Source: Plantactinospora sp. BC1 (GTDB taxonomy: Bacteria > Actinomycetota > Actinomycetes > Mycobacteriales > Micromonosporaceae). From it: a stretch of DNA of 64,000 nt. Positions 1 through 64,000 of this stretch are shown piece by piece. The position numbers and the translations under genes are program-made. The first letter of the stretch is position 1, and every line of letters starts with the position of its first letter. The notes under the pieces were generated by a model that was not told where the DNA came from, did no database searches, and saw only the letters and a list, made by a program, of their open reading frames with translations. The stretch lies in contig NZ_CP028158.1 of assembly GCF_003030345.1 (NCBI RefSeq), forward strand, positions 2,232,001 to 2,296,000, given 5' to 3'.

Positions 1-2471
1 TGCAGCACCGCGTAGTGGCTGTTGGTCTTCCGGAACGACTCCCCCGGCACCAGTTCGGGCCGGACCGGCTCGGAGGTCGCCGGCGGGCGGCCGTGCAACA
101 CGTCGAGCAGGTCCGGCATCGGCTCGGTCGGGGCGTACCCGGTGTTCGGGCTGGTGGAGAGGCCGGAGAGGTTCGCCAGCAGGTGCCGTACGGTGACCGG
201 CGCCGGCCCGTCCGGCACCCGCCACGAGGTGAGGTACCGGTTCACGTCGGCGTCCAGCTCCAGCCGCCCCTGACCGACCAGCCGGAGTACGCCGAGCGCG
301 GTCACGTGCTTGCTGATCGAGGCGACCTGGAACGGGGTCTCCGGGGTGACCGGCTCGGCCCCACCGGCGACGAGTACGCCGTAGCCGCGTACCTCGGCGA
401 CCTGGCCGGCCCGGACCAGCGCGACACTCGCCCCGGGTATCTGATGCGCGGCCATGGTGGGCAGCGGCGACGGCCCGGCGGCGAGCCGACCCACCGGACG
501 CGACTCGACCCGGGTGGCCGGCACCGGCTCGGTGGTGCCGGCGGTGACCGGCTCGGCTGTGACGGCGACCGCTGCCGGTGCGGCGGCGACCGGTTCCGGT
601 GCGGCGGCTGCCACCGCTTCCGGTGCGGCGGCTGCCACCGCTTCCGGTGCGGGGGCTGCGGCCCTGTCCCGGCCCGGTGTGATGACGGGCAGCAGCTGGG
701 TCGGCTCGACGAGCAGACTGGCCGGAGCCGGTGCGCCGAGGGCGACGGCCAGCTCGGCGACGCTGCCGTGCTGGTAGAGCATCCGCAACGACACCGGAAG
801 ATCGGCCTTCCGGGCGGCGGTGACGAGCTGCACGATCCGCATCGAGTCGGCGCCCAGGTCGAAGAACCTGTCGTGCACCCCCACCCGGTCGATGCCGAGC
901 ACCTCCACGCAGATCCGGGCGATCCGCCGCTCGATCTCGTTGCGCGGCGCCACGAACTCGCGCTCGCCGCCGAAGGACGTGCGCTCCGGCGCCGGCAGCG
1001 CCCGCCGGTCCACCTTGCCGGCCGAGTTCAACGGCAACGCGTCCAGGGTGACGAACGCGACCGGCACCATGTAGCCGGGCAGCGCCTCGGCCAGGAAGTC
1101 ACGCAGCCCGGCCGGCTCGATCGGCCGGCCGTCCACCGGTACGACGTAGCCGGCGAGCCACTTCTCGCCGCCCTGGTCCTCCCGGGCCACCACCACCCCG
1201 TTGCGGACGTCCGGGTGGGCGAGCAGCCGCTCCTCGATCTCGGGCAGCTCGATCCGGTGCCCCCGGATCTTCACCTGGTGGTCCGCCCGACCCAGGAACT
1301 CCAGGTTCCCGTCCGGCCCGTACCGGACCAGGTCACCGGTGCGGTACATCCGGGTCCCGGCCGCCTTGCCGAACGGCTCCGGCAGGAACTTCTCGGCGGT
1401 CAGCTCGGGGCGGTTGACGTACCCCCGGGCGACGCCGTCACCGGCGATGTACAGCTCGCCGACGACGCCGACCGCGACCGGCTGGAAGTCCCGGTCCAGC
1501 ACGTACGTCCGGGTGTTCGCGATCGGCCGGCCGATCGGCACCACCTCGACGTCCCCGGGCACGTCCCAACTCGTCGACCAGATCGCGGTCTCGGTCGGAC
1601 CGTACACGTTGACCAGTCGCTTCACCCGGCCGCGCAGGTCACCGGCGAGCGCCGGCGGCAGCGCCTCGCCGCCGACCAGCGCGACCACCGGCCGTTGCCC
1701 GAAACCCGCGTCCAGCAGCAGCTTCCAGCCCGACGGCGTCGCCTGGACGTGCGTCACCGGATAGCGGTCGAGCAGGCTGAGCAGCTCCGGACTGTCTCCC
1801 ACCTCGTCGTCGTCGGCCAGCACCAGCCGGCCGCCGGTGACCAGCGGGAGATACAGCTCCAGCCCGGAGATGTCGAAGGAGAGCGAGGTGGCGGCGAGCC
1901 AGACGTCGTCGGTGCCGGCGTCCAGCAGCCGGCGCATCGAGAAGAGCAGGTTCAGCAGCGCCCGGTGCGAGATCTGCACGCCCTTCGGCCGCCCGGTCGA
2001 GCCGGAGGTGAAGATGATGTACGCCAGCTGGTGCTGGTCGTCGCGGCGGGGCACCGGCTCCGCCGGCCGGGACTCGATCACGTTCTCGTCCCGGTCGGCG
2101 AGGACGTGCCGGCCGGCGTAGACCCCGTCCAGCCGGCCGACCAGCCTCGACTCGCTCACCACCAGTTCCGCGCCGGCGGTCTCCAGCATGTAGCCCAGCC
2201 GTTCCGCCGGCAGCTCCGGGTCCAGCGGCACGTACGCCGCACCGGCCTTCCAGACCGCCAGCAGCCAGGCCACCAGGGACGGCTCCCGCCCCAGCAGCAC
2301 CCCGACCACCGACTCCGGCCCGACCCCGACCGCCCGCAGGTGCTGGGCGTACCGGTTCGCCAGCGCGTCGAGTTCGGCGTACCGGACCCGCTCGCCGCCC
2401 TGGACCACCGCCACCGACTTCGGGGTGGCCGCGGCCTGCGCCTCGACAATGTGGTGCACCGATCGACTCAT
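1..2471 (-). CDS. NRPS termination module A-PCP fused to a beta-lactamase/PBP-type release domain (3' end outside window)
   Basis: This is the last NRPS protein of the line. It starts at ATG 2471, 5 bp after the stop of the preceding NRPS, and is still open at position 1 (823 codons visible). Residues about 10-510 are an adenylation domain ([11 protein letters not shown] near residue 154). The specificity positions read by hand are D-I-L-Q-V-G-V-I-W, close to the glycine code DILQLGLIW. A carrier domain follows, with phosphopantetheine site LGADSMRIV near residue 538. An Ala/Pro/Val-rich linker of about 75 residues leads to a serine beta-lactamase/penicillin-binding-protein fold: the SxxK motif is ASISKH near residue 716, and the second motif position near the window edge reads KTN where the family usually has YxN. 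No alpha/beta-hydrolase thioesterase is seen. Stand-alone enzymes of this fold (SurE type) release peptides by cyclisation, so a release role is inferred. There is no C domain in this protein; the C domain for this module sits at the end of the upstream protein. Confidence 0.88.
577..660. repeat. 24-bp tandem repeat encoding the Ala-rich interdomain linker
   Basis: Two perfect 24-bp units lie at 601-624 and 625-648, with degenerate units on both sides. On the coding (minus) strand they encode an APEAVAAA-type repeat in the linker between the carrier domain and the beta-lactamase-like domain. Such repeats vary in copy number and act as flexible tethers. Confidence 0.8.
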
Positions 2472-2476
2472 CTTCT

Positions 2477-5400
2477 TCACCACTCCACCGCTGTGTCGTT
2501 CCAGTCGGTCAACACCGCGTCCAGCTCCCCCGCCGGCACGTACGTCGCCCGGGCGTCACCGTCGGCACCCGCGGCCATCGACTCCAGCACCGTCCGGTAC
2601 ATCGCGACCACCCGCTCGGCGTTCTCCGGGGTCAGCGCGGAGCGCCGGACCCGCAGCATCAGGTGCCCGGGACCGGTCGACACCGCGAGCGCGAACTCGT
2701 TGGCGGCGTCGCCCGCACCGGCCCGCACGTCGACGAGATCCGTGTCGACCTGGTGGAAGTCCTGATAGCTGAACATCACCTCGATGAGCTGCCGCCCGCC
2801 GAGCCGGCGTTGGATCGCCGGCATCGGATAGCGCCGGTGCGGCCAGAGTTCGACCTCGCGGTCGAAGACCTGCCGGACCAGGTCGCCCCAGGTGCCGGCC
2901 GTCCGGTCGTGCGGGAACGGCAGGGTGTTGAGGTACATCCCGTACACCTTCTCGGCGCCGTCGATCTCCGGCCGGGCGCTGCACACCAGGCCGGTGAAGA
3001 ACGCCGGCTCGTCGGTGAGCTGGCTCATCACCTTCAGGTGCGCCGCGTGCAGCACCGCCTTCATCGACGTACGGGTCGCCGTCGCCAGCGCCCGCAGCCC
3101 CGGCTCCAGGTCCGGGAACCCGACCGGGACCCGGAAGCTGCCGGCCTCGTCGGCGGCGCCACCCCAACCGGCCGGCAGGGTGAACCGGGCGTGCCGGGTG
3201 ACGATCCCCTGCCAGTAGTCCCGGTCCTCGGTCGAGGCCAGCGAGTCGAGTTCGGCGGCGATGAAGTCCGCGTACCGCACCCCGGGCGCGACGACCGGCT
3301 CGGGTTCCCGGCCGGCGGCGAGCTGCCGGTAGAGGTCGAGCACCTCCATCAGCAGCGACTGCTGGCTCCAGCCCTCGGTGATCGCGTGGCACTGGGTGAA
3401 GCCGAGCCGCCAGGCGTCGTCGCCCTCCACGAACCCGGCCATCCGGAGCAGCGGCGGGTCGGCCAGGTCGAACAGGTTCGCCCGCTCCCGGGCGATCAGG
3501 TCGTGCAGCGCCTGCTCCCGGCCCGGGTCGTCCAGGTGCCGTACGTCGCAGACCTCGACCGGCATCTCGGCGGTGTCGTGCACGAGCTGCATCGGCACCG
3601 AGTAGCTGGTCAGGTCGAACGAGGTACGCAGCAGCTCGTGCCGCCCGACGACGATCCGGGCCGCCTCGCGCAACGCCTCCGGCTGGAAGGGCTGCTCGTC
3701 ACGGATCCGGAAGAAGCTGGTGTTGTGGTAGCGGTTGCCACCGACCCCGCCGAGCATCTCCACCACCATGCCGAGCTGCACCTGCGACAGCGGGTACGCG
3801 TCGACCACCCCGGCCGGCAACGCGGCCCGGTCCTCGGCGGAGAGCAGCGCGTACGGCGCGATCGGACCGGACTCGACCGACTGGTCGGCAACCGACTGTC
3901 CGGAGAGCTTCTCGGCGAGTTCGGCGATGGTGCGGTACTGGAACACGTCCCGGACCGCCACCTCGAACCCGGCCGCCCGCAACTTCCCGACCAACGCCAC
4001 CGCCCGAATCGAATGCCCACCCAGATCGAAGAAACTCTCCGTCACCCCCACCCGCTCCAGGCCCAGCACCGCACACCACACCGAAGCGATCCGCTCCTCC
4101 ACCGGCGTGCGCGGACCCACGAACACCGGCCCTGCATCCACCACGGCAGAATCCGGATCCGGCAACGCCCGACGATCCACCTTCCCGTTCGCGTTCAACG
4201 GCAACGCATCCAACACCACGAACGCCGCCGGCACCATGTACTCCGGCAACCGGGTCGCCGCATGCCCGGTCAACCCGGCAACATCCAACTCGCCGGACGA
4301 GGCCGGCACGCAGTAGGCGACCAGACGCTTGTCCGACGCCGCACCCACCGCCACCACCACCGCGTCCCGAACCGACCCATGCTCCAGCAACACCGACCGG
4401 ATCTCACCCAACTCGATCCGATACCCGTGCACCTTCACCTGATCGTCGACCCGACCGACGAACTCCACATCACCGCTCGGCAACACCCGGACCAGGTCGC
4501 CGGTCCGATACAACCGAGACCCCGCCGACCCGAACGGATCCGGCACGAACCGCTCCGCCGTCAACTCCGGCCGGTTCACATAACCCCGGGCCACACCGAC
4601 CCCACCGACATACAACTCACCCAGCACACCCACCGGAACCGGCGACAGGTCGGCGTCGAGGACGTACATCGACATGCCGGGCAGCGGACGACCGATCGGC
4701 ACCACGTCCGAGTCGGGCGTACGGGTGACGGGATAGGTGCAGGTGCCGACGGACGCCTCGGTCGGGCCGTACTCGTTGACCAGGCGGCCGTCGCCGAGGA
4801 TCCGGCGCCAGTTCTCGGCGACCGGGCCGGGCAGGGCCTCGCCGGCCACCACCACGATCTCGGCCAGCGCGGCGAGCTGGGCGTCCTCGGCCTGCTGGCC
4901 GATGATCTCCAGGTGGCCGGGGGTCAGCTTCAGGAAGCTGAACGGACCGGCGGCCACCAACTCCCGACCCAGATCCGCCATGTCCAGATCCGGACCCGCC
5001 AACCACACCCGCTGACCCGACACCAACGGCGCCCACACATTCGGCACCACCAGATCGAACGCCACCGACGAGAACAACGCCGAACCACCAACACCACGAC
5101 CAGCCAACTCCCGCGCCGCCCACGACACATGGTTGACCAACCCACGGTGCGACACCGCCACACCCTTCGGCCGCCCCGTCGACCCCGACGTGAAAATCAC
5201 GTACGCGAGCCGATCGAGGTCGGCGGGTTCGGCGATAGGGGTCGCCGGACGGTTGCCGATCTCCAGGCGCTCGGTGTCGACGAGGACACAGTCCAGCGTC
5301 GGGTCGAACCGGTCCGCGTGCCGGGACCGGGTGACCACCACCCGGGCACCGGCGTCGGTGAGCATCGTGTTCACCCGGTCGGCCGGGAACGAGGGGTCCA

Positions 5401-8400
5401 GCGGCACGTACGCGCCACCGGTCTTCCAGACCGCCAGGAAGGTGGCGATCAGGTCCGGTCCCCGGTCCAGCAGCACCCCGACCAGCGACTCTGGGCCCAC
5501 GCCCCGGGACCGCAGGTGCCGGGCCAGCCGGTTCGCCCGGGCGTCCAGCTCGGCGTAGTCGAGTTCCAGCTCGCCGAGGGCCACCGCGATCCGGTCCGGA
5601 TGCGCGGCGGCGACGTCGGCGACCAGCTCCGGAACGGTACGGGTCGGCGCGGCGGTGGGGTTGACGGCGTACTCGCCGAGCAGCCGCTCCCGCTCCTCCG
5701 CCGGCAGGTGGTTCTGCCGGGCGTCGCCGCCGGCACCGGTCGCCGCCATCGCCGCCAGAACCGCCCGGTACATCGCGCCGAGCCGGGTCGCGTCCGGCCG
5801 GCTCAGCATGTGCGTGTCGGCGGTCAGCACCAGGCTCCCGGTCATCGCGGCGACGGCCAGGCCGAACTCGGTGGCCCCCTCGCCGAGCCCGGACTCCACG
5901 TCGACCAGTTCGGTGTCGACCGCGTCGAAGTCCTGGTAGCTGAACCGCACGTCGAGCAGGCGCTGGCCGTCGGCCAGCTCACGCTGGATCGCCGGCATCG
6001 GATAGCGCCGGTGCGGCCACAGCTCGACCTCGCGGTCGAAGACCTGCCGGACCAGCTCACCCCAGGTCGCCGCTCCGCGCCGGTGCGCGAAGGGCAGGGT
6101 GTTCAGGTACATCCCGTAGACCTTGTCGGCGCCGTCGACCTCGGGCCGGGCGCTGCACACCAGGCCGGTGTAGAAGACCGGCTCGTCGGTGAGCTGGCTC
6201 ATCACCTTCAGGTGCGCCGCGTGCAGCACCGCCTTCAAGGAGGTACGCGTCGACGTGGCCAGCGCCCGCAGCTCCGGCTCCAGGTCGCGGACCGGCACGG
6301 TGACCGAGTACGGCTCCCGGGGCGTCGACGGGTCGGCGGCCCAGCCGGTCGGCAGTGACAGCTTGGTGTAGCCGTCGACGATTCCGCGCCAGTAGTCGCG
6401 GTCCTCGGTCGAGGCCAGCGAGTCGAGTTCGGCGGCGATGAAGTCCGCGTACCGGACCGCCGGGCGGGTCGCCGGTGTCGGTGTTCCGCCGGCCCGGATC
6501 TGCTGGTACAGCTCCAGCAGCTCGGTCAGCATCGCCCGGTGGCTCCACCCCTCGGTGATCGGGTGGGAGACCGTGACGGACATCCACCACGCCTCGTCGC
6601 TCTCCTCGTGCACGGTGAACCGCAGCAGCGGGGCCACCCCGAGGTCGAACAGCTTGGCCCGTTCCGCCGTGGTGAACTCCCGGATCGCCTGCTTCCGCCC
6701 GGCCGCGTCGAGCTGCCGGATGTCGCGTACGCCGATCGGGATCTCGGCGGTGTCGTGCACGAGCTGCATCGGCACCGAATAGCTGGTCAGGTCGAACGAG
6801 GTACGCAGCAGCTCGTGCCGCTCGACCACGATCCGGGCCGCCTCGCGCAGCGCGTCCAGCCCGAACGACTGCTCGGTGCGCAGCCGGAACGAGGTGACGT
6901 TGTGGTAGGCGTGCAGATCGTTGTCGGCCAGCATCTCGACGACCATGCCGAGCTGCACCTGCGACAGCGGGTACGCGTCGACCACCCCGGCCGGCAACGC
7001 GGCCCGGTCCTCGGCGGAGAGCAGCGCGTACGGCGCGATCGGACCGGACTCGACCGACTGGTCGGCAACCGACTGTCCGGAGAGCTTCTCGGCGAGTTCG
7101 GCGATGGTGCGGTACTGGAACACGTCCCGGACCGCCACCTCGAACCCGGCCGCCCGCAACTTCCCGACCAACGCCACCGCCCGAATCGAATGCCCACCCA
7201 GATCGAAGAAACTCTCCGTCACCCCCACCCGCTCCAGGCCCAGCACCGCACACCACACCGAAGCGATCCGCTCCTCCACCGGCGTGCGCGGACCCACGAA
7301 CACCGGCCCTGCATCCACCACGGCAGAATCCGGATCCGGCAACGCCCGACGATCCACCTTCCCGTTCGCGTTCAACGGCAACGCATCCAACACCACGAAC
7401 GCCGCCGGCACCATGTACTCCGGCAACCGGGTCGCCGCATGCCCGGTCAACCCGGCAACATCCAACTCGCCGGACGAGGCCGGCACGCAGTAGGCGACCA
7501 GACGCTTGTCCGACGCCGCACCCACCGCCACCACCACCGCGTCCCGAACCGACCCATGCTCCAGCAACACCGACCGGATCTCACCCAACTCGATCCGATA
7601 CCCGTGCACCTTCACCTGATCGTCGACCCGACCGACGAACTCCACATCACCGCTCGGCAACACCCGGACCAGGTCGCCGGTCCGATACAACCGAGACCCC
7701 GCCGACCCGAACGGATCCGGCACGAACCGCTCCGCCGTCAACTCCGGCCGGTTCACATAACCCCGGGCCACACCGACCCCACCGACATACAACTCACCCA
7801 GCACACCCACCGGAACCGGCGACAGGTCGGCGTCGAGGACGTACATCGACATGCCGGGCAGCGGACGACCGATCGGCACCACGTCCGAGTCGGGCGTACG
7901 GGTGACGGGATAGGTGCAGGTGCCGACGGACGCCTCGGTCGGGCCGTACTCGTTGACCAGGCGGCCGTCGCCGAGGATCCGGCGCCAGTTCTCGGCGACC
8001 GGGCCGGGCAGGGCCTCGCCGGCCACCACCACGATCTCGGCCAGCGCGGCGAGCTGGGCGTCCTCGGCCTGCTGGCCGATGATCTCCAGGTGGCCGGGGG
8101 TCAGCTTCAGGAAGCTGAACGGACCGGCGGCCACCAACTCCCGACCCAGATCCGCCATGTCCAGATCCGGACCCGCCAACCACACCCGCTGACCCGACAC
8201 CAACGGCGCCCACACATTCGGCACCACCAGATCGAACGCCACCGACGAGAACAACGCCGAACCACCAACACCACGACCAGCCAACTCCCGCGCCGCCCAC
8301 GACACATGGTTGACCAACCCACGATGCGACACCGCCACACCCTTCGGCCGACCCGTCGACCCCGACGTGAAAATCACGTACGCGAGCCGGTCGAGATCGG

Positions 8401-11400
8401 TCGGGACCACGAGCGGTGTGGCCGGCTGCTCGGCGATGGCCGGCGCGTCCCGGTCCACCAGGACCCGCACCGGGATCTCCGGGAACCGGTCGGCGTAGCC
8501 GGAGCCGGTCACCACCACCCGGGTGCCGGCGTCGGCCAGCATGTCGGCGAGCCGGTCGGCCGGGTGGGCCGGGTCGAGCGGCACGTACGCGCCGCCGGCC
8601 TTCCAGACCGCCAGCATCGCCACCAGCAGCTCGGGGCCCCGGTCCAGCAGCACTCCGACGACGGACTCCGGCACCACCCCGCAGGCGCGCAGGTGCCGGG
8701 AGAGCCGGTTCGCCCGGGCGTCCAGTTCGGCGTACGTGAGCTGCTGGCCGGCGCACTCGACCGCCACCGTGTGCGGGGTGGCCGACATCTGTGCGACGAA
8801 GCGCTCCGGCACGGCCGGTCCGGTCGGTTCGGCGGTGGTGCGGTTCCACTCCACCACCAGCCGTTGCCGCTCCTCGTCGGCGAGGAAGGTGCCCCGGGCG
8901 TCGCCCTCCGGGTCCGCCGCCATCGCCTCCAGCACGGCCCGGTACATGGCGCCCATCCGGTCGCCGTTGGCCCGGCTCAGCACCCGGGGGTTGACCGCCA
9001 TCGTCACGTAGCCGAGCCGGACCGCCACGGCGAGCGGGAACTCGGTCGGGCTGTCGTCGATGCTGGCCATGTAGTCGACGAGGTCCCGGTCGACCTGGTC
9101 GAAGTCGTGGTAGCTGAACCGGACGTCCATCAGCCGCTGGCCGTCGCCGAACTCGCGCTGGATCTCCGGCATCGGGAACCGGCGGCGGGGCCAGATCTCC
9201 ATCTCCCGGGCGTACGTCCGCGCCACCAGTTCCAGCCAGGTCCGGGCGCCCCGGTCGTAGCCGAACGGCAGGCTGTTCAGGTACATCCCGTAGACCCGGT
9301 CGGCGCCGACCACCTCGGGCCGGCCGTGCAGCACCAGACCGGTCAGGAACGACTCCTCGGCGGTGAGCTGGCTCATCACCTTCAGGTGGGCGGCGAGCAG
9401 CACCGTCTTCAGCGACGCCTTCGCCCGGCTGGCCAGCTTGCGCAGGTCGGACTCCAGGTCGTGGAAGGGCACCCCGAGCATCAGCGACTCGCGCGGCGCG
9501 TCCTCGTCACCCCAGCCGGTGGGCAGGGTGAACCGGGCGTACCGGCCGACGATGTCCCGCCAGTAGTCCCGGTCGTCCGACGACGCCAGCGAGCGCAGCT
9601 CGGCGCCGATGAAGTCGGCGAACCGCACCGGCGGCGGCTCGACCTCGGCCGGCGTACCGCCGTCGCGGATCTCCCGGTAGAGGTCGAGCACCTCCATCAG
9701 CAGCGAGTGGTGGCTCCAGCCCTCGATGATGGCGTGGCACTCGGTGACCGAGAGCCACCAGGTCTTGTCGTCGCAGACGTGCGCGTGCAGCCGCATCAGG
9801 GCCGGCTGGGCCAGGTCGAAGACGTCGGCCCGCTCCACCGCGGTGAACTCCCGCAGCGACCGGTCCAGCTCGGCGGCGTCCAGGTGCCGCAGGTCCCGCT
9901 CCCCGACCGGCATCTCGGCGGTCGGGTACACCACCTGCATCGGCACCGAGTACGTGGTCAGGTCGATCGCGGTCCGCAGCACCTCGTGCCGGGCCACCAC
10001 GATCCGGGCCGCCTCGCGGAGCGCCTCCAGCGCGAACGGCTGCTCGTCACGGATCCGGAACGACGTCACGTTGTGGTACGCGTGCAGCTCCCCGTCGGAG
10101 AGCATCTCGACGACCATGCCGGCCTGGACCCGGGAGAGCGGGTACGCGTCGCTGGCGCCGGCCGGCACCTTCGCCCGGTCCTCGGCGGAGAGCAGCTCGA
10201 ACGGCGCCACCGGGCGCTCCTGCGCGGCCGGCGCGGACCGGCCGTCGAGGATCCCGCAGAGTTCCGCGACGGTCCGGTGTGCGAAGACGTCCCGGACGGA
10301 GACGTCCAGTCCGATCGACCGCAGCTCGCCGACCAGGGCGACCGCCCGGATCGAGTGCCCGCCGAGGTCGAAGAAGCTGTCGTGCACGCCGACCCGCTCG
10401 ACCCCGAGCACGCTCCGCCAGATCGCCGCGACCCGCTCCTCGACCGGGGTACGCGGCGGCACGTAGGCCTGCTCCCCGGAGAGTGCGGCGCGGTCCGGCG
10501 CGGGTAGCGCGCGGCGGTCGAGTTTGCCGTTGGCGGTCAGCGGAATCTTCTCCAGCGGCACGAACGCGGCCGGCACCATGTATTCCGGCAGGCCGCGGGC
10601 GAGGAACTCGCGCAGCTCGGCCGGGCTCGGCACCTGGTCGCCCTCGGCCACCAGATAGCCGACGAGTCGCTTGTCGCCGGGGATGTCCTCCCGGACCACC
10701 ACCACCGCGTCCCGGACCCCCGGGTACGCGGCGAGCACGGTCTCGATCTCGCCCAGCTCGACCCGGTAGCCACGGATCTGCACCTGGTCGTCGATCCGGC
10801 CGAGGAAGTCCAGCCCGCCGTCGGGGCGGCGCCTCGCCAGGTCGCCACTGCGGTACATCCGGGCCCCCGGCTCGGAAGCGAACGGGTCCGGCACGAACCG
10901 CTGCGCGGTCAGCTCCGGCCGCTTGAGGTAGCCCCGGGCCACCCCGGGACCACCCACGTGGATCTCACCCGGCACGCCGACCGGGACCAGGTTGCCGTAC
11001 CGGTCGAGGAGATAGATCCGCAGGTCGCCGAGGGGGTAGCCGACCGGGTTGCCGGGGTCGCCGATGTCCTGCGGGCGTACCTGGTGGAAGCTGGAGTGCA
11101 CCGTCGTCTCGGTGATGCCGTACATGTTGAGCAGGGCCGGGCGGTCCAGGCCGAACCGGTCGGTCCAGGGGGCCAGCTCGGCCATCTCCAGCTTCTCGCC
11201 GGCGAAGACCACCGCCCGCAGCTCCAGGGCGGCGAGCCGGGGATCGTCGTCCCGGGCGAAGCCGACCAGGCTGCGGAACGCCGACGGGGTCTGGTTGAGC
11301 ACCGTGACCCGCTCCCGGACGAGCAGCTCCAGGAACTCGTCCGGCACCCGGGTCACCTCGCGCGGCACCACCACCAGCCGGCCGCCGTAGAGCAGCGCGC

Positions 11401-13516
11401 CCCAGAGTTCCCAGACGGAGACGTCGAAGGCGTACGAGTGGAACAGCGGCCAGACGTCGGCGGCGGAGAACCGGTAGTGGGTGTCGCCGACGGTCAGCAG
11501 CCGGAGCACGTTGGCGTGGGTCAGGCAGACGCCCTTCGGCCGCCCCGTCGACCCCGAGGTGTAGATGACGTAGATCAGGTTCTCCGGGCCGGTGAGCGGG
11601 GCCAGGTTCTCCGCCGGCTGCCCCGACAGGTCCTCCTCGTCGAGGTTGACCACGGCACCGTCGGAGAAGCCGGCGACCGTCCCGGCCAGCGACGACTGGG
11701 TCACGATCACCGACGCGCCCGCGTCGCCGACCATGAAACCGAGCCGATCCACCGGCTGCGCCGGATCCAGCGGCAGGTACGCCGCACCGGACTTCAGCAC
11801 CCCGAGCAGGGTCGGGACCAGGTCGATGCCCCGCTCCAGGCAGACCCCGACCAGGGACTCCGGTCCCGCGCCGAGCGCGCGGAGCCGGTGCGCCAGCCGG
11901 TTCGCCCGGGCGTTCACCTCGGCGTACGTCAACGAGACGCCCTCGAAGGTCACCGCGACGGCGTCCGGGGCGGCGGCCACCCGCTCCTCGAAGACCTGGT
12001 GCACGGTCCGGGTCGGCGGCACCGCCTCGATCCGGAACGGGTCGGCGACCCCGGTGACCTCGGCCCGCTCGGCGTCGTCGAGCAGGTCGACCGCCGAGAG
12101 CGCCCGATCCGGGTCGGCGACGACGGCCTGGAGCAGCCGGACCAGGTGCCCGCCGAGGCGGCGCATCGTGGCCCCGTCGAAGAGCGCGGTCGCGTACTCC
12201 AGGTGGGCCCGGAGCCCACCGTCGGCGGCCTCCCGGATCTGGAGCGTCAGGTCGAAGCGGGAGACCTGGGAGAGCGCGTCCAGCGCCGAGACGGTCAGCC
12301 CCGGCATCGCGTACGCCCCGGCGCCCGCCTCGTGCATGGTGAAGGCGACCTGGAACAGCGGGGTACGGGACATGTCCCGCTCCGGCTGGAGTTCGTCGAC
12401 GAGCTGCCCGAACGGCACCTCCTGGTGGTCGAAGGCGGCCAGCACGGTCTGCCGGTTGGCGGCCAGCAGCTCGCCGAAGGTGATGTCGGAGTCCCAGCGG
12501 GCCCGCATCACCAGGCTGTTGATGCCGTACCCGATCAGCTTGGAAAGCTCGGGCCGGTTGCGTCCGGAGACCACCGTGCCGACCGGGATGTCGGTGCCGC
12601 CGGTGTACCGGGACAGCAGCGCCTGGTAGCCGGTGAGCAGCACCATGAACAGGGTGGCGTCGTGCCGCCGGGCGAGGTCCCGGAGCTGCCCGCCGAGCGC
12701 GGCCGGCAGCTCCACCTCGACCACCGCACCGGCCCAGTCCCGGGTCACCGGGCGGGGCCGGTCCGCCGGCAGGTCCAGCGGCGGCACCCCGGCGAGCTGC
12801 TGCCGCCAGTAGTCCAGGTGCCGCTGGTGCTCCGCCTCCGAGCGGTTCCGCTCCCAGGCGGCGTAGTCGGCGTACTGCACCGGCAGCGGGGCGAGGGTGC
12901 TGGGCCGGCCGGCGAGCGCGGCCGCGTACAGCTCGCTGAGTTCCTCGGCGAAGACCCCGACCGACCAGGCGTCGCAGGCGACGTGGTGGAAGACCACGAC
13001 CAGCAGGTGGTCGTCGTCGGCCAGCCGGACCAGCCGGGCCCGGACCGGCCACTGGGTGGCCAGGTCGAACGGGATCGACGGCTCCTCGGCGGCCCGGTCG
13101 AAGCCCCGGCGCTCCCGCTCCGCCTCGGGCAGGTCGGTCAGGTCCGTCACCGCCAGCTCGACCGGCCCGGCCGGGTCGATCACCTGGACCGGCTCGCCGC
13201 CGACCAGCGCGTACCGGGTACGCAGGATCTCGTGCCGGCCGACCAGTTCGGTCAGCGCCCGGCGCAGCGCGGCGGAGTCCAGCGGACCGCGCAGCCGCAG
13301 CGCGAGCGGTACCAGATATTCCCAGCTGCCCGGGTCCAGCCTGCTCAGGAACCACATCTGCTGCTGTCCGAAGGAGAGCGGCAGTGGACCGCTCCGGTCG
13401 ACCCGGGTCAGTGCCGCGCGGCGACCGCCGCGCAGCCGCCCGGCGAGCCGGGCCCGGAGCAGTTCCTCCCGGGCCGCCTCGACACCGCGTTCGATCGTGC
13501 CCTCGACCGTGCTCAT
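2477..13516 (-). CDS. NRPS, C-A-PCP-C-A-PCP-C-A-PCP-C (3679 aa)
   Basis: Central NRPS protein, ATG at 13516 overlapping the stop of the upstream NRPS (ATGA). Approximate domain order: C 45-490 (HHVACDA), A 510-1010, PCP about 1050 (LGGHSIRA), C 1110-1540, A 1560-2060, PCP about 2104, C 2165-2600, A 2620-3120, PCP about 3163, C 3225-3660, then stop. Hand-read A codes are D-V-W-N-V-A-M-V-H (Thr-like) for the first, and D-L-P-K-V-A-E-V-G, identical in the second and third and closest to the Asn code DLTKLGEVG. The last three C domains carry [16 protein letters not shown] and CHAITEGW instead of HHxxxDG, but keep the second His. No epimerisation or methylation domain is visible. The terminal C domain must act on the next protein, which starts with A. 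The second and third A-PCP units are almost identical in DNA sequence. Confidence 0.95.
3765..5211. repeat. 1.45-kb near-identical duplication, downstream copy (A-PCP of module 5)
   Basis: This block is nearly identical to 6942-8388 (constant offset 3177 bp). Only two differences were seen, at 5147 and 5173. It spans most of the adenylation domain from just after the TSGSTG loop, the whole carrier domain and the first residues of the next C domain. Similarity drops abruptly at both ends. Confidence 0.92.
6942..8388. repeat. 1.45-kb near-identical duplication, upstream copy (A-PCP of module 4)
   Basis: Partner of 3765-5211. The near-identity at synonymous sites, beside clearly diverged flanking C and N-terminal A sequence, indicates recent duplication or gene conversion. 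Both modules should therefore load the same amino acid. Confidence 0.92.
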
Positions 13517-16500
13517 ACCTCTTGCTCCTTCAGCAACGCCAGGCCGGCCAGCAGGTCGGACTCGGAAAGCTCGTCGATCTCGGCGCGGATCCGCTCCTCG
13601 ACCGCCTCGGCGATCCGCGCGATCGTGGGCCGTTCGAAGACGGTCCGCACCGGTAGGTCGATCTCGAACTCCTCCTGGATCCGGGAGGCCAGCCGGACCG
13701 CGAGGATCGAGTGGCCGCCGACGGTGAAGAAGTTCGTCTGGGTACCGGCGTCGACGTCGAGCAGCTCGGCCCAGATCTCGGCGATCCGCTCCTCGACCGG
13801 ACCCTGCGGTGCGACGTAGCCCGCCGCGTCCACCTCGGCGACCGTCCGGGCCGGGGTCGGCAGCGCGCGACGGTCGAGCTTGCCGTTGGGGGTCAGCGGA
13901 ATCTTCTCCAGCGGCACGAAGACGCCCGGCACCATGTAGTCGGGCAGCCGGCTGCCGCAGTAGCCGACCAGGTCGGGGACGAGCGGCGGGTCGTCGGCGT
14001 CGGGTACGTAGTAGGCGACGACCCTCGGCTGGCCCGGCTCCGGCTCGTCGGTCAGCACGACCGCGTTCCGGACGCCGGGGTGCGCGGCGAGCACGGTCTC
14101 GATCTCGCCCAGCTCGACCCGGTAGCCGCGGATCTGCACCTGGTGGTCGATCCGGCCGAGGAAGTCGAGCCCGCCGTCGGGGCGGCGCCGGGCCAGGTCG
14201 CCGCTGCGGTACATCCTGGCCCCCGGCTCGGCCGCGAACGGGTCCGGCACGAACCGCTGCGCGGTCAGCTCCGGCCGGTTCAGGTAGCCCCGGGCCACCG
14301 CCGGACCGCCGACGTGGATCTCGCCGGGGACCCCGACCGGGACCAGGTTGCCGTAGCCGTCCAGCAGGTAGATCCGGGAGTCGCTCAGCGGATAGCCGAT
14401 CGGGTTGCCGGAACCGGTGATGTCCTGCGGACGTACCAGGTGGTAGGTGGAGTGCACCGTCGTCTCGGTGATGCCGTACATGTTGACCAGTGCCGGACGC
14501 TCACCGAACCGGGCCATCCAGGGGGCCAGCTCGGCCATCTCCAGCTTCTCGCCGGCGAAGACCACGGCCCGCAGCGACAGCCGGTCCAGCCGGGGGTTGC
14601 CGTCCCGGGCGAACCCGACCATGGCGCGGAACGCCGACGGGGTCTGGCTGAGCACGGTGACCCGCTCGGTGACCAGCAGCTCCAGGAACTCGTCCGGCAG
14701 CCGGGTCACCTCGCGCGGCACCACCACCAGCCGGCCGCCGTAGGCCAGCGCGCCCCAGAGTTCCCAGACGGAGACGTCGAAGGCGTACGAGTGGAACAGC
14801 GTCCACACGTCGTCGGCGGAGAAGCCGTACTGCGGGTGGGTGGTGGTGAAGAGCCGGAGCACGTTGGCGTGGCTCAGGCAGACGCCCTTCGGCCGCCCCG
14901 TCGACCCCGAGGTGTAGATCACGTAGATCAGGTCCTCGGGGTGCGAGACCGGCGTCGGGTTCGCCACCGGCTGCCCCGACAGGTCCTCCCGGTCGAGCAC
15001 CAGCAGGTCGCCGTCGAAGAACCCGGAGACCGTGCCGACCAGCGACGACTGCGTCACGACCACCGGAGCACCCGCGTCGTCGACCATGAGGCCGAGCCGG
15101 TCCACCGGCTGCGCCGGATCCAGCGGCAGGTACGCCGCACCGGACTTCAGCACTCCGATCAGGGTCGGGACCAGGTCGATCCCGCGCTCCAGGCAGACGC
15201 CGACCAGCGAGCCGGGCCCGATCCCGCCGGCCCGCAGCCGGTGTGCCAGCCGGTTCGCCCGGGCGTTCACCTCGGCGTACGTCAACGAGACGTCCTGGAA
15301 GGTCACCGCCACCGCCTCCGGGGCGAGCAGCACCCGCTCCTCGAAGACCTGGTGCAGGCAGCGGTCCGGGGCACCGGTGCGGAACGGGTCGATCCGGCCG
15401 GTGCCGACCAGCTCGTCGACCGGGTCGAGGAAGTCCACCGCGCCGAGCCGCAGCTCCGGGTCGGCGGTGACCGCCTGGAGCAGCCGGACCAGGTGGCCGC
15501 CCATCCGGTCCACCGTGGAGCGGTCGAAGAGCGCGGTCGCGTACTCCAGGGCGCCGAGCATCGCGCCGTCTTCCTGCACCCGGACGAAGAGCGTCAGGTC
15601 GGTCTTGGCGATCTGCCACGCCTCGGTGAACGCGGCCAGGTCGTCGGCGCGCACCGCACCGCCGGTCAGCCCCTCGTCGTGCAGGTCGAAGGCGACCTGG
15701 AACAGCGGGGTACGGGACATGTCCCGGTCCGGCTGGAGGTCGTCGACGAGCTGCTCGAACGGCAGCGTCTGGTGCGCGAACGCGGCCCGGCAGACCTCCC
15801 GGGTCGCCTCCAGCGCCTCGCCGAACCGCATCCCGGCGGTCAGGTTCGGCCGCAGCACCAGCGAGTTGAGGAAGAAGCCGACCATCTCCTCCAGCTCGGG
15901 CCGGTTGCGGCCGGCCACCGGAGTGCCGACGGCGACGTCCCAGCGTCCGGCGTACCGGGCGAGGAGCGTGCTGAACGCGGTCAGCATCGTCATGTACGGC
16001 GAGGCGCCGTACCGCCGGCCGAGGTCACGGATCGCGGCGGCGAGGTCGGTCGGGATGGTGAACGGGGCGAGCGCGCCCGACGGGTCGCGGCGGGCCGGTC
16101 GGGGCCGGTCGGTCGGCAGGTCCAGCGGGCCGAGCCCGTCCAGGGTCTTCCGCCAGTACGCCAGCTCCGCCGCCAGCACCTCCTCGGTCAGCCAGCCCTG
16201 CTGCCAGCTCGCGAAGTCGGGGTACTGGATCGGCTGCTCCGGCAGTTCCGGGGCGCGGCCGGCAACCGTCGCCGCGCAGAGTTCCCGCAGCTCCCGCTCC
16301 AGCACCACCGACGACCAGCCGTCGCAGGCGATGTGGTGCAGGGTGAGCAGCAGCACCGACTCGCCGGCCGGGGTACGCCCGGCCGTGGCCGGGATCCGCA
16401 CCGAGGTCGGCGGGGCCGGCGTCGGCGTACCCGGGAAGCGGACCAGCAGCGCCCGCCAGACCGGGCCGGTGGCCAGGTCGAAGCCGCGCTCGAACTCGCC

Positions 16501-18639
16501 GCGGAACACCGTCTCCAGGTCGGCGGCGTCGGCCTCGACCACCCGCAGCTCGACCGGGCCGGGCGCGTCGACCACCTGGCGGGGCTCGCCACCGAACTCG
16601 ACGTAGCGGGTGCGGAGGATCTCGTGCCGCCCGGCCAGCGCGTCCAGCGCCCGCCGGACCGTGCTCTGGCTGACCTCCCTGCCGAGCCGGACGAAGAGCG
16701 GGGCGACCCACTCGGTGTTGCCCGGCTCCAGCCGGTCCAGGAACCAGAGCCGGCGCTGCCCGAACGACAGCGGCAGCGGCCCGGTCCGGGGCACCGGGAC
16801 GATCGGCGGGCCGTCGTCGGAGGGCACCGAGATCAGCTTCGCCTGCTGCTCGACGGTGGGTGCGGTGAAGAGGCCGCGCAGCGGTACCTTGCTGCCGGAG
16901 GCCGCCCGGAGCTGGTTGGCGAGCCGGGTGAGCAGCAGCGAGGAGCCGCCGAGCGAGAAGAAGTCGTCGTGCGCGCCGACCCGGTCCACCCTGAGCAGTT
17001 CCGCCCAGGAGCGGGCGACCAGCCGCTCGGCGGCGGTGCGCGGCGCCACGTACGGCGGGCGGCCGTCCTCGGCGCCGATCTCCGGGGCCGGCAGTGCGGC
17101 CCGGTCCACCTTGCCGCTGCTGTTCAGCGGGAACTCGGGCAGGGCCACGAAGGCGGCCGGGATCATCGGGTCGGGCAGCCGGTCCCGGAGGAAGGTACGC
17201 AGCCGGTCGGCGGTCGGCACCCGCTCGCCGGTGACGTACCCGACGAGCCGCTTGCCGCCCTCGGCGGTCTCCACGGCCAACACCACGGCGGCGTCGACGT
17301 CCGGGTTGGCGACCAGTGCGGACTCCACCTCGCCGGGCTCGATCCGGACGCCGTTCACCTTCACCTGGTGGTCGAGCCGCCCGATGTACTCCAGGGTCGC
17401 GTCGGTCCGCCACCGCACCAGGTCGCCGGTGCGGTAGAGCCGGGACCCCGGCGGCCCGTACGGGTCGGGGACGAACTTCTCGGCGGTCAGCTCCGGCCGG
17501 CCGAGGTAGCCCCGGGCCACCCCGACCCCGCCGGCGTGCAGTTCACCGGCGACCCCGACCGGCACCGGGTCCCCGTTCGGGTCGAGCACCAGCACCCGGA
17601 GGTTGGCCAGGGGCCGGCCGATCGGCACCGGGCCGGTCGGCAGCGCCGGGTCGTACGGGTGCGCGGTCACGTCGATGGCGCACTCGGTCGGCCCGTACGT
17701 GTTCCAGAGGGTGACCTTGAGTCCGTCGGTGAGCCGCCGGCACAGCTCGGCGTGCAGCGGCTCGCCGGCCGAGAAGAGCAGTCGCAGCGAGGTGCAGTCC
17801 CGCCAGCCCGGATCGTCGGCGACCAGCCGGAGCACCGACGGCACGCCCTGGAAGACGGTGACGCCGTACCGGCTGATCGCCCGGACCAGTGCCGCCGGGT
17901 CGCGCTCGGCGCCGACCGGGGCGAGCACCACCGCACCGCCGCTGACCAGCGGGGCGAAGAACTCCCAGCAGGCAGCGTCGAAGGTCAGCGCGGTCTTCTG
18001 CAACACCCGGTCGGCCGGGCCGAGGCCGTGCTGCCGGACCGCCCAGTCGACCCGGTTGGCGATCGCCGCGTGGCTGATCATGACGCCCTTGGGCCGGCCG
18101 GTGGAGCCGGAGGTGTAGATCGCGTAGGCGAGGTCGTCCCCGGTCGCCGGGTTGACCGGCGCCTCGTCGGGCAGCCCGGCGAGTTCGGCGGCGATGTCGT
18201 CGAGGTGGAGCACCCGGGCGCCGGTGCCGGCCACCAGCTCGGCGTGGGCCGAGCCGGTGAGCACGATCCCGGCGCCGGTGTCGGTCAGCACCCAGGTCGC
18301 CCAGTCCCGAGGGTGGTCCGGGCTCAGCGGCAGGTAGCCGGCACCCGCCTTCCAGACGCCGAGCAGCGCGACGACCAGGTCGACGCCGCGGGGCAGGCAG
18401 ACCCCGACCAGCGTGTCGGGCCCGGCACCGAGGCCGCGCAGGTACCGGGCCAGCCGGTTGGCCCGGCGGTCCAGTTCGGCGTACGTCACCTCGACGTCGC
18501 CGGCCAGCACGGCGACCGCGTCGGGCGTGGCCGCCACCTGGCGGGCGACCAGCGCCGGCAGGATGTTGGCGGACCCGGCGACGCTCGCCGGCCCGCTGGA
18601 GTCGCCGACCAGGTCAGTCCGGCTTCGATCGGGGTTCAT
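13513..18639 (-). CDS. NRPS, A-PCP-C-A-PCP initiating protein (1708 aa)
   Basis: First NRPS protein of the line, ATG at 18639, 29 bp after the MbtH stop. It begins directly with an adenylation domain (about 30-530; [11 protein letters not shown] near 174), without a C domain, then PCP (LGGSSLLL near 561), C (about 640-1080; HHIACDG near 768), A (about 1100-1600) and PCP (VGGHSILAV near 1640). Hand-read codes: first A D-A-W-Q-F-A-T-I-D, nearest the Gln code DAWQFGLID; second A D-V-W-S-V-A-M-V-H, Thr-like but not an exact match to a code I know. The missing N-terminal C domain is most simply supplied in trans by the free-standing C protein at 24602-26089, which would join the fatty acyl group to residue 1. 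The stop overlaps the next NRPS start, so the proteins are translationally coupled. Confidence 0.95.
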   Translation of the reverse strand: MNPDRSRTDLVGDSSGPASVAGSANILPALVARQVAATPDAVAVLAGDVEVTYAELDRRANRLARYLRGLGAGPDTLVGVCLPRGVDLVVALLGVWKAGAGYLPLSPDHPRDWATWVLTDTGAGIVLTGSAHAELVAGTGARVLHLDDIAAELAGLPDEAPVNPATGDDLAYAIYTSGSTGRPKGVMISHAAIANRVDWAVRQHGLGPADRVLQKTALTFDAACWEFFAPLVSGGAVVLAPVGAERDPAALVRAISRYGVTVFQGVPSVLRLVADDPGWRDCTSLRLLFSAGEPLHAELCRRLTDGLKVTLWNTYGPTECAIDVTAHPYDPALPTGPVPIGRPLANLRVLVLDPNGDPVPVGVAGELHAGGVGVARGYLGRPELTAEKFVPDPYGPPGSRLYRTGDLVRWRTDATLEYIGRLDHQVKVNGVRIEPGEVESALVANPDVDAAVVLAVETAEGGKRLVGYVTGERVPTADRLRTFLRDRLPDPMIPAAFVALPEFPLNSSGKVDRAALPAPEIGAEDGRPPYVAPRTAAERLVARSWAELLRVDRVGAHDDFFSLGGSSLLLTRLANQLRAASGSKVPLRGLFTAPTVEQQAKLISVPSDDGPPIVPVPRTGPLPLSFGQRRLWFLDRLEPGNTEWVAPLFVRLGREVSQSTVRRALDALAGRHEILRTRYVEFGGEPRQVVDAPGPVELRVVEADAADLETVFRGEFERGFDLATGPVWRALLVRFPGTPTPAPPTSVRIPATAGRTPAGESVLLLTLHHIACDGWSSVVLERELRELCAATVAGRAPELPEQPIQYPDFASWQQGWLTEEVLAAELAYWRKTLDGLGPLDLPTDRPRPARRDPSGALAPFTIPTDLAAAIRDLGRRYGASPYMTMLTAFSTLLARYAGRWDVAVGTPVAGRNRPELEEMVGFFLNSLVLRPNLTAGMRFGEALEATREVCRAAFAHQTLPFEQLVDDLQPDRDMSRTPLFQVAFDLHDEGLTGGAVRADDLAAFTEAWQIAKTDLTLFVRVQEDGAMLGALEYATALFDRSTVDRMGGHLVRLLQAVTADPELRLGAVDFLDPVDELVGTGRIDPFRTGAPDRCLHQVFEERVLLAPEAVAVTFQDVSLTYAEVNARANRLAHRLRAGGIGPGSLVGVCLERGIDLVPTLIGVLKSGAAYLPLDPAQPVDRLGLMVDDAGAPVVVTQSSLVGTVSGFFDGDLLVLDREDLSGQPVANPTPVSHPEDLIYVIYTSGSTGRPKGVCLSHANVLRLFTTTHPQYGFSADDVWTLFHSYAFDVSVWELWGALAYGGRLVVVPREVTRLPDEFLELLVTERVTVLSQTPSAFRAMVGFARDGNPRLDRLSLRAVVFAGEKLEMAELAPWMARFGERPALVNMYGITETTVHSTYHLVRPQDITGSGNPIGYPLSDSRIYLLDGYGNLVPVGVPGEIHVGGPAVARGYLNRPELTAQRFVPDPFAAEPGARMYRSGDLARRRPDGGLDFLGRIDHQVQIRGYRVELGEIETVLAAHPGVRNAVVLTDEPEPGQPRVVAYYVPDADDPPLVPDLVGYCGSRLPDYMVPGVFVPLEKIPLTPNGKLDRRALPTPARTVAEVDAAGYVAPQGPVEERIAEIWAELLDVDAGTQTNFFTVGGHSILAVRLASRIQEEFEIDLPVRTVFERPTIARIAEAVEERIRAEIDELSESDLLAGLALLKEQEV

Positions 18640-18668
18640 GGGTGCTCCTCACCTCGTTGCGGGGGCGG

Positions 18669-18884
18669 TCAGCTCTGCGCTGCCGCCATCCGCTGGCGCA
18701 GGCTCAGCGGGCGCATGTCGGTCCAGACCTCGCCGATCCGGGCGAGGCAGTCGGCACGCGGGCCCTCGGTGCCCTCGGCGTGCCAGCCCGCCGGCAGATC
18801 CCGGTCGGCGGGCCAGATGGAGTACTGCTCCTCGTCGTTGCGGACCACCCGGTACACCCGGTCGTCGGTCTGCTCGTCAGCCAT
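18669..18884 (-). CDS. mbtH: MbtH-like protein (71 aa)
   Basis: Small NRPS accessory protein that binds adenylation domains and supports their folding and activity. The family signature is present: an N-terminal [15 protein letters not shown] block, then PAGWHAEG and a C-terminal [10 protein letters not shown] block. It starts at ATG 18884 behind an AAGGAG-type ribosome binding site and lies between sbnB and the first NRPS gene, as is usual for MbtH genes. It is the only MbtH gene in the window, so it probably serves all six adenylation domains. Confidence 0.97.
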
Positions 18885-18926
18885 CGGAACTCCTTGTGGT
18901 TGGTCGAGGCTCCGGCCGGGGCCGGA

Positions 18927-19943
18927 TCACCTGGGATAGGCGGTGCCGCCGGTGGCGGGCAGGAAGTCGTCGACGCGGATGCCGAGGCCCCGCTCGACGG
19001 CGGCGGCCCGGACGAACTCCGCGAGGGCGATGTCCAGGGCGCCGAGGCCGAACGGCGAGAAGACCACCATCCGGCCGGGATCGCGGCGGAAGCCGCCGGT
19101 GCCGCGCAGGATCTGACCGATCGGCGCGTCGATGAAGTCGCGGTGCCCGACCTGCTGTTCGGTCAGGTGCAGCGAGGTCCGTTCCCGGCAGACGTGGTCG
19201 ACGTCGTCGACCACGTTCTGGCTGGCCAGGATCGTCGCCGGGGTCAGGTCGCGCAGCGAGACGTGCAGCACGAGCGTGCCGGGGCGGGCCGGGCCGAGGT
19301 CGAGGTGCGGCTCGGCCGCCGTGGTGGCGATCGAGACCAGGTCGTGCGCCGCGACGGCCCGGCCGGCGTCGGCGGCCAGCGTCACGTGCAGGGTCGGCGA
19401 GAGGTCCGCGCACTGCCGGGCGAACGCCGCCGCCCGGGTGCAGTCGCTGTCGAAGAGGGTCACCTCGGTCAGCGTCGGCAGCGCGGCGAGCAGGAAGCGC
19501 AGCACCTCGAGGTTGATCACGCCGCAGCCGATCAGCGTCACCCCGCTCGGCCCGGGCTCGCGGACCAGCAGCCGGGCCGCCAGCGCGGCACTGGCCGCGG
19601 TCCGCTTGGCGGAGATCACCGAGCCTTCGAGCAGCGCCGTCGGCGCTCCGGTGTCCAGGTCGTTGATCACGATCGAGGCGCTGGCCCGGGCCAGCCCGGA
19701 GGCGATGTTCCCCGGCCAGGAGGCGATCCACTTCATCCCGGCGGCCGGCGACTTCCCGCCGACGTACGCGGGCAGCCCGATGATCCGGTTGCGCGGCTGG
19801 TCGGGAAAGCGGAGGAAGATCGAGTGCGGTACCGCGGTGGCACCCTCGTCGTGCAACCGGTACGCCTCGCCGACCAGCTCGATCAGCGCGAGTTCGCGCT
19901 CGGCGAGGATCTGCCGCACGTCGTCATGTCGAAGGATCAGCAT
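18927..19943 (-). CDS. sbnB: SbnB-like N-((2S)-2-amino-2-carboxyethyl)-L-glutamate dehydrogenase
   Basis: Protein of 338 aa of the ornithine cyclodeaminase/mu-crystallin family. It has an N-terminal substrate domain and a central NAD-binding Rossmann segment (VTLIGCGVINLEVL near residue 135-150). In the staphyloferrin B pathway SbnB oxidatively cleaves the SbnA product to L-2,3-diaminopropionate and 2-oxoglutarate. It lies 9 bp downstream of an SbnA homologue, and that pairing is the reason to prefer SbnB over ornithine cyclodeaminase. The role here is to supply diaminopropionate to the NRPS. Confidence 0.88.
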   Translation of the reverse strand: MLILRHDDVRQILAERELALIELVGEAYRLHDEGATAVPHSIFLRFPDQPRNRIIGLPAYVGGKSPAAGMKWIASWPGNIASGLARASASIVINDLDTGAPTALLEGSVISAKRTAASAALAARLLVREPGPSGVTLIGCGVINLEVLRFLLAALPTLTEVTLFDSDCTRAAAFARQCADLSPTLHVTLAADAGRAVAAHDLVSIATTAAEPHLDLGPARPGTLVLHVSLRDLTPATILASQNVVDDVDHVCRERTSLHLTEQQVGHRDFIDAPIGQILRGTGGFRRDPGRMVVFSPFGLGALDIALAEFVRAAAVERGLGIRVDDFLPATGGTAYPR

Positions 19944-19952
19944 CAGGCCTGA

Positions 19953-21044
19953 TCACCCACCGGAGGCTTCCTTCCAGAGGTGCGAAACTTCACCGAAGCG
20001 GCTCCGTACCCAGTCGTCGGAATAGATCGTGTCGAGGTAGCGGTCGCCACCGTCGGGGAAGATGAGCACGCACTTCGCGTCCTCGGGGATGCTCGGAACG
20101 CGCCGCTCCAGGGCCGCCACGGTGGCCCCGGAGGAGCCGCCGGCCAGGATCGCCTCCCGGGCGGTGAGCCGGCGGCAGGCGGCGACGCACTCCAGGTCGG
20201 TCACGTGGATGACCTCGTCGGCGGCGTCCGGGTCGAAGAGTCCCGGCCGCAGCGACGCGCCGTGCCCGGGAAGCAGCCGCTCGATCGGCTGCTGCCCCTC
20301 GAAGATCATGCTGCCGACCGCGTCGACCGCGACGATCTTCGTGTTCAGCCCGTGCTGCCGGACGTAGTCCGCGCAACCGCGCAGGGTGCCGCAGGAGCTG
20401 ACCGCGCAGAACAGGTAGTCGACGGAACCGTCGAGCGCCTCGACGATCTCGGCCATCGTCTGCCGGTGCGCGACCGGGTTGAGCGGGTTCGCGTACTGGT
20501 TGGGCCAGAACGCGTGCGGGGTGTTCGAGACCAGTTCGCGGACCCGGCGTACCCGCACCGGCAGATACTCGCCGCTGTCGGGATCGGGCCGGTTCACCAC
20601 CTCGACCGACGCCTGGTACGCCCGCAGTATCGCGAGGTTCTGTTCGGTCGTCTTCGCGTCCACGACGCAGACGAACCGGAGCCCGAAATACCGGCAGATC
20701 TGGGCGAGCCCGACGGCCAGGTTTCCCGAGCTCGACTCGACCACCACCGACCGGCCCGGCTGGAGTTCGCCGCTGCGGATTTTCTCCAACAGCATGCTCA
20801 GCGCGGTCCGGTCCTTGACGCTGCCGCCGGGATTGAAGCGCTCCAGCTTGGCGAACACCTTGATTCGAGAATCGGGGACCAGGCGTTCGAGTTCCACCAG
20901 GGGTGTGTTCCCGACGGCCGCGAGGATGCCCTTCAGCGCGTGCGGTGAACCTTTTTCAACCTCCCCTTGAGGTTGGTCGTGGCCGCCGGTGAGAGCCGGC
21001 GTGCAGGCGCCGTGCTCTCCAGGTCGTAAAAGGTCCATTGGCAC
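19953..21044 (-). CDS. sbnA: SbnA-like PLP synthase of the 2,3-diaminopropionate pathway
   Basis: Fold-type II PLP enzyme (cysteine synthase family, 363 aa). The Schiff-base lysine is in NPGGSVKDRTA (K77), followed by the ESSSGNLAVGLA substrate loop and a GGSSGATVAA phosphate-binding loop. SbnA joins O-phospho-L-serine and L-glutamate to give N-(2-amino-2-carboxyethyl)-glutamate. I take the GTG at 21044 because GAAGGGAAA lies 6-7 bases before it; the ATG at 21038 has poorer spacing. About 30 extra N-terminal residues precede the conserved domain. It is the first gene of the sbnA-sbnB-mbtH-NRPS operon and has its own SARP-type promoter. Confidence 0.88.
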   Translation of the reverse strand: MPMDLLRPGEHGACTPALTGGHDQPQGEVEKGSPHALKGILAAVGNTPLVELERLVPDSRIKVFAKLERFNPGGSVKDRTALSMLLEKIRSGELQPGRSVVVESSSGNLAVGLAQICRYFGLRFVCVVDAKTTEQNLAILRAYQASVEVVNRPDPDSGEYLPVRVRRVRELVSNTPHAFWPNQYANPLNPVAHRQTMAEIVEALDGSVDYLFCAVSSCGTLRGCADYVRQHGLNTKIVAVDAVGSMIFEGQQPIERLLPGHGASLRPGLFDPDAADEVIHVTDLECVAACRRLTAREAILAGGSSGATVAALERRVPSIPEDAKCVLIFPDGGDRYLDTIYSDDWVRSRFGEVSHLWKEASGG

Positions 21045-21139
21045 GGCTTTCCCTTCGCGGGTCAGTTACGTTCCCCGGAAACGTCACCCCAGGTGCCGTT
21101 CCCACGGTTGGCGCCGGCCTGCTTTCTCGGCTCCTAGTC

Positions 21140-21182
21140 ATCCTGCGACCCGCGGCTATACCAGCCCCATATCGAAACTATC
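21140..21182 (-). promoter_or_regulatory. SARP-type promoter of the sbnA-NRPS operon
   Basis: On the minus strand three pentamers are phased exactly 11 bp apart: GATAG (21182-21178), TATGG (21171-21167) and TATAG (21160-21156). A CAGGAT -10 hexamer follows at 21145-21140, 8 bp after the heptamer TATAGCC. The same architecture is found at 31824-31855 and 48389-48442. It lies 96-138 bp upstream of the sbnA start. Confidence 0.72.
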
Positions 21183-21194
21183 TTCGAAAACGAA

Positions 21195-21234
21195 CCGGGC
21201 TCCGCCACCTGAGGAAACAGGTGACGGAGCCCGG
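21195..21234 (-). terminator. Intrinsic terminator-like hairpin after the ABC exporter operon
   Basis: A near-perfect inverted repeat (arms CGGGCTCCG-CCACCTG and CAGGTG-A-CGGAGCCCG, loop AGGAAA) lies 20 bp downstream of the exporter permease stop and before the sbnA promoter. It would separate the two transcription units. There is no long U run, which is common in actinomycetes. Confidence 0.7.
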
Positions 21235-21254
21235 AAAGGGTCCGATGTGGGCGG

Positions 21255-23747
21255 TTATTCGCGTACGCCGGCCAGCTCGACCGCGCCGGACCGGAAGGCG
21301 AGCCGGACCGGTACCACCGCACCGAGTACGGCCAGCGCGGCGCTGACCACCGTGATCACCGCGACGGTGCCCCACGGCACGCTGACCGGGGTCGCCCCGA
21401 CGAGCTGCCCCAGGGCGAGCCGCAGCCCGGCCAGGTTCACCGCCGACGCCCCGACCGCGAGCAGCACCCCGACGCCGGCCACCAGCAGCGACTCGGCGGC
21501 GAAGACCCGGAGCACCTGTCGCGGGGTGGCGCCGGCCAGCCGCAGGATCGCCAGGTCCCGGAGCCGGTCCGAGGTCGCCATCACCAGCGTGTTGACGATG
21601 GCGATGAGGCAGAAGACGATCGCGATGCCGAGCACCAGCAGCATGCCCAGCGTGCTGGCCTGGCTGTTCTCGCTGCTCTCCTCGCCGAGCCAGTCCTCCG
21701 CCGCGACCGCCCGGGCACCCAGCCCGGCGGTGGCGCTGCCCAGCGCCGACCGGACGGCCGCCGCGTCGGTGCCGTCCTGCACCGAGACGTAGACCCGGCG
21801 GGCCAGGCCGGTGAAGGCGTACCTGGCGGTGCCGGCGTACTTCGTGCTCAGGTAGGCGACGTCGTTGCTGCCCGAGGTGGTGTCGAGCACCGCCACCACC
21901 CGCAGCGGCACGCTGCTGCCGTCGGCCATGAAGACCTCGACGGTCTCGCCGACCCCGACTCCCCAGTCGTCGTTGACGATGATGGTGTCGTCGCGCAGGT
22001 CGGCCGGGTTGCCCTCGTCGACCGGCAGGCTGAGGGTGCCCGACAGCGCCGCCGGGTCGACGGCCAGCGCCTCGTAGTCGGCGAGCCGGGCGTCGTCCCG
22101 GACGTACACCATGGTCGGCAGCGCGGCGACCACGTCGACGCCGGGGATCGCCCGGACCCGCTCGGTGACCGCCTCGTTGATCCCGGGCGTACCGTTCGGG
22201 GTGACCACGAAGTCGGCGGTGACCTGGTTGCGCCGGCCGCTGTCCTTGGCCCGGTCGATGGTGGCGGCGGCGCCGAGCAGCGAGATGGAGAGCCCGACGG
22301 TGAGCAGCACCGGCGCGGCGGTGGCCGCGGTACGCCGCACCGAGGTCAGCGCGCTCTCCCGGACCAGCATCCCGGCGGCACCGCGGAGCCGGCCGAGCGG
22401 CCAGGTGATCAGTCGGGCGATCGGCTTCACCACCACCGGGGCGAGCAGCGCGAAGGCGAGGATCGGCAGCATCAGCACCCCGATGTACCGGGTCGGCACC
22501 ATCACCATGCCCGGGTTCACCACCGCCACCCAGCCGATGGTGACCAGTCCGAAGGCGAGCGCGAGCAGGCCGTAGAGCCACCGGCCGGAGGTCATGGTGC
22601 GGGAGTCGACGGCGGCGTCCCGGAGCGCCTCGATCGGGCGTACGTCACCGGCCCGGCGGGACGCCGCCCAGACCCCGGCCAGCGCCACTCCCAGCCCCAC
22701 GCAGAAGGCGATCAGCAGCGGCACCCAGACCGCCGGCCCGGTGGAGAACCCGACGGTGAACCACGGCGGGGCGAGCCCCAGGTCGACCATCCAGCCGGCC
22801 AGCAGCGGCGCGACGGCGAGCCCGAGGGCGCAGCCGGCGACCGCGGAGGCGAGCCCGACCACGAACGCCTCGGTGAGCACCATCCGGCGTACCTGCCGGG
22901 GCGTGGCGCCGACCGTGCGGAGCAGGGCGATCTCCCGGCGCCGCTGGGCGACCGCGAAGGCGAAGGTCGAGGCGACCAGGAAGATCGAGACGAAGCCGGC
23001 GACCACGGCGGTGATCGGCAGCAGCGTCTGGGTGTTGTCGATCGCCTCCCGGTCGGCGTTGTAGCTCGGGTCGAGTACGTTGCGCCGCTGACCGGTGAGC
23101 ACCTCGGCGTCCCCGCCGACGGCCTGGCGTACCGCCTCCGGCGCCCCGTAGGCGACCAGCGCCTCGACCCGGGGCGAGAGCCGGGCCGCCTCGGCGTCGG
23201 TGAAGAAGACCGCGGACTCGAAGTCGGCCGGCGCCGTCACCCCGGCGACGGTGTAGTCGCGTGGCCCGCCGGTGGTGAAGACGGTGACCCGGTCGCCCGG
23301 CCCGGCACCGCCGCTCGGCACCACGACCTCGGTGTCGGCCTGCGGCGGCCGGCCGGCGGCCAGCGCGTACGGCGCGAACTCGGCGCTGGACCAGCCGTGC
23401 CCGACCTGGTCGTCGGGGCCGCCGGCGAGCTGGGCGTAGAAGTTGCGGACCGGTACCGTCCGGCCCAGCGCGCCGACCTCGGCGGCCAGCGCGTCGGAGA
23501 TGCCCCGGGCCTGGATCAGGGAGCGGCTGCCCGGATCGTGCCGGGCCGGATCCCACTCCGGGTCGAGCGCGGCGACCACCACCGGGGCGGCGGCGAACCG
23601 CTGCGGTGCCCGCTCGGGCAGCCCCAGGGTGGCGCCGATCTCCAGCCCCATCGCGGCGATCATGCCGGCGCCCAGGGTCAGCGCGACGAAGGTACCGACG
23701 AACGCGGCCCAGCGCACCCGCAGGGTCTGCAACGCGATGCTCAGCAC
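21255..23747 (-). CDS. ABC transporter permease, double FtsX (MacB/DUF214-type), 830 aa
   Basis: Membrane subunit of an exporter. The N-terminal transmembrane segment (FVGTFVALTLGAGMIAAMG) is followed by a large extracytoplasmic domain, an FtsX block around residues 250-360, a central hydrophobic stretch, a second extracytoplasmic domain and a second FtsX block at the C-terminus, as in the 800-residue actinobacterial FtsX permeases. It overlaps its ATPase partner by 7 bp. Exporters of this type are common in lipopeptide clusters, where they act in secretion or self-resistance; the role here is inferred from position. Confidence 0.92.
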   Translation of the reverse strand: MLSIALQTLRVRWAAFVGTFVALTLGAGMIAAMGLEIGATLGLPERAPQRFAAAPVVVAALDPEWDPARHDPGSRSLIQARGISDALAAEVGALGRTVPVRNFYAQLAGGPDDQVGHGWSSAEFAPYALAAGRPPQADTEVVVPSGGAGPGDRVTVFTTGGPRDYTVAGVTAPADFESAVFFTDAEAARLSPRVEALVAYGAPEAVRQAVGGDAEVLTGQRRNVLDPSYNADREAIDNTQTLLPITAVVAGFVSIFLVASTFAFAVAQRRREIALLRTVGATPRQVRRMVLTEAFVVGLASAVAGCALGLAVAPLLAGWMVDLGLAPPWFTVGFSTGPAVWVPLLIAFCVGLGVALAGVWAASRRAGDVRPIEALRDAAVDSRTMTSGRWLYGLLALAFGLVTIGWVAVVNPGMVMVPTRYIGVLMLPILAFALLAPVVVKPIARLITWPLGRLRGAAGMLVRESALTSVRRTAATAAPVLLTVGLSISLLGAAATIDRAKDSGRRNQVTADFVVTPNGTPGINEAVTERVRAIPGVDVVAALPTMVYVRDDARLADYEALAVDPAALSGTLSLPVDEGNPADLRDDTIIVNDDWGVGVGETVEVFMADGSSVPLRVVAVLDTTSGSNDVAYLSTKYAGTARYAFTGLARRVYVSVQDGTDAAAVRSALGSATAGLGARAVAAEDWLGEESSENSQASTLGMLLVLGIAIVFCLIAIVNTLVMATSDRLRDLAILRLAGATPRQVLRVFAAESLLVAGVGVLLAVGASAVNLAGLRLALGQLVGATPVSVPWGTVAVITVVSAALAVLGAVVPVRLAFRSGAVELAGVRE

Positions 23748-24484
23748 GCGCCGACCTCCATCCGGGTCATCCGGGCGGCGATCGTCTCCGCCGTCGGGTT
23801 GACCAGCTCACCGGCGAGCACCCCGTCGGCGAGGAAGACCACCCGGTCGGCGTTGGCGGCGGTCACCGGGTCGTGCGTGACCATCACGATGGTCTGCTGG
23901 TGCCGGTCGACCAGGCCGCGCAGCAGCGCCAGCACCTCCCGGCTGGTGCTGGTGTCCAGCGCACCGGTCGGCTCGTCGGCGAAGAGCACCGCCGGCTTCG
24001 TGACCAGGGCGCGGGCGATCGCCACCCGCTGCTGCTGGCCGCCGGAGAGCTGCGCCGGCCGGTGCCCGCCCCGGTTGCCGAGCCCCACCTCGGCGAGTAC
24101 CTCCGCCACCTCGGACCGGCTCGGCTTGCGGCCGGCCAGCCGCAGCGGCAGCGCCACGTTCTGCTCGGCGGTCAGCGACGGCAGCAGGTTGAAGGCCTGG
24201 AAGACGAAGCCGATCTTGTCCCGCCGGAGGAGCGTCAACGCGGTCTCGCTCAGCCCGGTCAGGTCGGTGCCGCCGATCACCACCCGGCCGCCGGTCGGCC
24301 GGTCCAGCCCGGCCGCGCACTGTAGGAGGGTCGACTTGCCCGAGCCGGACGGCCCCATGATCGCCGTGAAGCTTCCGGCCCGCAGATCGAGCGACACGCC
24401 TCTCAGGGCGGTCACCTCGTTCTGACCCGAACCGTACGTCTTGCTCAGCGACTCCAGCCGCACAGCCTGCTCCATAGCGAGCAT
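23741..24484 (-). CDS. ABC exporter ATP-binding protein (LolD/MacB type)
   Basis: ATPase of 247 aa with Walker [11 protein letters not shown]-loop FVFQAFNLLPSL, signature LSGGQQQR, Walker B VLFADEPTGALD and H-loop MVTHD. It pairs with the FtsX permease immediately downstream. Two in-frame ATGs (24484 and 24475) are possible and neither has a good Shine-Dalgarno. The 117-bp gap to the upstream C-domain gene shows no SARP-type repeat or clear terminator, so it may be read through from the lipid-activation operon or have a weak promoter of its own. Confidence 0.93.
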   Translation of the reverse strand: MLAMEQAVRLESLSKTYGSGQNEVTALRGVSLDLRAGSFTAIMGPSGSGKSTLLQCAAGLDRPTGGRVVIGGTDLTGLSETALTLLRRDKIGFVFQAFNLLPSLTAEQNVALPLRLAGRKPSRSEVAEVLAEVGLGNRGGHRPAQLSGGQQQRVAIARALVTKPAVLFADEPTGALDTSTSREVLALLRGLVDRHQQTIVMVTHDPVTAANADRVVFLADGVLAGELVNPTAETIAARMTRMEVGAC

Positions 24485-24601
24485 CCAATCACTGATCGTT
24501 AGATCGACACATGAGATACCACCCTGAGAACCCCCGGACCGGCGACCCTGAGGTGTCCCGGGTTTCGGGCGGTTCCCCCCGGGATCCGGGTGTTCCCCGG
24601 T

Positions 24602-26089
24602 TCACTGCCCGGGCGAGACGCCGCCGGTACCCAACGCGAGCAGTTGTTCCAGTTGTGCGCTGTCGACAAGGGAGACCCGGTCGATCCGGCGCGTCGGGTC
24701 GGCGGTAGCCGCCTCCAGCAGCCGGCGGTAGTGCCCGGTAAGCCGCTCTATGGTCGCACCGTCGAACAAATCCGTGTTGTACCGGAAGGCACCGGTGAAT
24801 GAATCCTCCGTCTGGCGCAGCTCCACGTTGAGGTCGAACTGCCCCTCCAGCTGCGGTACGTCGAACGCGGCCAGCCGAAGCCCCCGGTAGGAGATCTCCG
24901 GGCCCACGGCGGAGCCCTCCGGCACCAGTGGCAGCGGCGGGTCCAGCCGGTCCGCCGCGACCATCGTGAAGGCGATTCGGAACAGCGGCGACCGGGTGCT
25001 GCCCCGGGCCCCGCCGAGCATCCGGTCCAGCAGCGGGAACGGGTAGCCGACGTGGGCCAGTCCGGAGAGGAGTTCCCGGTGTGCCGCCGCCACCGCGTCG
25101 GCGAAGGTGGCCCCGGTGGCGAAGGACGAACGCAACACCAGGGTGTTGACCAGATAGCCGACCACCTCCCGCAGCCCCCGGCCGTGCCGGGTCGCCACCG
25201 GACAGCCGACCGCGAAGTCGTCCTGGCCGCCGTACCGGTACAGGGTGGCCTGGAAGACCCCGAGCAGGAAGGCGAACGGGGTCACCCCGGCCGCCGAGGC
25301 CGCCGCCCGGACCCGGGCCGCCAGCTCGTCGGGGAGCCGCAGGTGGTAGGTCGCCCCGTCGAAGGTCTGCCGCTCCGGTCGGGGCCGGTCGACCGGGATC
25401 GCCCCGGCCGACACGCCGGTGCAGCGATTCCGCCAGTACCGTTCCAGCCGCTCCCGTCGGGGCGAGTCGAGGAGTACCCGCTCCGCCTCGACATAGTCCA
25501 GGAAGCTGCCGGTCAGCGGCGCCCAGTCCGGTGCGCCACCGGCCGCGATCCCCTGGTATCCGGCCAGCAGGTCCCGCAGCAGCAGCCACTGCGAGGTGGC
25601 GTCGCTGATGATGTGGTGGGTGACCACGACCAGGGCGGCGTCCTCGGCGGAGCGGCGCAGCAGCACCACCCGGAAGACGTCGCCGGCACCGAGCCGGAAC
25701 GGCACCTCGCCGACCGACCGGGCCAGCCCGAGCAGCGCCTCGTCGGTGCGGCCCGGAACGTCCCGGACCTCCAGCCACCGGGAGCCGTCCGCCGGCCCGG
25801 CACCGGCCGGCGGGACGAACTGCCGGGGTACCCCGTCGACCTCGGCGAAGGCCGTGCCGAGCACCGGGTGCCGGGCCACCAGCGCGCCGACCGCCCGGCC
25901 CAGCGCCGCGACGTCCAGCGCGGACCGGACCCGGACCGCGAGGGTGATGTTGTACGCCGGGCTCTCCGGCGCGAGCTGGTAGAGGAACCAGAGCGCCTCC
26001 TGCCCGACCGAGAGTGGATGGCCGGGGCCGGACAGCGGACCGGCCGGCCCGGCCGCCGACTCGTCCGGGCGGATGCCCTGCACGGTCAT
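24602..26089 (-). CDS. Free-standing NRPS condensation domain (lipoinitiation, inferred)
   Basis: A 495-residue protein consisting of one condensation domain: N-terminal PLSVGQEALWFLYQL, catalytic motif HHIISDA, then DDFAVGCPVATRH and LVNTLVLRS in the C-terminal lobe. There is no carrier or adenylation domain. It overlaps the upstream ACP gene by 4 bp (ATGA), which points to that ACP as acyl donor. The first NRPS protein starts with A and lacks a C domain, so this protein most likely joins the fatty acyl group to residue 1 in trans. Confidence 0.9.
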   Translation of the reverse strand: MTVQGIRPDESAAGPAGPLSGPGHPLSVGQEALWFLYQLAPESPAYNITLAVRVRSALDVAALGRAVGALVARHPVLGTAFAEVDGVPRQFVPPAGAGPADGSRWLEVRDVPGRTDEALLGLARSVGEVPFRLGAGDVFRVVLLRRSAEDAALVVVTHHIISDATSQWLLLRDLLAGYQGIAAGGAPDWAPLTGSFLDYVEAERVLLDSPRRERLERYWRNRCTGVSAGAIPVDRPRPERQTFDGATYHLRLPDELAARVRAAASAAGVTPFAFLLGVFQATLYRYGGQDDFAVGCPVATRHGRGLREVVGYLVNTLVLRSSFATGATFADAVAAAHRELLSGLAHVGYPFPLLDRMLGGARGSTRSPLFRIAFTMVAADRLDPPLPLVPEGSAVGPEISYRGLRLAAFDVPQLEGQFDLNVELRQTEDSFTGAFRYNTDLFDGATIERLTGHYRRLLEAATADPTRRIDRVSLVDSAQLEQLLALGTGGVSPGQ

Positions 26090-26355
26090 CCCCGGGCGCC
26101 CAGCACGCCGTGCAGGTGCTTGGCGAGGGCGTTGACGCTCGGGTGGTCCCAGGCCATCGTGGGCTCCACCTCGATGTCGAACCGCTCCTCCACGTCCCCG
26201 CTCAGGGTCATCGCGTAGACCGAGTCGAGGCCGATCTCGACCAGCGGGGCGTCGGCGTCGATCTCCTCGGCCGACCGTTGCAGATAGAAGGCGATCCGGC
26301 CGACCAGCCAGCTACGGATGGCGTCGACGGAGGTGTCTTGGATGGTTCCGGACAT
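26086..26355 (-). CDS. Acyl carrier protein (lipid-loading), 89 aa
   Basis: Carrier protein with phosphopantetheine site GLDSVYAMTL (Ser45) and helical ACP pattern. The start at 26355 is set by AAAGGAG 6 bases upstream. It lies between two acyl-CoA dehydrogenases and the free-standing C domain, downstream of a fatty acyl-AMP ligase. In ramoplanin-type pathways such an ACP receives the acyl chain from the ligase, is the substrate of the dehydrogenases and presents the chain to the first C domain; the same role is inferred here. Confidence 0.92.
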   Translation of the reverse strand: MSGTIQDTSVDAIRSWLVGRIAFYLQRSAEEIDADAPLVEIGLDSVYAMTLSGDVEERFDIEVEPTMAWDHPSVNALAKHLHGVLGARG

Positions 26356-26387
26356 GGTGCACTCCTTTGGCGTACGGACGGAGACGG

Positions 26388-28109
26388 TCAGCCGGCGAGA
26401 CGCCGGTTGACCAGATCGAAGCCGCGGTTGTCCTGGTGCCGCTCCAGCAGCTCGACGAAGAGGTGCCGCTCCAGCCCGTCCGGTGCCGCGCCCGGGTCGA
26501 GGCCCAGCCGTCCGGCGAGCCGGGTCAGCGCGGCGAGCAGCCACGGGGTGTCCCGCAGGAACGGGTCGTCCTGGTTGTGCCGCCACACCCCGAGGCAGGC
26601 GGCGGCGGCCAGCACGGTCGTGTACCGGTCGGTCAGCTCGAAGCTGCGCCGGCCGGCGATCACGGTACGGTCCCGGGGCGGCAGGTCGGCGCAGACCTCG
26701 GCGAGCCGGTCGAGTTCGGCGGTGAAGAGGCCGCAGAGCCGGGCGAGGGCCGGCTCGGCACCCGGTTCGGCGCCGTGTTCCCGGAGCGTGCCGGCCAGGC
26801 TGTCCACGCCCCGGGCGGAGAGCCCGAGAGCGCCGAAGTCCAGCGGCGGCAACGAACCGCCGAGCCGGAACAGCTCCGGCGGCGGTGCCGGCGACGAGCG
26901 CCAGCCCTGCTGGGCCAGCCGGGGCAGCTGCGGGATGATCGTCGCCTGGCAGACCGCCGCGCTGGCGTGGGTGAGCGTCGCGGCGAGCAGGTCCCGCAGG
27001 TTCTTCTGGAAGATCGCGTACGGGCCGTCCCGCAGGTACGACCGGGCGCCCAGCACCACCGAGAGCCGGTGCACCGCCTCCTGCAACATCTTCGGCACCA
27101 GGTATTTCACGGCGGCGCTGTAGACACTGGTCTGCCCCGGCAGCACGTGCAGGGCCCGGGCCACCACGGTGGCCAGACAGTCGCTGACCAGCAGGTCCAG
27201 GAAGGCGTCGACCAGGGTGGTCCGGGCGTGCGGCAGCTCGGCCACCGGCAGCCCGTACAGCCGGCGGTCGAGGGCGAACCGCAGCACCGTACGCAGTTGG
27301 GTGTCGACGATCCCGACCGCCATCCCGGGCAGTACGCCCCGGGTCACCTGGAAGGCCCGCAGCACCGTCTCCATCGCGCCGCCGGGTTCGCCGACGACCG
27401 CGTCGGCCGGCACCGGGCAGCCGTCGAACTCCAGCCCGCCGAGCAGCACCCCGCGCACCCCGGCGGTGCGGTAGCGGCGCAACTGCCGCAGGTGCTCCGC
27501 CGGCAGCGCGGCCATGTCCAGCAGCAGGTGCGAGTGGCTGCGGCTGCCCGGCCGGTCGTCGGTGCGGGCGAAGAGCGTCACCGCGTCCGCCCGGCTCAGG
27601 TTGCCGACCATCTCCTTGCGACCGGTCACCAGGAAGCGGTCGCCGTCGGGCCGGGCCCGCAGCTCGGCCCGGCCGAAGTCGGTGCCGTGCGCCAGCTCGT
27701 TGTAGCCGGCCGACGCCTTCCCGTGCCGCAGCAGCAGGTCGGCCATCCAGCGCCGCTGCCGCGCGGTGCCGTCGGTCCAGACCGGGGTGGCGGCGATGAA
27801 GGTGGTGACCCCGTAGCCGACCCCGAGGGTGGTGTCCCGGCGGAACACCGCGCGCAGCACCTGGGCCAGCCGGTCGGCCCGGTCGAACCGGCCGCCGAGG
27901 GCCCGGGGCACGAACTCGGCGTTCAGCCCGTACCCGTCGAGCGCCCGCTCGCCGTCGGCGAGCAGTTCGCCGCGCTCGTCGGCGGCGAGCAGCGCCGGAT
28001 AGCCGACCGGGTTCGTCGGATCGTGCGGATTCCCGAGGTACGTCTCCAGGTCCGGGTCAGCGTCGGGAGCCGGGACCGGGCCGGGGACGCGGGCGGTGTC
28101 GACGCTCAT
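26388..28109 (-). CDS. Acyl-CoA dehydrogenase-family protein, long form, atypical active site (573 aa)
   Basis: Member of the acyl-CoA dehydrogenase superfamily with an extra C-terminal region of about 180 residues, as in its neighbour. The flavin-domain core is recognisable (YNELAHGTDFG, FLVTGRKEMVGNLSRAD, then VTRGVLPGMAVG). In the segment where the companion protein has GIFDGNTLVNL, this one reads ATLTHASAAV, so the usual Glu/Asp base position has no carboxylate. It starts at ATG 28109, overlapping the companion's stop (ATGA). It may be a partner subunit, or may act on a pre-activated position; both are inferences. Confidence 0.85.
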   Translation of the reverse strand: MSVDTARVPGPVPAPDADPDLETYLGNPHDPTNPVGYPALLAADERGELLADGERALDGYGLNAEFVPRALGGRFDRADRLAQVLRAVFRRDTTLGVGYGVTTFIAATPVWTDGTARQRRWMADLLLRHGKASAGYNELAHGTDFGRAELRARPDGDRFLVTGRKEMVGNLSRADAVTLFARTDDRPGSRSHSHLLLDMAALPAEHLRQLRRYRTAGVRGVLLGGLEFDGCPVPADAVVGEPGGAMETVLRAFQVTRGVLPGMAVGIVDTQLRTVLRFALDRRLYGLPVAELPHARTTLVDAFLDLLVSDCLATVVARALHVLPGQTSVYSAAVKYLVPKMLQEAVHRLSVVLGARSYLRDGPYAIFQKNLRDLLAATLTHASAAVCQATIIPQLPRLAQQGWRSSPAPPPELFRLGGSLPPLDFGALGLSARGVDSLAGTLREHGAEPGAEPALARLCGLFTAELDRLAEVCADLPPRDRTVIAGRRSFELTDRYTTVLAAAACLGVWRHNQDDPFLRDTPWLLAALTRLAGRLGLDPGAAPDGLERHLFVELLERHQDNRGFDLVNRRLAG

Positions 28110-29935
28110 CGGGCTGCCACCTCGGAAAGCTCTGCGGCCGGCTCGGCGGAGCGCGCCGCGGGCTCGGACGTCTGCGGGCCCGCCTCGGCGAGCCGGGCCG
28201 GGAGCAGGGAGAAGAGCCGGCCCTCCCGGTGCTGGGCCCGCAGGTCCGGCAGCAGCCGGTCGTAGTCCTCGCCGTCGTCGGTCTCGGAGCCGGTCCCGGC
28301 GGCCGGGCGGAGCTGCCCGATCAGCCGGTGCAGGCAGGCGCGCAGCCAGCGGGCGTCCGCCCAGAGCGGGGCGGTCGGGCCGTCGGAGAGCCAGTGCCGG
28401 TTGCGCAGCCAGAGTTGCAGGCAGGCGGCGGCGGCGAAGGCGAGCGCGTACTCGCCGGCCATCGCGAACGCCTCGGCCGGCACCTGCCGGGGCTGCGGCC
28501 GGTACGCGGCCATCCGCTCGTGCAGCCGGTCGACCAGCCCGGCCAGCGTCTCGGCCTGGCCGGCCAGCGCCTGCGGGGCGATGCCGGCGTCGACGAGTTC
28601 CAGTACCTCGGCGACGGCGACCGGCAACCGCTGCACCACGCTGCACCCGGTCCGGGAGAGCAGCGCCAGCCGGCTCCGGTCGAAGTCGGGCAGCGGCCGG
28701 GCCAGCTCGACGGTGTCGGCCAGCCCGGGGTCGACCACGCCCCGCCGGTATCCGCGTACCAGGCCCGGGAACTGGTTGACCAGGGTGTTCAGGTTGACCA
28801 GGGTGTTGCCGTCGAAGATGCCGACGATCCGGTGGTCGCGTTCGATCTTCTGGAACAGCCCGTCGGCGTGGTCGGCGGTGAGCAGGGCGCGGGCCCCGAG
28901 CACCTGGCCCAGCCTCGGGATGGTCCGGTCCATCATCGTCGGCACCAGGTATTTGGCGACCGCCGAGGTGACGCTCAGCTCGCCGGGGATGGCGTGGATG
29001 CCGCGCGCGGTCAGCATGCTGGTGGCCTCACCGATCAGCAGGTCGACGTACGCCTCGGTGAGGGTGCGGTTCGCGTGCGGCAGGTCGACCAGCGGCCGGT
29101 CGTAGAGCCGGTGCCCGGTGGCGAAGTCGAGGACCAGCCGCAGCGCCTGGTCACCCAGGCCGAGCGACATCGCCGCGCACATGGTGCGGGTGAGCTGGAC
29201 GCTCTTCAGCACGATCTCCGGGCCGACGCCGGTCGAGCCGACCAGTGCGTCGGCCGGCACCTCGGCGCCGGTGAAGGCGATCCCGCTGATGTCCGCCCCG
29301 CGTACCCCGTGGGTGCGCTCCTTGGGCAGGCAGCGGAAGGTGCCGGGGGCGAGCCGCCGCTTGTCCACCATCAACAGGCTGAAGCCCCGAGTGCCGCCGG
29401 CCGGTTCGGTCCGGGCGAGTACGCAGACCACGTCCCCCCGGCTGGCGTTGTTGATCAGCCACTTCTCGCCGTCGACCCGGTAGCCGTCCCCGGTCGGCAC
29501 CGCCGACACCTCACCGGCGAGCAGGTCGCTGCCGTGCTCCCGCTCGGTCAGCGCCAGCGAGATCACGCTGCCGGCGAGCACCTCGGCACCGACCCGGCGG
29601 GCCTGCTCCGGGGTGGCGCCGACCCAGGCCGAGACGGCACCGAGGTAGGTCTTGCCGTGCCCGATCGCGACGGTCAGGTCCCGGCGGGCCAGGATCCGCA
29701 CCGCGTGCAGCAGCTCCTCGTAGTCGCGCAGCTCGCCGCCGAACTCGGCCGGCACGTACCAGCGGGGCAGGCCGAGCCGGTCCAGCTCGGCGCAGATCTC
29801 GGCCGGGAACTCCTCCCGGGCGTCCAGCGCGACGCAGCGGGCGAACGAGGCCGGCCGGTCCGGGTCGTGCGGGTCGCCGAGGCCGTGGTCGAGATGCTCG
29901 GCGAGGGCGAAGGCCGGATAGCGCATCCCGGTCAC
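28106..29935 (-). CDS. Acyl-CoA/acyl-ACP dehydrogenase, long form (609 aa)
   Basis: Flavin-dependent acyl desaturase of the type found in lipodepsipeptide clusters such as ramoplanin and enduracidin. Core motifs: LALTEREHGSDL (flavin/substrate loop), WLINNASRGD, and GIFDGNTLVNLN at the position of the catalytic carboxylate segment (Asp in place of Glu). A C-terminal extension of about 200 residues follows. The gene overlaps the fatty acyl-AMP ligase stop (ATGA) and precedes a second dehydrogenase. The inferred task is to introduce an alpha,beta double bond (with its partner perhaps a diene) into the ACP-bound chain. Confidence 0.88.
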   Translation of the reverse strand: MTGMRYPAFALAEHLDHGLGDPHDPDRPASFARCVALDAREEFPAEICAELDRLGLPRWYVPAEFGGELRDYEELLHAVRILARRDLTVAIGHGKTYLGAVSAWVGATPEQARRVGAEVLAGSVISLALTEREHGSDLLAGEVSAVPTGDGYRVDGEKWLINNASRGDVVCVLARTEPAGGTRGFSLLMVDKRRLAPGTFRCLPKERTHGVRGADISGIAFTGAEVPADALVGSTGVGPEIVLKSVQLTRTMCAAMSLGLGDQALRLVLDFATGHRLYDRPLVDLPHANRTLTEAYVDLLIGEATSMLTARGIHAIPGELSVTSAVAKYLVPTMMDRTIPRLGQVLGARALLTADHADGLFQKIERDHRIVGIFDGNTLVNLNTLVNQFPGLVRGYRRGVVDPGLADTVELARPLPDFDRSRLALLSRTGCSVVQRLPVAVAEVLELVDAGIAPQALAGQAETLAGLVDRLHERMAAYRPQPRQVPAEAFAMAGEYALAFAAAACLQLWLRNRHWLSDGPTAPLWADARWLRACLHRLIGQLRPAAGTGSETDDGEDYDRLLPDLRAQHREGRLFSLLPARLAEAGPQTSEPAARSAEPAAELSEVAAR

Positions 29936-31764
29936 CCCCGCCCGGCCGGCACCGGCTGCGCGGCCCGCCCGGCCCGGTAGCGGTCCCGGACCTCCGGATC
30001 GAGATCCTCGTACGTCGCGTCGAGCACGCCGGAGACGAAGAGTTCCCGCATCATGGTGCGCTGGATCTTTCCGCTGGTGGTACGCCGGACCTGACCGACC
30101 CGGACGAAGACGACGTTCGCCACCCGGAGCCCGAGGATCCGGCTCAGCGTCGACTTGACCGCACCGGCCAGCCCGGCGATCTCGGCGGCGTCCCGGGCCC
30201 GGGTGCGCAGCTCCTGGACCACCACGATCTCCTCCCGGGGCGCCGGCACCGAGAAGACCGCGCAGGGCAGCCCGGCGAACGCCTCGGCGACCTCCCGGAC
30301 CTCCCGCTCCACGTCGTGCGGGTAGAGGTTGCGGCCGTGCACGATCATCATTTCCTTGATCCGGCCGGTGACGTACAGCTCGCCGTCGTCGAGGGTGCCG
30401 AGGTCACCGGTACGCAGGAAGCCGCCGTCGCCGTCCGCGGTCACCGCGCCGAAGGCCCGCCGGGTCGCCTCCGGGTCCCCCCAGTAGCCTCGGGTCACGC
30501 TGCCGCCCCGGATCCACACCTCGCCGACCCGGCCGTCCGGCAGCACCGTGGAGGTGCCGGGGTCGATGATCCGTACGTCCAGCGCGTTGACCCGGCCGCT
30601 GCCGACCAGGGCCAGCCCGGAGGGCGTACCGGCGGGCAGCGGGGTGAAGACGTCCCGGGCCAGCTCGGCGGGGTCGACGTACGCCGTCACCGGGGCACCG
30701 GCCGGGCGGGCCCCGGTGACGCAGAGCGTCGCCTCGGCCAGCCCGTACGTCGGCAGGAACGACTCGTAGCGGAAACCGGCCGGGGCGAACCGGGCGGCGA
30801 ACCGCTCCAGGGTGGCCGGGTCGATCGGCTCGGCACCGTTGCAGGCGTACCGCCAGCGGGACAGGTCCAGCGCGGCGACCTGCTCGTCGGTGAGCAGCCG
30901 GGCGCAGAGGTCGTACGCGAAGTTCGGCGCGCAGGCCACCTCGGCGCCGTACCGGTCGATCGCCTCCAGCCACAGCTGCGGCCGCTTGAGGAAGTCGTTC
31001 GGCCGGATCAGCACGGCGGTGCTGCCGAGATAGAGCGGCGCGATCAGCATCGCGATCAGGCCCATGTCGTGATAGAGCGGCAGCCAGCTACAGAACCGGG
31101 TCTGGTCGGTCCAGCCGAGGGTGCGGTGCACCGAGCCGATGTTGTGCAGCACGTTGCCGTGGGTGACCATCACGCCCTTCGGGTCGCTGGTCGAGCCCGA
31201 GGTGTACTGGAGGAACGCGATGTCGTCGGGACGGGCCGGATACGGCAGCCACCCGTCCGCGGCCGTCCCGGCACCGTCGGTCGGCTCCCCGCCCGGGTCG
31301 CCCGCGCCGCCGCCCCCACCCGGGGCGTCCAGGTCGGTCGCCGCGAAGGCCAGGTGGTCCAGTCCCTCCTGGAGCATCCAGTCGTCGACCGCGCCCAGGT
31401 TCCCCGGATCGGTCAGCACCACCGCCACGTCCGCGTTCCGGGCGATCGCGCTGGTCCGGTCGGCGTGGTGCCGGTAGTTCGCCGGCAGCGGCACCGGCAC
31501 CGGGATCACGCCCGCGTAGAGGCAGCCGAGGAAGCCGGCCACGAACTCCAACCCGGTCGGATACAGCAGCAGCGCCCGGTCACCCGGCCGGCACCGCCGG
31601 CCCAGCCAGGCCGCCGTCGACCGGGCCGCCCGGTCGAGTTCGGCGTACGTCAGGGACGTCTCGACGAACCGCTCCCCCGCACCACGGCAGAACACCACCG
31701 CCTGCCGTTCCGGCGATCCGGCCACGTTGTGCCGGACCGCCTCGACGATGCTTCCCTTGGACAC
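29932..31764 (-). CDS. Fatty acyl-AMP ligase (FAAL), 610 aa
   Basis: Adenylate-forming enzyme with TSGSTSDPKGVMVTH (A3), the FAAL hallmark LPLYHDMGLI, LPTYGLAEATL (A5), GELYVTGRIKEM (A8) and C-terminal SGKIQR Lys. FAALs activate a free fatty acid as acyl-AMP and load it on an ACP without CoA. I choose the GTG at 31764 (VSKGSIVEAV) with GGGGAA upstream; the in-frame ATGs further upstream lie inside the promoter. It heads the FAAL-dehydrogenase-dehydrogenase-ACP-C operon. Its presence implies that the polyketide-type chain is released as free acid before re-activation. Confidence 0.93.
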   Translation of the reverse strand: MSKGSIVEAVRHNVAGSPERQAVVFCRGAGERFVETSLTYAELDRAARSTAAWLGRRCRPGDRALLLYPTGLEFVAGFLGCLYAGVIPVPVPLPANYRHHADRTSAIARNADVAVVLTDPGNLGAVDDWMLQEGLDHLAFAATDLDAPGGGGGAGDPGGEPTDGAGTAADGWLPYPARPDDIAFLQYTSGSTSDPKGVMVTHGNVLHNIGSVHRTLGWTDQTRFCSWLPLYHDMGLIAMLIAPLYLGSTAVLIRPNDFLKRPQLWLEAIDRYGAEVACAPNFAYDLCARLLTDEQVAALDLSRWRYACNGAEPIDPATLERFAARFAPAGFRYESFLPTYGLAEATLCVTGARPAGAPVTAYVDPAELARDVFTPLPAGTPSGLALVGSGRVNALDVRIIDPGTSTVLPDGRVGEVWIRGGSVTRGYWGDPEATRRAFGAVTADGDGGFLRTGDLGTLDDGELYVTGRIKEMMIVHGRNLYPHDVEREVREVAEAFAGLPCAVFSVPAPREEIVVVQELRTRARDAAEIAGLAGAVKSTLSRILGLRVANVVFVRVGQVRRTTSGKIQRTMMRELFVSGVLDATYEDLDPEVRDRYRAGRAAQPVPAGRG

Positions 31765-31823
31765 GTTTGTTTCCCCGGCTTCTCCGCACGGCGTCCACCG
31801 CGCCATCGGCGTTTCCGTGGCAG

Positions 31824-31855
31824 ACCGTACGATCGACGTCCATATTCGGGCTATA
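31824..31855 (-). promoter_or_regulatory. SARP-type promoter of the FAAL operon
   Basis: Minus strand: TATAG (31855-31851) and TATGG (31844-31840) are 11 bp apart. A TACGGT -10 lies at 31829-31824, 8 bp after the heptamer TATGGAC. Spacing is identical to the other two cluster promoters. It lies 60 bp upstream of the FAAL GTG, just after the isomerase stop. Confidence 0.65.
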
Positions 31856-31864
31856 TCAACGGGC

Positions 31865-32611
31865 TCAGCCGCAGCCGCCGGCATGCCCCTCGTCGGTCCG
31901 GCCCGGCGCACCCACCGGCACCGGCTCCGGTGCCGCCCCCTCACCGTTCCCCGGCACCTGCGGCGGCTCGGCGGGACGGGGCTTCGCGGTCCCGCGCTTG
32001 GCGGCGACCGAGGCGGCGAACGCGGCCAGCCGGTCCACCCCCCAGAACCGGTCGAAGCCGTGTACGAAGAACGGCACCCCGAACACGCCGTCGCGGTAGA
32101 TGTCGAGCAGCGCCCCGACGCCCTGGCGACGTACCTCCGGATCGTCCGCCGCCCCGGAGACCTCGGCCGGGTCGAGCCCCAGCTCGGCGGCGATCTCGGC
32201 GACCGTGGACCGGTCGCAGATGTTCCGCCCCTCCTCCCACCTGGCCCGGTACGCCCGCTCCAGGTAGGCCGGTCCGGCACCGTGCCGCGCCGCCACCAGG
32301 TAGCCGAGGTGCGGGATCTCCCAGACCGGCTCCCGGTCGACCGGCCAGCTGAACGTCAGCCCGCGCTCGGCGGTGAGCCGCCGGACGTCCTGGAGCACGT
32401 AGAGGTGCTTGGCCCGGGACATCGCGGTGTAGACGAACTCGCCGCCGGCCTCGGCGAGCAGCCGCGAACTCTGCTCGTCCGGCTCCCAGAACGGCACCCA
32501 GTCCAACTCGGACACTAGCTCCGGATACCGCTGGTGCAGGTCCCGGTAGGCGAGCCAGGAGTACGGGCTGCGCAGGCTGAAGTAGAACCGTGGGGTGCGG
32601 CGCACCGCCAT
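31865..32611 (-). CDS. DsbA/2-hydroxychromene-2-carboxylate isomerase-like protein (248 aa)
   Basis: Thioredoxin-fold protein of the DsbA/GST-kappa (HCCA isomerase) group: N-terminal RFYFSLRSPYSWLAYRDL has the SPYS active-site loop without a CxxC pair, and FGVPFFVHGFDRFWG is the cis-Pro region. ATG 32611 has GAGGAG upstream. The C-terminal 40 residues are Pro/Gly-rich and variable, ending in CG. HCCA isomerases catalyse glutathione-dependent cis-trans isomerisation; related genes occur in clusters for polyene and cinnamoyl acyl chains, where double-bond isomerisation is proposed. A redox role cannot be excluded. Confidence 0.75.
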   Translation of the reverse strand: MAVRRTPRFYFSLRSPYSWLAYRDLHQRYPELVSELDWVPFWEPDEQSSRLLAEAGGEFVYTAMSRAKHLYVLQDVRRLTAERGLTFSWPVDREPVWEIPHLGYLVAARHGAGPAYLERAYRARWEEGRNICDRSTVAEIAAELGLDPAEVSGAADDPEVRRQGVGALLDIYRDGVFGVPFFVHGFDRFWGVDRLAAFAASVAAKRGTAKPRPAEPPQVPGNGEGAAPEPVPVGAPGRTDEGHAGGCG

Positions 32612-32644
32612 GGGAAACTCCTCGGGTGCTTCGGGGCGGGCGCG

Positions 32645-33391
32645 CTACAGCGCGATGCCGCCGTCGACTTGGAAGACCTGGCCGGTGACGTAGGAGGCCC
32701 GGTCCGAGACGAGGAAGCCGACCAGGTCGGCGGTCTCCTCCGCCCGGCCGAACCGGCCCAGCGGGATCCGGCCCAGCATCTCCTTGGTGACCGCCGGCGG
32801 CAGCCCCGCGGTCATGTCGGTCTCGATGAAGCCGGGTGCGACGACGTTGGCGCGGATGCCGTACCGACCCATCTCCTTGGCCAGCGCCTTGGTGAAGCCG
32901 ATGATCCCGGCCTTGGACGCCGAGTAGTTGGTCTGCCCGGCGTTGCCGGCCACCCCGGCCACCGAGGAGAGCGTCACCACCGCGCCGCGCCGCCGCTTCA
33001 TCATCGCGAAGACCGCGGACCGGCACACCGTGTAGGTGCCGTCCAGGTTGGTCCGCAGCACGCTGTGCCACTCGTCCTCGCCCATCAGCACCAGCGGCCG
33101 GTCCCGGGTCACCCCGGCGACGGTCACCACCGCGTCGATCGGGCCCAACTCGTCCTCGGTGGCGGAGACGAAGTCGCGTACCTGCGCCAGGTCCACCACG
33201 TCGACCTGCCGGGTCAGTACCCGGGCCCCGGCCTCGCGGGCCGCCTTGGCCGCCAGTTCCGCCGCCTCCGCGTTGGCCTGGAAGCAGAAGGCCACGTCGA
33301 AGCCGTCGGCGGCCAGTCGGCTCACCACCGCCCGGCCGATGCCCCGGGATCCGCCGCTGACCAGCGCGACCCGTCGCTCGTTCTCGCTCAT
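32645..33391 (-). CDS. fabG: 3-oxoacyl-ACP reductase (FabG-type ketoreductase)
   Basis: Short-chain dehydrogenase of 248 aa with GGSRGIGRA (NADPH binding), LSSVAG (Ser143) and NYSASK (Tyr156, Lys160) catalytic residues, and a C-terminal VTGQVFQVDGG. It reduces beta-ketoacyl-ACP in each extension cycle. The ATG at 33391 follows GAGGAG; the GTG 12 bases upstream would overlap that ribosome binding site. It lies 8 bp after the dehydratase gene. Confidence 0.95.
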   Translation of the reverse strand: MSENERRVALVSGGSRGIGRAVVSRLAADGFDVAFCFQANAEAAELAAKAAREAGARVLTRQVDVVDLAQVRDFVSATEDELGPIDAVVTVAGVTRDRPLVLMGEDEWHSVLRTNLDGTYTVCRSAVFAMMKRRRGAVVTLSSVAGVAGNAGQTNYSASKAGIIGFTKALAKEMGRYGIRANVVAPGFIETDMTAGLPPAVTKEMLGRIPLGRFGRAEETADLVGFLVSDRASYVTGQVFQVDGGIAL

Positions 33392-33399
33392 GTCGCTCC

Positions 33400-33894
33400 T
33401 CACACCCCGACCGGGGTCGGGCCGGCCGGGCGCAGCGCGTCCAGCGGGCGCAGGGTCTGCACGAACTGGCCGAGCCGCATCACCGGCTCGCCGCCGACCA
33501 CGGTCTCGCCCTCGAGGATCACCGTCTCGCCGATGACCTTGACCAGCCGGACCCGGTGTTCGAGGACGTCCCCGGGGTAGACCGGGTTGCCGAAGGTGAC
33601 GTTGCTGATCGACCCGGCCAGCACCACCTTCCCGGCCAGCACGTCCGGGTTGGGGGTCTCCCAGCTCGCCAGCAGCACCGCCGCCTGGGCCCAGGACTCG
33701 ACGATCAACGTCCCCGGGTACGCGTAGTCGCGGTCCACGGACGTCTCGTCGAGCAGTTCGTAGCAGGCCTCGCTACAGGTCACCGCCTTGAGCGCGGCCA
33801 GCCGCTCACCCGGCACCAGCTCGACCACCCGGTCGAGCAGCAGGATCGGATACCGCTGGGGTATCACCTTCCTGATCCCGGCAACCCCGATCAT
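33400..33894 (-). CDS. Hot-dog 3-hydroxyacyl-ACP dehydratase-like subunit lacking the catalytic His (164 aa)
   Basis: FabA/FabZ-type fold: QRYPILLLDRVVEL matches the FabZ HRYPFLLVDR segment and GTLIVESWAQAA the central helix (Glu66). In the position of the catalytic His (HFPG) it has YAYPG (Tyr58). The neighbouring hot-dog protein retains the His, so the two probably form a heterodimer, as reported for dehydratases of reducing type II polyketide systems such as ishigamide. The start overlaps the neighbour's stop (ATGA). Confidence 0.85.
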   Translation of the reverse strand: MIGVAGIRKVIPQRYPILLLDRVVELVPGERLAALKAVTCSEACYELLDETSVDRDYAYPGTLIVESWAQAAVLLASWETPNPDVLAGKVVLAGSISNVTFGNPVYPGDVLEHRVRLVKVIGETVILEGETVVGGEPVMRLGQFVQTLRPLDALRPAGPTPVGV

Positions 33895-34274
33895 CGGTTC
33901 TCCTCGAAGCGGTAGCGCAGGCGCAGGTCGGCGGCCGGACCGCGCCCCGTGTTGATCTTGGCTGTGCAGCGCAGTTCCGGCCCGGCCCAGGAGAACTTCG
34001 CCTCGATCCGCAGTTCGTCGCCGGGCGCGACCGGACTGAGGAAACGGCACCGGTCCATCGCGGCCAGCTCGGGGCGGCGCCCCTCGCCCAGCGCCGCCCG
34101 TACGGTCTGGCCGACCAGTTCGACCACGTACACCCCGGGCAGCACCGGGAAGCCCGGGAAGTGCCCGGTGAAGACCGGATCGGCGGGATCCACCTTCGCG
34201 GTCGAGACCGCCGAGGAGTCGTCGGCCTCGACCAGTTCCACCAGGTCCGCCAGGGGCGCGCAGCGCGGCGTCAC
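33891..34274 (-). CDS. Hot-dog 3-hydroxyacyl-ACP dehydratase, catalytic subunit (127 aa)
   Basis: Small FabZ-like protein with GHFPGFPVLPGVYVVEL, giving catalytic His38 and Glu52. It dehydrates beta-hydroxyacyl-ACP to the trans-2-enoyl product. It overlaps the ACP gene upstream and the second dehydratase gene downstream by 4 bp each, so stoichiometric co-translation is likely. Confidence 0.88.
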   Translation of the reverse strand: MTPRCAPLADLVELVEADDSSAVSTAKVDPADPVFTGHFPGFPVLPGVYVVELVGQTVRAALGEGRRPELAAMDRCRFLSPVAPGDELRIEAKFSWAGPELRCTAKINTGRGPAADLRLRYRFEENR

Positions 34275-34534
34275 GAGCCGCCCCGCAGCTTGCCGTCGAG
34301 GAGCTGGTAGGTGCTGTCCAGCGTGCTGACGGCGATCAGCTCGCTCTCCTCCATCTTGACGCCGTACCGCTTCTCCAGCCGGACGGTGATCTCCAGGGCC
34401 ATCAGGGAGTCCACCTCCAGGTCGTTGACGAAGTGCGCGTCGTCGGTGACGTCGGAGAGGTCGACGTCGATGGTGTCGGCGATGAGCTGCCGGAGGTCTT
34501 CCTTGTCGAGCCTCGTGGTGAGCTGGTCAGACAT
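34271..34534 (-). CDS. Acyl carrier protein (87 aa)
   Basis: Type II ACP with EVDSLMALE (Ser43) and a conserved helix III. It overlaps accC by 8 bp and the dehydratase by 4 bp. It is one of two ACPs in the polyketide block; the other (47986-48252) opens the operon. They may serve different ketosynthase pairs, or one may hold the starter or malonyl unit. Confidence 0.93.
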   Translation of the reverse strand: MSDQLTTRLDKEDLRQLIADTIDVDLSDVTDDAHFVNDLEVDSLMALEITVRLEKRYGVKMEESELIAVSTLDSTYQLLDGKLRGGS

Positions 34535-35939
34535 GACTTTCCGTCCTTTCGGTGTGGATCTCGTGGTCCTCGGAGTGGGCGTCCTCGCCCGGGGATGGCT
34601 CGGCGAGCACGGACTCGACGACGCCGAGCTGGTAGTCGCCGGAGCGGAAGCCGGGATGGCGCAGCAGCCGGCGGTGGAAGCCGACGTTCGTGGTCACCCC
34701 CGCCGACCGGTACTCGGCCAGCGCCCGGTCCAGCCGGCGCAGCGCCTCCTCCCGGGTGGCGCCGTGCGTGACGACCTTGGCCAGCAGCGAGTCGTAGAAC
34801 GGCGGTACGACGTAGCCGTCGTAGAGGTGGCTGTCCACCCGTACGCCGGGACCGGCCGGCATCCGCAGCCCGTGCAGCCGGCCGGTCGAACCGGCCCAGT
34901 CCCGGTCGACGTCCTCGGCGTTGATCCGCGCCTCGATCGAGTGCCCCTCGAACCGGACGTCGGACTGGGTCAGGTCCAGCCGTTCCCCGGCGGCGATCCG
35001 GATCATCCAGGCGACGATGTCGATCCCGGTACGTACCTCGGTGATCGGGTGCTCGACCTGGAGCCGGGTGTTCATCTCCATGAAGTACGCCGCACCGTCC
35101 GGCGCGACCAGGAACTCGAAGGTGCCGGCGCTGACGTAGCCGATGTCCCGGGCCCCGGCCACCGCCGCCGCGCACAGCCGCTCCCGCAGCCCCGGGTCCA
35201 GCGCCGGGGACGGGGACTCCTCGACCAGCTTCTGGTGCCGGCGCTGGACCGAGCAGTCCCGCTCGCCGAGGTGCAGCACGGTGCCGTGCCCGTCGGCGAG
35301 TATCTGCACCTCGATGTGCCGGGCGGCCGGCAGGTAGCGCTCCAGGTAGACCCGGTCGTCGCCGAAGAGGGTCCGCGCGGCGGACCGGGTCGTCTCGTAC
35401 GCCAGCGGCAGGTCCTCGGCCTGGTGCACCACCGCGATGCCCCGGCCACCGCCGCCGGCCACCGCCTTGACGATCAGCGGGAAGCCGATCTCGGCGCCGA
35501 CCGTCACCGCGTCGCCGAGCGAGTCGACGGTGCCGTCCGAGCCGGGCAGCACCGGTACCCCGGCGGCCCGCATCGCCGCCCGGGCGGCCACCTTGTCGCC
35601 CATCAGCGCGATGTGCTCGGCGGCCGGGCCGACGAAGGTGAGCCCGACGTTGCGGCAGGAGGCGGCGAAGACCGGGTCCTCGGAGACGAAGCCGCAGCCC
35701 GGGTGCACCGCGTCGGCGCCGGACTTGGCGGCGGCGTAGAGGATGGCCGGGATGTTGGTGTAGCTGCGGGCGACCGGGCCCGGTCCGATGTGCACCGCCT
35801 GGTCGGCGAGCTGCACCGCCAGGCTGTCCCGGTCGGCGGAGGAGTAGACCTGCACGCTCTCCAGGCCGAGGTCGCGGCAGGCGCGGATGATCCGGACGGC
35901 GATCTCGCCCCGGTTGCAGATGAGTACCCGGTTGACCAT
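34527..35939 (-). CDS. accC: Biotin carboxylase subunit of acetyl-CoA carboxylase (AccC)
   Basis: Protein of 470 aa of the ATP-grasp biotin carboxylase family: N-terminal NRVLICNRGEIAVRI, ATP loop GGGGRGI, MEMNTRLQVEH catalytic block and C-terminal ARINAED. It carboxylates biotin on the BCCP encoded just upstream. The ATG at 35939 is preferred because GAGGTG lies 6 bases before it; the GTG at 35948 overlaps that site. Actinomycetes usually use BC-BCCP fusion proteins, so a separate AccC is unusual. Confidence 0.95.
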   Translation of the reverse strand: MVNRVLICNRGEIAVRIIRACRDLGLESVQVYSSADRDSLAVQLADQAVHIGPGPVARSYTNIPAILYAAAKSGADAVHPGCGFVSEDPVFAASCRNVGLTFVGPAAEHIALMGDKVAARAAMRAAGVPVLPGSDGTVDSLGDAVTVGAEIGFPLIVKAVAGGGGRGIAVVHQAEDLPLAYETTRSAARTLFGDDRVYLERYLPAARHIEVQILADGHGTVLHLGERDCSVQRRHQKLVEESPSPALDPGLRERLCAAAVAGARDIGYVSAGTFEFLVAPDGAAYFMEMNTRLQVEHPITEVRTGIDIVAWMIRIAAGERLDLTQSDVRFEGHSIEARINAEDVDRDWAGSTGRLHGLRMPAGPGVRVDSHLYDGYVVPPFYDSLLAKVVTHGATREEALRRLDRALAEYRSAGVTTNVGFHRRLLRHPGFRSGDYQLGVVESVLAEPSPGEDAHSEDHEIHTERTESHV

Positions 35940-35949
35940 CGTCGGCACC

Positions 35950-36603
35950 TCAGCCCGGCTCGATGCTGAGCAGCGGCTGCTCGTACTCGACGACCTCGCC
36001 GTCGGTGACGTGCACGGCCCGGACGATCCCGGCCCGGTCGGTGAGGACCGGGTTCATCATCTTCATCGCCTCCACGATCGCGACCTGGTCGCCGGCCTCG
36101 ACCCGCTGGCCGATCTCGGCGAAGGGCGGCTGGTCCGGGCCGGGAGACCGGTAGAAGACCCCCATCAGCGGTGCCGTCACCGGCACGGTGCCGGCCGCCG
36201 GGGCGACCGCCGTGGCGACGGCGGCCACGGCCGCGCCCGGTACCGCCGCCACGGCCGCGCCGGGCACGGCGGAGAGCGCCGCGCCGGTCACCGCCGGGTC
36301 GCCGGTGACGGTGACGACCGCCTCCCGGCCCGGCTCGGCACCCTCGACCTCGATCTGGACGTCGGCCACCCGCACCCGGACCCGCCGGATCGCCGGGTCC
36401 CGGACCAGTTCCGCCACCTCGGCGGCGGCCCGTACCGCCCCACGCAGCGCGGCGTCGCCCGGCCCGGCACCGGCCGGCACCGCCGCTCCAGCCGAGTGCG
36501 CTCCGCCGCCGTTCGCTGCCGTCGGCCCGGTGCCGTTCGCGGTCACCGGGCCGGTGCCGTTGGCCGCCCGGACGGCGGCCGATTCGCGGACCTGCTCAGA
36601 CAT
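35950..36603 (-). CDS. accB: Biotin carboxyl carrier protein (AccB)
   Basis: Protein of 217 aa with a C-terminal biotinyl domain, EAMKMMN (Lys181, 36 residues before the end), and the PAPLxGVFYxxP-like lead-in TAPLMGVFYRSPGP. The N-terminal 60 and a central 50 residues are low-complexity Ala/Gly/Val/Pro. It overlaps the carboxyltransferase gene by 8 bp and lies 10 bp before accC. It shuttles carboxyl groups between AccC and the AccD-AccA protein. Confidence 0.93.
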   Translation of the reverse strand: MSEQVRESAAVRAANGTGPVTANGTGPTAANGGGAHSAGAAVPAGAGPGDAALRGAVRAAAEVAELVRDPAIRRVRVRVADVQIEVEGAEPGREAVVTVTGDPAVTGAALSAVPGAAVAAVPGAAVAAVATAVAPAAGTVPVTAPLMGVFYRSPGPDQPPFAEIGQRVEAGDQVAIVEAMKMMNPVLTDRAGIVRAVHVTDGEVVEYEQPLLSIEPG

Positions 36604-38341
36604 GCGCGCCTTCCTTCCAGGGTTCCGCCACCGGGCTGCCGGTGGCGGTGCCGTCCGGGGCCAGCACGCCGTAGCCGCGCAGCCGGCGGTAGCGGGCGGC
36701 CAGCAGTTCCTCGACCGGGACCCCGGCGAGCTGGCGCAGCAGCCGGCCGACCGCCTCGGCGACGAGTCCGGCGGCCCGCTCCGGGTCGCCGGGCGGCTCC
36801 GGCAGGATCTCGTCGACCACACCGAGCCGGCCGAGGTCCTCGGCGCGCAGCCGCAGCGCCCGGGCGGCCACCGGGGCCTGCCCGGCGTCGCCGAAGAGGA
36901 TCGCGGCGCAGCCCTCCGGGCTGATCACCGAGAAGACGCCGTTCTCCTGGATCAGCAGCCGGTCCGCGACCGCCAGCGCCAGGGCGCCGCCACTGCCACC
37001 CTCGCCGGTGATCACCGCGACCACCGGGGTACGCAGCCCCGCCGCCAGCGCCAGCGTCTCGGCGATCGCGGCGCTCTGGTTGCCCTCCTCGGCGGCGAGT
37101 CCGGGGTACGCCCCCGGGGTGTCCACCAGGGTCACCACCGGTACGCCCCAGCGCTGCGCCAGCTCGAAGAGCCGCATCACCTTGCGATAGCCCGCCGGGT
37201 GCGGCATGCCGAAGTTGTTCGCCACGTTCTCCCTGGTGTCCCGCCCCTTGGCGTGCCCGACCACCACCACCGGGCTGCCGTCCAGCCGGGCCAGCCCGCC
37301 GACGATCGCGGAGTCGTCGCGTTCCCAGCGGTCGCCGTGCAGCTCGACGAAGTCGCCGAAGATCCGCTCGATGTGCTGCCGCACCGTCGGCCGGTCGGCG
37401 GCCCGGGCCCGGCCCACCGCCGTCCAGGCGTCCACCGAACGCTCGGGCCGGTCGTCGTGGCCCGGGGCACGGGACGGCCGGCGAGCGGCGGCCGCCACCG
37501 GGTTCCCGGCCGAGGTGCCGGCCGCCGCCGCGCAGAAGCCGACCAGCCGGGCCAGTACGCCCCGCAGCTCCTGACGGCGTACCACCAGGTCGACGTGGCC
37601 GTGCTCGTGCAGGAAGCGTGCGGTCTGGAAGCCCGCCGGCAGCGGCTGCCGGATCGTCTGCTCGATCACCCGGGGTCCGGCGAAACCGGCCCGGGTCCCC
37701 TCCTCGGCGATGATCACGTCGCCGAGGCTGGCGAAGGAGGCGGCCACCCCGCCGTACACCGGGTCGGTGAGCACGCTGACGTAGGGCACCCCGGCGTCCC
37801 GGAGCAGCCGGATCGCGGCGGCGGTCTTGGCCATCTGCAACAGCGAGAGCACGCCCTCCTGCATCCGGGCCCCACCGGAGGCGCTGACCGCGACCAGCGG
37901 TACCCCGTGGTCCAGCGCCGTCTCGGCGGCCCGGGCGACCTTCTCGCCGACGACCGAGCCCATGCTGCCGCCGAGGAAGGCGAAGTCGAGCACCACCAGC
38001 GCGACCCGGTGCCCGCCGATGGTCGCCATCCCCAGCACGGCGCCGTCGGCCCGGCCGGTCCTGGCCCGGGCCCGGGCCAGCCGCTGCGGGTACGGCATCC
38101 GGTCGGTGAACTCCAGCGGGTCGGCGGCGGCGAGTTCGGCGTCGTGCTCGACGAAGCTGTCCGGGTCGACCAGCAGCGCGATCCGGTCGTCGGCACGCAG
38201 CGGCAGGTGGTGACCGCACTCCGGGCAGGTGTGCAGGGCCCGGGCGAGCCGGTCCCGGTGCAGCAGCGCCGCGCAGCGCGGACACGGCTGCCACACGCCG
38301 TCCGGAAGCCCGTTGATCAGGTCCAGTGTGGAGGCTCCCAC
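36596..38341 (-). CDS. accDA: Fused acetyl-CoA carboxylase carboxyltransferase beta-alpha (AccD-AccA)
   Basis: Protein of 581 aa. Residues 1-280 are AccD, including the four-Cys zinc ribbon (CPRC at 20, CPEC at 39) and SASGGARMQEG. After a linker of about 50 residues comes AccA (PTVRQHIERIFGDFVELHGDR, TPGAYPGLAAEE, GEGGSGGAL). The fused protein forms malonyl-CoA from acetyl-CoA with AccB and AccC. It starts 3 bp after a ketosynthase-like gene. A cluster-dedicated multisubunit carboxylase implies a high malonyl-CoA demand for the chain. Confidence 0.94.
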   Translation of the reverse strand: MGASTLDLINGLPDGVWQPCPRCAALLHRDRLARALHTCPECGHHLPLRADDRIALLVDPDSFVEHDAELAAADPLEFTDRMPYPQRLARARARTGRADGAVLGMATIGGHRVALVVLDFAFLGGSMGSVVGEKVARAAETALDHGVPLVAVSASGGARMQEGVLSLLQMAKTAAAIRLLRDAGVPYVSVLTDPVYGGVAASFASLGDVIIAEEGTRAGFAGPRVIEQTIRQPLPAGFQTARFLHEHGHVDLVVRRQELRGVLARLVGFCAAAAGTSAGNPVAAAARRPSRAPGHDDRPERSVDAWTAVGRARAADRPTVRQHIERIFGDFVELHGDRWERDDSAIVGGLARLDGSPVVVVGHAKGRDTRENVANNFGMPHPAGYRKVMRLFELAQRWGVPVVTLVDTPGAYPGLAAEEGNQSAAIAETLALAAGLRTPVVAVITGEGGSGGALALAVADRLLIQENGVFSVISPEGCAAILFGDAGQAPVAARALRLRAEDLGRLGVVDEILPEPPGDPERAAGLVAEAVGRLLRQLAGVPVEELLAARYRRLRGYGVLAPDGTATGSPVAEPWKEGAHV

Positions 38342-38344
38342 GAC

Positions 38345-39460
38345 TCAGCCCACCGCGCCGAGCAGGGTGGCCCCGACCTGGCCGTCCCGGTCCACCCCGG
38401 TGACCAGCGCGATGCCGTCGGGACGGTCGGTGAGTTCGGCGAGCGCACCGGCGAGCTGGAACGCCGACGAGGCCGCCGAGGTGTCGCCGAGCAGCGCCCG
38501 GCAGTGCACCCGGGTCGGCCGGGCCGCACCGAGCACGTCGGCCAGCGCGGCCTCCTCCTGCGCGCCGAACTCGTCACCGCTGTCCGAGGCGGCCAGCACC
38601 GTCACGTCCGCCGGGCTCAGGCCGGCTCCGGCCAGCGCCTCCGCGACGGCCCGGGCCAGCACGGTACGCACCGCCGACGGGTCGGCGAAGGCGAGGAACC
38701 GGGAGCCCCGGACCGCCGCCAGCGGCTGGCGCTGCTGCCGGACCGCACTGGAGTACGACTCCAGCAGGAAGATCGCGCACCCCTCGCCGAGCGCCGTCGC
38801 ACCGTCGGCCGGGGCGGCGCCGTTTCGGGACCGGGCGTGCCACTCCAGCCAGCCGCGCGCCACCGAGTACTCCTCGACCGCGCCGCAGAGCACCGGCTCG
38901 GAGTGGCCGCACCGGTGCAGCCGTACCGCGTAGTTCAGCGCCAGCAGGCCGGTCAGCGAGCCGCCCGCGATGGTGGTGTTCGGGCCCTTCAGCCCGTACC
39001 AGATCGCGCTCTGCCCGGCGGCACGGTTCATCACCGTGTTCGGGAAGCGCGCCGGGTCGACGTGGAACGGCTTCGCCCCGGTCAGCGACTCCCGGGTGAA
39101 GTCCATGATGCTCTGCACGCTGCCGGAGTTGGTGCCCAGCACCAGGCCGAGCCGTTCGGGCTCGCCGAGCCGCTCCCGGCCGTACCGGTCGAGCAGCATC
39201 CCGACGGTGGCCACGGCGATCCCGGTGGCCCGGTCCATCGACCGGGTGCCCTTCTTGCCGAGCACCTCGGCGACGTCGAAGCCGGGCATCAGCCCGGCCC
39301 GCTCGTACGGTCCGGGCCAGACCTCCCGGTCCAGCGAGGTCACCGCGGCGGCCCCGGCCCGCAGGCCGGCGGTGAACCGCTCGGCGCCGAGCCCGAATGC
39401 CGACGCGGCCGACCAGCCGGAGAGCACCAGTTCGTCCGCGGCGATGGTGGTGACGGTCAT
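38345..39460 (-). CDS. Ketosynthase-like protein with Ser at the active-site Cys position (371 aa)
   Basis: Thiolase-fold beta-ketoacyl synthase homologue. Alignment by eye with the active cluster enzymes puts Ser168 (IAGGSLTGLLAL) at the nucleophile; the first catalytic His motif (HGTGT) is absent and GDTSAASS replaces GHTxGA. It therefore should not condense on its own and may be a chain-length-factor-like partner or a decarboxylase-type subunit. ATG 39460 with GAGAGGGAG upstream; 11 bp after the enoyl reductase gene. Confidence 0.85.
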   Translation of the reverse strand: MTVTTIAADELVLSGWSAASAFGLGAERFTAGLRAGAAAVTSLDREVWPGPYERAGLMPGFDVAEVLGKKGTRSMDRATGIAVATVGMLLDRYGRERLGEPERLGLVLGTNSGSVQSIMDFTRESLTGAKPFHVDPARFPNTVMNRAAGQSAIWYGLKGPNTTIAGGSLTGLLALNYAVRLHRCGHSEPVLCGAVEEYSVARGWLEWHARSRNGAAPADGATALGEGCAIFLLESYSSAVRQQRQPLAAVRGSRFLAFADPSAVRTVLARAVAEALAGAGLSPADVTVLAASDSGDEFGAQEEAALADVLGAARPTRVHCRALLGDTSAASSAFQLAGALAELTDRPDGIALVTGVDRDGQVGATLLGAVG

Positions 39461-39471
39461 CTCTCTCCCTC

Positions 39472-40362
39472 TCAGACCGCGACCGGCGCCGCGACCGGCG
39501 CCCCGCTCGGCTCGGGCGTGACGTCCGGCTCGACGGCCTCGGCGTGCCGGGGACTCCAGGCCGGAATTCCGGCGATGTTCTCGGCCCCGTCGACCCCGAT
39601 CGTGTTGCCGGTGATCCAGGACGAGTCGGTACGGGACAGCAGCAGGATCGCCTCGGCCACGTCCTCCGGCTGGGTCAGCCGGCCGTGCGGGTTGGTGGCG
39701 CCGGCCTGGGCGACGAACTGGGTGTGCTCCGGGATCCGCTCCAGCGCCGGGGTGACAGTGACTCCGGCGCAGAGCGCGTTCACGGCGACGCCGTACCGGG
39801 CGAGTTCGCAGGCGAGCTGCCGGACGTGCGACTCCAGCGCACACTTGGCGGCCGACACCGCGCCGTAGCTCGGCATCACCGAGGTGGCGCCGGAGCTGGT
39901 CATCGCGTAGACCTTGGCGCCCCGGTGCAGCAGCTTCGCCGCCATCAGGTCCTGCACCCAGTAGACGAGGCTGTGCGCCATCACGTCGACGGTCATCTCC
40001 ATCTGCCGCTGGCCCAGCGTCCGGTCCCAGCCGGCGCGCGGCAGGTACGGCAGCAGCGAGCCGAACGCCAGCGAGTGCATCACGACGTGCAGCCCGCGCG
40101 GCCCGGTCAGCTCGGCGATGGTGGGCAGCAGTTGCTCCCGGGTGGACCGGCTGGACGCGTTGACGTTGAAGAAATGCGCCTCGACCCCGTACCCGCGCAG
40201 TTCCGCTTCGAGCTCCCTGGCCGCCTGGGCCCGCTCGCCCATGTCCAGGTGCACCCCGATGACGTTGCCGCCCTCCCGGGCCAGCGCCAACGCGGTCGCC
40301 CGCCCCATGCCGCTGGACGCGCCCAGCAGCAGACTCCACGTGCCTTCCAGGGGAATCAGCAT
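39472..40362 (-). CDS. SDR-family enoyl-ACP reductase-like protein (FabI/FabL type)
   Basis: Protein of 296 aa with a classical SDR nucleotide loop (GASSGMGRATALA), but the catalytic pair is spaced Y-x6-K (Tyr166, Lys173 in SYGAVSAAKCAL) as in FabI/FabL enoyl reductases rather than Y-x3-K of ketoreductases. The TG-WITGNTIGVDGAENI end is also enoyl-reductase-like. It would saturate some double bonds of the growing chain. It overlaps the chain-length-factor-like gene by 7 bp. An alternative is a specialised ketoreductase. Confidence 0.75.
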   Translation of the reverse strand: MLIPLEGTWSLLLGASSGMGRATALALAREGGNVIGVHLDMGERAQAARELEAELRGYGVEAHFFNVNASSRSTREQLLPTIAELTGPRGLHVVMHSLAFGSLLPYLPRAGWDRTLGQRQMEMTVDVMAHSLVYWVQDLMAAKLLHRGAKVYAMTSSGATSVMPSYGAVSAAKCALESHVRQLACELARYGVAVNALCAGVTVTPALERIPEHTQFVAQAGATNPHGRLTQPEDVAEAILLLSRTDSSWITGNTIGVDGAENIAGIPAWSPRHAEAVEPDVTPEPSGAPVAAPVAV

Positions 40363-41492
40363 CCCGCGCTCCTTTGTGTCGATCCGGCGGTACGCCAGAT
40401 CCGGACCATCGCCACGTTTCCGGTGCCGGCCGCGGTGACCAGCAGGCTGTCCCCGTCGGCGGCACGCAGCCGGTCGGCCAGCCGGAGCATCGGGGTGAGG
40501 CTGCCGGCGGCGGGCGGGCCCGCGTCGCGCACCGGGCCGACGGCGGCCGGCACCGCCCCGGCCACCAGCTCGCTGACCGGCGAGTCGTCCAGCACGGCGT
40601 GCACCGGGACCTGGTCGGCGCCGAGGCTGTGCGCCGCCTCCCGGAGCACGGCCACGGCCCGCTCCCGGCCCGCCCCGGCGGCGAGCCCGTGCGGCGGCAG
40701 CAGCAGGGTGCGGACCGCGCACCGGCCGTAGCCGGTGGCGCCGCGCGCCGCCGCCCGCTCCGGCGGCTCCAGCACCAGCACCACCGCGCCCTCCTCCGGT
40801 GCCGCCGCCTCGGGTGCCGGCACCGCCTGCTCCATCGCACCGACGAGCAGCAGGTCGGCGCGGCCGGCCGCGAAGGCCCGCGCCCCGACCTGCACCGACT
40901 CCAGACCGGCGACGAGCGGCGAGATCAGGGTCAGGCTGATCCCGGTGAACCCGTGCTCCATCGACAGCCGGCTGGTCAGCACGTTGACCGCGCCGTACGG
41001 GGCGGTGACCGGGCTCAGCTCGCTGGCGTGCTCGGCGATCACGGTGCGGTCCTGCTCGTCGTGCAGCGCCGCCGCACCGTTGTTGGTGCCGATCACCACG
41101 CCCCGGTCCTGCTCGGCGGCACCGGTGAGGCAGTCTCCGGCGTCGTCGAGGGCCTGCCGCCCGGCGACCAGCAGGTACTGGCAGGCCGCCGGCAGGTACT
41201 TGTAGCCGCGCCGCCCGAGCTGGGTGCGTACGTCGAACCAGGCCCCGTCGGCCGCCGGCCGCTCCACCGGCGGCGCGCATACGCCGATCCCGGTGACCAC
41301 GACCTGGCCGGCGGGCGGCATCCGGCCGGCCACCCGGCCGACCGACGGCAGCGGAGGCCGCGCCTGCTCGAGCGTGGCGTTCCGGGTCGGCCCGGCGACC
41401 GGAGAGAACCCGGCCGAGAGACTGTCGAGCTGCCCCGGCGGTGCGCCCACCCCGGGCGGCCGGCCAGCCACCCCGACACCGTCCCGGCTCAT
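40356..41492 (-). CDS. Chain length factor-like ketosynthase homologue (Cys replaced)
   Basis: Ketosynthase-fold protein of 378 aa with an N-terminal extension of about 60 low-complexity residues. At the nucleophile position it has TLISPLVAGLESV (Leu193 in place of Cys), and both catalytic His motifs are missing. It is encoded directly after an active ketosynthase (ATGA overlap), the usual order of a KS/CLF pair, so it most likely dimerises with the protein at 41489-42661 and sets chain length. Confidence 0.85.
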   Translation of the reverse strand: MSRDGVGVAGRPPGVGAPPGQLDSLSAGFSPVAGPTRNATLEQARPPLPSVGRVAGRMPPAGQVVVTGIGVCAPPVERPAADGAWFDVRTQLGRRGYKYLPAACQYLLVAGRQALDDAGDCLTGAAEQDRGVVIGTNNGAAALHDEQDRTVIAEHASELSPVTAPYGAVNVLTSRLSMEHGFTGISLTLISPLVAGLESVQVGARAFAAGRADLLLVGAMEQAVPAPEAAAPEEGAVVLVLEPPERAAARGATGYGRCAVRTLLLPPHGLAAGAGRERAVAVLREAAHSLGADQVPVHAVLDDSPVSELVAGAVPAAVGPVRDAGPPAAGSLTPMLRLADRLRAADGDSLLVTAAGTGNVAMVRIWRTAGSTQRSAGC

Positions 41493-42661
41493 CCGCCGGC
41501 CCCCGCGAGCACCAGCGACACGTTGTTGCCGCCGAAGGCGTACCCGTTGACCATGATCCGGTCGGACCCGAGCGGGGTGACCATGCCCTGCGGTAGCCAG
41601 ACCCGGCACTCCGGGTCCTGCTCGGCGATCGGCACGTTCGGCGGCACGGTCCGGTGCCGCAGGATCAGCGCCGCCGCCACCGCCGCGACCGCGGCCGCCG
41701 CCCCGCCGGTGTGCCCGATCAGCGCCTTGAGGCTGTAGAGCGGCACGTCGGCGCCGAGCACCTCGTTGAGGGCCCGGCTCTCCACCACGTCGTTGAGCTG
41801 GGTACCGGTACCGTGCGGCAGGACGCAGCCGATCCGTTGGTCGGCACCGGTGGAGTCCAGCGCCGCCCGCATCGCCCGGACGATCTGGGTCCCCTCCGGC
41901 TCCGGCGCGGTCAGGTGGTAGGCGTCGCAGGTCCAGCCGGAGCCCTCCACCACGGCCTGCACGGTGGCGCCCCGGGCCCGGGCGTGCTCCGCCGACTCGA
42001 CCACCAGGACGCCGGCGGCCTCGCCGAACGACGTACCCCGGCGGTTCAGGTCGAAGGGGCGGCACCGGACCGGGTCCACCGCGCCCATCCGGTTGAAGCA
42101 GGCCAGCATCACCCGGCTGTACGCGTCCGCGCCGACCGTCAGCACCACGTCCGCCTCGCCGGAGCGGACCAGGTCGGCGGCGGCGCCGAGGGCGAAGCCG
42201 CCGGCCGCGCAGGCGTTGCTGATCGTGGTCACGACGCTCAGCGGCCCGAGCCGGTCGGCGACCGCCGAGGCGACGCCGACCTCGGTGGTGAACCGGGCGG
42301 CCGGCTTGCCGCCGTCCGCCCGCCACTGCTCGTGCAGGCTCGCGTCACCCATGCAGGTGCCCAGGGCCAGGCCGATCCGGGACCCCGCCGTCGCCGGCCC
42401 GCCCAGCGGCAGGCCGGCGTCGGCGATGGCCTCGTCGATCGCGGTCAGCGCCAGCCGGGACGTCCGGGCGAGCGCCTGCGACTGTGCCGGCAGGTCGGCG
42501 TCGGGGACGCCCTGCACCGCCGGCACGTCCATGTTCGCGTACGGGTCCGGCACGGGACCCGGGTCGGTAACCGGTGCCGCCATCATCGCGTCCCAGAGGG
42601 CGCGCGTACCACTGCCGTGGCACGTGACGACACCGAGGCCGGTGATGGCGACGCCGGTCAT
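41489..42661 (-). CDS. Beta-ketoacyl-ACP synthase (KS, active Cys-His-His)
   Basis: FabF-type condensing enzyme of 390 aa with Cys151 (ISNACAAGGF), LPHGTGTQLND and LIGHTGGAAA. It catalyses decarboxylative condensation of malonyl-ACP. It is the KS of the pair with the chain length factor-like protein downstream. It is linked by 4-bp overlaps to the genes on both sides. Confidence 0.94.
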   Translation of the reverse strand: MTGVAITGLGVVTCHGSGTRALWDAMMAAPVTDPGPVPDPYANMDVPAVQGVPDADLPAQSQALARTSRLALTAIDEAIADAGLPLGGPATAGSRIGLALGTCMGDASLHEQWRADGGKPAARFTTEVGVASAVADRLGPLSVVTTISNACAAGGFALGAAADLVRSGEADVVLTVGADAYSRVMLACFNRMGAVDPVRCRPFDLNRRGTSFGEAAGVLVVESAEHARARGATVQAVVEGSGWTCDAYHLTAPEPEGTQIVRAMRAALDSTGADQRIGCVLPHGTGTQLNDVVESRALNEVLGADVPLYSLKALIGHTGGAAAAVAAVAAALILRHRTVPPNVPIAEQDPECRVWLPQGMVTPLGSDRIMVNGYAFGGNNVSLVLAGAGG

Positions 42662-43647
42662 CGACGCGTACTCGGAGCAGCCGGCGTGCCTTCCAGCGCG
42701 CTGGCGAGACGGTCGTCGAAGTCCACCAGGCTCCAGTCGCGGCGGTTCTCGATCACCGCGTACCCGTGGGTGATCTTCCCCGTGGCGGTCGGCACCAGGA
42801 TGCCGTCCCGGAGCACGTAGCAGTCCATCCGCGAGGTGTAGGTGAGCCGCTTGAAGACGTTCTCGACGGTGAAGACGGTGTAGAGGTCCTCCTCCATCCG
42901 CGCCTCGTCCAGGATGGTGATCCGGGAGTGCGGCACCACCGGGATCCAGTCCTGCTCGTCCAGCAGCCGCTTGATCGAGACGTTCCGGTCGGCCAGGAAG
43001 AGGTCGACGACCTCCTCCATCTGCCGCAGGTAGCCGGACATCTGCATCCGCTCGGTGAAGTGGCAGTAGAAGTACGGGATCCGCCACTTCCAGGCGTACG
43101 CGTTGCGCCCGGCGGTGAGCCCGGCCAGCAGGTCGCCCTCGGGCGCCGGACCGGAGGCGGCCGGCCGGGTCACCTTGACCGGCGACTGCCCCAGCCGGGA
43201 CACCGTGTACGGGGCAAGCTCGGCCGGCACCTGCTGCACCGGGTGCCCGTGCGGGTCGAGGCGCAGCTCCACCCGGACCTTGGCGGTGACCGCCTTGATC
43301 GGCGGTGCGCCGTTGACCGAGATCTCCACCGCGAAGGCGAGCGCGTCGCCGGGCAGCGGCCGGACCTCGGCGGTCGCCACGTCGTCGATGTGGAAGGCGT
43401 GGGTGATCCGGCTGTCGATGTCGACGATGTCGACGCAGAGGCCGTGCCGCTCGTAGAGCCCGCCGGGCGCGAAGCCGCGCTGCCGCAGGTGGTCGAGGAC
43501 GGCCTCCTCGACCAGGTAGTTGACGTGCTTGAAGCCGATCCAGGTGCAGATGTTGGACCCCTCGTACCGGGGCCGCAGCTCCACACGGGTCACGCCGTCC
43601 GCGGCTGGTTCGGAGACGGGACGGGGTGCCAGGGTCGTCGAGTTCAC
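42658..43647 (-). CDS. Hot-dog-fold acyl thioesterase-like protein (329 aa)
   Basis: I recognise the fold only. Residues about 35-130 (WIGFKHVNYLVEEAVLDHL, then a long beta region) resemble the 4HBT thioesterase hot-dog, and a second similar half follows (YFYCHFTERMQMSGYLRQM to the C-terminus). The start is GTG 43647, overlapping the hydrolase stop (GTGA). In a type II acyl system, candidates are chain-releasing thioesterase, editing thioesterase or another dehydratase-like hot-dog. No catalytic residue can be assigned with confidence. Confidence 0.6.
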   Translation of the reverse strand: MNSTTLAPRPVSEPAADGVTRVELRPRYEGSNICTWIGFKHVNYLVEEAVLDHLRQRGFAPGGLYERHGLCVDIVDIDSRITHAFHIDDVATAEVRPLPGDALAFAVEISVNGAPPIKAVTAKVRVELRLDPHGHPVQQVPAELAPYTVSRLGQSPVKVTRPAASGPAPEGDLLAGLTAGRNAYAWKWRIPYFYCHFTERMQMSGYLRQMEEVVDLFLADRNVSIKRLLDEQDWIPVVPHSRITILDEARMEEDLYTVFTVENVFKRLTYTSRMDCYVLRDGILVPTATGKITHGYAVIENRRDWSLVDFDDRLASALEGTPAAPSTRR

Positions 43648-44573
43648 GTGCGCTCCAGGTGTGTGTCGAGGATCGGTTCCGGGCTTGTGTCGGGGGGCGA
43701 CAGCGGGTGGGCGAAGTCCGCCACCAGGGCGGCGAACCGGTCGGGGTGCTCGGCCATCGCGAAGTGGCCGCAGTCGGCGAGCAGGGCGTACCGGCCGGCG
43801 GGTGCGGCGTCGGCGAGCGCCCGCCCGTCGCCGGGCCGGGCGGCGAAGTCGCCGTCGCCGGAGATCACCAGCAGCGGCAGCGCCAGGTCGGCGACGGGCA
43901 GGAACGGGGTACGCAGGTAGGCGTCGAAGAAGCGCATCCAGCCGTACGGGCCGATCCGCTCCCGGACCCGCTCGCCCATCGCGACGCGTACCTCGGCGGG
44001 CAGCCCGGCCGGGGCGCTGACCCGGATCCCCTCTTCGAGGATCCGGTGGAAGTGGTTGAGATAGAAGTCGATCGCCGCCCAGTCGAAGTCGTCGGCGGCC
44101 GGTCGGTAGAAGGGCGAGACCAGCACCACCGCCCGGGGCAGCGGCATCGCGCCCGCAACCGTCGGAGCCATCGCCATCGCCGGCCGGATGGTCTCCGGCT
44201 CCGCCGGCCCGCCGACCCGGCCGGCCCGGCCGAGCAGCTCCAGCAGGGTGTTCGCGGCGAACGAGTGCGCGACCACCAGGTCCGCGCCGCCGGGGACCGC
44301 GGCCAGCGCCTGCGCCGCCGCGCCGGTGGCGTCGGCCCGGTGGCTCCAGCCGGTGTCGCCGGCGCTCGCCCAGGGCAGCTCGGCGTCCCACAGCTCCAGC
44401 CAGGCGGGTGCCCGCGACTCGAAACGGTCCCAGATGGCCCGGCTGCTGCCGAGGCCGTGCAGCAGCAGGGTGCGCACCGGTCGGGTGCCGGCACCGGGCC
44501 GCCGGCACCGGACCGGTACCCCGGTCCCGTGCGGCAGGGCGCGGTCCGGTCTCGGCGGCGCGGAGGTGCTCAT
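43644..44573 (-). CDS. Alpha/beta hydrolase (309 aa)
   Basis: Serine hydrolase with LLLHGLGSSR (oxyanion), nucleophile Ser104 in VAHSFAAN, acid in VISGDGDFA and His in CGHFAMAEHP. In this setting it could hydrolyse finished acyl chains from an ACP, giving the free acid needed by the fatty acyl-AMP ligase, or act as an editing thioesterase. It overlaps the ketosynthase-like gene upstream (ATGA). Confidence 0.85.
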   Translation of the reverse strand: MSTSAPPRPDRALPHGTGVPVRCRRPGAGTRPVRTLLLHGLGSSRAIWDRFESRAPAWLELWDAELPWASAGDTGWSHRADATGAAAQALAAVPGGADLVVAHSFAANTLLELLGRAGRVGGPAEPETIRPAMAMAPTVAGAMPLPRAVVLVSPFYRPAADDFDWAAIDFYLNHFHRILEEGIRVSAPAGLPAEVRVAMGERVRERIGPYGWMRFFDAYLRTPFLPVADLALPLLVISGDGDFAARPGDGRALADAAPAGRYALLADCGHFAMAEHPDRFAALVADFAHPLSPPDTSPEPILDTHLERT

Positions 44574-45541
44574 CGCCGGTCTCCCCCGGCGGTCAGCAGC
44601 AGCGCGGCCGCCGCGTCCGAACCGTCGCCGTCGGCGGTGGCGAGTACGGCACCCCGGTCGTGCCCGTTCAGCCAGGCGGTACCGGCGACGCACTGGAGCA
44701 CGCCGAGCGCCCCCGAGCAGTGCCCGTGGTACGCGGTCAGGTCGTGGCTGGTCTGCTCGGTCATCCCGGTCGGTCCACCCGCCCCGGCCCCGAACCACAT
44801 GTCCACCGGACGCGGGTCGGTACGCCGGATCGCGGCCACCGCCGCCGGCTGGTCCGCCTTGCGGGCGTACGGGCCGAGTTCGGCGAGCGCCTCGACGCCC
44901 CGGTCCCGGACCGCCGTCGCCGACTCCAGCACCAGCGCCGCGGCACCGTCGAAGAGCCGGAGGTCGTCGTCGTCCTTGCTCCGGCCGCCGCTGACCAGGT
45001 GCCGGACCGGCGCGTTCGCCGGTTCGACCCCGACCACCAGCACCCGGTCGACCCGGCCGGCCAGCACCAGCAGCCGACCCCAGTTGACCGCGTCCAGTCC
45101 GGAGGTCGCCCCGTTGCACATGGTCAGGTTGGCGCCGCGCAGCCGGAACCAGATCGCCAGCCAGGACGCGATCACGTTGCTCGCGGTGGCCGGCAGGTTC
45201 ATCGGGCTCAGCCCGACGTAGGTCTCCTCGGCGATCGTCGACACCGTGTCGCAGACCGTGTCGACGTTGCCGTAGTTGGAGCTGACCACCACGCCGACGG
45301 TCTCGCCGGGGACGGTCAGGCCCGGGTCGCCGAGCAGTCCGGCGTCGGCGAGCGCGTCCCGGCCGGCGCAGAGGGCGAGCCGGGTGGCCCGGTCCTTGTA
45401 GCGCAGTCCCTTGCGGTCCAGGCGGCGGGTCGGGTCGTCGCCGTCGGCACCGGCCGGGGTACGCCGGAGCAGGTCGTCGGGGCCGGCGATCCCGGAGACC
45501 GCCACCCCCACCCCGCTGACCACCACGTCGACCGGAGCCAT
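44570..45541 (-). CDS. Short ketosynthase-like protein with Ala at the Cys position (323 aa)
   Basis: Beta-ketoacyl synthase homologue about 60-80 residues shorter than its relatives. The nucleophile segment reads MCNGATSGLDAV (Ala145 for Cys), the HGTGT block is missing, and a GHCSGALG block keeps one His. It starts one base inside the stop of the active ketosynthase upstream (TGATG). It may be a partner subunit of that enzyme or a starter-unit/decarboxylase component. Confidence 0.8.
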   Translation of the reverse strand: MAPVDVVVSGVGVAVSGIAGPDDLLRRTPAGADGDDPTRRLDRKGLRYKDRATRLALCAGRDALADAGLLGDPGLTVPGETVGVVVSSNYGNVDTVCDTVSTIAEETYVGLSPMNLPATASNVIASWLAIWFRLRGANLTMCNGATSGLDAVNWGRLLVLAGRVDRVLVVGVEPANAPVRHLVSGGRSKDDDDLRLFDGAAALVLESATAVRDRGVEALAELGPYARKADQPAAVAAIRRTDPRPVDMWFGAGAGGPTGMTEQTSHDLTAYHGHCSGALGVLQCVAGTAWLNGHDRGAVLATADGDGSDAAAALLLTAGGDRR

Positions 45542-46683
45542 CAGGACACCTTCTCCACGATCGCGACGGCGTTCAGTCCGCCGAAGCCGAACGAGTCCAC
45601 CTGGGCGACCCGCAGGGTGGCCAGCTCGGCGTGCTCGCGTACCAGTCGGAAGCCGTCGACCTCGTCGATCGGGTTCTCCAGGCCGAGGATCGGCGGCACC
45701 ACGCCGGAGCGCAGCGCCTCGACCGCCACCACCAGGCTGTGCAGCCCGGAGGCACCGGCGGTGTGCCCGGTCATCGACTTGATGGCGGTCATGTACGGCG
45801 AGGGCGACACCCCGGAGTAGACCTCCCGGACGGCCTGCGCCTCGGCCTCGTCGTTCAGAGCCGTACCGGTGCCGTGCAGCATCAGCAGGTCGACGTCGGC
45901 CGGCTCCACCCCGGCCCGCCGGTGCGCCTCCCGGGTGACCAGGGCGATGCTCTTGGCGTCCGGCGCCGATGGGTGGTACGCGTCGCAGTTCACCGCCACG
46001 CCCCGGACCCGGGCGTGCCGGTGCCCGGCACCGGGGCCGTCGGCCTCCCGGCGCAGCACCACGGCGACCGCGCCCTCGCCCTGGAGCATGCCCCGGCGGT
46101 CCCGGTCGAACGGCCGCACCTGCTCGGGCGCCTCCGCGTAGCAGCGGTCCAGCAGCCCGTAGGTGCTCTCGGTGATGGTGTCGACCCCGGCCACCACGAC
46201 GGTGTCGGCGACACCGAGGTCGAGCAGGTCCATGCCGAGGCCGAGGGTGTAGAGCGAGGCCGAGCAGGCGTTCGCCACGGTGTGCGTGTCGGTGGCTCCG
46301 AACCGCTTCCGCAGCGCGCTGCCGAAGTGCAGGTCGCGGGCGTCGAACGGCACCCCGTCGCGCCAGCTCAGCTCGACCGAGCGCAGTTCCCGCAGGGTGG
46401 TGCCGACCAGCACCGGGGTGTCGCCGAGGTCGCCGTCGAGGCCGGCGTCGGCCAGCGCGGCAGCGACCGCCTGCTCCAGCCACCGGCTGGCCCGCAGGGT
46501 CTCGTCGCAGCCGGGACCCGGCCGGTCGTCGATCTCGTACGCGTGCTGCGCCCGGTAACGGGAGCGGTCGAAGCCGCGCAGTTCGGCCAGCCCGCTGTAG
46601 CCGGCGCAGAGCGAGTCGAAGAACTCGACGGTACTGCCGCCGATGCTGGCCACCGCGCCCATCCCGACCACCAGCGCGGTCAT
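45541..46683 (-). CDS. Beta-ketoacyl-ACP synthase (active Cys-His-His, 380 aa)
   Basis: Condensing enzyme with Cys140 (ANACSASLYTLG), LHGTGTALND and MTGHTAGASG. The sequence around the Cys differs from the other two active ketosynthases, suggesting a different acyl preference. It is linked by ATGA to the upstream ketosynthase and by TGATG to the short Cys-less homologue, with which it may pair. Confidence 0.9.
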   Translation of the reverse strand: MTALVVGMGAVASIGGSTVEFFDSLCAGYSGLAELRGFDRSRYRAQHAYEIDDRPGPGCDETLRASRWLEQAVAAALADAGLDGDLGDTPVLVGTTLRELRSVELSWRDGVPFDARDLHFGSALRKRFGATDTHTVANACSASLYTLGLGMDLLDLGVADTVVVAGVDTITESTYGLLDRCYAEAPEQVRPFDRDRRGMLQGEGAVAVVLRREADGPGAGHRHARVRGVAVNCDAYHPSAPDAKSIALVTREAHRRAGVEPADVDLLMLHGTGTALNDEAEAQAVREVYSGVSPSPYMTAIKSMTGHTAGASGLHSLVVAVEALRSGVVPPILGLENPIDEVDGFRLVREHAELATLRVAQVDSFGFGGLNAVAIVEKVS

Positions 46684-47930
46684 GGCGTCACCTCGTCGTA
46701 CCTGCCGAGGATCAGCACCGCGTTGTTGCCGCCGAAGGCGAGCGCGTTGTTCTGCACCACCCGCAGATCGGCGTCCTGGGCCACGTTCGGTACGCAGTCG
46801 AGCCCGCACTCGGGGTCGGTCTCGACGTGGTTGATGGTCGGCGGGATGAATTTGTGGGTGATCGCCAGGGCGCAGGCGGCCGAGGCCAGCGCACTCGCCG
46901 CCCCCATGGTGTGCCCGATCATTCCCTTGATCGAGACCGTCCGGGGCGCCCCCTGCCCGAAGACCTGCCGGATGGCGCCGGCCTCGGTGACGTCGTTCGC
47001 CTTGGTCCCGGTGCCGTGCGCGGAGATGAAGTCGATGTCCTCCGGCTTCACCCCGGCGTTGCGGTGGGCCAGCTCGATGCAGCGGGCGATGCTGTTCTGG
47101 TCCGGCGCGACCGGGTGGTACGCGTCGCAGTTGAGCCCGTAGCCGAGCACCTCGGCGTAGATCCGGGCACCCCGGGCCCGGGCCGAGTCGAGGCTCTCCA
47201 TCAGCAGGATGCCGGCGCCCTCGCCGGTGAGGATGCCCTTGCGGTTGCGGTCGAACGGCTGGCACGCCTCCGGGGCGATGGTGCCGAGCCGGTAGAAGCC
47301 GGTGAAGGTCTTCCGGCACAGCGCGTCGGCACCGCCGCAGAGGGCGACGTCCACGTCACCGCTGCGGATCGCGTCCAGGCCGTACCCGACGGCGTAGTTG
47401 CCGGCCGCGCAGGCGGTCGGGATCGTCACCGCCTCGACATCGGTCAGCCCGAGTTCGGCGACGATGCTCGACGAGAGGCGGCCGGCGGGAACCCGACGCG
47501 CCACGACCGGGTCGAAGTGTTCCGCACCCCGGTCGACCTGGACCCCGACCAGTTGGTCGAGGTCGTGCGATTCGCCGTCCGTGGTTCCCACCGACACCAG
47601 TGCGCGGCGGGACCGCAGCTCCCCGAGAGACATGCCCGCGTCCGCGACCGCCATGCCGGCGGCGGCGGCCGAGAGCTGGCTCGCCCGGCCGAGCTGTGCC
47701 GGGTCGACGTTGTGCAGCCAGCGGGCCGGGTCGAAGTCGGTGATCTCGCACCCGTTGGCGTACGCGAACCCGGTCGTGTCGAACGCGGTGATCGGCTTGA
47801 CCCCGCTCCGACCGGCCCGCAGTCCGGCGAGAAACTTCTCGACCCCGATTCCGATGCTGGTCACCACGCCGAGCCCGGTGACGACCACCCGGCGGGGCGA
47901 TCGAGCATCGCCTGGCAGAACGCTCATCAT
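46680..47930 (-). CDS. Beta-ketoacyl-ACP synthase II-like (FabF, 416 aa)
   Basis: Full-length FabF-type enzyme with Cys174 (PTACAAGNYA), SAHGTGTKAND and IGHTMGAAS, and a C-terminal NNALAFGGNNAVL. It is the second gene of the operon, after an ACP. The start is one of two adjacent ATGs at 47930 and 47927, behind GTGAGGCGCG. Confidence 0.95.
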   Translation of the reverse strand: MMSVLPGDARSPRRVVVTGLGVVTSIGIGVEKFLAGLRAGRSGVKPITAFDTTGFAYANGCEITDFDPARWLHNVDPAQLGRASQLSAAAAGMAVADAGMSLGELRSRRALVSVGTTDGESHDLDQLVGVQVDRGAEHFDPVVARRVPAGRLSSSIVAELGLTDVEAVTIPTACAAGNYAVGYGLDAIRSGDVDVALCGGADALCRKTFTGFYRLGTIAPEACQPFDRNRKGILTGEGAGILLMESLDSARARGARIYAEVLGYGLNCDAYHPVAPDQNSIARCIELAHRNAGVKPEDIDFISAHGTGTKANDVTEAGAIRQVFGQGAPRTVSIKGMIGHTMGAASALASAACALAITHKFIPPTINHVETDPECGLDCVPNVAQDADLRVVQNNALAFGGNNAVLILGRYDEVTP

Positions 47931-47985
47931 CGCGCCTCACTCACCTGTAGTCCTCCGACCCGACTCCGCCGTCCGCGCGACGCGC

Positions 47986-48252
47986 TCAGGCGTTCGACGC
48001 CTCGCCGACGACGGCGTAAACGCCCTGCAGATTCACCATTCGGCTCAGTTCCGCCTGGTCGATCGTGACGTGCAGATTCCGCTCCAGGGCGGCGAGAATT
48101 TCGATCGCGAGCAGCGAGTCGGCACCGTGGTCCTCTTTGAACAGACTGGTCTCGGTGACCTCGTCCGCGTCGATTTCCAGAATCTCGCAGACGATCTCCT
48201 TGACCTGCTCGCGGTCGATGTCGGTGCTGGTGGTGGGGGTCGTGCTGCTCAT
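47986..48252 (-). CDS. Acyl carrier protein, first gene of the polyketide operon (88 aa)
   Basis: Type II ACP with HGADSLLAIE (Ser45). The ATG at 48252 is fixed by GGAGGCGAC immediately upstream; a longer in-frame extension upstream lacks a ribosome binding site and overlaps the promoter. It is the probable main carrier for chain extension. Confidence 0.94.
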   Translation of the reverse strand: MSSTTPTTSTDIDREQVKEIVCEILEIDADEVTETSLFKEDHGADSLLAIEILAALERNLHVTIDQAELSRMVNLQGVYAVVGEASNA

Positions 48253-48388
48253 GTCGCCTCCAGAAACGGATCGGTTGAGTGAATATCTCGATGACTGGCC
48301 TTGGCTGGCGGCGCCGTGCGCCTCACCGCCCGATACCGTTTGCCGCCTCGGCCGTCTGGCGGCACCATCGGATCGCGGTACTGTCCCG

Positions 48389-48442
48389 AGTCTGTGAGCC
48401 GCGACTATATTTCTCCTATATGGCGACGGGCGGTCCGCCATA
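48389..48442 (-). promoter_or_regulatory. SARP-type promoter of the polyketide/ACC operon
   Basis: Minus strand: TATGG (48442-48438), TATAG (48420-48416) and TATAG (48409-48405) lie on an exact 11-bp phase (22 and 11 bp). A CAGACT -10 follows at 48394-48389, 8 bp after the heptamer TATAGTC. It lies 137-190 bp upstream of the ACP start, in the 254-bp divergent region shared with the histidine phosphatase gene. Confidence 0.75.
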
Positions 48443-48506
48443 TCCACCGCCGGACTCCGGTAACGAGTGAAGCGATCGCCGCCCGTACGGATGGCAGGGT
48501 GGGGAC

Positions 48507-49112
48507 ATGGCGGTCGACATCGTCTACGAGACGCACGCGACGACCACCGACAACGAGGCCGGGCTGGCCACCGGCTGGCGGCCCGGCCAGCTCTCCGAGC
48601 AGGGCCGGCGGGAGGCCCGCGAGCTGGGCGAGCGGCGCCGCGACGACGGGCTGCACGTCGTCTTCTGCTCCGACCTGGCCCGGGCGGTGGAGACCGTCGA
48701 GCTGGCGTTCCCGCTGCGGGAGCTGCCGGTGCACCGGGACACCCGGCTACGCGAGTGCGACTACGGCGACCTGACCGGCCGGCCCGTGGCCGAGCTGGCC
48801 CCGCTGCGGGTCGGATATCTGGACGAGCCCTTTCCGGGCGGGCAGAGCTACCGGCAGGTGGTGGAGCAGACCCGCGGCTTCCTCCGGGACCTGGCCGCCG
48901 CCTGGGACGGCTTCCGGGTGTTGATCGTGGCGCACTCGGCGAACCGGTGGGCGCTGGACCACCTGCTGCACGGGGTACCGCTGGCCGAGCTGGTGGCGGC
49001 GCCGTTCGACTGGCGCCCGGGGTGGACGTACCGGCTGCCGTCGGGCTGGGGCACGGACCGTCCGACGCCGGCCCGACGCCAACCGGGGCGGCCGGCGCCG
49101 GAAGGTGGGTAA
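48507..49112 (+). CDS. Histidine phosphatase family protein (201 aa)
   Basis: Phosphoglycerate mutase-like phosphatase. The catalytic RHG motif is changed to THA (His10 kept in ETHATTTDNEAG); the second His is in VAHSANRWALDH. ATG 48507 follows GGTGGGGAC. It is divergent from the biosynthetic operon and 45 bp upstream of hrpA, so it belongs to the chromosomal flank rather than the cluster. Substrate unknown. Confidence 0.85.
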   Translation: MAVDIVYETHATTTDNEAGLATGWRPGQLSEQGRREARELGERRRDDGLHVVFCSDLARAVETVELAFPLRELPVHRDTRLRECDYGDLTGRPVAELAPLRVGYLDEPFPGGQSYRQVVEQTRGFLRDLAAAWDGFRVLIVAHSANRWALDHLLHGVPLAELVAAPFDWRPGWTYRLPSGWGTDRPTPARRQPGRPAPEGG

Positions 49113-49157
49113 CTCACGGGCGGTCACGGCCGGGGCCTGCCTATTCTTGGCGACGAC

Positions 49158-52100
49158 ATGCAGACGCCACCGCCCGCCCCTGCCGTACCCGCCGCCGACC
49201 TTCCCGCGCTCCGGGCCCGGCTGCCGGAGTTGATGTTCCGCGACCAGCGCCGGATCCAGCGCCGGATGGAGGGGCTCGCCAAGATCCGTGATCTCGGGCG
49301 GCGGCAGGCGGCCACCGCCGAGATCGCCGCCGAGATCGGTACCGCGGAGGAGCGGCTCGCCCGCCGCCGGGCCGCCGTACCGGTGATCACCTATCCGGCC
49401 GGGCTGCCGGTCAGCGAGCGCAAGGACGACCTGCTCGCCGCGATCCGGGACCACCAGGTGGTGATCGTGGCCGGCGAGACCGGCTCCGGCAAGACGACCC
49501 AGCTGCCCAAGATCTGTCTGGAGCTGGGTCGGGGCGTCCGGGGGCTGATCGGGCACACCCAGCCCCGCCGGCTGGCCGCGCGCACGGTGGCGGACCGGAT
49601 CGCCGACGAGCTCGGCACCGAGCTGGGCGGGGTGGTGGGCTACAAGGTCCGCTTCACCGACCAGGTCGGCGACAACACGCTGGTGAAGCTGATGACCGAC
49701 GGCATCCTGCTCGCCGAGCTTCAGCAGGACCGGATGCTGCGGCAGTACGACACGCTGATCATCGACGAGGCGCACGAGCGCAGCCTCAACATCGACTTCA
49801 TCCTCGGGTACCTCCGGCAGCTCCTCCCCCGCCGGCCCGACCTCAAGGTGATCATCACCTCGGCGACCATCGACCCGGAACGCTTCGCCCGGCACTTCGC
49901 CTCCGGCGACGAGCCGGCGCCGGTGCTGGAGGTCTCCGGCCGGACCTATCCGGTGGAAACCCGCTACCGGCCACTGGTCGAGCTGGGCGACGGCGAGGAC
50001 CCGGACGACGACGGGGAGACCGTACGGGACCAGATCCAGGCGATCGGCGACGCGGTGCAGGAGCTGGCCGCCGAGGGGCCCGGGGACATCCTGGTCTTCC
50101 TCAGCGGAGAACGGGAGATCCGGGACACCGCCGACGCGCTGGGCAAACTCGTGCAGAATCGCCCGGCGCTGCGGGACACCGAGATCCTGCCGCTCTTCGC
50201 CCGGCTCTCCACCGCCGAGCAGCACCGGGTCTTCCAGTCGCACCGGGGTCGCCGGGTCGTACTCGCCACCAACGTCGCCGAGACCTCGCTGACGGTGCCC
50301 GGCATCAAGTACGTGGTGGATCCCGGCACGGCCAGGATCTCCCGCTACAGTCACCGGCTCAAGGTGCAGCGGCTGCCGATCGAGCCGGTCTCGCAGGCGT
50401 CGGCGAACCAGCGCAAGGGGCGCTGCGGGCGTACCTCGGACGGGATCTGCATCCGGCTCTACGACGAGTCGGACTTCCTGTCCCGGCCCGAGTTCACCGA
50501 CCCGGAGATCCTGCGCACCAACCTCGCCTCGGTCATTCTCCAGATGACCGCGATCGGGCTGGGCGACATCGCCGCGTTCCCGTTCATCGACCCGCCGGAC
50601 AGGCGCAACATCGCCGACGGGGTCAACCTGCTGCGCGAGCTGGGCGCGCTGGAGGAGACCGGCGAGGAGGCCGGGCACCGGCTGACCCCGCTGGGCCGCC
50701 GGCTGGCGCAGCTCCCGGTCGACCCCCGGCTGGCCCGGATGGTGCTGGAGGGCGAGCGCAACGGCTGCGCCACCGAGGTGTCGGTGATCGCCGCCGCCCT
50801 CTCCATCCAGGATCCCCGGGAGCGGCCCGCCGACAGGCAGGCCCAGGCCGACCAGGCGCACGCCCGGTTCACCGACAAGGAGTCGGACTTCGCCGCCCTG
50901 CTCAACCTCTGGCGATATCTCCAGGAACAGCAGCGAGCACTCTCGTCCAGCGGTTTCCGCCGGATGTGCAAGGCCGAATACCTCAACTACCTGCGGGTCC
51001 GGGAGTGGCAGGACATCCACTCCCAACTCCGCCAGGTGCTCCGCAGCACCGGCGGCGCGGCGTCCGACGCCCGTCCCGGGCGCGGCCGGCGCGGCGGCGA
51101 CTCCGGCACCGACGCCCCCGCCAGTGGTACGCCGACGGCACCGGCCGGCGACGCGACCCCGGAGAACCTCGACACCGACCGGATCCACCAGTCGCTGCTG
51201 GCCGGACTGCTCTCGCACGTCGGGCTGAAGGAGACGCAGAAGAACGAATACCTGGGCGCCCGGGGCGCCAGATTCGCCCTCTTCCCCGGCTCGGCGCTGT
51301 TCCGCAAGCCGCCGCGCTGGGTGATGGCCGCCGAGCTGGTCGAGACGTCCCGGCTCTGGGGCCGGGTCGCCGCCCGGATCGAGCCGGAGTGGGTCGAGGC
51401 GCTCGCCCAGCACCTGGTGAAGCGCAGCTACAGCGAGCCGCACTGGGAAAAGAAGCAGGCCGCGGTGATGGCCTTCGAGAAGGTCACCCTCTACGGCATC
51501 CCGCTGGTCAGCGGCCGGAAGGTCAACTTCGGTCGGATCGACCCGGCGCAGAGCCGGGAACTGTTCATCCGGCACGCGCTGGTGGAGGGTGACTGGCAGA
51601 CCCACCACCGGTTCTTCCACGACAACCGCGCGCTGCTCGACGAGGTGGAGGAGCTGGAGCACCGGGCCCGGCGCCGGGACATCCTGGTCGACGACGAGAC
51701 GCTGTACGCCTTCTACGAGCAGCGGATCCCCGCCGAGGTGGTCTCCGGCCGGCACTTCGACGCCTGGTGGAAAAAGACCCGCCGGGACCGGCCCGACCTG
51801 CTCACCTTCGACCGGCAGATGCTGGTCAACGAGGGGCGGGGCGGGGTCGACGCGGCCGACTACCCCGACGAGTGGCACTCGGACGGGGTGGCGCTGCCGC
51901 TGACGTACCGGTTCGAGCCGGGGACCGAGACCGACGGGGTGACGGTGGACATCCCGCTGCCGATGCTCAACCAGGTCGACGCGGAGAGCTTCGACTGGCA
52001 GGTACCGGGGCTGCGCGAGGAACTCGTGGTGGCGCTGATCCGGTCGCTGCCGAAGGCGGTGCGCCGGAATTTCGTCCCGGTGCCGGACTACGCCCGGGCG

Positions 52101-53222
52101 GTGCTGGCCTCGATCACACCCGGCCGGGAGCCGCTGCTCGACGCGCTGACCCGGGAGCTGCGCCGGATGACCGGGGTGACCGTGCCCCGGGACGCCTGGG
52201 ACCTGGCGAAGCTGCCGGCACACCTGCGCCCCACCTTCCGGGTGGTCGGCGAGGAGCGGCAGACCGTCGCCGAGGGCAAGGACCTGCCGGCGCTGCAACG
52301 GCAGCTCACCACCCAGGTACGCCGGATGGTGGCCGCCGCCGCCCCGGACGTCGAACGGTCCGGGCTGCGGGAGTGGAGCATCGGCACGCTGCCGCGCTCG
52401 ATCGAGCAGGATCGGGCCGGCTACCTGGTGACCGCCTACCCGGCCCTGGTCGACGAGGGCGACAGCGTCGGGGTACGGGTCTTCGAGACCGAGGCCGAGC
52501 AGGGTCGCCAGATGTGGGCCGGTACCCGGCGACTGCTCCGGCTGACCCTCGGCTCGCCGCAGAAGTTCGTCTCCGGTCGGCTCTCCAACGAGGCGAAGCT
52601 GGCGCTGAGCCGCAACCCGCACCGCAACGTGCAGGAGCTGCTCGACGACGCCGCCGACGCGGCGGTGGACAAGTTGATCGCCGACGCCGGCGGGCCGGCC
52701 TGGGACGCCGAGGGGTTCGCCGCGCTGCGCGACCGGGTCCGGGCGGATCTGGTCGACACCACCGTCGAGGTCGTCGACCGGGTACGCCGGGTGCTCGCCG
52801 CCGCCTACGCGGTCGAGCAGCGGCTGGCCCGGACCAACGACCTGACCATGGTGGCGGCGTTAACCGACATCCGGGCCCAGCTCTCCGGGCTGGTGCACCG
52901 CGGCTTCGTCACCGAGACCGGGTACGCCCGCCTCGCCGACCTGCCCCGCTATCTGACCGCGATCGAGCGTCGCCTCGACCGGCTGCCGCAGAACCCGCAG
53001 CGGGACCGCGACCAGCAGGCCCGGATCGAGCAGGTGCAGCAGGAGTACCGGGAGATGGTCGACGCGCTGCCACCCGCCCGCCGGGGTTCCGACGCGGTAC
53101 GGCAGATCCGCTGGATGATCGAGGAACTCCGGGTGAACGTCTTCGCCCAGGCGCTCGGTACGCCGTACCCGATCTCGGAACAGCGGATCTACCGGGCGAT
53201 GGACGTCGCCGAGGCGGGCTGA
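49158..53222 (+). CDS. hrpA: ATP-dependent RNA helicase HrpA (1354 aa)
   Basis: DEAH-box helicase of the large HrpA type. Walker A is GETGSGKTT (near residue 105), the DEAH box is DEAHERSLN (near 203), the SAT motif is [11 protein letters not shown], and motif VI is [17 protein letters not shown]3418-type C-terminal half follows ([19 protein letters not shown]), giving the size expected for the family (about 1300 aa). The segment around residues 635-665 is a low-complexity insertion. It acts in mRNA processing in E. coli; its role in actinomycetes is little known. Confidence 0.96.
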
Positions 53223-53331
53223 GGCCCCGCACCGGCCGGACGCCCCGGGGCGGCGGGTGGCGAGCGACACAGCCATCCCGGCCCTGACCAGTTGGAATGT
53301 CGGTACCCGGGTTTAGTAGGCTGACCTCCGG

Positions 53332-53417
53332 CCATCCAGAGCGACCGAGAGACCTGGCTCGTCGACGTCGCAGCAACCCCCCACCGTGGGTGCGGGTGCT
53401 ACCGCCAGGACCGATGG
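53332..53417 (+). promoter_or_regulatory. SAM-I (S-box) riboswitch aptamer
   Basis: The S-box core is readable in order: P1 5' strand CCATC, then CAGAGCGACCGAGAGA, TGGCTCGTCGACG, GCAGCAACC, a hairpin (CCCCACCGTGGGTGCG), GGTGCTACC and P1 3' strand GATGG. The 3' strand of P1 runs into the GGAGG that serves the leader ORF at 53428, so SAM-stabilised P1 would hide that ribosome binding site (translational control, inferred). Confidence 0.85.
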
Positions 53418-53427
53418 AGGTTCAGCA

Positions 53428-53541
53428 GTGCGCAGCATCCGAGCCGGGCGGGCGAGCCGGCTGCATGTCGTCTGGCACCGGTGGCGTCGACACGTCGACC
53501 TCTGCCGGACCAGCACCATGCTCTGTCGGGCCTCGGCCTGA
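53428..53541 (+). CDS. Cysteine-containing leader peptide (37 aa)
   Basis: A small ORF too short for routine calling: GTG start 7 bases after GGAGG, 37 residues rich in Arg, with RRHVDLCRTSTMLCRA near the C-terminus. This matches the pattern of the short actinobacterial leader peptides (RRxVDLxRxxxxLCR) found before sulfur and amino-acid transport genes. It lies between a SAM riboswitch and an ABC importer operon. It probably acts by translation-coupled regulation that senses charged tRNA-Cys; that mechanism is inferred. Confidence 0.75.
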   Translation: MRSIRAGRASRLHVVWHRWRRHVDLCRTSTMLCRASA

Positions 53542-53681
53542 CCGCGACCGCCGGTCGGCGGCATTCCGACCATCTCGTCAGCACCCCCTGAGCGACGCCG
53601 TCGGCGTACCGCCCGCGACCTGACCGGTCCGGGTGGTTCTCCGGCACGCCGTCGCCGGATATTTCATGGAGTTTCAGCACA

Positions 53682-54563
53682 ATGCGCATCAACCCTCTCG
53701 CCACCCGCCTCCTCTCCGGCGTCGCCGCCGTCGCGCTGCTCGGCGCGGTCGCCGCCTGCGGCGGCTCGTCGTCGGGCGACACCGCCGACAACCCGTACGA
53801 CCTGCTGCAACCCGGGACCCTGCGGGTCGGCACCCTGACCGACGCGCCGCCGAACGTCTTCCTCTCCGACGGCAAGTTCACCGGCTTCGACAACGACCTG
53901 ATGACCGCCGTCGCGGGCAAGCTCGGGCTCAAGGTCGAGTTCGTCGGCACCGAGTTCTCCGCGCTGCTCGCCCAGGTCAACAACCACAAGTTCGACGCCG
54001 GCTCGTCGTCGATCACCATCACCGAGGCGCGGCGCAAGACCGTCGACTTCACCAACGGGTACGACTTCGGCTACTTCGGACTCGACGTACCGGCCGGCTC
54101 GCCGATCAGGAGCTTCGCCGAGCTGAAGGGGAAGCGGGTGGTCGTGGTGCAGGGCACCGTGCAGGACGACTACGCCACCAAGGAGGGCCTGGACCCGGTC
54201 CGGGTACCCGACTACAACGGCGCGATCAACCAGCTCAGGTCGAAGACCGCCGACGCCTGGATCGCGCCCGCCGAGATCGGCGAGAAGTCCGCACAGGAGA
54301 GCGGCGGCAAGATCGTACTGGCCGAGAAGCAGCTCAGCTCGGCACCGACCGCGTTCGCGGTGGCCAAGGGCGCCGACCCGCTGCGCGAGGCGCTGAACTC
54401 CGCACTCGACCAGGTGATCGAGGACGGCACCTGGACCCGCCTCCAGGAGCAGTACTACCCCGGTCGGCCGGTACCGGAGAGCTTCAAGCCGGGCAGCGGC
54501 ACGGTGACGTACCCGCCGGTCAAGGCCGGTCCGACGAGCCCGGCCGCCACCCCGGCGAGCTGA
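53682..54563 (+). CDS. Amino-acid ABC transporter substrate-binding lipoprotein
   Basis: Extracytoplasmic solute-binding protein of the polar amino-acid (PAAT, SBP_bac_3) family, 293 aa. It has a lipoprotein signal peptide with lipobox AVAACGG (Cys26) and typical motifs LRVGTLTDAPPNVF and GFDNDLMTAVAGKLG. It is the first gene of a three-gene importer. The SAM riboswitch and Cys-rich leader upstream suggest methionine, cystine or a related sulfur amino acid as substrate. ATG 53682 follows TGGAG with a long 10-base spacer. Confidence 0.93.
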   Translation: MRINPLATRLLSGVAAVALLGAVAACGGSSSGDTADNPYDLLQPGTLRVGTLTDAPPNVFLSDGKFTGFDNDLMTAVAGKLGLKVEFVGTEFSALLAQVNNHKFDAGSSSITITEARRKTVDFTNGYDFGYFGLDVPAGSPIRSFAELKGKRVVVVQGTVQDDYATKEGLDPVRVPDYNGAINQLRSKTADAWIAPAEIGEKSAQESGGKIVLAEKQLSSAPTAFAVAKGADPLREALNSALDQVIEDGTWTRLQEQYYPGRPVPESFKPGSGTVTYPPVKAGPTSPAATPAS

Positions 54564-54581
54564 CCCGGCCAGCACATCAGA

Positions 54582-54622
54582 CAGTCGTCGGCCGGCCGCC
54601 CGGGGCGGCCGGCCGACGACTG
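54582..54622 (+). terminator. Long GC hairpin between substrate-binding and permease genes
   Basis: A perfect 20-bp inverted repeat around one central base (arms starting CAGTCGTCGG and ending CCGACGACTG) lies 18 bp after the substrate-binding gene and 24 bp before the permease. It probably acts as an attenuator or mRNA stabiliser, giving more binding protein than permease. Confidence 0.7.
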
Positions 54623-54645
54623 GTGGATCCGAGACAGGTGAGGCG

Positions 54646-55440
54646 ATGGAGACCCTGGCGACGTTGTGGGAGACGTTCTTCGACTGGGAGTCGATGCGCG
54701 AGGCGCTGCCCGAGATGCTCACGGTCGGGCTGCCCAACACGCTGCTGCTGGCGCTGCTCTCCGCCATCGTGGGGACGCTGCTCGGCATGCTGCTGGCGAT
54801 GGCCGGGCTGTCCCGGAGCCGGTGGCTGCGCTGGCCGGCCCGGATCTACACCGACGTGTTCCGGGGACTGCCGGCCGCCGTCACCATCCTGCTGATCGGG
54901 GTCGGGCTGGCACCGCTCGGGCTCGCCTGGTGGGGACCGAACCCCTATCCGCTGGGCATCCTGGCGCTGTCGCTGATCGCGGCGGCGTACATCGGGGAGA
55001 TCTTCCGGTCCGGCATCCAGAGCGTGGAGGCCAGCCAACTGGAGGCGACCCGGGCGCTGGGACTGTCGCACGGCGCCGCCATGCGCCTGGTGATCATCCC
55101 GCAGGGCGTACGCCGGGTGCTGCCGGCCTGGGTCAACCAGCTCATCGCGCTGATCAAGGACTCCAGCCTGGTCTACTTCCTCGGCCTGGTGGCCAGCCAG
55201 CGGGAACTGTTCCGGATCGGCCAGGACTACGCGGCGAACACCGGCAACGAGTCCGCGCTGCTGCTCGCCGGACTCTTCTACCTGGTCATCACCGTGCCGC
55301 TGACCCACCTCGTCAACTGGGTCGACCGGCGGCTGCGCGACGGCCGGGCCGGTGGCCCGGAACCCGACGAGGAGGACCCGGTGGCGCTGGCCGGCGAGAC
55401 CGCGCTACCGACGGGTGGAAGGGGAACCCAGCATGCCTGA
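54646..55440 (+). CDS. Amino-acid ABC transporter permease (HisM/GlnP type)
   Basis: Membrane protein of 264 aa with about five transmembrane helices and the EAA loop EASQLEATRALGLSHGAAMR. It forms the channel of the PAAT importer with the flanking binding protein and ATPase. The C-terminal 35 residues are hydrophilic. It overlaps the ATPase gene by 8 bp. Confidence 0.95.
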   Translation: METLATLWETFFDWESMREALPEMLTVGLPNTLLLALLSAIVGTLLGMLLAMAGLSRSRWLRWPARIYTDVFRGLPAAVTILLIGVGLAPLGLAWWGPNPYPLGILALSLIAAAYIGEIFRSGIQSVEASQLEATRALGLSHGAAMRLVIIPQGVRRVLPAWVNQLIALIKDSSLVYFLGLVASQRELFRIGQDYAANTGNESALLLAGLFYLVITVPLTHLVNWVDRRLRDGRAGGPEPDEEDPVALAGETALPTGGRGTQHA

Positions 55441-56218
55441 GTCTGTCAGTCCGACGGTGTCGGCCCGGCCCGCCGAGGCGGGTCCCGGATACGAGTCGGT
55501 GAGCGTCGCGACCCGGGACGTACATCTGGCGTTCGGCCGGAACCAGGTGCTGCGCGGCATCGACCTGGAGGTCGGCCGGGGCGAGACCGCCTGCGTGATC
55601 GGCCCCTCCGGCTCCGGTAAGTCCACCCTGCTCCGGGTCGTCAACCGGCTGCTGGAGCCGGACCGCGGCGACGTACTGCTGGACGGCGTGAGCGTGCTCG
55701 ACCAGGACCCGGACGCGCTGCGCCAGCGGATCGGCATGGTCTTCCAGCAGTTCAACCTCTTCCCGCACATGACGGTACTGCGCAACGTCACACTCGCCCT
55801 CCGGCAGCTCAGGAAGCTCTCCAAGGACGAGGCCACCGAGCTGGCGCTGCGCCAGCTCGACCTGGTGGGGCTACGACACAAGGCGGACGTACGGCCCGGC
55901 CGGCTCTCCGGCGGCCAGCAGCAGCGGGTGGCCATCGCCCGGGCGCTGGCGATGTCGCCCCGGGTGATGCTCTTCGACGAGGCGACCTCGGCGCTCGACC
56001 CCGAACTGGTCAAGGGCGTGCTCTCGCTGATGGCGGACCTGGCCGGTCAGGGCATGACGATGCTGGTCGTCACCCACGAGATGGGCTTCGCCCGGCAGGT
56101 CGCCGACCAGGTCGTCTTCCTCGACCGGGGCCGGGTGGTCGAGGCCGGCCCACCGGCACAGGTCTTCGAGGACCCGCGAAGCGCCCGGCTCGGGCAGTTC
56201 CTCTCCCAGGTCCTCTGA
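55433..56218 (+). CDS. Amino-acid ABC transporter ATP-binding protein (GlnQ/HisP type)
   Basis: ATPase of 261 aa: Walker [11 protein letters not shown]-loop VFQQFNLFPHMTVL, signature LSGGQQQR, Walker B VMLFDEATSALDPE, H-loop VVTHEMGFA. The ATG at 55433 follows GGAAGGGGAA and lies inside the end of the permease gene. A weakly conserved N-terminal extension of about 25 residues precedes the domain. Confidence 0.95.
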   Translation: MPESVSPTVSARPAEAGPGYESVSVATRDVHLAFGRNQVLRGIDLEVGRGETACVIGPSGSGKSTLLRVVNRLLEPDRGDVLLDGVSVLDQDPDALRQRIGMVFQQFNLFPHMTVLRNVTLALRQLRKLSKDEATELALRQLDLVGLRHKADVRPGRLSGGQQQRVAIARALAMSPRVMLFDEATSALDPELVKGVLSLMADLAGQGMTMLVVTHEMGFARQVADQVVFLDRGRVVEAGPPAQVFEDPRSARLGQFLSQVL

Positions 56219-56227
56219 CAGTGAGGA

Positions 56228-56326
56228 TGTAGGAGCGGGTCACCCGGCCGGTCTGACTCAGCCTCTGACTGACCTTGGGTGTCTTCTAGGGGATTCGTCG
56301 GTCTGCCCGGGTGACCCGTTCCTGCA
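56228..56326. repeat. 20-bp inverted repeat flanking a 59-bp spacer
   Basis: Left arm 56228-56247 and right arm 56307-56326 are inverted copies with two mismatches (core CGGGTCACCCGG). The right arm touches the start of the transposase remnant. It may be part of a decayed insertion element. Confidence 0.55.
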
Positions 56327-56330
56327 CTCA

Positions 56331-56450
56331 CCGACCGGGCGCCGCCGCCGCACCCAGGGCAAAACCGACCGCGAGATCAAACGCTGCCTCAAGCGCTACA
56401 TCACCCGAGAGCTCTACCGACGCCTCGAAACACCACCCTCAACCACTTGA
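56331..56450 (+). pseudogene. IS110-family transposase, C-terminal remnant
   Basis: In one frame ending at TGA 56448 the sequence reads RRTQGKTDREIKRCLKRYIT followed by RELYRRLE, the typical C-terminal tail of IS110-type transposases. No upstream catalytic part is present and the upstream sequence in the same frame lacks a start or family similarity. It marks an old insertion or deletion event in the gap between the transporter and the two-component system. Confidence 0.65.
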
Positions 56451-56499
56451 CGCACCATAGGAGCGTCCCGGTACCCGTCACCCGCCACCCGGTACGCCG

Positions 56500-56629
56500 T
56501 TGTGCACAGTGCCCGACCCGGCGGCTCGCCGGTTTTCCACAGCTCCGGGGCCGGTGGGACGGCGGTTCTGCACAGCTCCGGTCGAGGTTGTGCACACCCT
56601 TGTGGATAACCTCGACCGCCTGTGGAAAA
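56500..56629. promoter_or_regulatory. Cluster of six DnaA-box-like 9-mers
   Basis: TTGTGCACA at 56500 and 56588, TTTTCCACA at 56532, TTCTGCACA at 56565, and on the minus strand TTATCCACA at 56601-56609 (perfect consensus) and TTTTCCACA at 56621-56629. Starts are 13-33 bp apart, several near whole helical turns. The stretch is non-coding, between two convergent operons. No dnaA, dnaN or plasmid replication gene is nearby. Confidence 0.6.
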
Positions 56630-56663
56630 CTCTCGTGTCCCCGGTGCCGCTGACCGCACCGGA

Positions 56664-57941
56664 TCAGCCCGGTACGCCCCGAGCCTGGCCCGCCGCCGGC
56701 CCGAGGTTGCCGGTCGGGAGCTCGGCGCGGGGCGCGAGGGACGACGTGGCCGCAACGGCCGGCGGGGCGTACTCCGGAACGGCCTGGACCGGCGCCTCGG
56801 CCGGCAGCAGGACCGTCACGACCAGCCCACCCCCGTGCCGGGGCTCGGCCCGGACCGACCCGCCGTGCGCACCCGCGACCGCCCGCACGATCGACAGCCC
56901 GAGCCCGAAGCCGCGACCGCCGCCGACCCGCTCCTGACGCAGCCGTCGGAACGGCTGGAAGATCGTCTCGATCTCGTACCCCGGCACCACCGGCCCGGTG
57001 TTCGCCACCACCAGGCTCGCCCAGCCGTCGACCGTCGCGGTGTTGAGCCAGACCTGACCGCCGGTCGGGACGTTGTGCCGCAGCGCGTTCTCCAGCAGGT
57101 TCTGGGTCAGCCGCTCCAGCAGCACCGGATCGCCGGTGGTGGGTGCCGGAGCCAGGTGCCGGTAGACCGGCAGTTCGGTCCGCATCTGCTCGGCCACGTG
57201 CCCGACCACCTCGGCGAGGTCGAGCGGGGTGCGCTCCACCACCTGCTGCTCCGAGTCGGCCAGGGTGAGCAGCCCGTCGATCAGCCGCTCGTGTCGCTCG
57301 TTGACCGCGAGCAGCGTCTCGCCGAGCTGCCGCAACTCGGCCGGCGCGCCCGGCCGGGTGACCGCCAGTTCCAGCAGTGACCGGTTCAGCGCCAGTGGCG
57401 TACGCAGCTCGTGCGAGGCGTTGGCGACGAACCGCCGCTGCCCGTCGAAGGACTGGTGCAGCCGTTCCAGCATCAGGTCGAAGGTGTCGGCGAGTTCCTT
57501 GACCTCGTCGCGGGGGCCGTCCAGCGCGATCCGCTCGTGCAGTCCGCGACCGGCGATGCCGGCACCGGCGATCCGCCGGGCGGTACCGGTGATCTGGTGC
57601 AGCGGTTGCAGCGCCCGCCCGGCGATCAGCCAGCCGAAGGCGAAGGCGGTCGCCGAGACCAGGGCGAGGGCGATGCCGCCCTGGGTGAGCAGGGTCTCCA
57701 GGGCGTTCTGCCGGGCCTCGTCCTGGATCTGGCGGGCGAAGATCCGGAGCTGCTCGGCGTCGCCCGGACTGACGATCCGGGTGGGTGCGGGGGCCGGCGG
57801 CCGGTTCAGCGTCACGCCGAAGGTGGCGGGCATCCGCTGCTCGACGAGTACGTAGGTGACGGCGAGCAGCACCACCCCGGCAAGCAGGAAGAGGCCGCCG
57901 TAGACCAGGGTCAGGCGGGCCCGAATCGTCAGTCTTTTCAC
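56664..57941 (-). CDS. Sensor histidine kinase (425 aa)
   Basis: Membrane kinase: transmembrane helix 1 near residue 10-33, an extracytoplasmic segment of about 70 residues, transmembrane helix 2 (IALALVSATAFAFGWLIAG), HAMP, HisKA with ANASHELRTPLA, and HATPase with NLLENALRHN and GRGFGLGLSIV. GTG 57941 overlaps the regulator stop (GTGA). A 45-residue Ala/Pro tail follows the catalytic domain. It partners the response regulator encoded upstream. Confidence 0.95.
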   Translation of the reverse strand: MKRLTIRARLTLVYGGLFLLAGVVLLAVTYVLVEQRMPATFGVTLNRPPAPAPTRIVSPGDAEQLRIFARQIQDEARQNALETLLTQGGIALALVSATAFAFGWLIAGRALQPLHQITGTARRIAGAGIAGRGLHERIALDGPRDEVKELADTFDLMLERLHQSFDGQRRFVANASHELRTPLALNRSLLELAVTRPGAPAELRQLGETLLAVNERHERLIDGLLTLADSEQQVVERTPLDLAEVVGHVAEQMRTELPVYRHLAPAPTTGDPVLLERLTQNLLENALRHNVPTGGQVWLNTATVDGWASLVVANTGPVVPGYEIETIFQPFRRLRQERVGGGRGFGLGLSIVRAVAGAHGGSVRAEPRHGGGLVVTVLLPAEAPVQAVPEYAPPAVAATSSLAPRAELPTGNLGPAAGQARGVPG

Positions 57942-58594
57942 CTGATCTGATACCCCACTCCCGGCACGGTCTCGACGATCTGCGGATCGCCGAGCTTGCG
58001 GCGCAGCTTCATCACGGTCACCCGGACCACGTTGGTGAACGGGTCGATGTGCTCGTCCCAGGCCCGTTCCAGGAGTTCCTCGGCGGAGACCACCGCGCCG
58101 CCGGCCCGCATCAGCTCGGCCAGCACCGCGAACTCCTTGCGGGACAGTGCCACGTACCGGCCGTCGCGGTAGACCTCGTGCCGGGCCGGGTCGACGACCA
58201 GGCCGGCCCGGGTCAGCTTCGGCGGCGCGGCCGGTCGGGCCCGCCGGGTCAGCGCGTGTACTCGGGCGGAGAGTTCGACCAGCGCGAACGGCTTGATCAG
58301 GTAGTCGTCGGCGCCGAGGGCCAACCCGGCCACCCGGTCCCGGACCGCGGCCGCGGCGGTGAGCATCAGCACGCGGGTCTCGCCCCCGCCCTCCACGATC
58401 GCCCGGCACACGTCGTCGCCGTGCACCACCGGCAGGTCCCGGTCGAGTACCACCACGTCGTAGTCGTTGACGCCGAGCCGCTCCAGGGCCGCGTCGCCGT
58501 CGTACGCGACGTCGACCGCGAACGCCTCCCGGCGCAGCCACTCGGCGACGGCGTCCGCCAACAGCTTCTCGTCCTCGACCACCAGTACCCGCAC
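57938..58594 (-). CDS. OmpR-family response regulator (218 aa)
   Basis: Receiver domain with acidic pocket VVEDE, phosphoacceptor Asp51 (VVLDRDLPV) and Lys102 (LIKPFA), then a winged-helix DNA-binding domain (ALSRKEFAVLAELM, NVVRVTVMKLRRKLG, VPGVGYQIR). It is divergent from the lipoprotein-exporter operon across a 131-bp gap, which makes that operon its likely target. Confidence 0.96.
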   Translation of the reverse strand: MRVLVVEDEKLLADAVAEWLRREAFAVDVAYDGDAALERLGVNDYDVVVLDRDLPVVHGDDVCRAIVEGGGETRVLMLTAAAAVRDRVAGLALGADDYLIKPFALVELSARVHALTRRARPAAPPKLTRAGLVVDPARHEVYRDGRYVALSRKEFAVLAELMRAGGAVVSAEELLERAWDEHIDPFTNVVRVTVMKLRRKLGDPQIVETVPGVGYQIR

Positions 58595-58628
58595 CGTCCC
58601 ATCCTGACTCGGTGCCGGATAACCCCGC

Positions 58629-58648
58629 CGTAAACGTCGACGGTTACG
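58629..58648. promoter_or_regulatory. Candidate response-regulator operator
   Basis: Inverted repeat CGTAAAC-gtcgac-GGTTACG (one mismatch between arms) in the gap between the divergent response regulator and the lipoprotein-exporter operon. Position and symmetry fit an autoregulatory operator; no motif database was consulted. Confidence 0.35.
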
Positions 58649-58725
58649 CCCCGGATACGCGTCGCAGACTTCACTTTGTCCGTATCGGCCGGCGAACCGC
58701 GCCGGCCCACGGAAGGAGTTGTGCC

Positions 58726-59268
58726 ATGCGCCGACGAATGTCGGGCATCTGGCTGGCCCTCCCCGTCCTCGGCCTGGCGCTCGCCGGTTGCGCCGGGGCC
58801 GACGAGGGGCCGGGGGTGGCCACCGCCCAGGGTGGCACCGGAGCCGGGCCTACCGCCAGTGCCAGCGCCGCCGCGCTCAGTGACGAGGACCGCCGCCTGG
58901 AGTTCGCCAAGTGCATGCGGGAGAACGGAGTGGAGATGCCGGACCCGGAGCCGGGTCAGGGCGGCATCCGGATCCAGCGCAACCCGGGCGACGATCCGGC
59001 CAAGACGCAGGCGGCGATGGAGAAGTGCCGCCACCTGCTGCCGAACGGCGGTCAGTTGCAGCTCAACCCGGAGCAGGTCGAGCAGGTGCGCAAGATGGCG
59101 AAGTGCATGCGGGAGAACGGTGTGCCGAACTTCCCGGACCCGCAGCCGGACGGCACCATGCGGTTCGACCAGGGCAGTGGGATCAAGCGGGACGATCCGA
59201 CGTTCCAGGCCGCGATGGAGAAGTGCCGGGGCGACTTCCCGGTCCGGATCCAGGGTGGTGGCCGATGA
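58726..59268 (+). CDS. Secreted lipoprotein with duplicated KCMRENGV motif (180 aa)
   Basis: Signal peptide with lipobox LALAGC (Cys22), Ala/Ser/Thr-rich linker, then two copies of a KCMRENGV segment followed by PDP and by a second Cys (EKCRHLLP, EKCRGDFP), so four Cys in two homologous halves. ATG 58726 follows GGAAGGAG. It overlaps the adaptor gene by 4 bp. Such proteins commonly precede MacAB-like exporters in actinobacteria; their function is unknown to me. Confidence 0.85.
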   Translation: MRRRMSGIWLALPVLGLALAGCAGADEGPGVATAQGGTGAGPTASASAAALSDEDRRLEFAKCMRENGVEMPDPEPGQGGIRIQRNPGDDPAKTQAAMEKCRHLLPNGGQLQLNPEQVEQVRKMAKCMRENGVPNFPDPQPDGTMRFDQGSGIKRDDPTFQAAMEKCRGDFPVRIQGGGR

Positions 59269-60461
59269 CGGTGGGTACCTCCACGACCGAGACCGGCCCG
59301 TCCCCGGACGGGCCGGTTCCGGCCGGCACCGGGCCGGACACCGCCGCCGGGACTGTTCCGGCCGCCGGGGGCCGGTCGGGGCGTCGGCGCCGGGGCGGCC
59401 GGGGCCGGGCGGTGGCGGTGGGGACCGCCGCCGCGCTGGCGGTCGCCGCCGGGGTCGCCGCCGCCGTCGGCTTCGGCGGTGACGATCCGGGTACGGCCAC
59501 CGCCAGCAATCTGCCACCGGCGAACGCACAGGTGACCCGGCAGACGCTGATCGACTCGGAGACCGCCGACGGCGAACTCGGGTACGGCGAGACCCGGACC
59601 GTGGCGGTACGCAAGGCGGGCACGATCACCTCGATCGCCGCCGCCGGTACCCGGGTCACCCGGGGCAAGCCGCTCTACTCCATCGACAACAACAGGGTGG
59701 TGCTGCTCTACGGCGGGCTGCCGGCGTACCGGACGCTGCGCTCCGGCGACAGCGGCGAGGACGTCGAGCAGTTCGAGAAGAACCTGAGCACGCTCGGCTA
59801 CGACGGGTTCACCGTCGACGACGAGTACACCTCGGCCACCGCCGAGGCGGTGCGGGAGTGGCAGGAGGATCTCGGCCTCGACGAGACCGGCCGGGTCGAG
59901 TTGGGCCAGGTCGTCTACGCCACCGGCGAGATCCGGGTGGACAGCACCGACGTCGAGGTCGGCGACGCCGTACAGCCCGGCGGTGGAGTGCTCAGCTACA
60001 GCGGTACCTCCCGGGTGGTCACCGTCTCGCTGGAGGTGGACGACCAGCGGCTGGCCAAGCGGGGTGCCAAGGTCACGGTGACGCTGCCGGACGGCAAGGA
60101 GGTGGCCGGCACCATCGCCGCCACGGAGACGATCATCGAGACCGGTACCGGCGCCAACGGCGCACAGGGCGAGCCGGAGACCAAGATCGAGGTGACCGTC
60201 ACCGCCGCCGACCCGAAGGCGCTGGCCGGATTCGACAGCGCCTCGGTCGACGTGGCGTTCACCGCCGCGCAGCGGGAGAACGTGCTCACCGTCCCGGTCG
60301 CCGCGCTGCTCGCCCTCGCCGAGGGCGGCTACGGGGTGGAGGTCGTGGAGGGCGACGCGACCCGGATCGTGGCGGTGCGGACCGGACTCTTCGCCTCCGG
60401 CCGGGTGGAGGTGACCGGCGACGGGCTGGTCGAGGGGGCGACCGTGGGGATGCCGAAGTGA
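59265..60461 (+). CDS. Efflux adaptor (MacA/HlyD-like) with peptidoglycan-binding domain
   Basis: Protein of 398 aa: Pro/Gly-rich cytoplasmic N-terminus, one transmembrane helix (about 48-70), a split lipoyl/beta-barrel adaptor domain, and a PG_binding_1 domain inserted near residues 155-210 ([20 protein letters not shown]). It links the exporter to the cell wall in this Gram-positive. Start overlaps the lipoprotein stop (ATGA); stop overlaps the ATPase GTG (GTGA). Confidence 0.9.
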
Positions 60462-61294
60462 GCCGGGACGTGGCGGCTGCGGGTACCGCACTCGTCGATC
60501 CGCCGGCCGGCACCGACGGGGTGGTCGTGCTGGACCGGGTCACGAAGGTCTATCCGGGCGGCGTGACCGCGCTCGGTGGCGTCACCCTGACCGTCCGGCC
60601 GGGCGAACTGGTGGCGATCGTCGGGCCGTCCGGCTCCGGCAAGTCCACCATGCTGCACCTGATCGGCACCCTCGACCGACCGTCGACCGGCACCGTGCAC
60701 ATCGACGGGTACGACGTGGCGAAGCTGTCGGACCGGCAACTCTCCGCGCTGCGGTCGTCCCGGATCGGGTTCGTGTTCCAGCAGTTCCACCTCGCACCGG
60801 GCGTACCGGTGCTGGACAACGTGGCGGACGGGCTGCTCTATGCCGGCGTACCCCTCGGGGAGCGGCGGCGGCGCGCGGAGGCCGCGCTGGTCCGGGTCGG
60901 GCTCGGGCAACGGCTGGACCACCGGCCGCACGAACTCTCCGGCGGCGAACGGCAGCGGGTGGCGATCGCCCGGGCCGTGGTGGGCAACCCGGCGCTGCTG
61001 CTGGCCGACGAGCCGACCGGCAACCTCGACTCGACGTCCGGGGCCGGGGTGCTGGCGCTGCTGCGTGAGCTGAACGCCGCCGGGACCACGGTGGTGGTGA
61101 TCACGCACGACCGGGAGATCGCGGCGAGCCTGCCCCGGCAGGTGCAGATGCGCGACGGCCTGGTGCTCACCGACAGCGCCGCCGGCGATGATTCCGCCGT
61201 CGGCGGTGGCTCCGTCGGCGGTGGTGGCTTCGTCGGCGGTGGTGGCTTCGTCGGCGGTGGGCTCGCGCCGATCGCGTCGAACGGGGTCGGCTGA
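60458..61294 (+). CDS. ABC exporter ATPase (MacB N-terminal type) with Gly-rich tail
   Basis: ATPase of 278 aa, GTG start: Walker [11 protein letters not shown]-loop [14 protein letters not shown], signature LSGGERQR, Walker [14 protein letters not shown]-loop VITHDRE. The last 45 residues are unusual: three tandem VGGGGF-like units encoded by an 18-bp DNA repeat at about 61199-61262, absent from ordinary family members. It ends one base into the permease start. Confidence 0.94.
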
Positions 61295-62517
61295 TGGCCG
61301 GGGCGAACGGCGGGGCGGGACCCCGGCTGGTACCGGCCCGGATGCGTCCCCGCGACATCCTCCGGGTCGGCGGCGTCGGGCTGCGTACCCGGCCGCTGCG
61401 GGCCTTCCTCTCCGCGCTCGGCATCGCGATCGGTATCGCCGCGATGGTCGCGGTGGTCGGCATCTCCTCGTCGTCCCGGGCGGAACTGGACCGGATGCTC
61501 GACTCGCTCGGCACCAACCTGCTGACCGTCGCGCCCGGCAACACCATGTTCGGCGACGCGGCCCAGTTGCCCGAGGAGTCGGTGGCGATGATCGGCCGGA
61601 TCGGCCCGGTCCAGCAGGTCTCCGCCACCGGGCAGCTCGGCGAGGCCCGGGTCTACCGCTCGGACCGGATCCCCGAGGTGGAGAGCGGCGGGATCGCCGC
61701 CCGGGCGACCCGGCTGGACCTGCTCGACACGGTCGGGGCGACCATGGCCAGCGGTACCTGGCTGAACGGGGCGACGGCGCGCTATCCGGCCGTCGTCCTC
61801 GGGGCCACCGCGGCGGAACGGCTCGGGCTCGGCAGCGCCGGACCGGACGTACAGGTCTATCTCGGCAGCCGGTGGTTCACCGTGGTCGGGATCATGGCAC
61901 CGGTACCGCTGGCGCCGGAGCTGGACCTCTCCGCGCTGATCGGCTGGGAGGCGGCGGCGACGTACCTGGGCTTCGACGGGCACCCGACCACCGTCTACAC
62001 CCGGTCGGTCGAGCAGTCGGTCGAGGCGGTGCAGGCGGTACTCGGTGCCACCGCCAACCCGGAGGCGCCGAACGAGGTCAAGGTGTCCCGGCCGTCCGAC
62101 GCGCTGGAGGCGCAGCAGGCCACCGACGAGGCGTTCACCGGGCTGCTGCTCGGGCTCGGCGCGGTCGCGCTGCTGGTCGGCGGGGTCGGGGTGGCGAACA
62201 CGATGGTGATCTCGGTACTCGAACGGCGGGCCGAGATCGGGTTGCGCCGCTCGCTCGGCGCGACCCGTGGCCAGGTACGCACCCAGTTCCTCGCCGAGTC
62301 GCTGCTGCTCTCCGCCCTCGGCGGCGTCGGCGGAGTGCTGATCGGCATCGGGGTGACCTCGGGCTACGCCCTGTCCCGGGACTGGCCGACGGTCGTGCCG
62401 AGCTGGGCGATGGTCGGCGGCGTCGGTGCGACGCTGCTGATCGGCGCCTTCGCCGGCCTCTACCCGGCGATCCGGGCTGCCCGGCTGGCCCCGACCGAGG
62501 CACTCGCCACCCCGTGA
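61294..62517 (+). CDS. ABC exporter permease (MacB/FtsX type, 407 aa)
   Basis: Four-helix FtsX permease with an N-terminal helix (LSALGIAIGIAAMVAVVGIS), a MacB periplasmic core domain (residues about 60-270) and three C-terminal helices. The ERRAEIGLRRSLGATRGQVR coupling segment is present. With the adaptor and ATPase it forms a MacAB-like exporter, likely induced by the adjacent two-component system; substrate unknown (antimicrobial or envelope compound). Confidence 0.94.
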   Translation: MAGANGGAGPRLVPARMRPRDILRVGGVGLRTRPLRAFLSALGIAIGIAAMVAVVGISSSSRAELDRMLDSLGTNLLTVAPGNTMFGDAAQLPEESVAMIGRIGPVQQVSATGQLGEARVYRSDRIPEVESGGIAARATRLDLLDTVGATMASGTWLNGATARYPAVVLGATAAERLGLGSAGPDVQVYLGSRWFTVVGIMAPVPLAPELDLSALIGWEAAATYLGFDGHPTTVYTRSVEQSVEAVQAVLGATANPEAPNEVKVSRPSDALEAQQATDEAFTGLLLGLGAVALLVGGVGVANTMVISVLERRAEIGLRRSLGATRGQVRTQFLAESLLLSALGGVGGVLIGIGVTSGYALSRDWPTVVPSWAMVGGVGATLLIGAFAGLYPAIRAARLAPTEALATP

Positions 62518-62527
62518 CGGGGGTGCG

Positions 62528-62575
62528 GGGAGGGGCCCCTTCTTGTCGCGTTCTGTGAAAGAAGGGGCCCCTCCC
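62528..62575. terminator. Bidirectional terminator hairpin
   Basis: Perfect 17-bp inverted repeat (arms GGGAGGGGCCCCTTCTT and its complement) with a 14-base loop, between the convergent exporter permease and deoD. The minus-strand side ends in a T-rich context. Hairpins with this GGGGCCCC core are frequent between Micromonosporaceae genes. Confidence 0.85.
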
Positions 62576-62586
62576 TGTGTTGTCGA

Positions 62587-63294
62587 TCAGGCGACGATGG
62601 TGTCGAGGGCGATCTCGACCATCTGGCTGAAGGTCTGCTCGCGCTCCTGCGCGGTGGTCTGCTCGCCCCGCTTGATGTGGTCGCTGACGGTCAGCAGGGT
62701 CAACGCCCGCGCCCTGAACCGGGCCGCGATCGTGTAGAGCGCCGCCGACTCCATCTCCACCGCCAGTACGCCATAGTCGGCGAGGGTGTCGTAGAGGTCC
62801 GGACGGTCGGTGTAGAAGGCGTCGGCGGCCAGGATCGGCCCGACCCGCATCGCGATGCCGCGCCGCTCCGCCACCTCCACCGAGGTACGCAGCAGCCCGA
62901 AGTCGGCGACCGGGGCGTAGTCGATCAACCCGTCGAACCGCATCCGGTTCATGTTCGAGTCGGTCGACGAGCCGCTGGCCGCGATCACGTCCCGGAGTTG
63001 GAGGTCCTCGCTGAGGGCGCCGCACGAGCCGACCCGGATCAGCGACTTCACGCCGTAGTCGTTGATCAGCTCGTGCGCGTAGATGGAGGCGGACGGCATG
63101 CCCATGCCGGAACCCTGGATCGAAACCTCGGTGCCGGACCAGCGGCCGGTGAAGCCGAGCATGCCGCGCACCGTCGAGTAGCACTTGGCGTCCTCGAGGT
63201 AGGTCTCCGCGATCCACTTGGCCCGCAGCGGGTCACCCGGCATCAGGACCCGCTCGGCGATCTCGCCAGGCTTGGCGCCAATGTGCGTACTCAT
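62587..63294 (-). CDS. deoD: Purine-nucleoside phosphorylase, DeoD type (235 aa)
   Basis: Hexameric-type [23 protein letters not shown] at the N-terminus, [16 protein letters not shown] phosphate-binding loop, [20 protein letters not shown], and SDHI with the catalytic Asp. It splits purine nucleosides with phosphate in salvage. ATG 63294 gives the family's normal N-terminus; no strong ribosome binding site is visible. Confidence 0.96.
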
Positions 63295-63370
63295 GTGAGG
63301 TGATCCTGCCAGGTCGCTCCGGCCGATACCGCCGCGACGTCGCACCGGGGCGTCGGGTACCCTTCTCGGC

Positions 63371-63460
63371 GGTGGTGTGTCCGAGTGGCCTAAGGAGCAC
63401 GCCTCGAAAGCGTGTGAGGGTTTACGCCCTCCGCGGGTTCAAATCCCGCCGCCACCGCCA
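63371..63460 (+). tRNA. tRNA-Ser (anticodon CGA)
   Basis: The acceptor stem GGTGGTG/CGCCACC, anticodon loop CTCGAAA (CGA), long variable arm (TGAGGGTTTACGCCCTC), T-arm GCGGGTTCAAATCCCGC, discriminator G and encoded CCA are all present. The class II structure fits serine. Confidence 0.97.
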
Positions 63461-63472
63461 CTGAACAGGCAA

Positions 63473-63508
63473 AACGCCCGGCAGGTCGGAAACGACCTAC
63501 CGGGCGTT
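63473..63508 (+). terminator. Terminator hairpin after tRNA-Ser / convergent GH18 gene
   Basis: Arms AACGCCCGGCAGGTCG and CGACCTACCGGGCGTT with a GAAA loop (one mismatch), 12 bp after the tRNA. It can also terminate the convergent chitinase-like gene. Confidence 0.88.
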
Positions 63509-63550
63509 CGGCTTGTGGGCCCGGTCCGTCGTGCGGCGACGGGTGGCCGG

Positions 63551-64000
63551 TTACGGCGTCCAGAGGCCGAGGTCGATGGTCCGGGTCAGGGTCGCCTGCT
63601 CGTCGTCGCCGTCCAGCGACCAGATCATCGCGCCACCCAACCGCTCCGCGCGGATGAACAGCGTCTTCTGGAGTACGACGGCCGGGTCGTCGTACGTCCA
63701 GAAGGTCGTACCGTCGTAGAGCCATGCCGTTCCGGCGCGGAGGTCGCGGTAGACCCGGTAGCCGTCCTTGCCGGCCCTGGTCTTCAGCACCTTGTAGTCC
63801 TCGTAGCCGGGCTCGAAGGTGGCCGGGGCGGCGCCGCCGGTGGAGGTGCCGAACAGGCCGTTGCGCCCGCCGGTCACCCCGGTCCAGCCGCGCCCGTAGT
63901 AGGGGATGCCCAGCACCAGCTTGCGGCGCTCGGCGCCCCGGTCGAGCCAGGCGTCGATGGTGCGGTCGACGGCGAAGTCCGGCTCGGTGGCCCCGGCCGG
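63551..64000 (-). CDS. Glycoside hydrolase family 18 (chitinase-like), C-terminal part, cut by window edge
   Basis: 149 residues before the TAA at 63551, open to the right edge. They contain the C-terminal half of a GH18 barrel: LVLGIPYYGRGW (beta-6 strand with YYGRGW), AWLYDGTTFWTYDD and GGAMIWSLDGDD (beta-8 with the substrate-stacking Trp). The catalytic DxxDxDxE motif would lie outside the window. Probably a secreted chitinase; no carbohydrate-binding module follows. Confidence 0.9.
   Translation of the reverse strand, partial: PAGATEPDFAVDRTIDAWLDRGAERRKLVLGIPYYGRGWTGVTGGRNGLFGTSTGGAAPATFEPGYEDYKVLKTRAGKDGYRVYRDLRAGTAWLYDGTTFWTYDDPAVVLQKTLFIRAERLGGAMIWSLDGDDEQATLTRTIDLGLWTP

Follow-up and report, generated by a model that had tools for sequence, protein, structure and literature searches.

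Could a single regulator switch on the minus-strand operons of the cluster that runs through this window (the whole 64,000-nucleotide stretch of Plantactinospora sp. BC1 DNA analyzed here), and by what operator would it recognize them? A sequence-only reading had noticed phased TATRG pentamers ahead of three operons and had proposed that one missing SARP regulator controls the whole cluster. SARPs often serve to switch antibiotic clusters on, but which heptamer a given SARP reads is known for few of them. Very probably, a single SARP activator encoded in the cluster acts through these sites as its operator-promoters, and a distinct SARP clade has TATRG as its specificity. The kind of system is known; the operator code appears to be new.

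Phased TATRG repeats before three operons

Direct reading and a genome scan gave three putative SARP operator-promoters on the minus strand. P1 (48389..48442) lies before an ACP/KS (type II fatty-acid/polyketide) operon and carries TATGG at 48442, TATAG at 48420 and 48409, and a putative −10 hexamer, CAGACT, at 48394-48389; TATGG at 48442 is part of one arm of an inverted repeat. P2 (31824..31855), before a FAAL operon, has TATAG at 31855, TATGG at 31844, and the putative −10 TACGGT at 31829-31824. P3 (21140..21182) precedes sbnA-sbnB-MbtH-NRPS with TATGG at 21171, TATAG at 21160, the putative −10 CAGGAT at 21145-21140, and an extra repeat, GATAG at 21182, absent from the earlier description. 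Seven of the 10 minus-strand TATRG pentamers in the window fall inside these sites. Re-reading the sequence confirmed that the three promoters, with their TATRG pairs 11 bp apart and a yAnnnT hexamer at one 8-bp offset, are real. The motif had been given as TATRGnC and as unlike the TCGAGC type; the TATRG core bears out that difference, but the trailing nC occurs in only four of seven repeats.

The first gene after P1 encodes an ACP (47986..48252, minus strand; 88 aa from ATG at 48252; the longer ORF 47986-48447 matches Pfam PP-binding) and starts 136 nt past the P1 −10. We rejected an RNA leader structure after P1, where folding did not surpass that of shuffled sequences (z 0.16). The gene after P2 encodes a FAAL-type AMP ligase (29932..31764, minus strand; 610 aa from GTG; the longer ORF 29932-32280 matches Pfam AMP-binding) that begins 59 nt past the P2 −10. 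P3 is followed on the same strand by a gene for an sbnA-like PLP enzyme (19953..21044; 363 aa from GTG, GAAGGGA ahead; Pfam PALP) and one for an sbnB-like enzyme (18927..19943; OCD_Mu_crystall), which are probably a pair for diaminopropionate synthesis. Domain search and the ORF list place two NRPS genes of the predicted P3 operon (1708 and 3679 aa) at 2477..18639, and a long codirectional ORF beyond them runs past the left end of the window.

Could A+T-rich pentamers have met by chance in promoter gaps? In the 8.33-Mb genome, TATRG-N6-TATRG occurs only at P1, P2, and P3. Composition predicts 0.03 such 11-bp pairs in the window (both strands) and ∼4 in the genome, and a backward control pattern is more frequent both in this genome (six vs. 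three) and across 28 genomes (138 vs. 97). Because the counts are near the composition expectation and below the backward controls, the bare pair is not overrepresented, and we left it out as stand-alone evidence. What is improbable is the joint placement: all genome copies share one ∼58-kb cluster, one strand, intergenic gaps, and yAnnnT at an equal offset. By rough, after-the-fact figures, the chance of all copies falling in the cluster is ∼3e-7 and that of the hexamers at a given offset is ∼4e-7. In the 28 genomes, yAnnnT accompanies 48 of 97 TATRG pairs versus one of 138 backward controls; when one site per genome is left out, 20 of 69 pairs still have it (p 5e-10). A 12-bp spacing gave two matches. 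With strand, place, hexamer offset, conservation in five genomes, a fourth site predicted and then confirmed, and sites that recur ahead of relatives of these genes all against it, coincidence is scarcely credible.

A SARP gene and a fourth site left of the window

The missing SARP, which was to be sought left of the window, is indeed encoded there, 7.3–9.4 kb away and within the same cluster. Its product (about 650 aa) has an OmpR-type N-terminal DNA-binding domain (PF00486, 1.6e-8) followed by BTAD (PF03704, 3.6e-48) and NB-ARC domains. It is the best BTAD match in the genome, the nearest others being 149 kb away on the left and 258 kb away on the right, and its gene sits between the AMP-ligase and TEII genes, inside the cluster that it would control. 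Judged by domain order and location, the protein is a member of the SARP regulator family. Four other genomes of the genus have it at 91–99% identity, three of them on the contig that carries the sites.

A matrix trained outside the genus picked out a fourth site, lying 3.1 kb beyond the window's left end and before the gene run TauD-TauD-AMP ligase-SARP-TEII. Since this run includes the SARP gene, autoregulation through the fourth site is likely. Its first repeat is TATCG rather than TATRG (TAGAG in one genome), and it is in place in all five cluster-bearing genomes of the genus. If yAnnnT is the −10, the distance from the 3′ repeat is 8 bp here as at all three window sites. With the same approach P2 scored only 17.1, near a background match of 15.6 at 62462.

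All four sites hold their position in the five cluster-bearing genomes, single repeats being degenerate in some. The full pattern was found in five of seven genus genomes (3, 3, 3, 3, and 2 copies); the other two, which lack a FAAL match at E<=1e-100, had none. The backward control was found in none of the seven. P1 and P3 match the pattern in 5/5 cluster-bearing genomes, and P2 is identical in 4/5, its second repeat being TAGAG in G006. The exact 11- or 22-bp phase claimed earlier holds in this genome, but at P1 the 22-bp phase widens to 23 bp in one of the five. Motif conservation is 1.0, 1.0, and 0.94 versus 0.23–0.77 in the upstream flanks.

The closest parallel is AfsR, a large SARP of Streptomyces coelicolor, at the afsS promoter (PDB ID codes 8hvr, 8k60, and 8jke; PMC10936776, in excerpt). 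According to the excerpted text, SARP promoters have repeats 11 or 22 bp apart and 8 bp between the 3′ repeat and the −10. P1–P3 have these spacings, and the geometry called SARP-like from the sequence agrees with this source. The SARP domain of the cluster protein aligns with AfsR over its full length (E 1.5e-44), and an ATPase (NOD/NB-ARC) domain follows it in both. The afsS promoter likewise has two 11-bp direct repeats 8 bp before a poor yAnnnT −10 (CACTGT; PMC10936776, excerpt), and when the hexamer is placed at −12 to −7, the first T of each repeat falls in the same −38/−27 register. In contrast, AfsR is a global regulator, its repeat is CGTT(T/C)ATCGNN in the excerpt of PMC10972967, and no TPR domain was matched in the cluster SARP.

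Other SARPs share parts of this picture, as far as excerpts of the respective papers go. PapR2/RedD-type SARPs activate antibiotic clusters from heptamers with 4-bp spacers, but they are small, have no ATPase domain, and use GTCAGSS (PMC7040171). The SARP-LALs PimR, SanG, and PolR bind two or three heptamers of 11-bp period as cooperative monomers, but the heptamer is CGGCAAG and PimR's main operator lies clear of the −35 box (PMC5930380). The medium-sized Fzm_SARP (665 aa vs. about 650 aa) has the same order of DNA-binding, BTAD, and NTPase domains (PMC12692060). TATRG fits none of the three heptamer classes in these excerpts (GTCAGSS, CGGCAAG, and CGTTYATCG), nor the TCGAGC type named in the sequence-only reading. 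A search of open-licence literature, partly in excerpt, returned no TATAG-type SARP operator and no account of this cluster type.

We propose that two (or three) SARP protomers would bind the TATRG repeats on one DNA face, 11 bp apart, the last repeat lying 8 bp from a poor −10, and that, as with AfsR, the bound SARP would take the role of a good −35 box in holding RNA polymerase; any NB-ARC gating would be added to this. The SARP would thus turn on the ACP/fatty-acid type II genes, the FAAL operon, and the sbnA-NRPS operon and, through the fourth site, its own gene. Sites and SARP together look like a self-reinforcing on-switch of an antibiotic-type gene cluster. Overexpressing this one gene should then activate all four promoters of the lipopeptide-type cluster.

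A SARP clade and its probable operator across the bacterial family

In a 72-member SARP tree, one clade (support 100/99) takes in 23 of the 29 rows that are site-linked or orthologous and none of the 43 other SARPs. Because 20 of 44 site regions have no SARP and six site-adjacent SARPs sit outside the clade, some matches are chance hits or other specificities. We also ran the test in reverse, taking clade SARPs from a protein search and scoring the nearby site. At a score of at least 16, sites were present in 11 of 18 clade regions (many clade rows being near-copies) versus 1 of 62 other SARP regions (p 3e-8). This fell to 9 of 15 without the three regions with a site already known nearby and to 6 of 11 (p 2e-5) without all genomes with earlier matches. 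The cutoff was one of five, the others giving 12 vs. 10 (at least 10), 11 vs. 3 (at least 12), 11 vs. 2 (at least 14), and 9 vs. 1 (at least 18). For the seven clade regions lacking such a site within the fetched region, L240 has a known site just outside it, L220 has a site spaced 22 bp, and the remaining five had none in the fetched region.

The recognition surface of the clade is nearly invariant at three positions: Q60 in 41/41, R67 in 40/41, and R80 in 41/41, versus 15 Q, 25 R, and 14 R at positions 60, 67, and 80 in 78 other SARPs. R67 aligns to AfsR R92, which contacts T-38 in the excerpt of PMC10936776.

Two other binders have to be weighed. Targets of OmpR-family regulators, too, carry 11-bp direct repeats, and a response regulator gene at 57938-58594 lies 9.5 kb right of P1, which suggests an OmpR/PhoB-type protein as the binder. 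None of the 18 clade-SARP site regions had a relative of it (phmmer E<=1e-20), and neither the 44 site regions nor the 40 control regions had more than one each, whereas clade SARPs co-occur strongly with sites; this candidate is highly improbable, and we rejected it. Alternatively, another regulator inherited along with the cluster family may bind the sites, with the SARP as a passenger. The clade moves with both the sites and the cluster genes, so association alone does not separate the two; however, geometry and register agree with the AfsR complex in the excerpted source, recognition-helix residues set the clade apart, and the scanned subset of this genome's cluster ORFs matched no other regulator family. 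We regard a passenger SARP as unlikely, and the SARP interpretation of the sequence-only reading is supported computationally.

Sites recur ahead of relatives of the same genes in eight genera, and for sbnA relatives this holds in three genera other than Plantactinospora; these gene-relative claims leave aside TEII, one of 23 query proteins. The best reading is a TATRG-reading SARP subfamily that would control a family of diaminopropionate-lipopeptide-type clusters. More fully, and with reasonable confidence, we propose a SARP subfamily of this bacterial family with its own operator code (TATRG, 11-bp period; Q60/R67 helix, wing R80), which rearrangement has not parted from a single family of diaminopropionate/type II fatty-acyl NRPS clusters, the operator standing before sbnA, ACP-KS, TauD, FabA/KR, and MbtH-NRPS units in eight genera. 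If so, the TATRG code alone could find and switch on such clusters, sister clusters included. A single clade, motif, and cluster family align, and the link from recognition helix to operator is directly testable.

The clade is coinherited with the cluster family. FAAL-relative loci of named genomes look like other clusters, with one SARP and no site scoring 14 among the seven actinobacterial loci examined (of 80 fetched). Beyond the family, the motif is background: it matched in 12 of 394 class genomes (own genome included), and by hand count, 12 matches in 11 genomes remained without the three of our own genome versus 27 backward controls. Two of the out-of-family matches, in group g70 (G485 and G612), look good.

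Sites P1 to P3 and the operons they precede

Direct reading of the sequence bore out three minus-strand sites in which TATRG units (R, A or G) recur at an 11-bp phase with a yAnnnT hexamer (y, C or T) at a fixed offset. P1 (48442-48389) lies in the gap before the ACP gene (ATG 48252), P2 (31855-31824) before the FAAL gene (GTG 31764), and P3 (21182-21140) before the sbnA gene (GTG 21044). At each, the TATRG units of the pair are exactly 11 bp apart, and the hexamer starts 15 nt past the first T of the last TATRG. The genome scan proposed by the sequence-only reading, a search for TATRG-N6-TATRG across all 8.33 Mb, returned three copies, P1, P2, and P3, and none beyond them. Of its suggested motif, TATRGnC, the TATRG core stood, but the final nC was present in only four of seven repeats; likewise, the 22-bp phase at P1 held in the window but was 23 bp for the upstream element in one of five genomes. 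P3 has a third repeat, GATAG at 21182, kept in all five genomes of the genus alignment.

The upstream TATGG of P1 sits within an arm of the inverted repeat ATATGGCG-N10-CGCCATAT (48443-48418, minus strand), which overlaps the upstream half of P1 and is kept in five genus genomes, with N11 instead of N10 in one. This repeat may serve a second regulator as its operator. The leader from P1 to the ACP start (48382-48252, minus strand) contains the conserved, partly complementary blocks GTACCGCGATCCGATGGTGCCGC and CGGCAAACGGTATC; its single-sequence fold was no better than those of shuffles.

Pfam scans suggest three minus-strand operons headed by P1, P2, and P3, with putative limits drawn from strand and spacing. 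The P1 operon comprises ACP, ketosynthases, reductases, acetyl-CoA carboxylase subunits, another ACP, FabA-like dehydratases, a ketoreductase, and a DsbA-like gene, and the P2 operon FAAL, acyl-CoA dehydrogenases, ACP, a condensation domain, and an ABC transporter with an FtsX permease. The P3 operon carries sbnA, sbnB, MbtH, NRPSs, and an MFS transporter in the window and continues beyond its left end with two TauD oxygenases, a second AMP ligase, a SARP, a thioesterase, and an FAD oxidoreductase. The cluster product is probably an acyl peptide containing diaminopropionate; we take sbnA/sbnB to be the diaminopropionate pathway.

A SARP gene and a fourth site left of the window

A missing SARP had been predicted and was to be sought left of the window, where we found the gene 7.3-9.4 kb beyond base 1. 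The genome's top BTAD match (4e-49; 28 matching stretches in all) is at G000:C1:2223716-2224150 on the minus strand; its nearest neighbours are 149 kb away on the left and 258 kb away on the right. The ORF, at 8558-10744 of the fetched DNA L001, has Trans_reg_C, BTAD, and NB-ARC domains (Pfam) and is, therefore, a SARP with an ATPase domain. Directly upstream of it is a second FAAL-like AMP ligase (L001:10531-12327, minus strand; 52% identity to the first). To the right of the cluster, an OmpR-type response regulator is encoded (57938-58594, minus strand); as an alternative binder of the sites, it was tested and rejected.

A weight matrix trained on 14 sites of other genera, with the window and its genus excluded, scored the three window sites at 35.4, 27.1, and 17.1, and the next-best place in the window at 15.6. 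Across 18 kb left of the window, a single place exceeded 11: TATCG-N6-TATAG at L001:14926-14895, scoring 24.4. This fourth site precedes TauD-TauD-AMP ligase-SARP-TEII, lies in a stretch with a diverging upstream side, and is in position in all five genomes (scores 22.6-28.1; the first repeat in genome G002 is TAGAG). Its place before the SARP-bearing gene run, kept in every one of these genomes, makes it probable that the SARP would activate its own transcription.

Motif conservation and the associated SARP clade

In seven genus genomes, the full pattern TATRG-N6-TATRG-N10-yAnnnT occurred 3, 0, 3, 3, 3, 0, and 2 times, and its backward control in none; the two genomes without it had no FAAL match at E≤1e-100. 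In alignments, motif conservation at the three sites was 1.0, 1.0, and 0.94, with upstream flanks at 0.23-0.77 and downstream flanks at 0.48-0.80. The SARP orthologue is present in all five cluster-bearing genomes, in G002 on a separate contig of a draft assembly. The copy absent from G006 is P2, its second repeat altered to TAGAG, and the match to the FAAL orthologue there (L103; G006:C1:2441924-2443312) covers residues 148-610 only; together, these suggest that the P2/FAAL operon may be changing or decaying in G006.

The bare TATRG pair was not over-represented (97 in 28 genomes vs. 138 backward controls), and yAnnnT stood at the fixed offset in 48 of the 97 pairs vs. 1 of the 138 controls. 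These genomes had been chosen for at least one pair with yAnnnT, hence one site per genome was dropped, leaving 20 of 69 pairs (p 5e-10). A 12-bp in place of the 11-bp spacing gave two matches in the same genomes.

Across 354 Micromonosporaceae genomes, the full pattern matched 67 times in 44 genomes (backward control, 10), with 53 matches outside the genus. All 53 were fetched in 44 regions spanning at most 20 kb, some of them truncated at contig ends; a SARP or SARP part was present in 24 and absent from 20. Control regions were drawn from around other SARPs, 20 in the own genome and 20 in site-bearing genomes; none of these 40 contained even the bare pair. Of the 72 SARP domains placed in a tree, many are near-copies (about ten separate lineages, counted by eye). 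One clade (support 100/99) took in 23 of the 29 site-linked or orthologous rows and none of the 43 other SARPs; the remaining six were placed elsewhere. In L116, L123, and L124, SARP domains outside the clade begin no more than about 70 bp from a TATRG site in divergent orientation, reflecting either a second SARP lineage reading TATRG or chance matches.

For a reverse test, SARPs were ranked by protein similarity across the 354 genomes, and 40 previously unfetched regions were taken, comprising every listed match of about 203 bits or more and a number of lower-scoring ones. The enlarged clade had 41 members, 18 of them new (quick tree, support 96). In one genus genome, G002, a clade SARP and a FAAL-like AMP ligase are paired a second time (G002:C42:14672-21781; L109, L228). 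A matrix score of at least 16 was reached in 11 of the 18 new clade regions vs. 1 of 62 regions around other SARPs (22 near and 40 control), and the strict pair occurred in 5 vs. 0. Other cutoffs gave 12 vs. 10 (≥10), 11 vs. 3 (≥12), 11 vs. 2 (≥14), and 9 vs. 1 (≥18); shuffled clade regions reached 16 in 2 of 90 cases. The test was only partly blind: 7 of the 18 regions came from genomes with earlier full-pattern matches, and for three (L240-L242), a site about 10 kb off was known beforehand. At least 16 was scored by 9 of 15 regions without L240-L242 and by 6 of 11 (p 2e-5) without all seven regions from earlier-match genomes.

Predicted recognition and downstream genes

The site geometry and the SARP protein family are already known. 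Earlier reports give the repeat unit as CGTT(T/C)ATCGNN for AfsR (PMC10972967), GTCAGSS for PapR2 (PMC7040171), and CGGCAAG for PimR, SanG, and PolR (PMC5930380). Since the TATRG repeat had no match among SARP operators in the literature searched (open-licence papers), the operator sequence is apparently new.

In the AfsR complex (PMC10936776), each protomer touches the first 8 bp of an 11-bp repeat, and R92 contacts T-38; substituting A for either T-38 or its counterpart T-27 abolishes binding. If the yAnnnT hexamer is set at -12 to -7, the register assumed here, the first T of each TATRG would fall at the same -38 and -27. R67, which matches AfsR R92, is Arg in 40 and Lys in 1 of the 41 clade members, vs. 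Arg in 25 of 78 others. Every clade member has Q60 and R80, which occur in 15 and 14 of the 78, respectively. By analogy, the TATRG register can be the same as that of AfsR, with other parts of the recognition surface different, and such a partly unlike surface would fit a different heptamer. Binding of the SARP to these sites is our inference.

We also examined 35 regions selected because they held a site or a clade SARP; 34 belong to other genera, and one is a second cluster of G002. They gave 58 rows scoring at least 16.5, of which three list a site already counted, leaving 55 sites. A window-cluster protein matched within 2.6 kb downstream (tblastn E≤1e-5) of 47 sites and of none of the other 8; among the 47, seven matches were weak (31-34% to a generic reductase), one was a 28% NRPS match, and three lay more than 1.1 kb away. 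sbnA directly follows 11 sites at 66-69% identity (genus groups g9, g24, and g31), TauD directly follows four (g4 and g24), ACP-KS follows two (g11 and g14), and FabA/KR and MbtH-NRPS follow further sites. Groups with downstream matches, the window's own included, were g1, g4, g9, g11, g14, g23, g24, and g31; g26 had the clade with sites, but no cluster gene matched. Because cluster and SARP are co-inherited, this association alone is no proof of binding. Gene order varies among the fetched clusters; the operators nonetheless head the corresponding units. Another family of the class, in which the pattern does not otherwise rise above background, has two well-formed TATAG-TATAG sites (G485:C1:1267627 and G612:C1:4310900).
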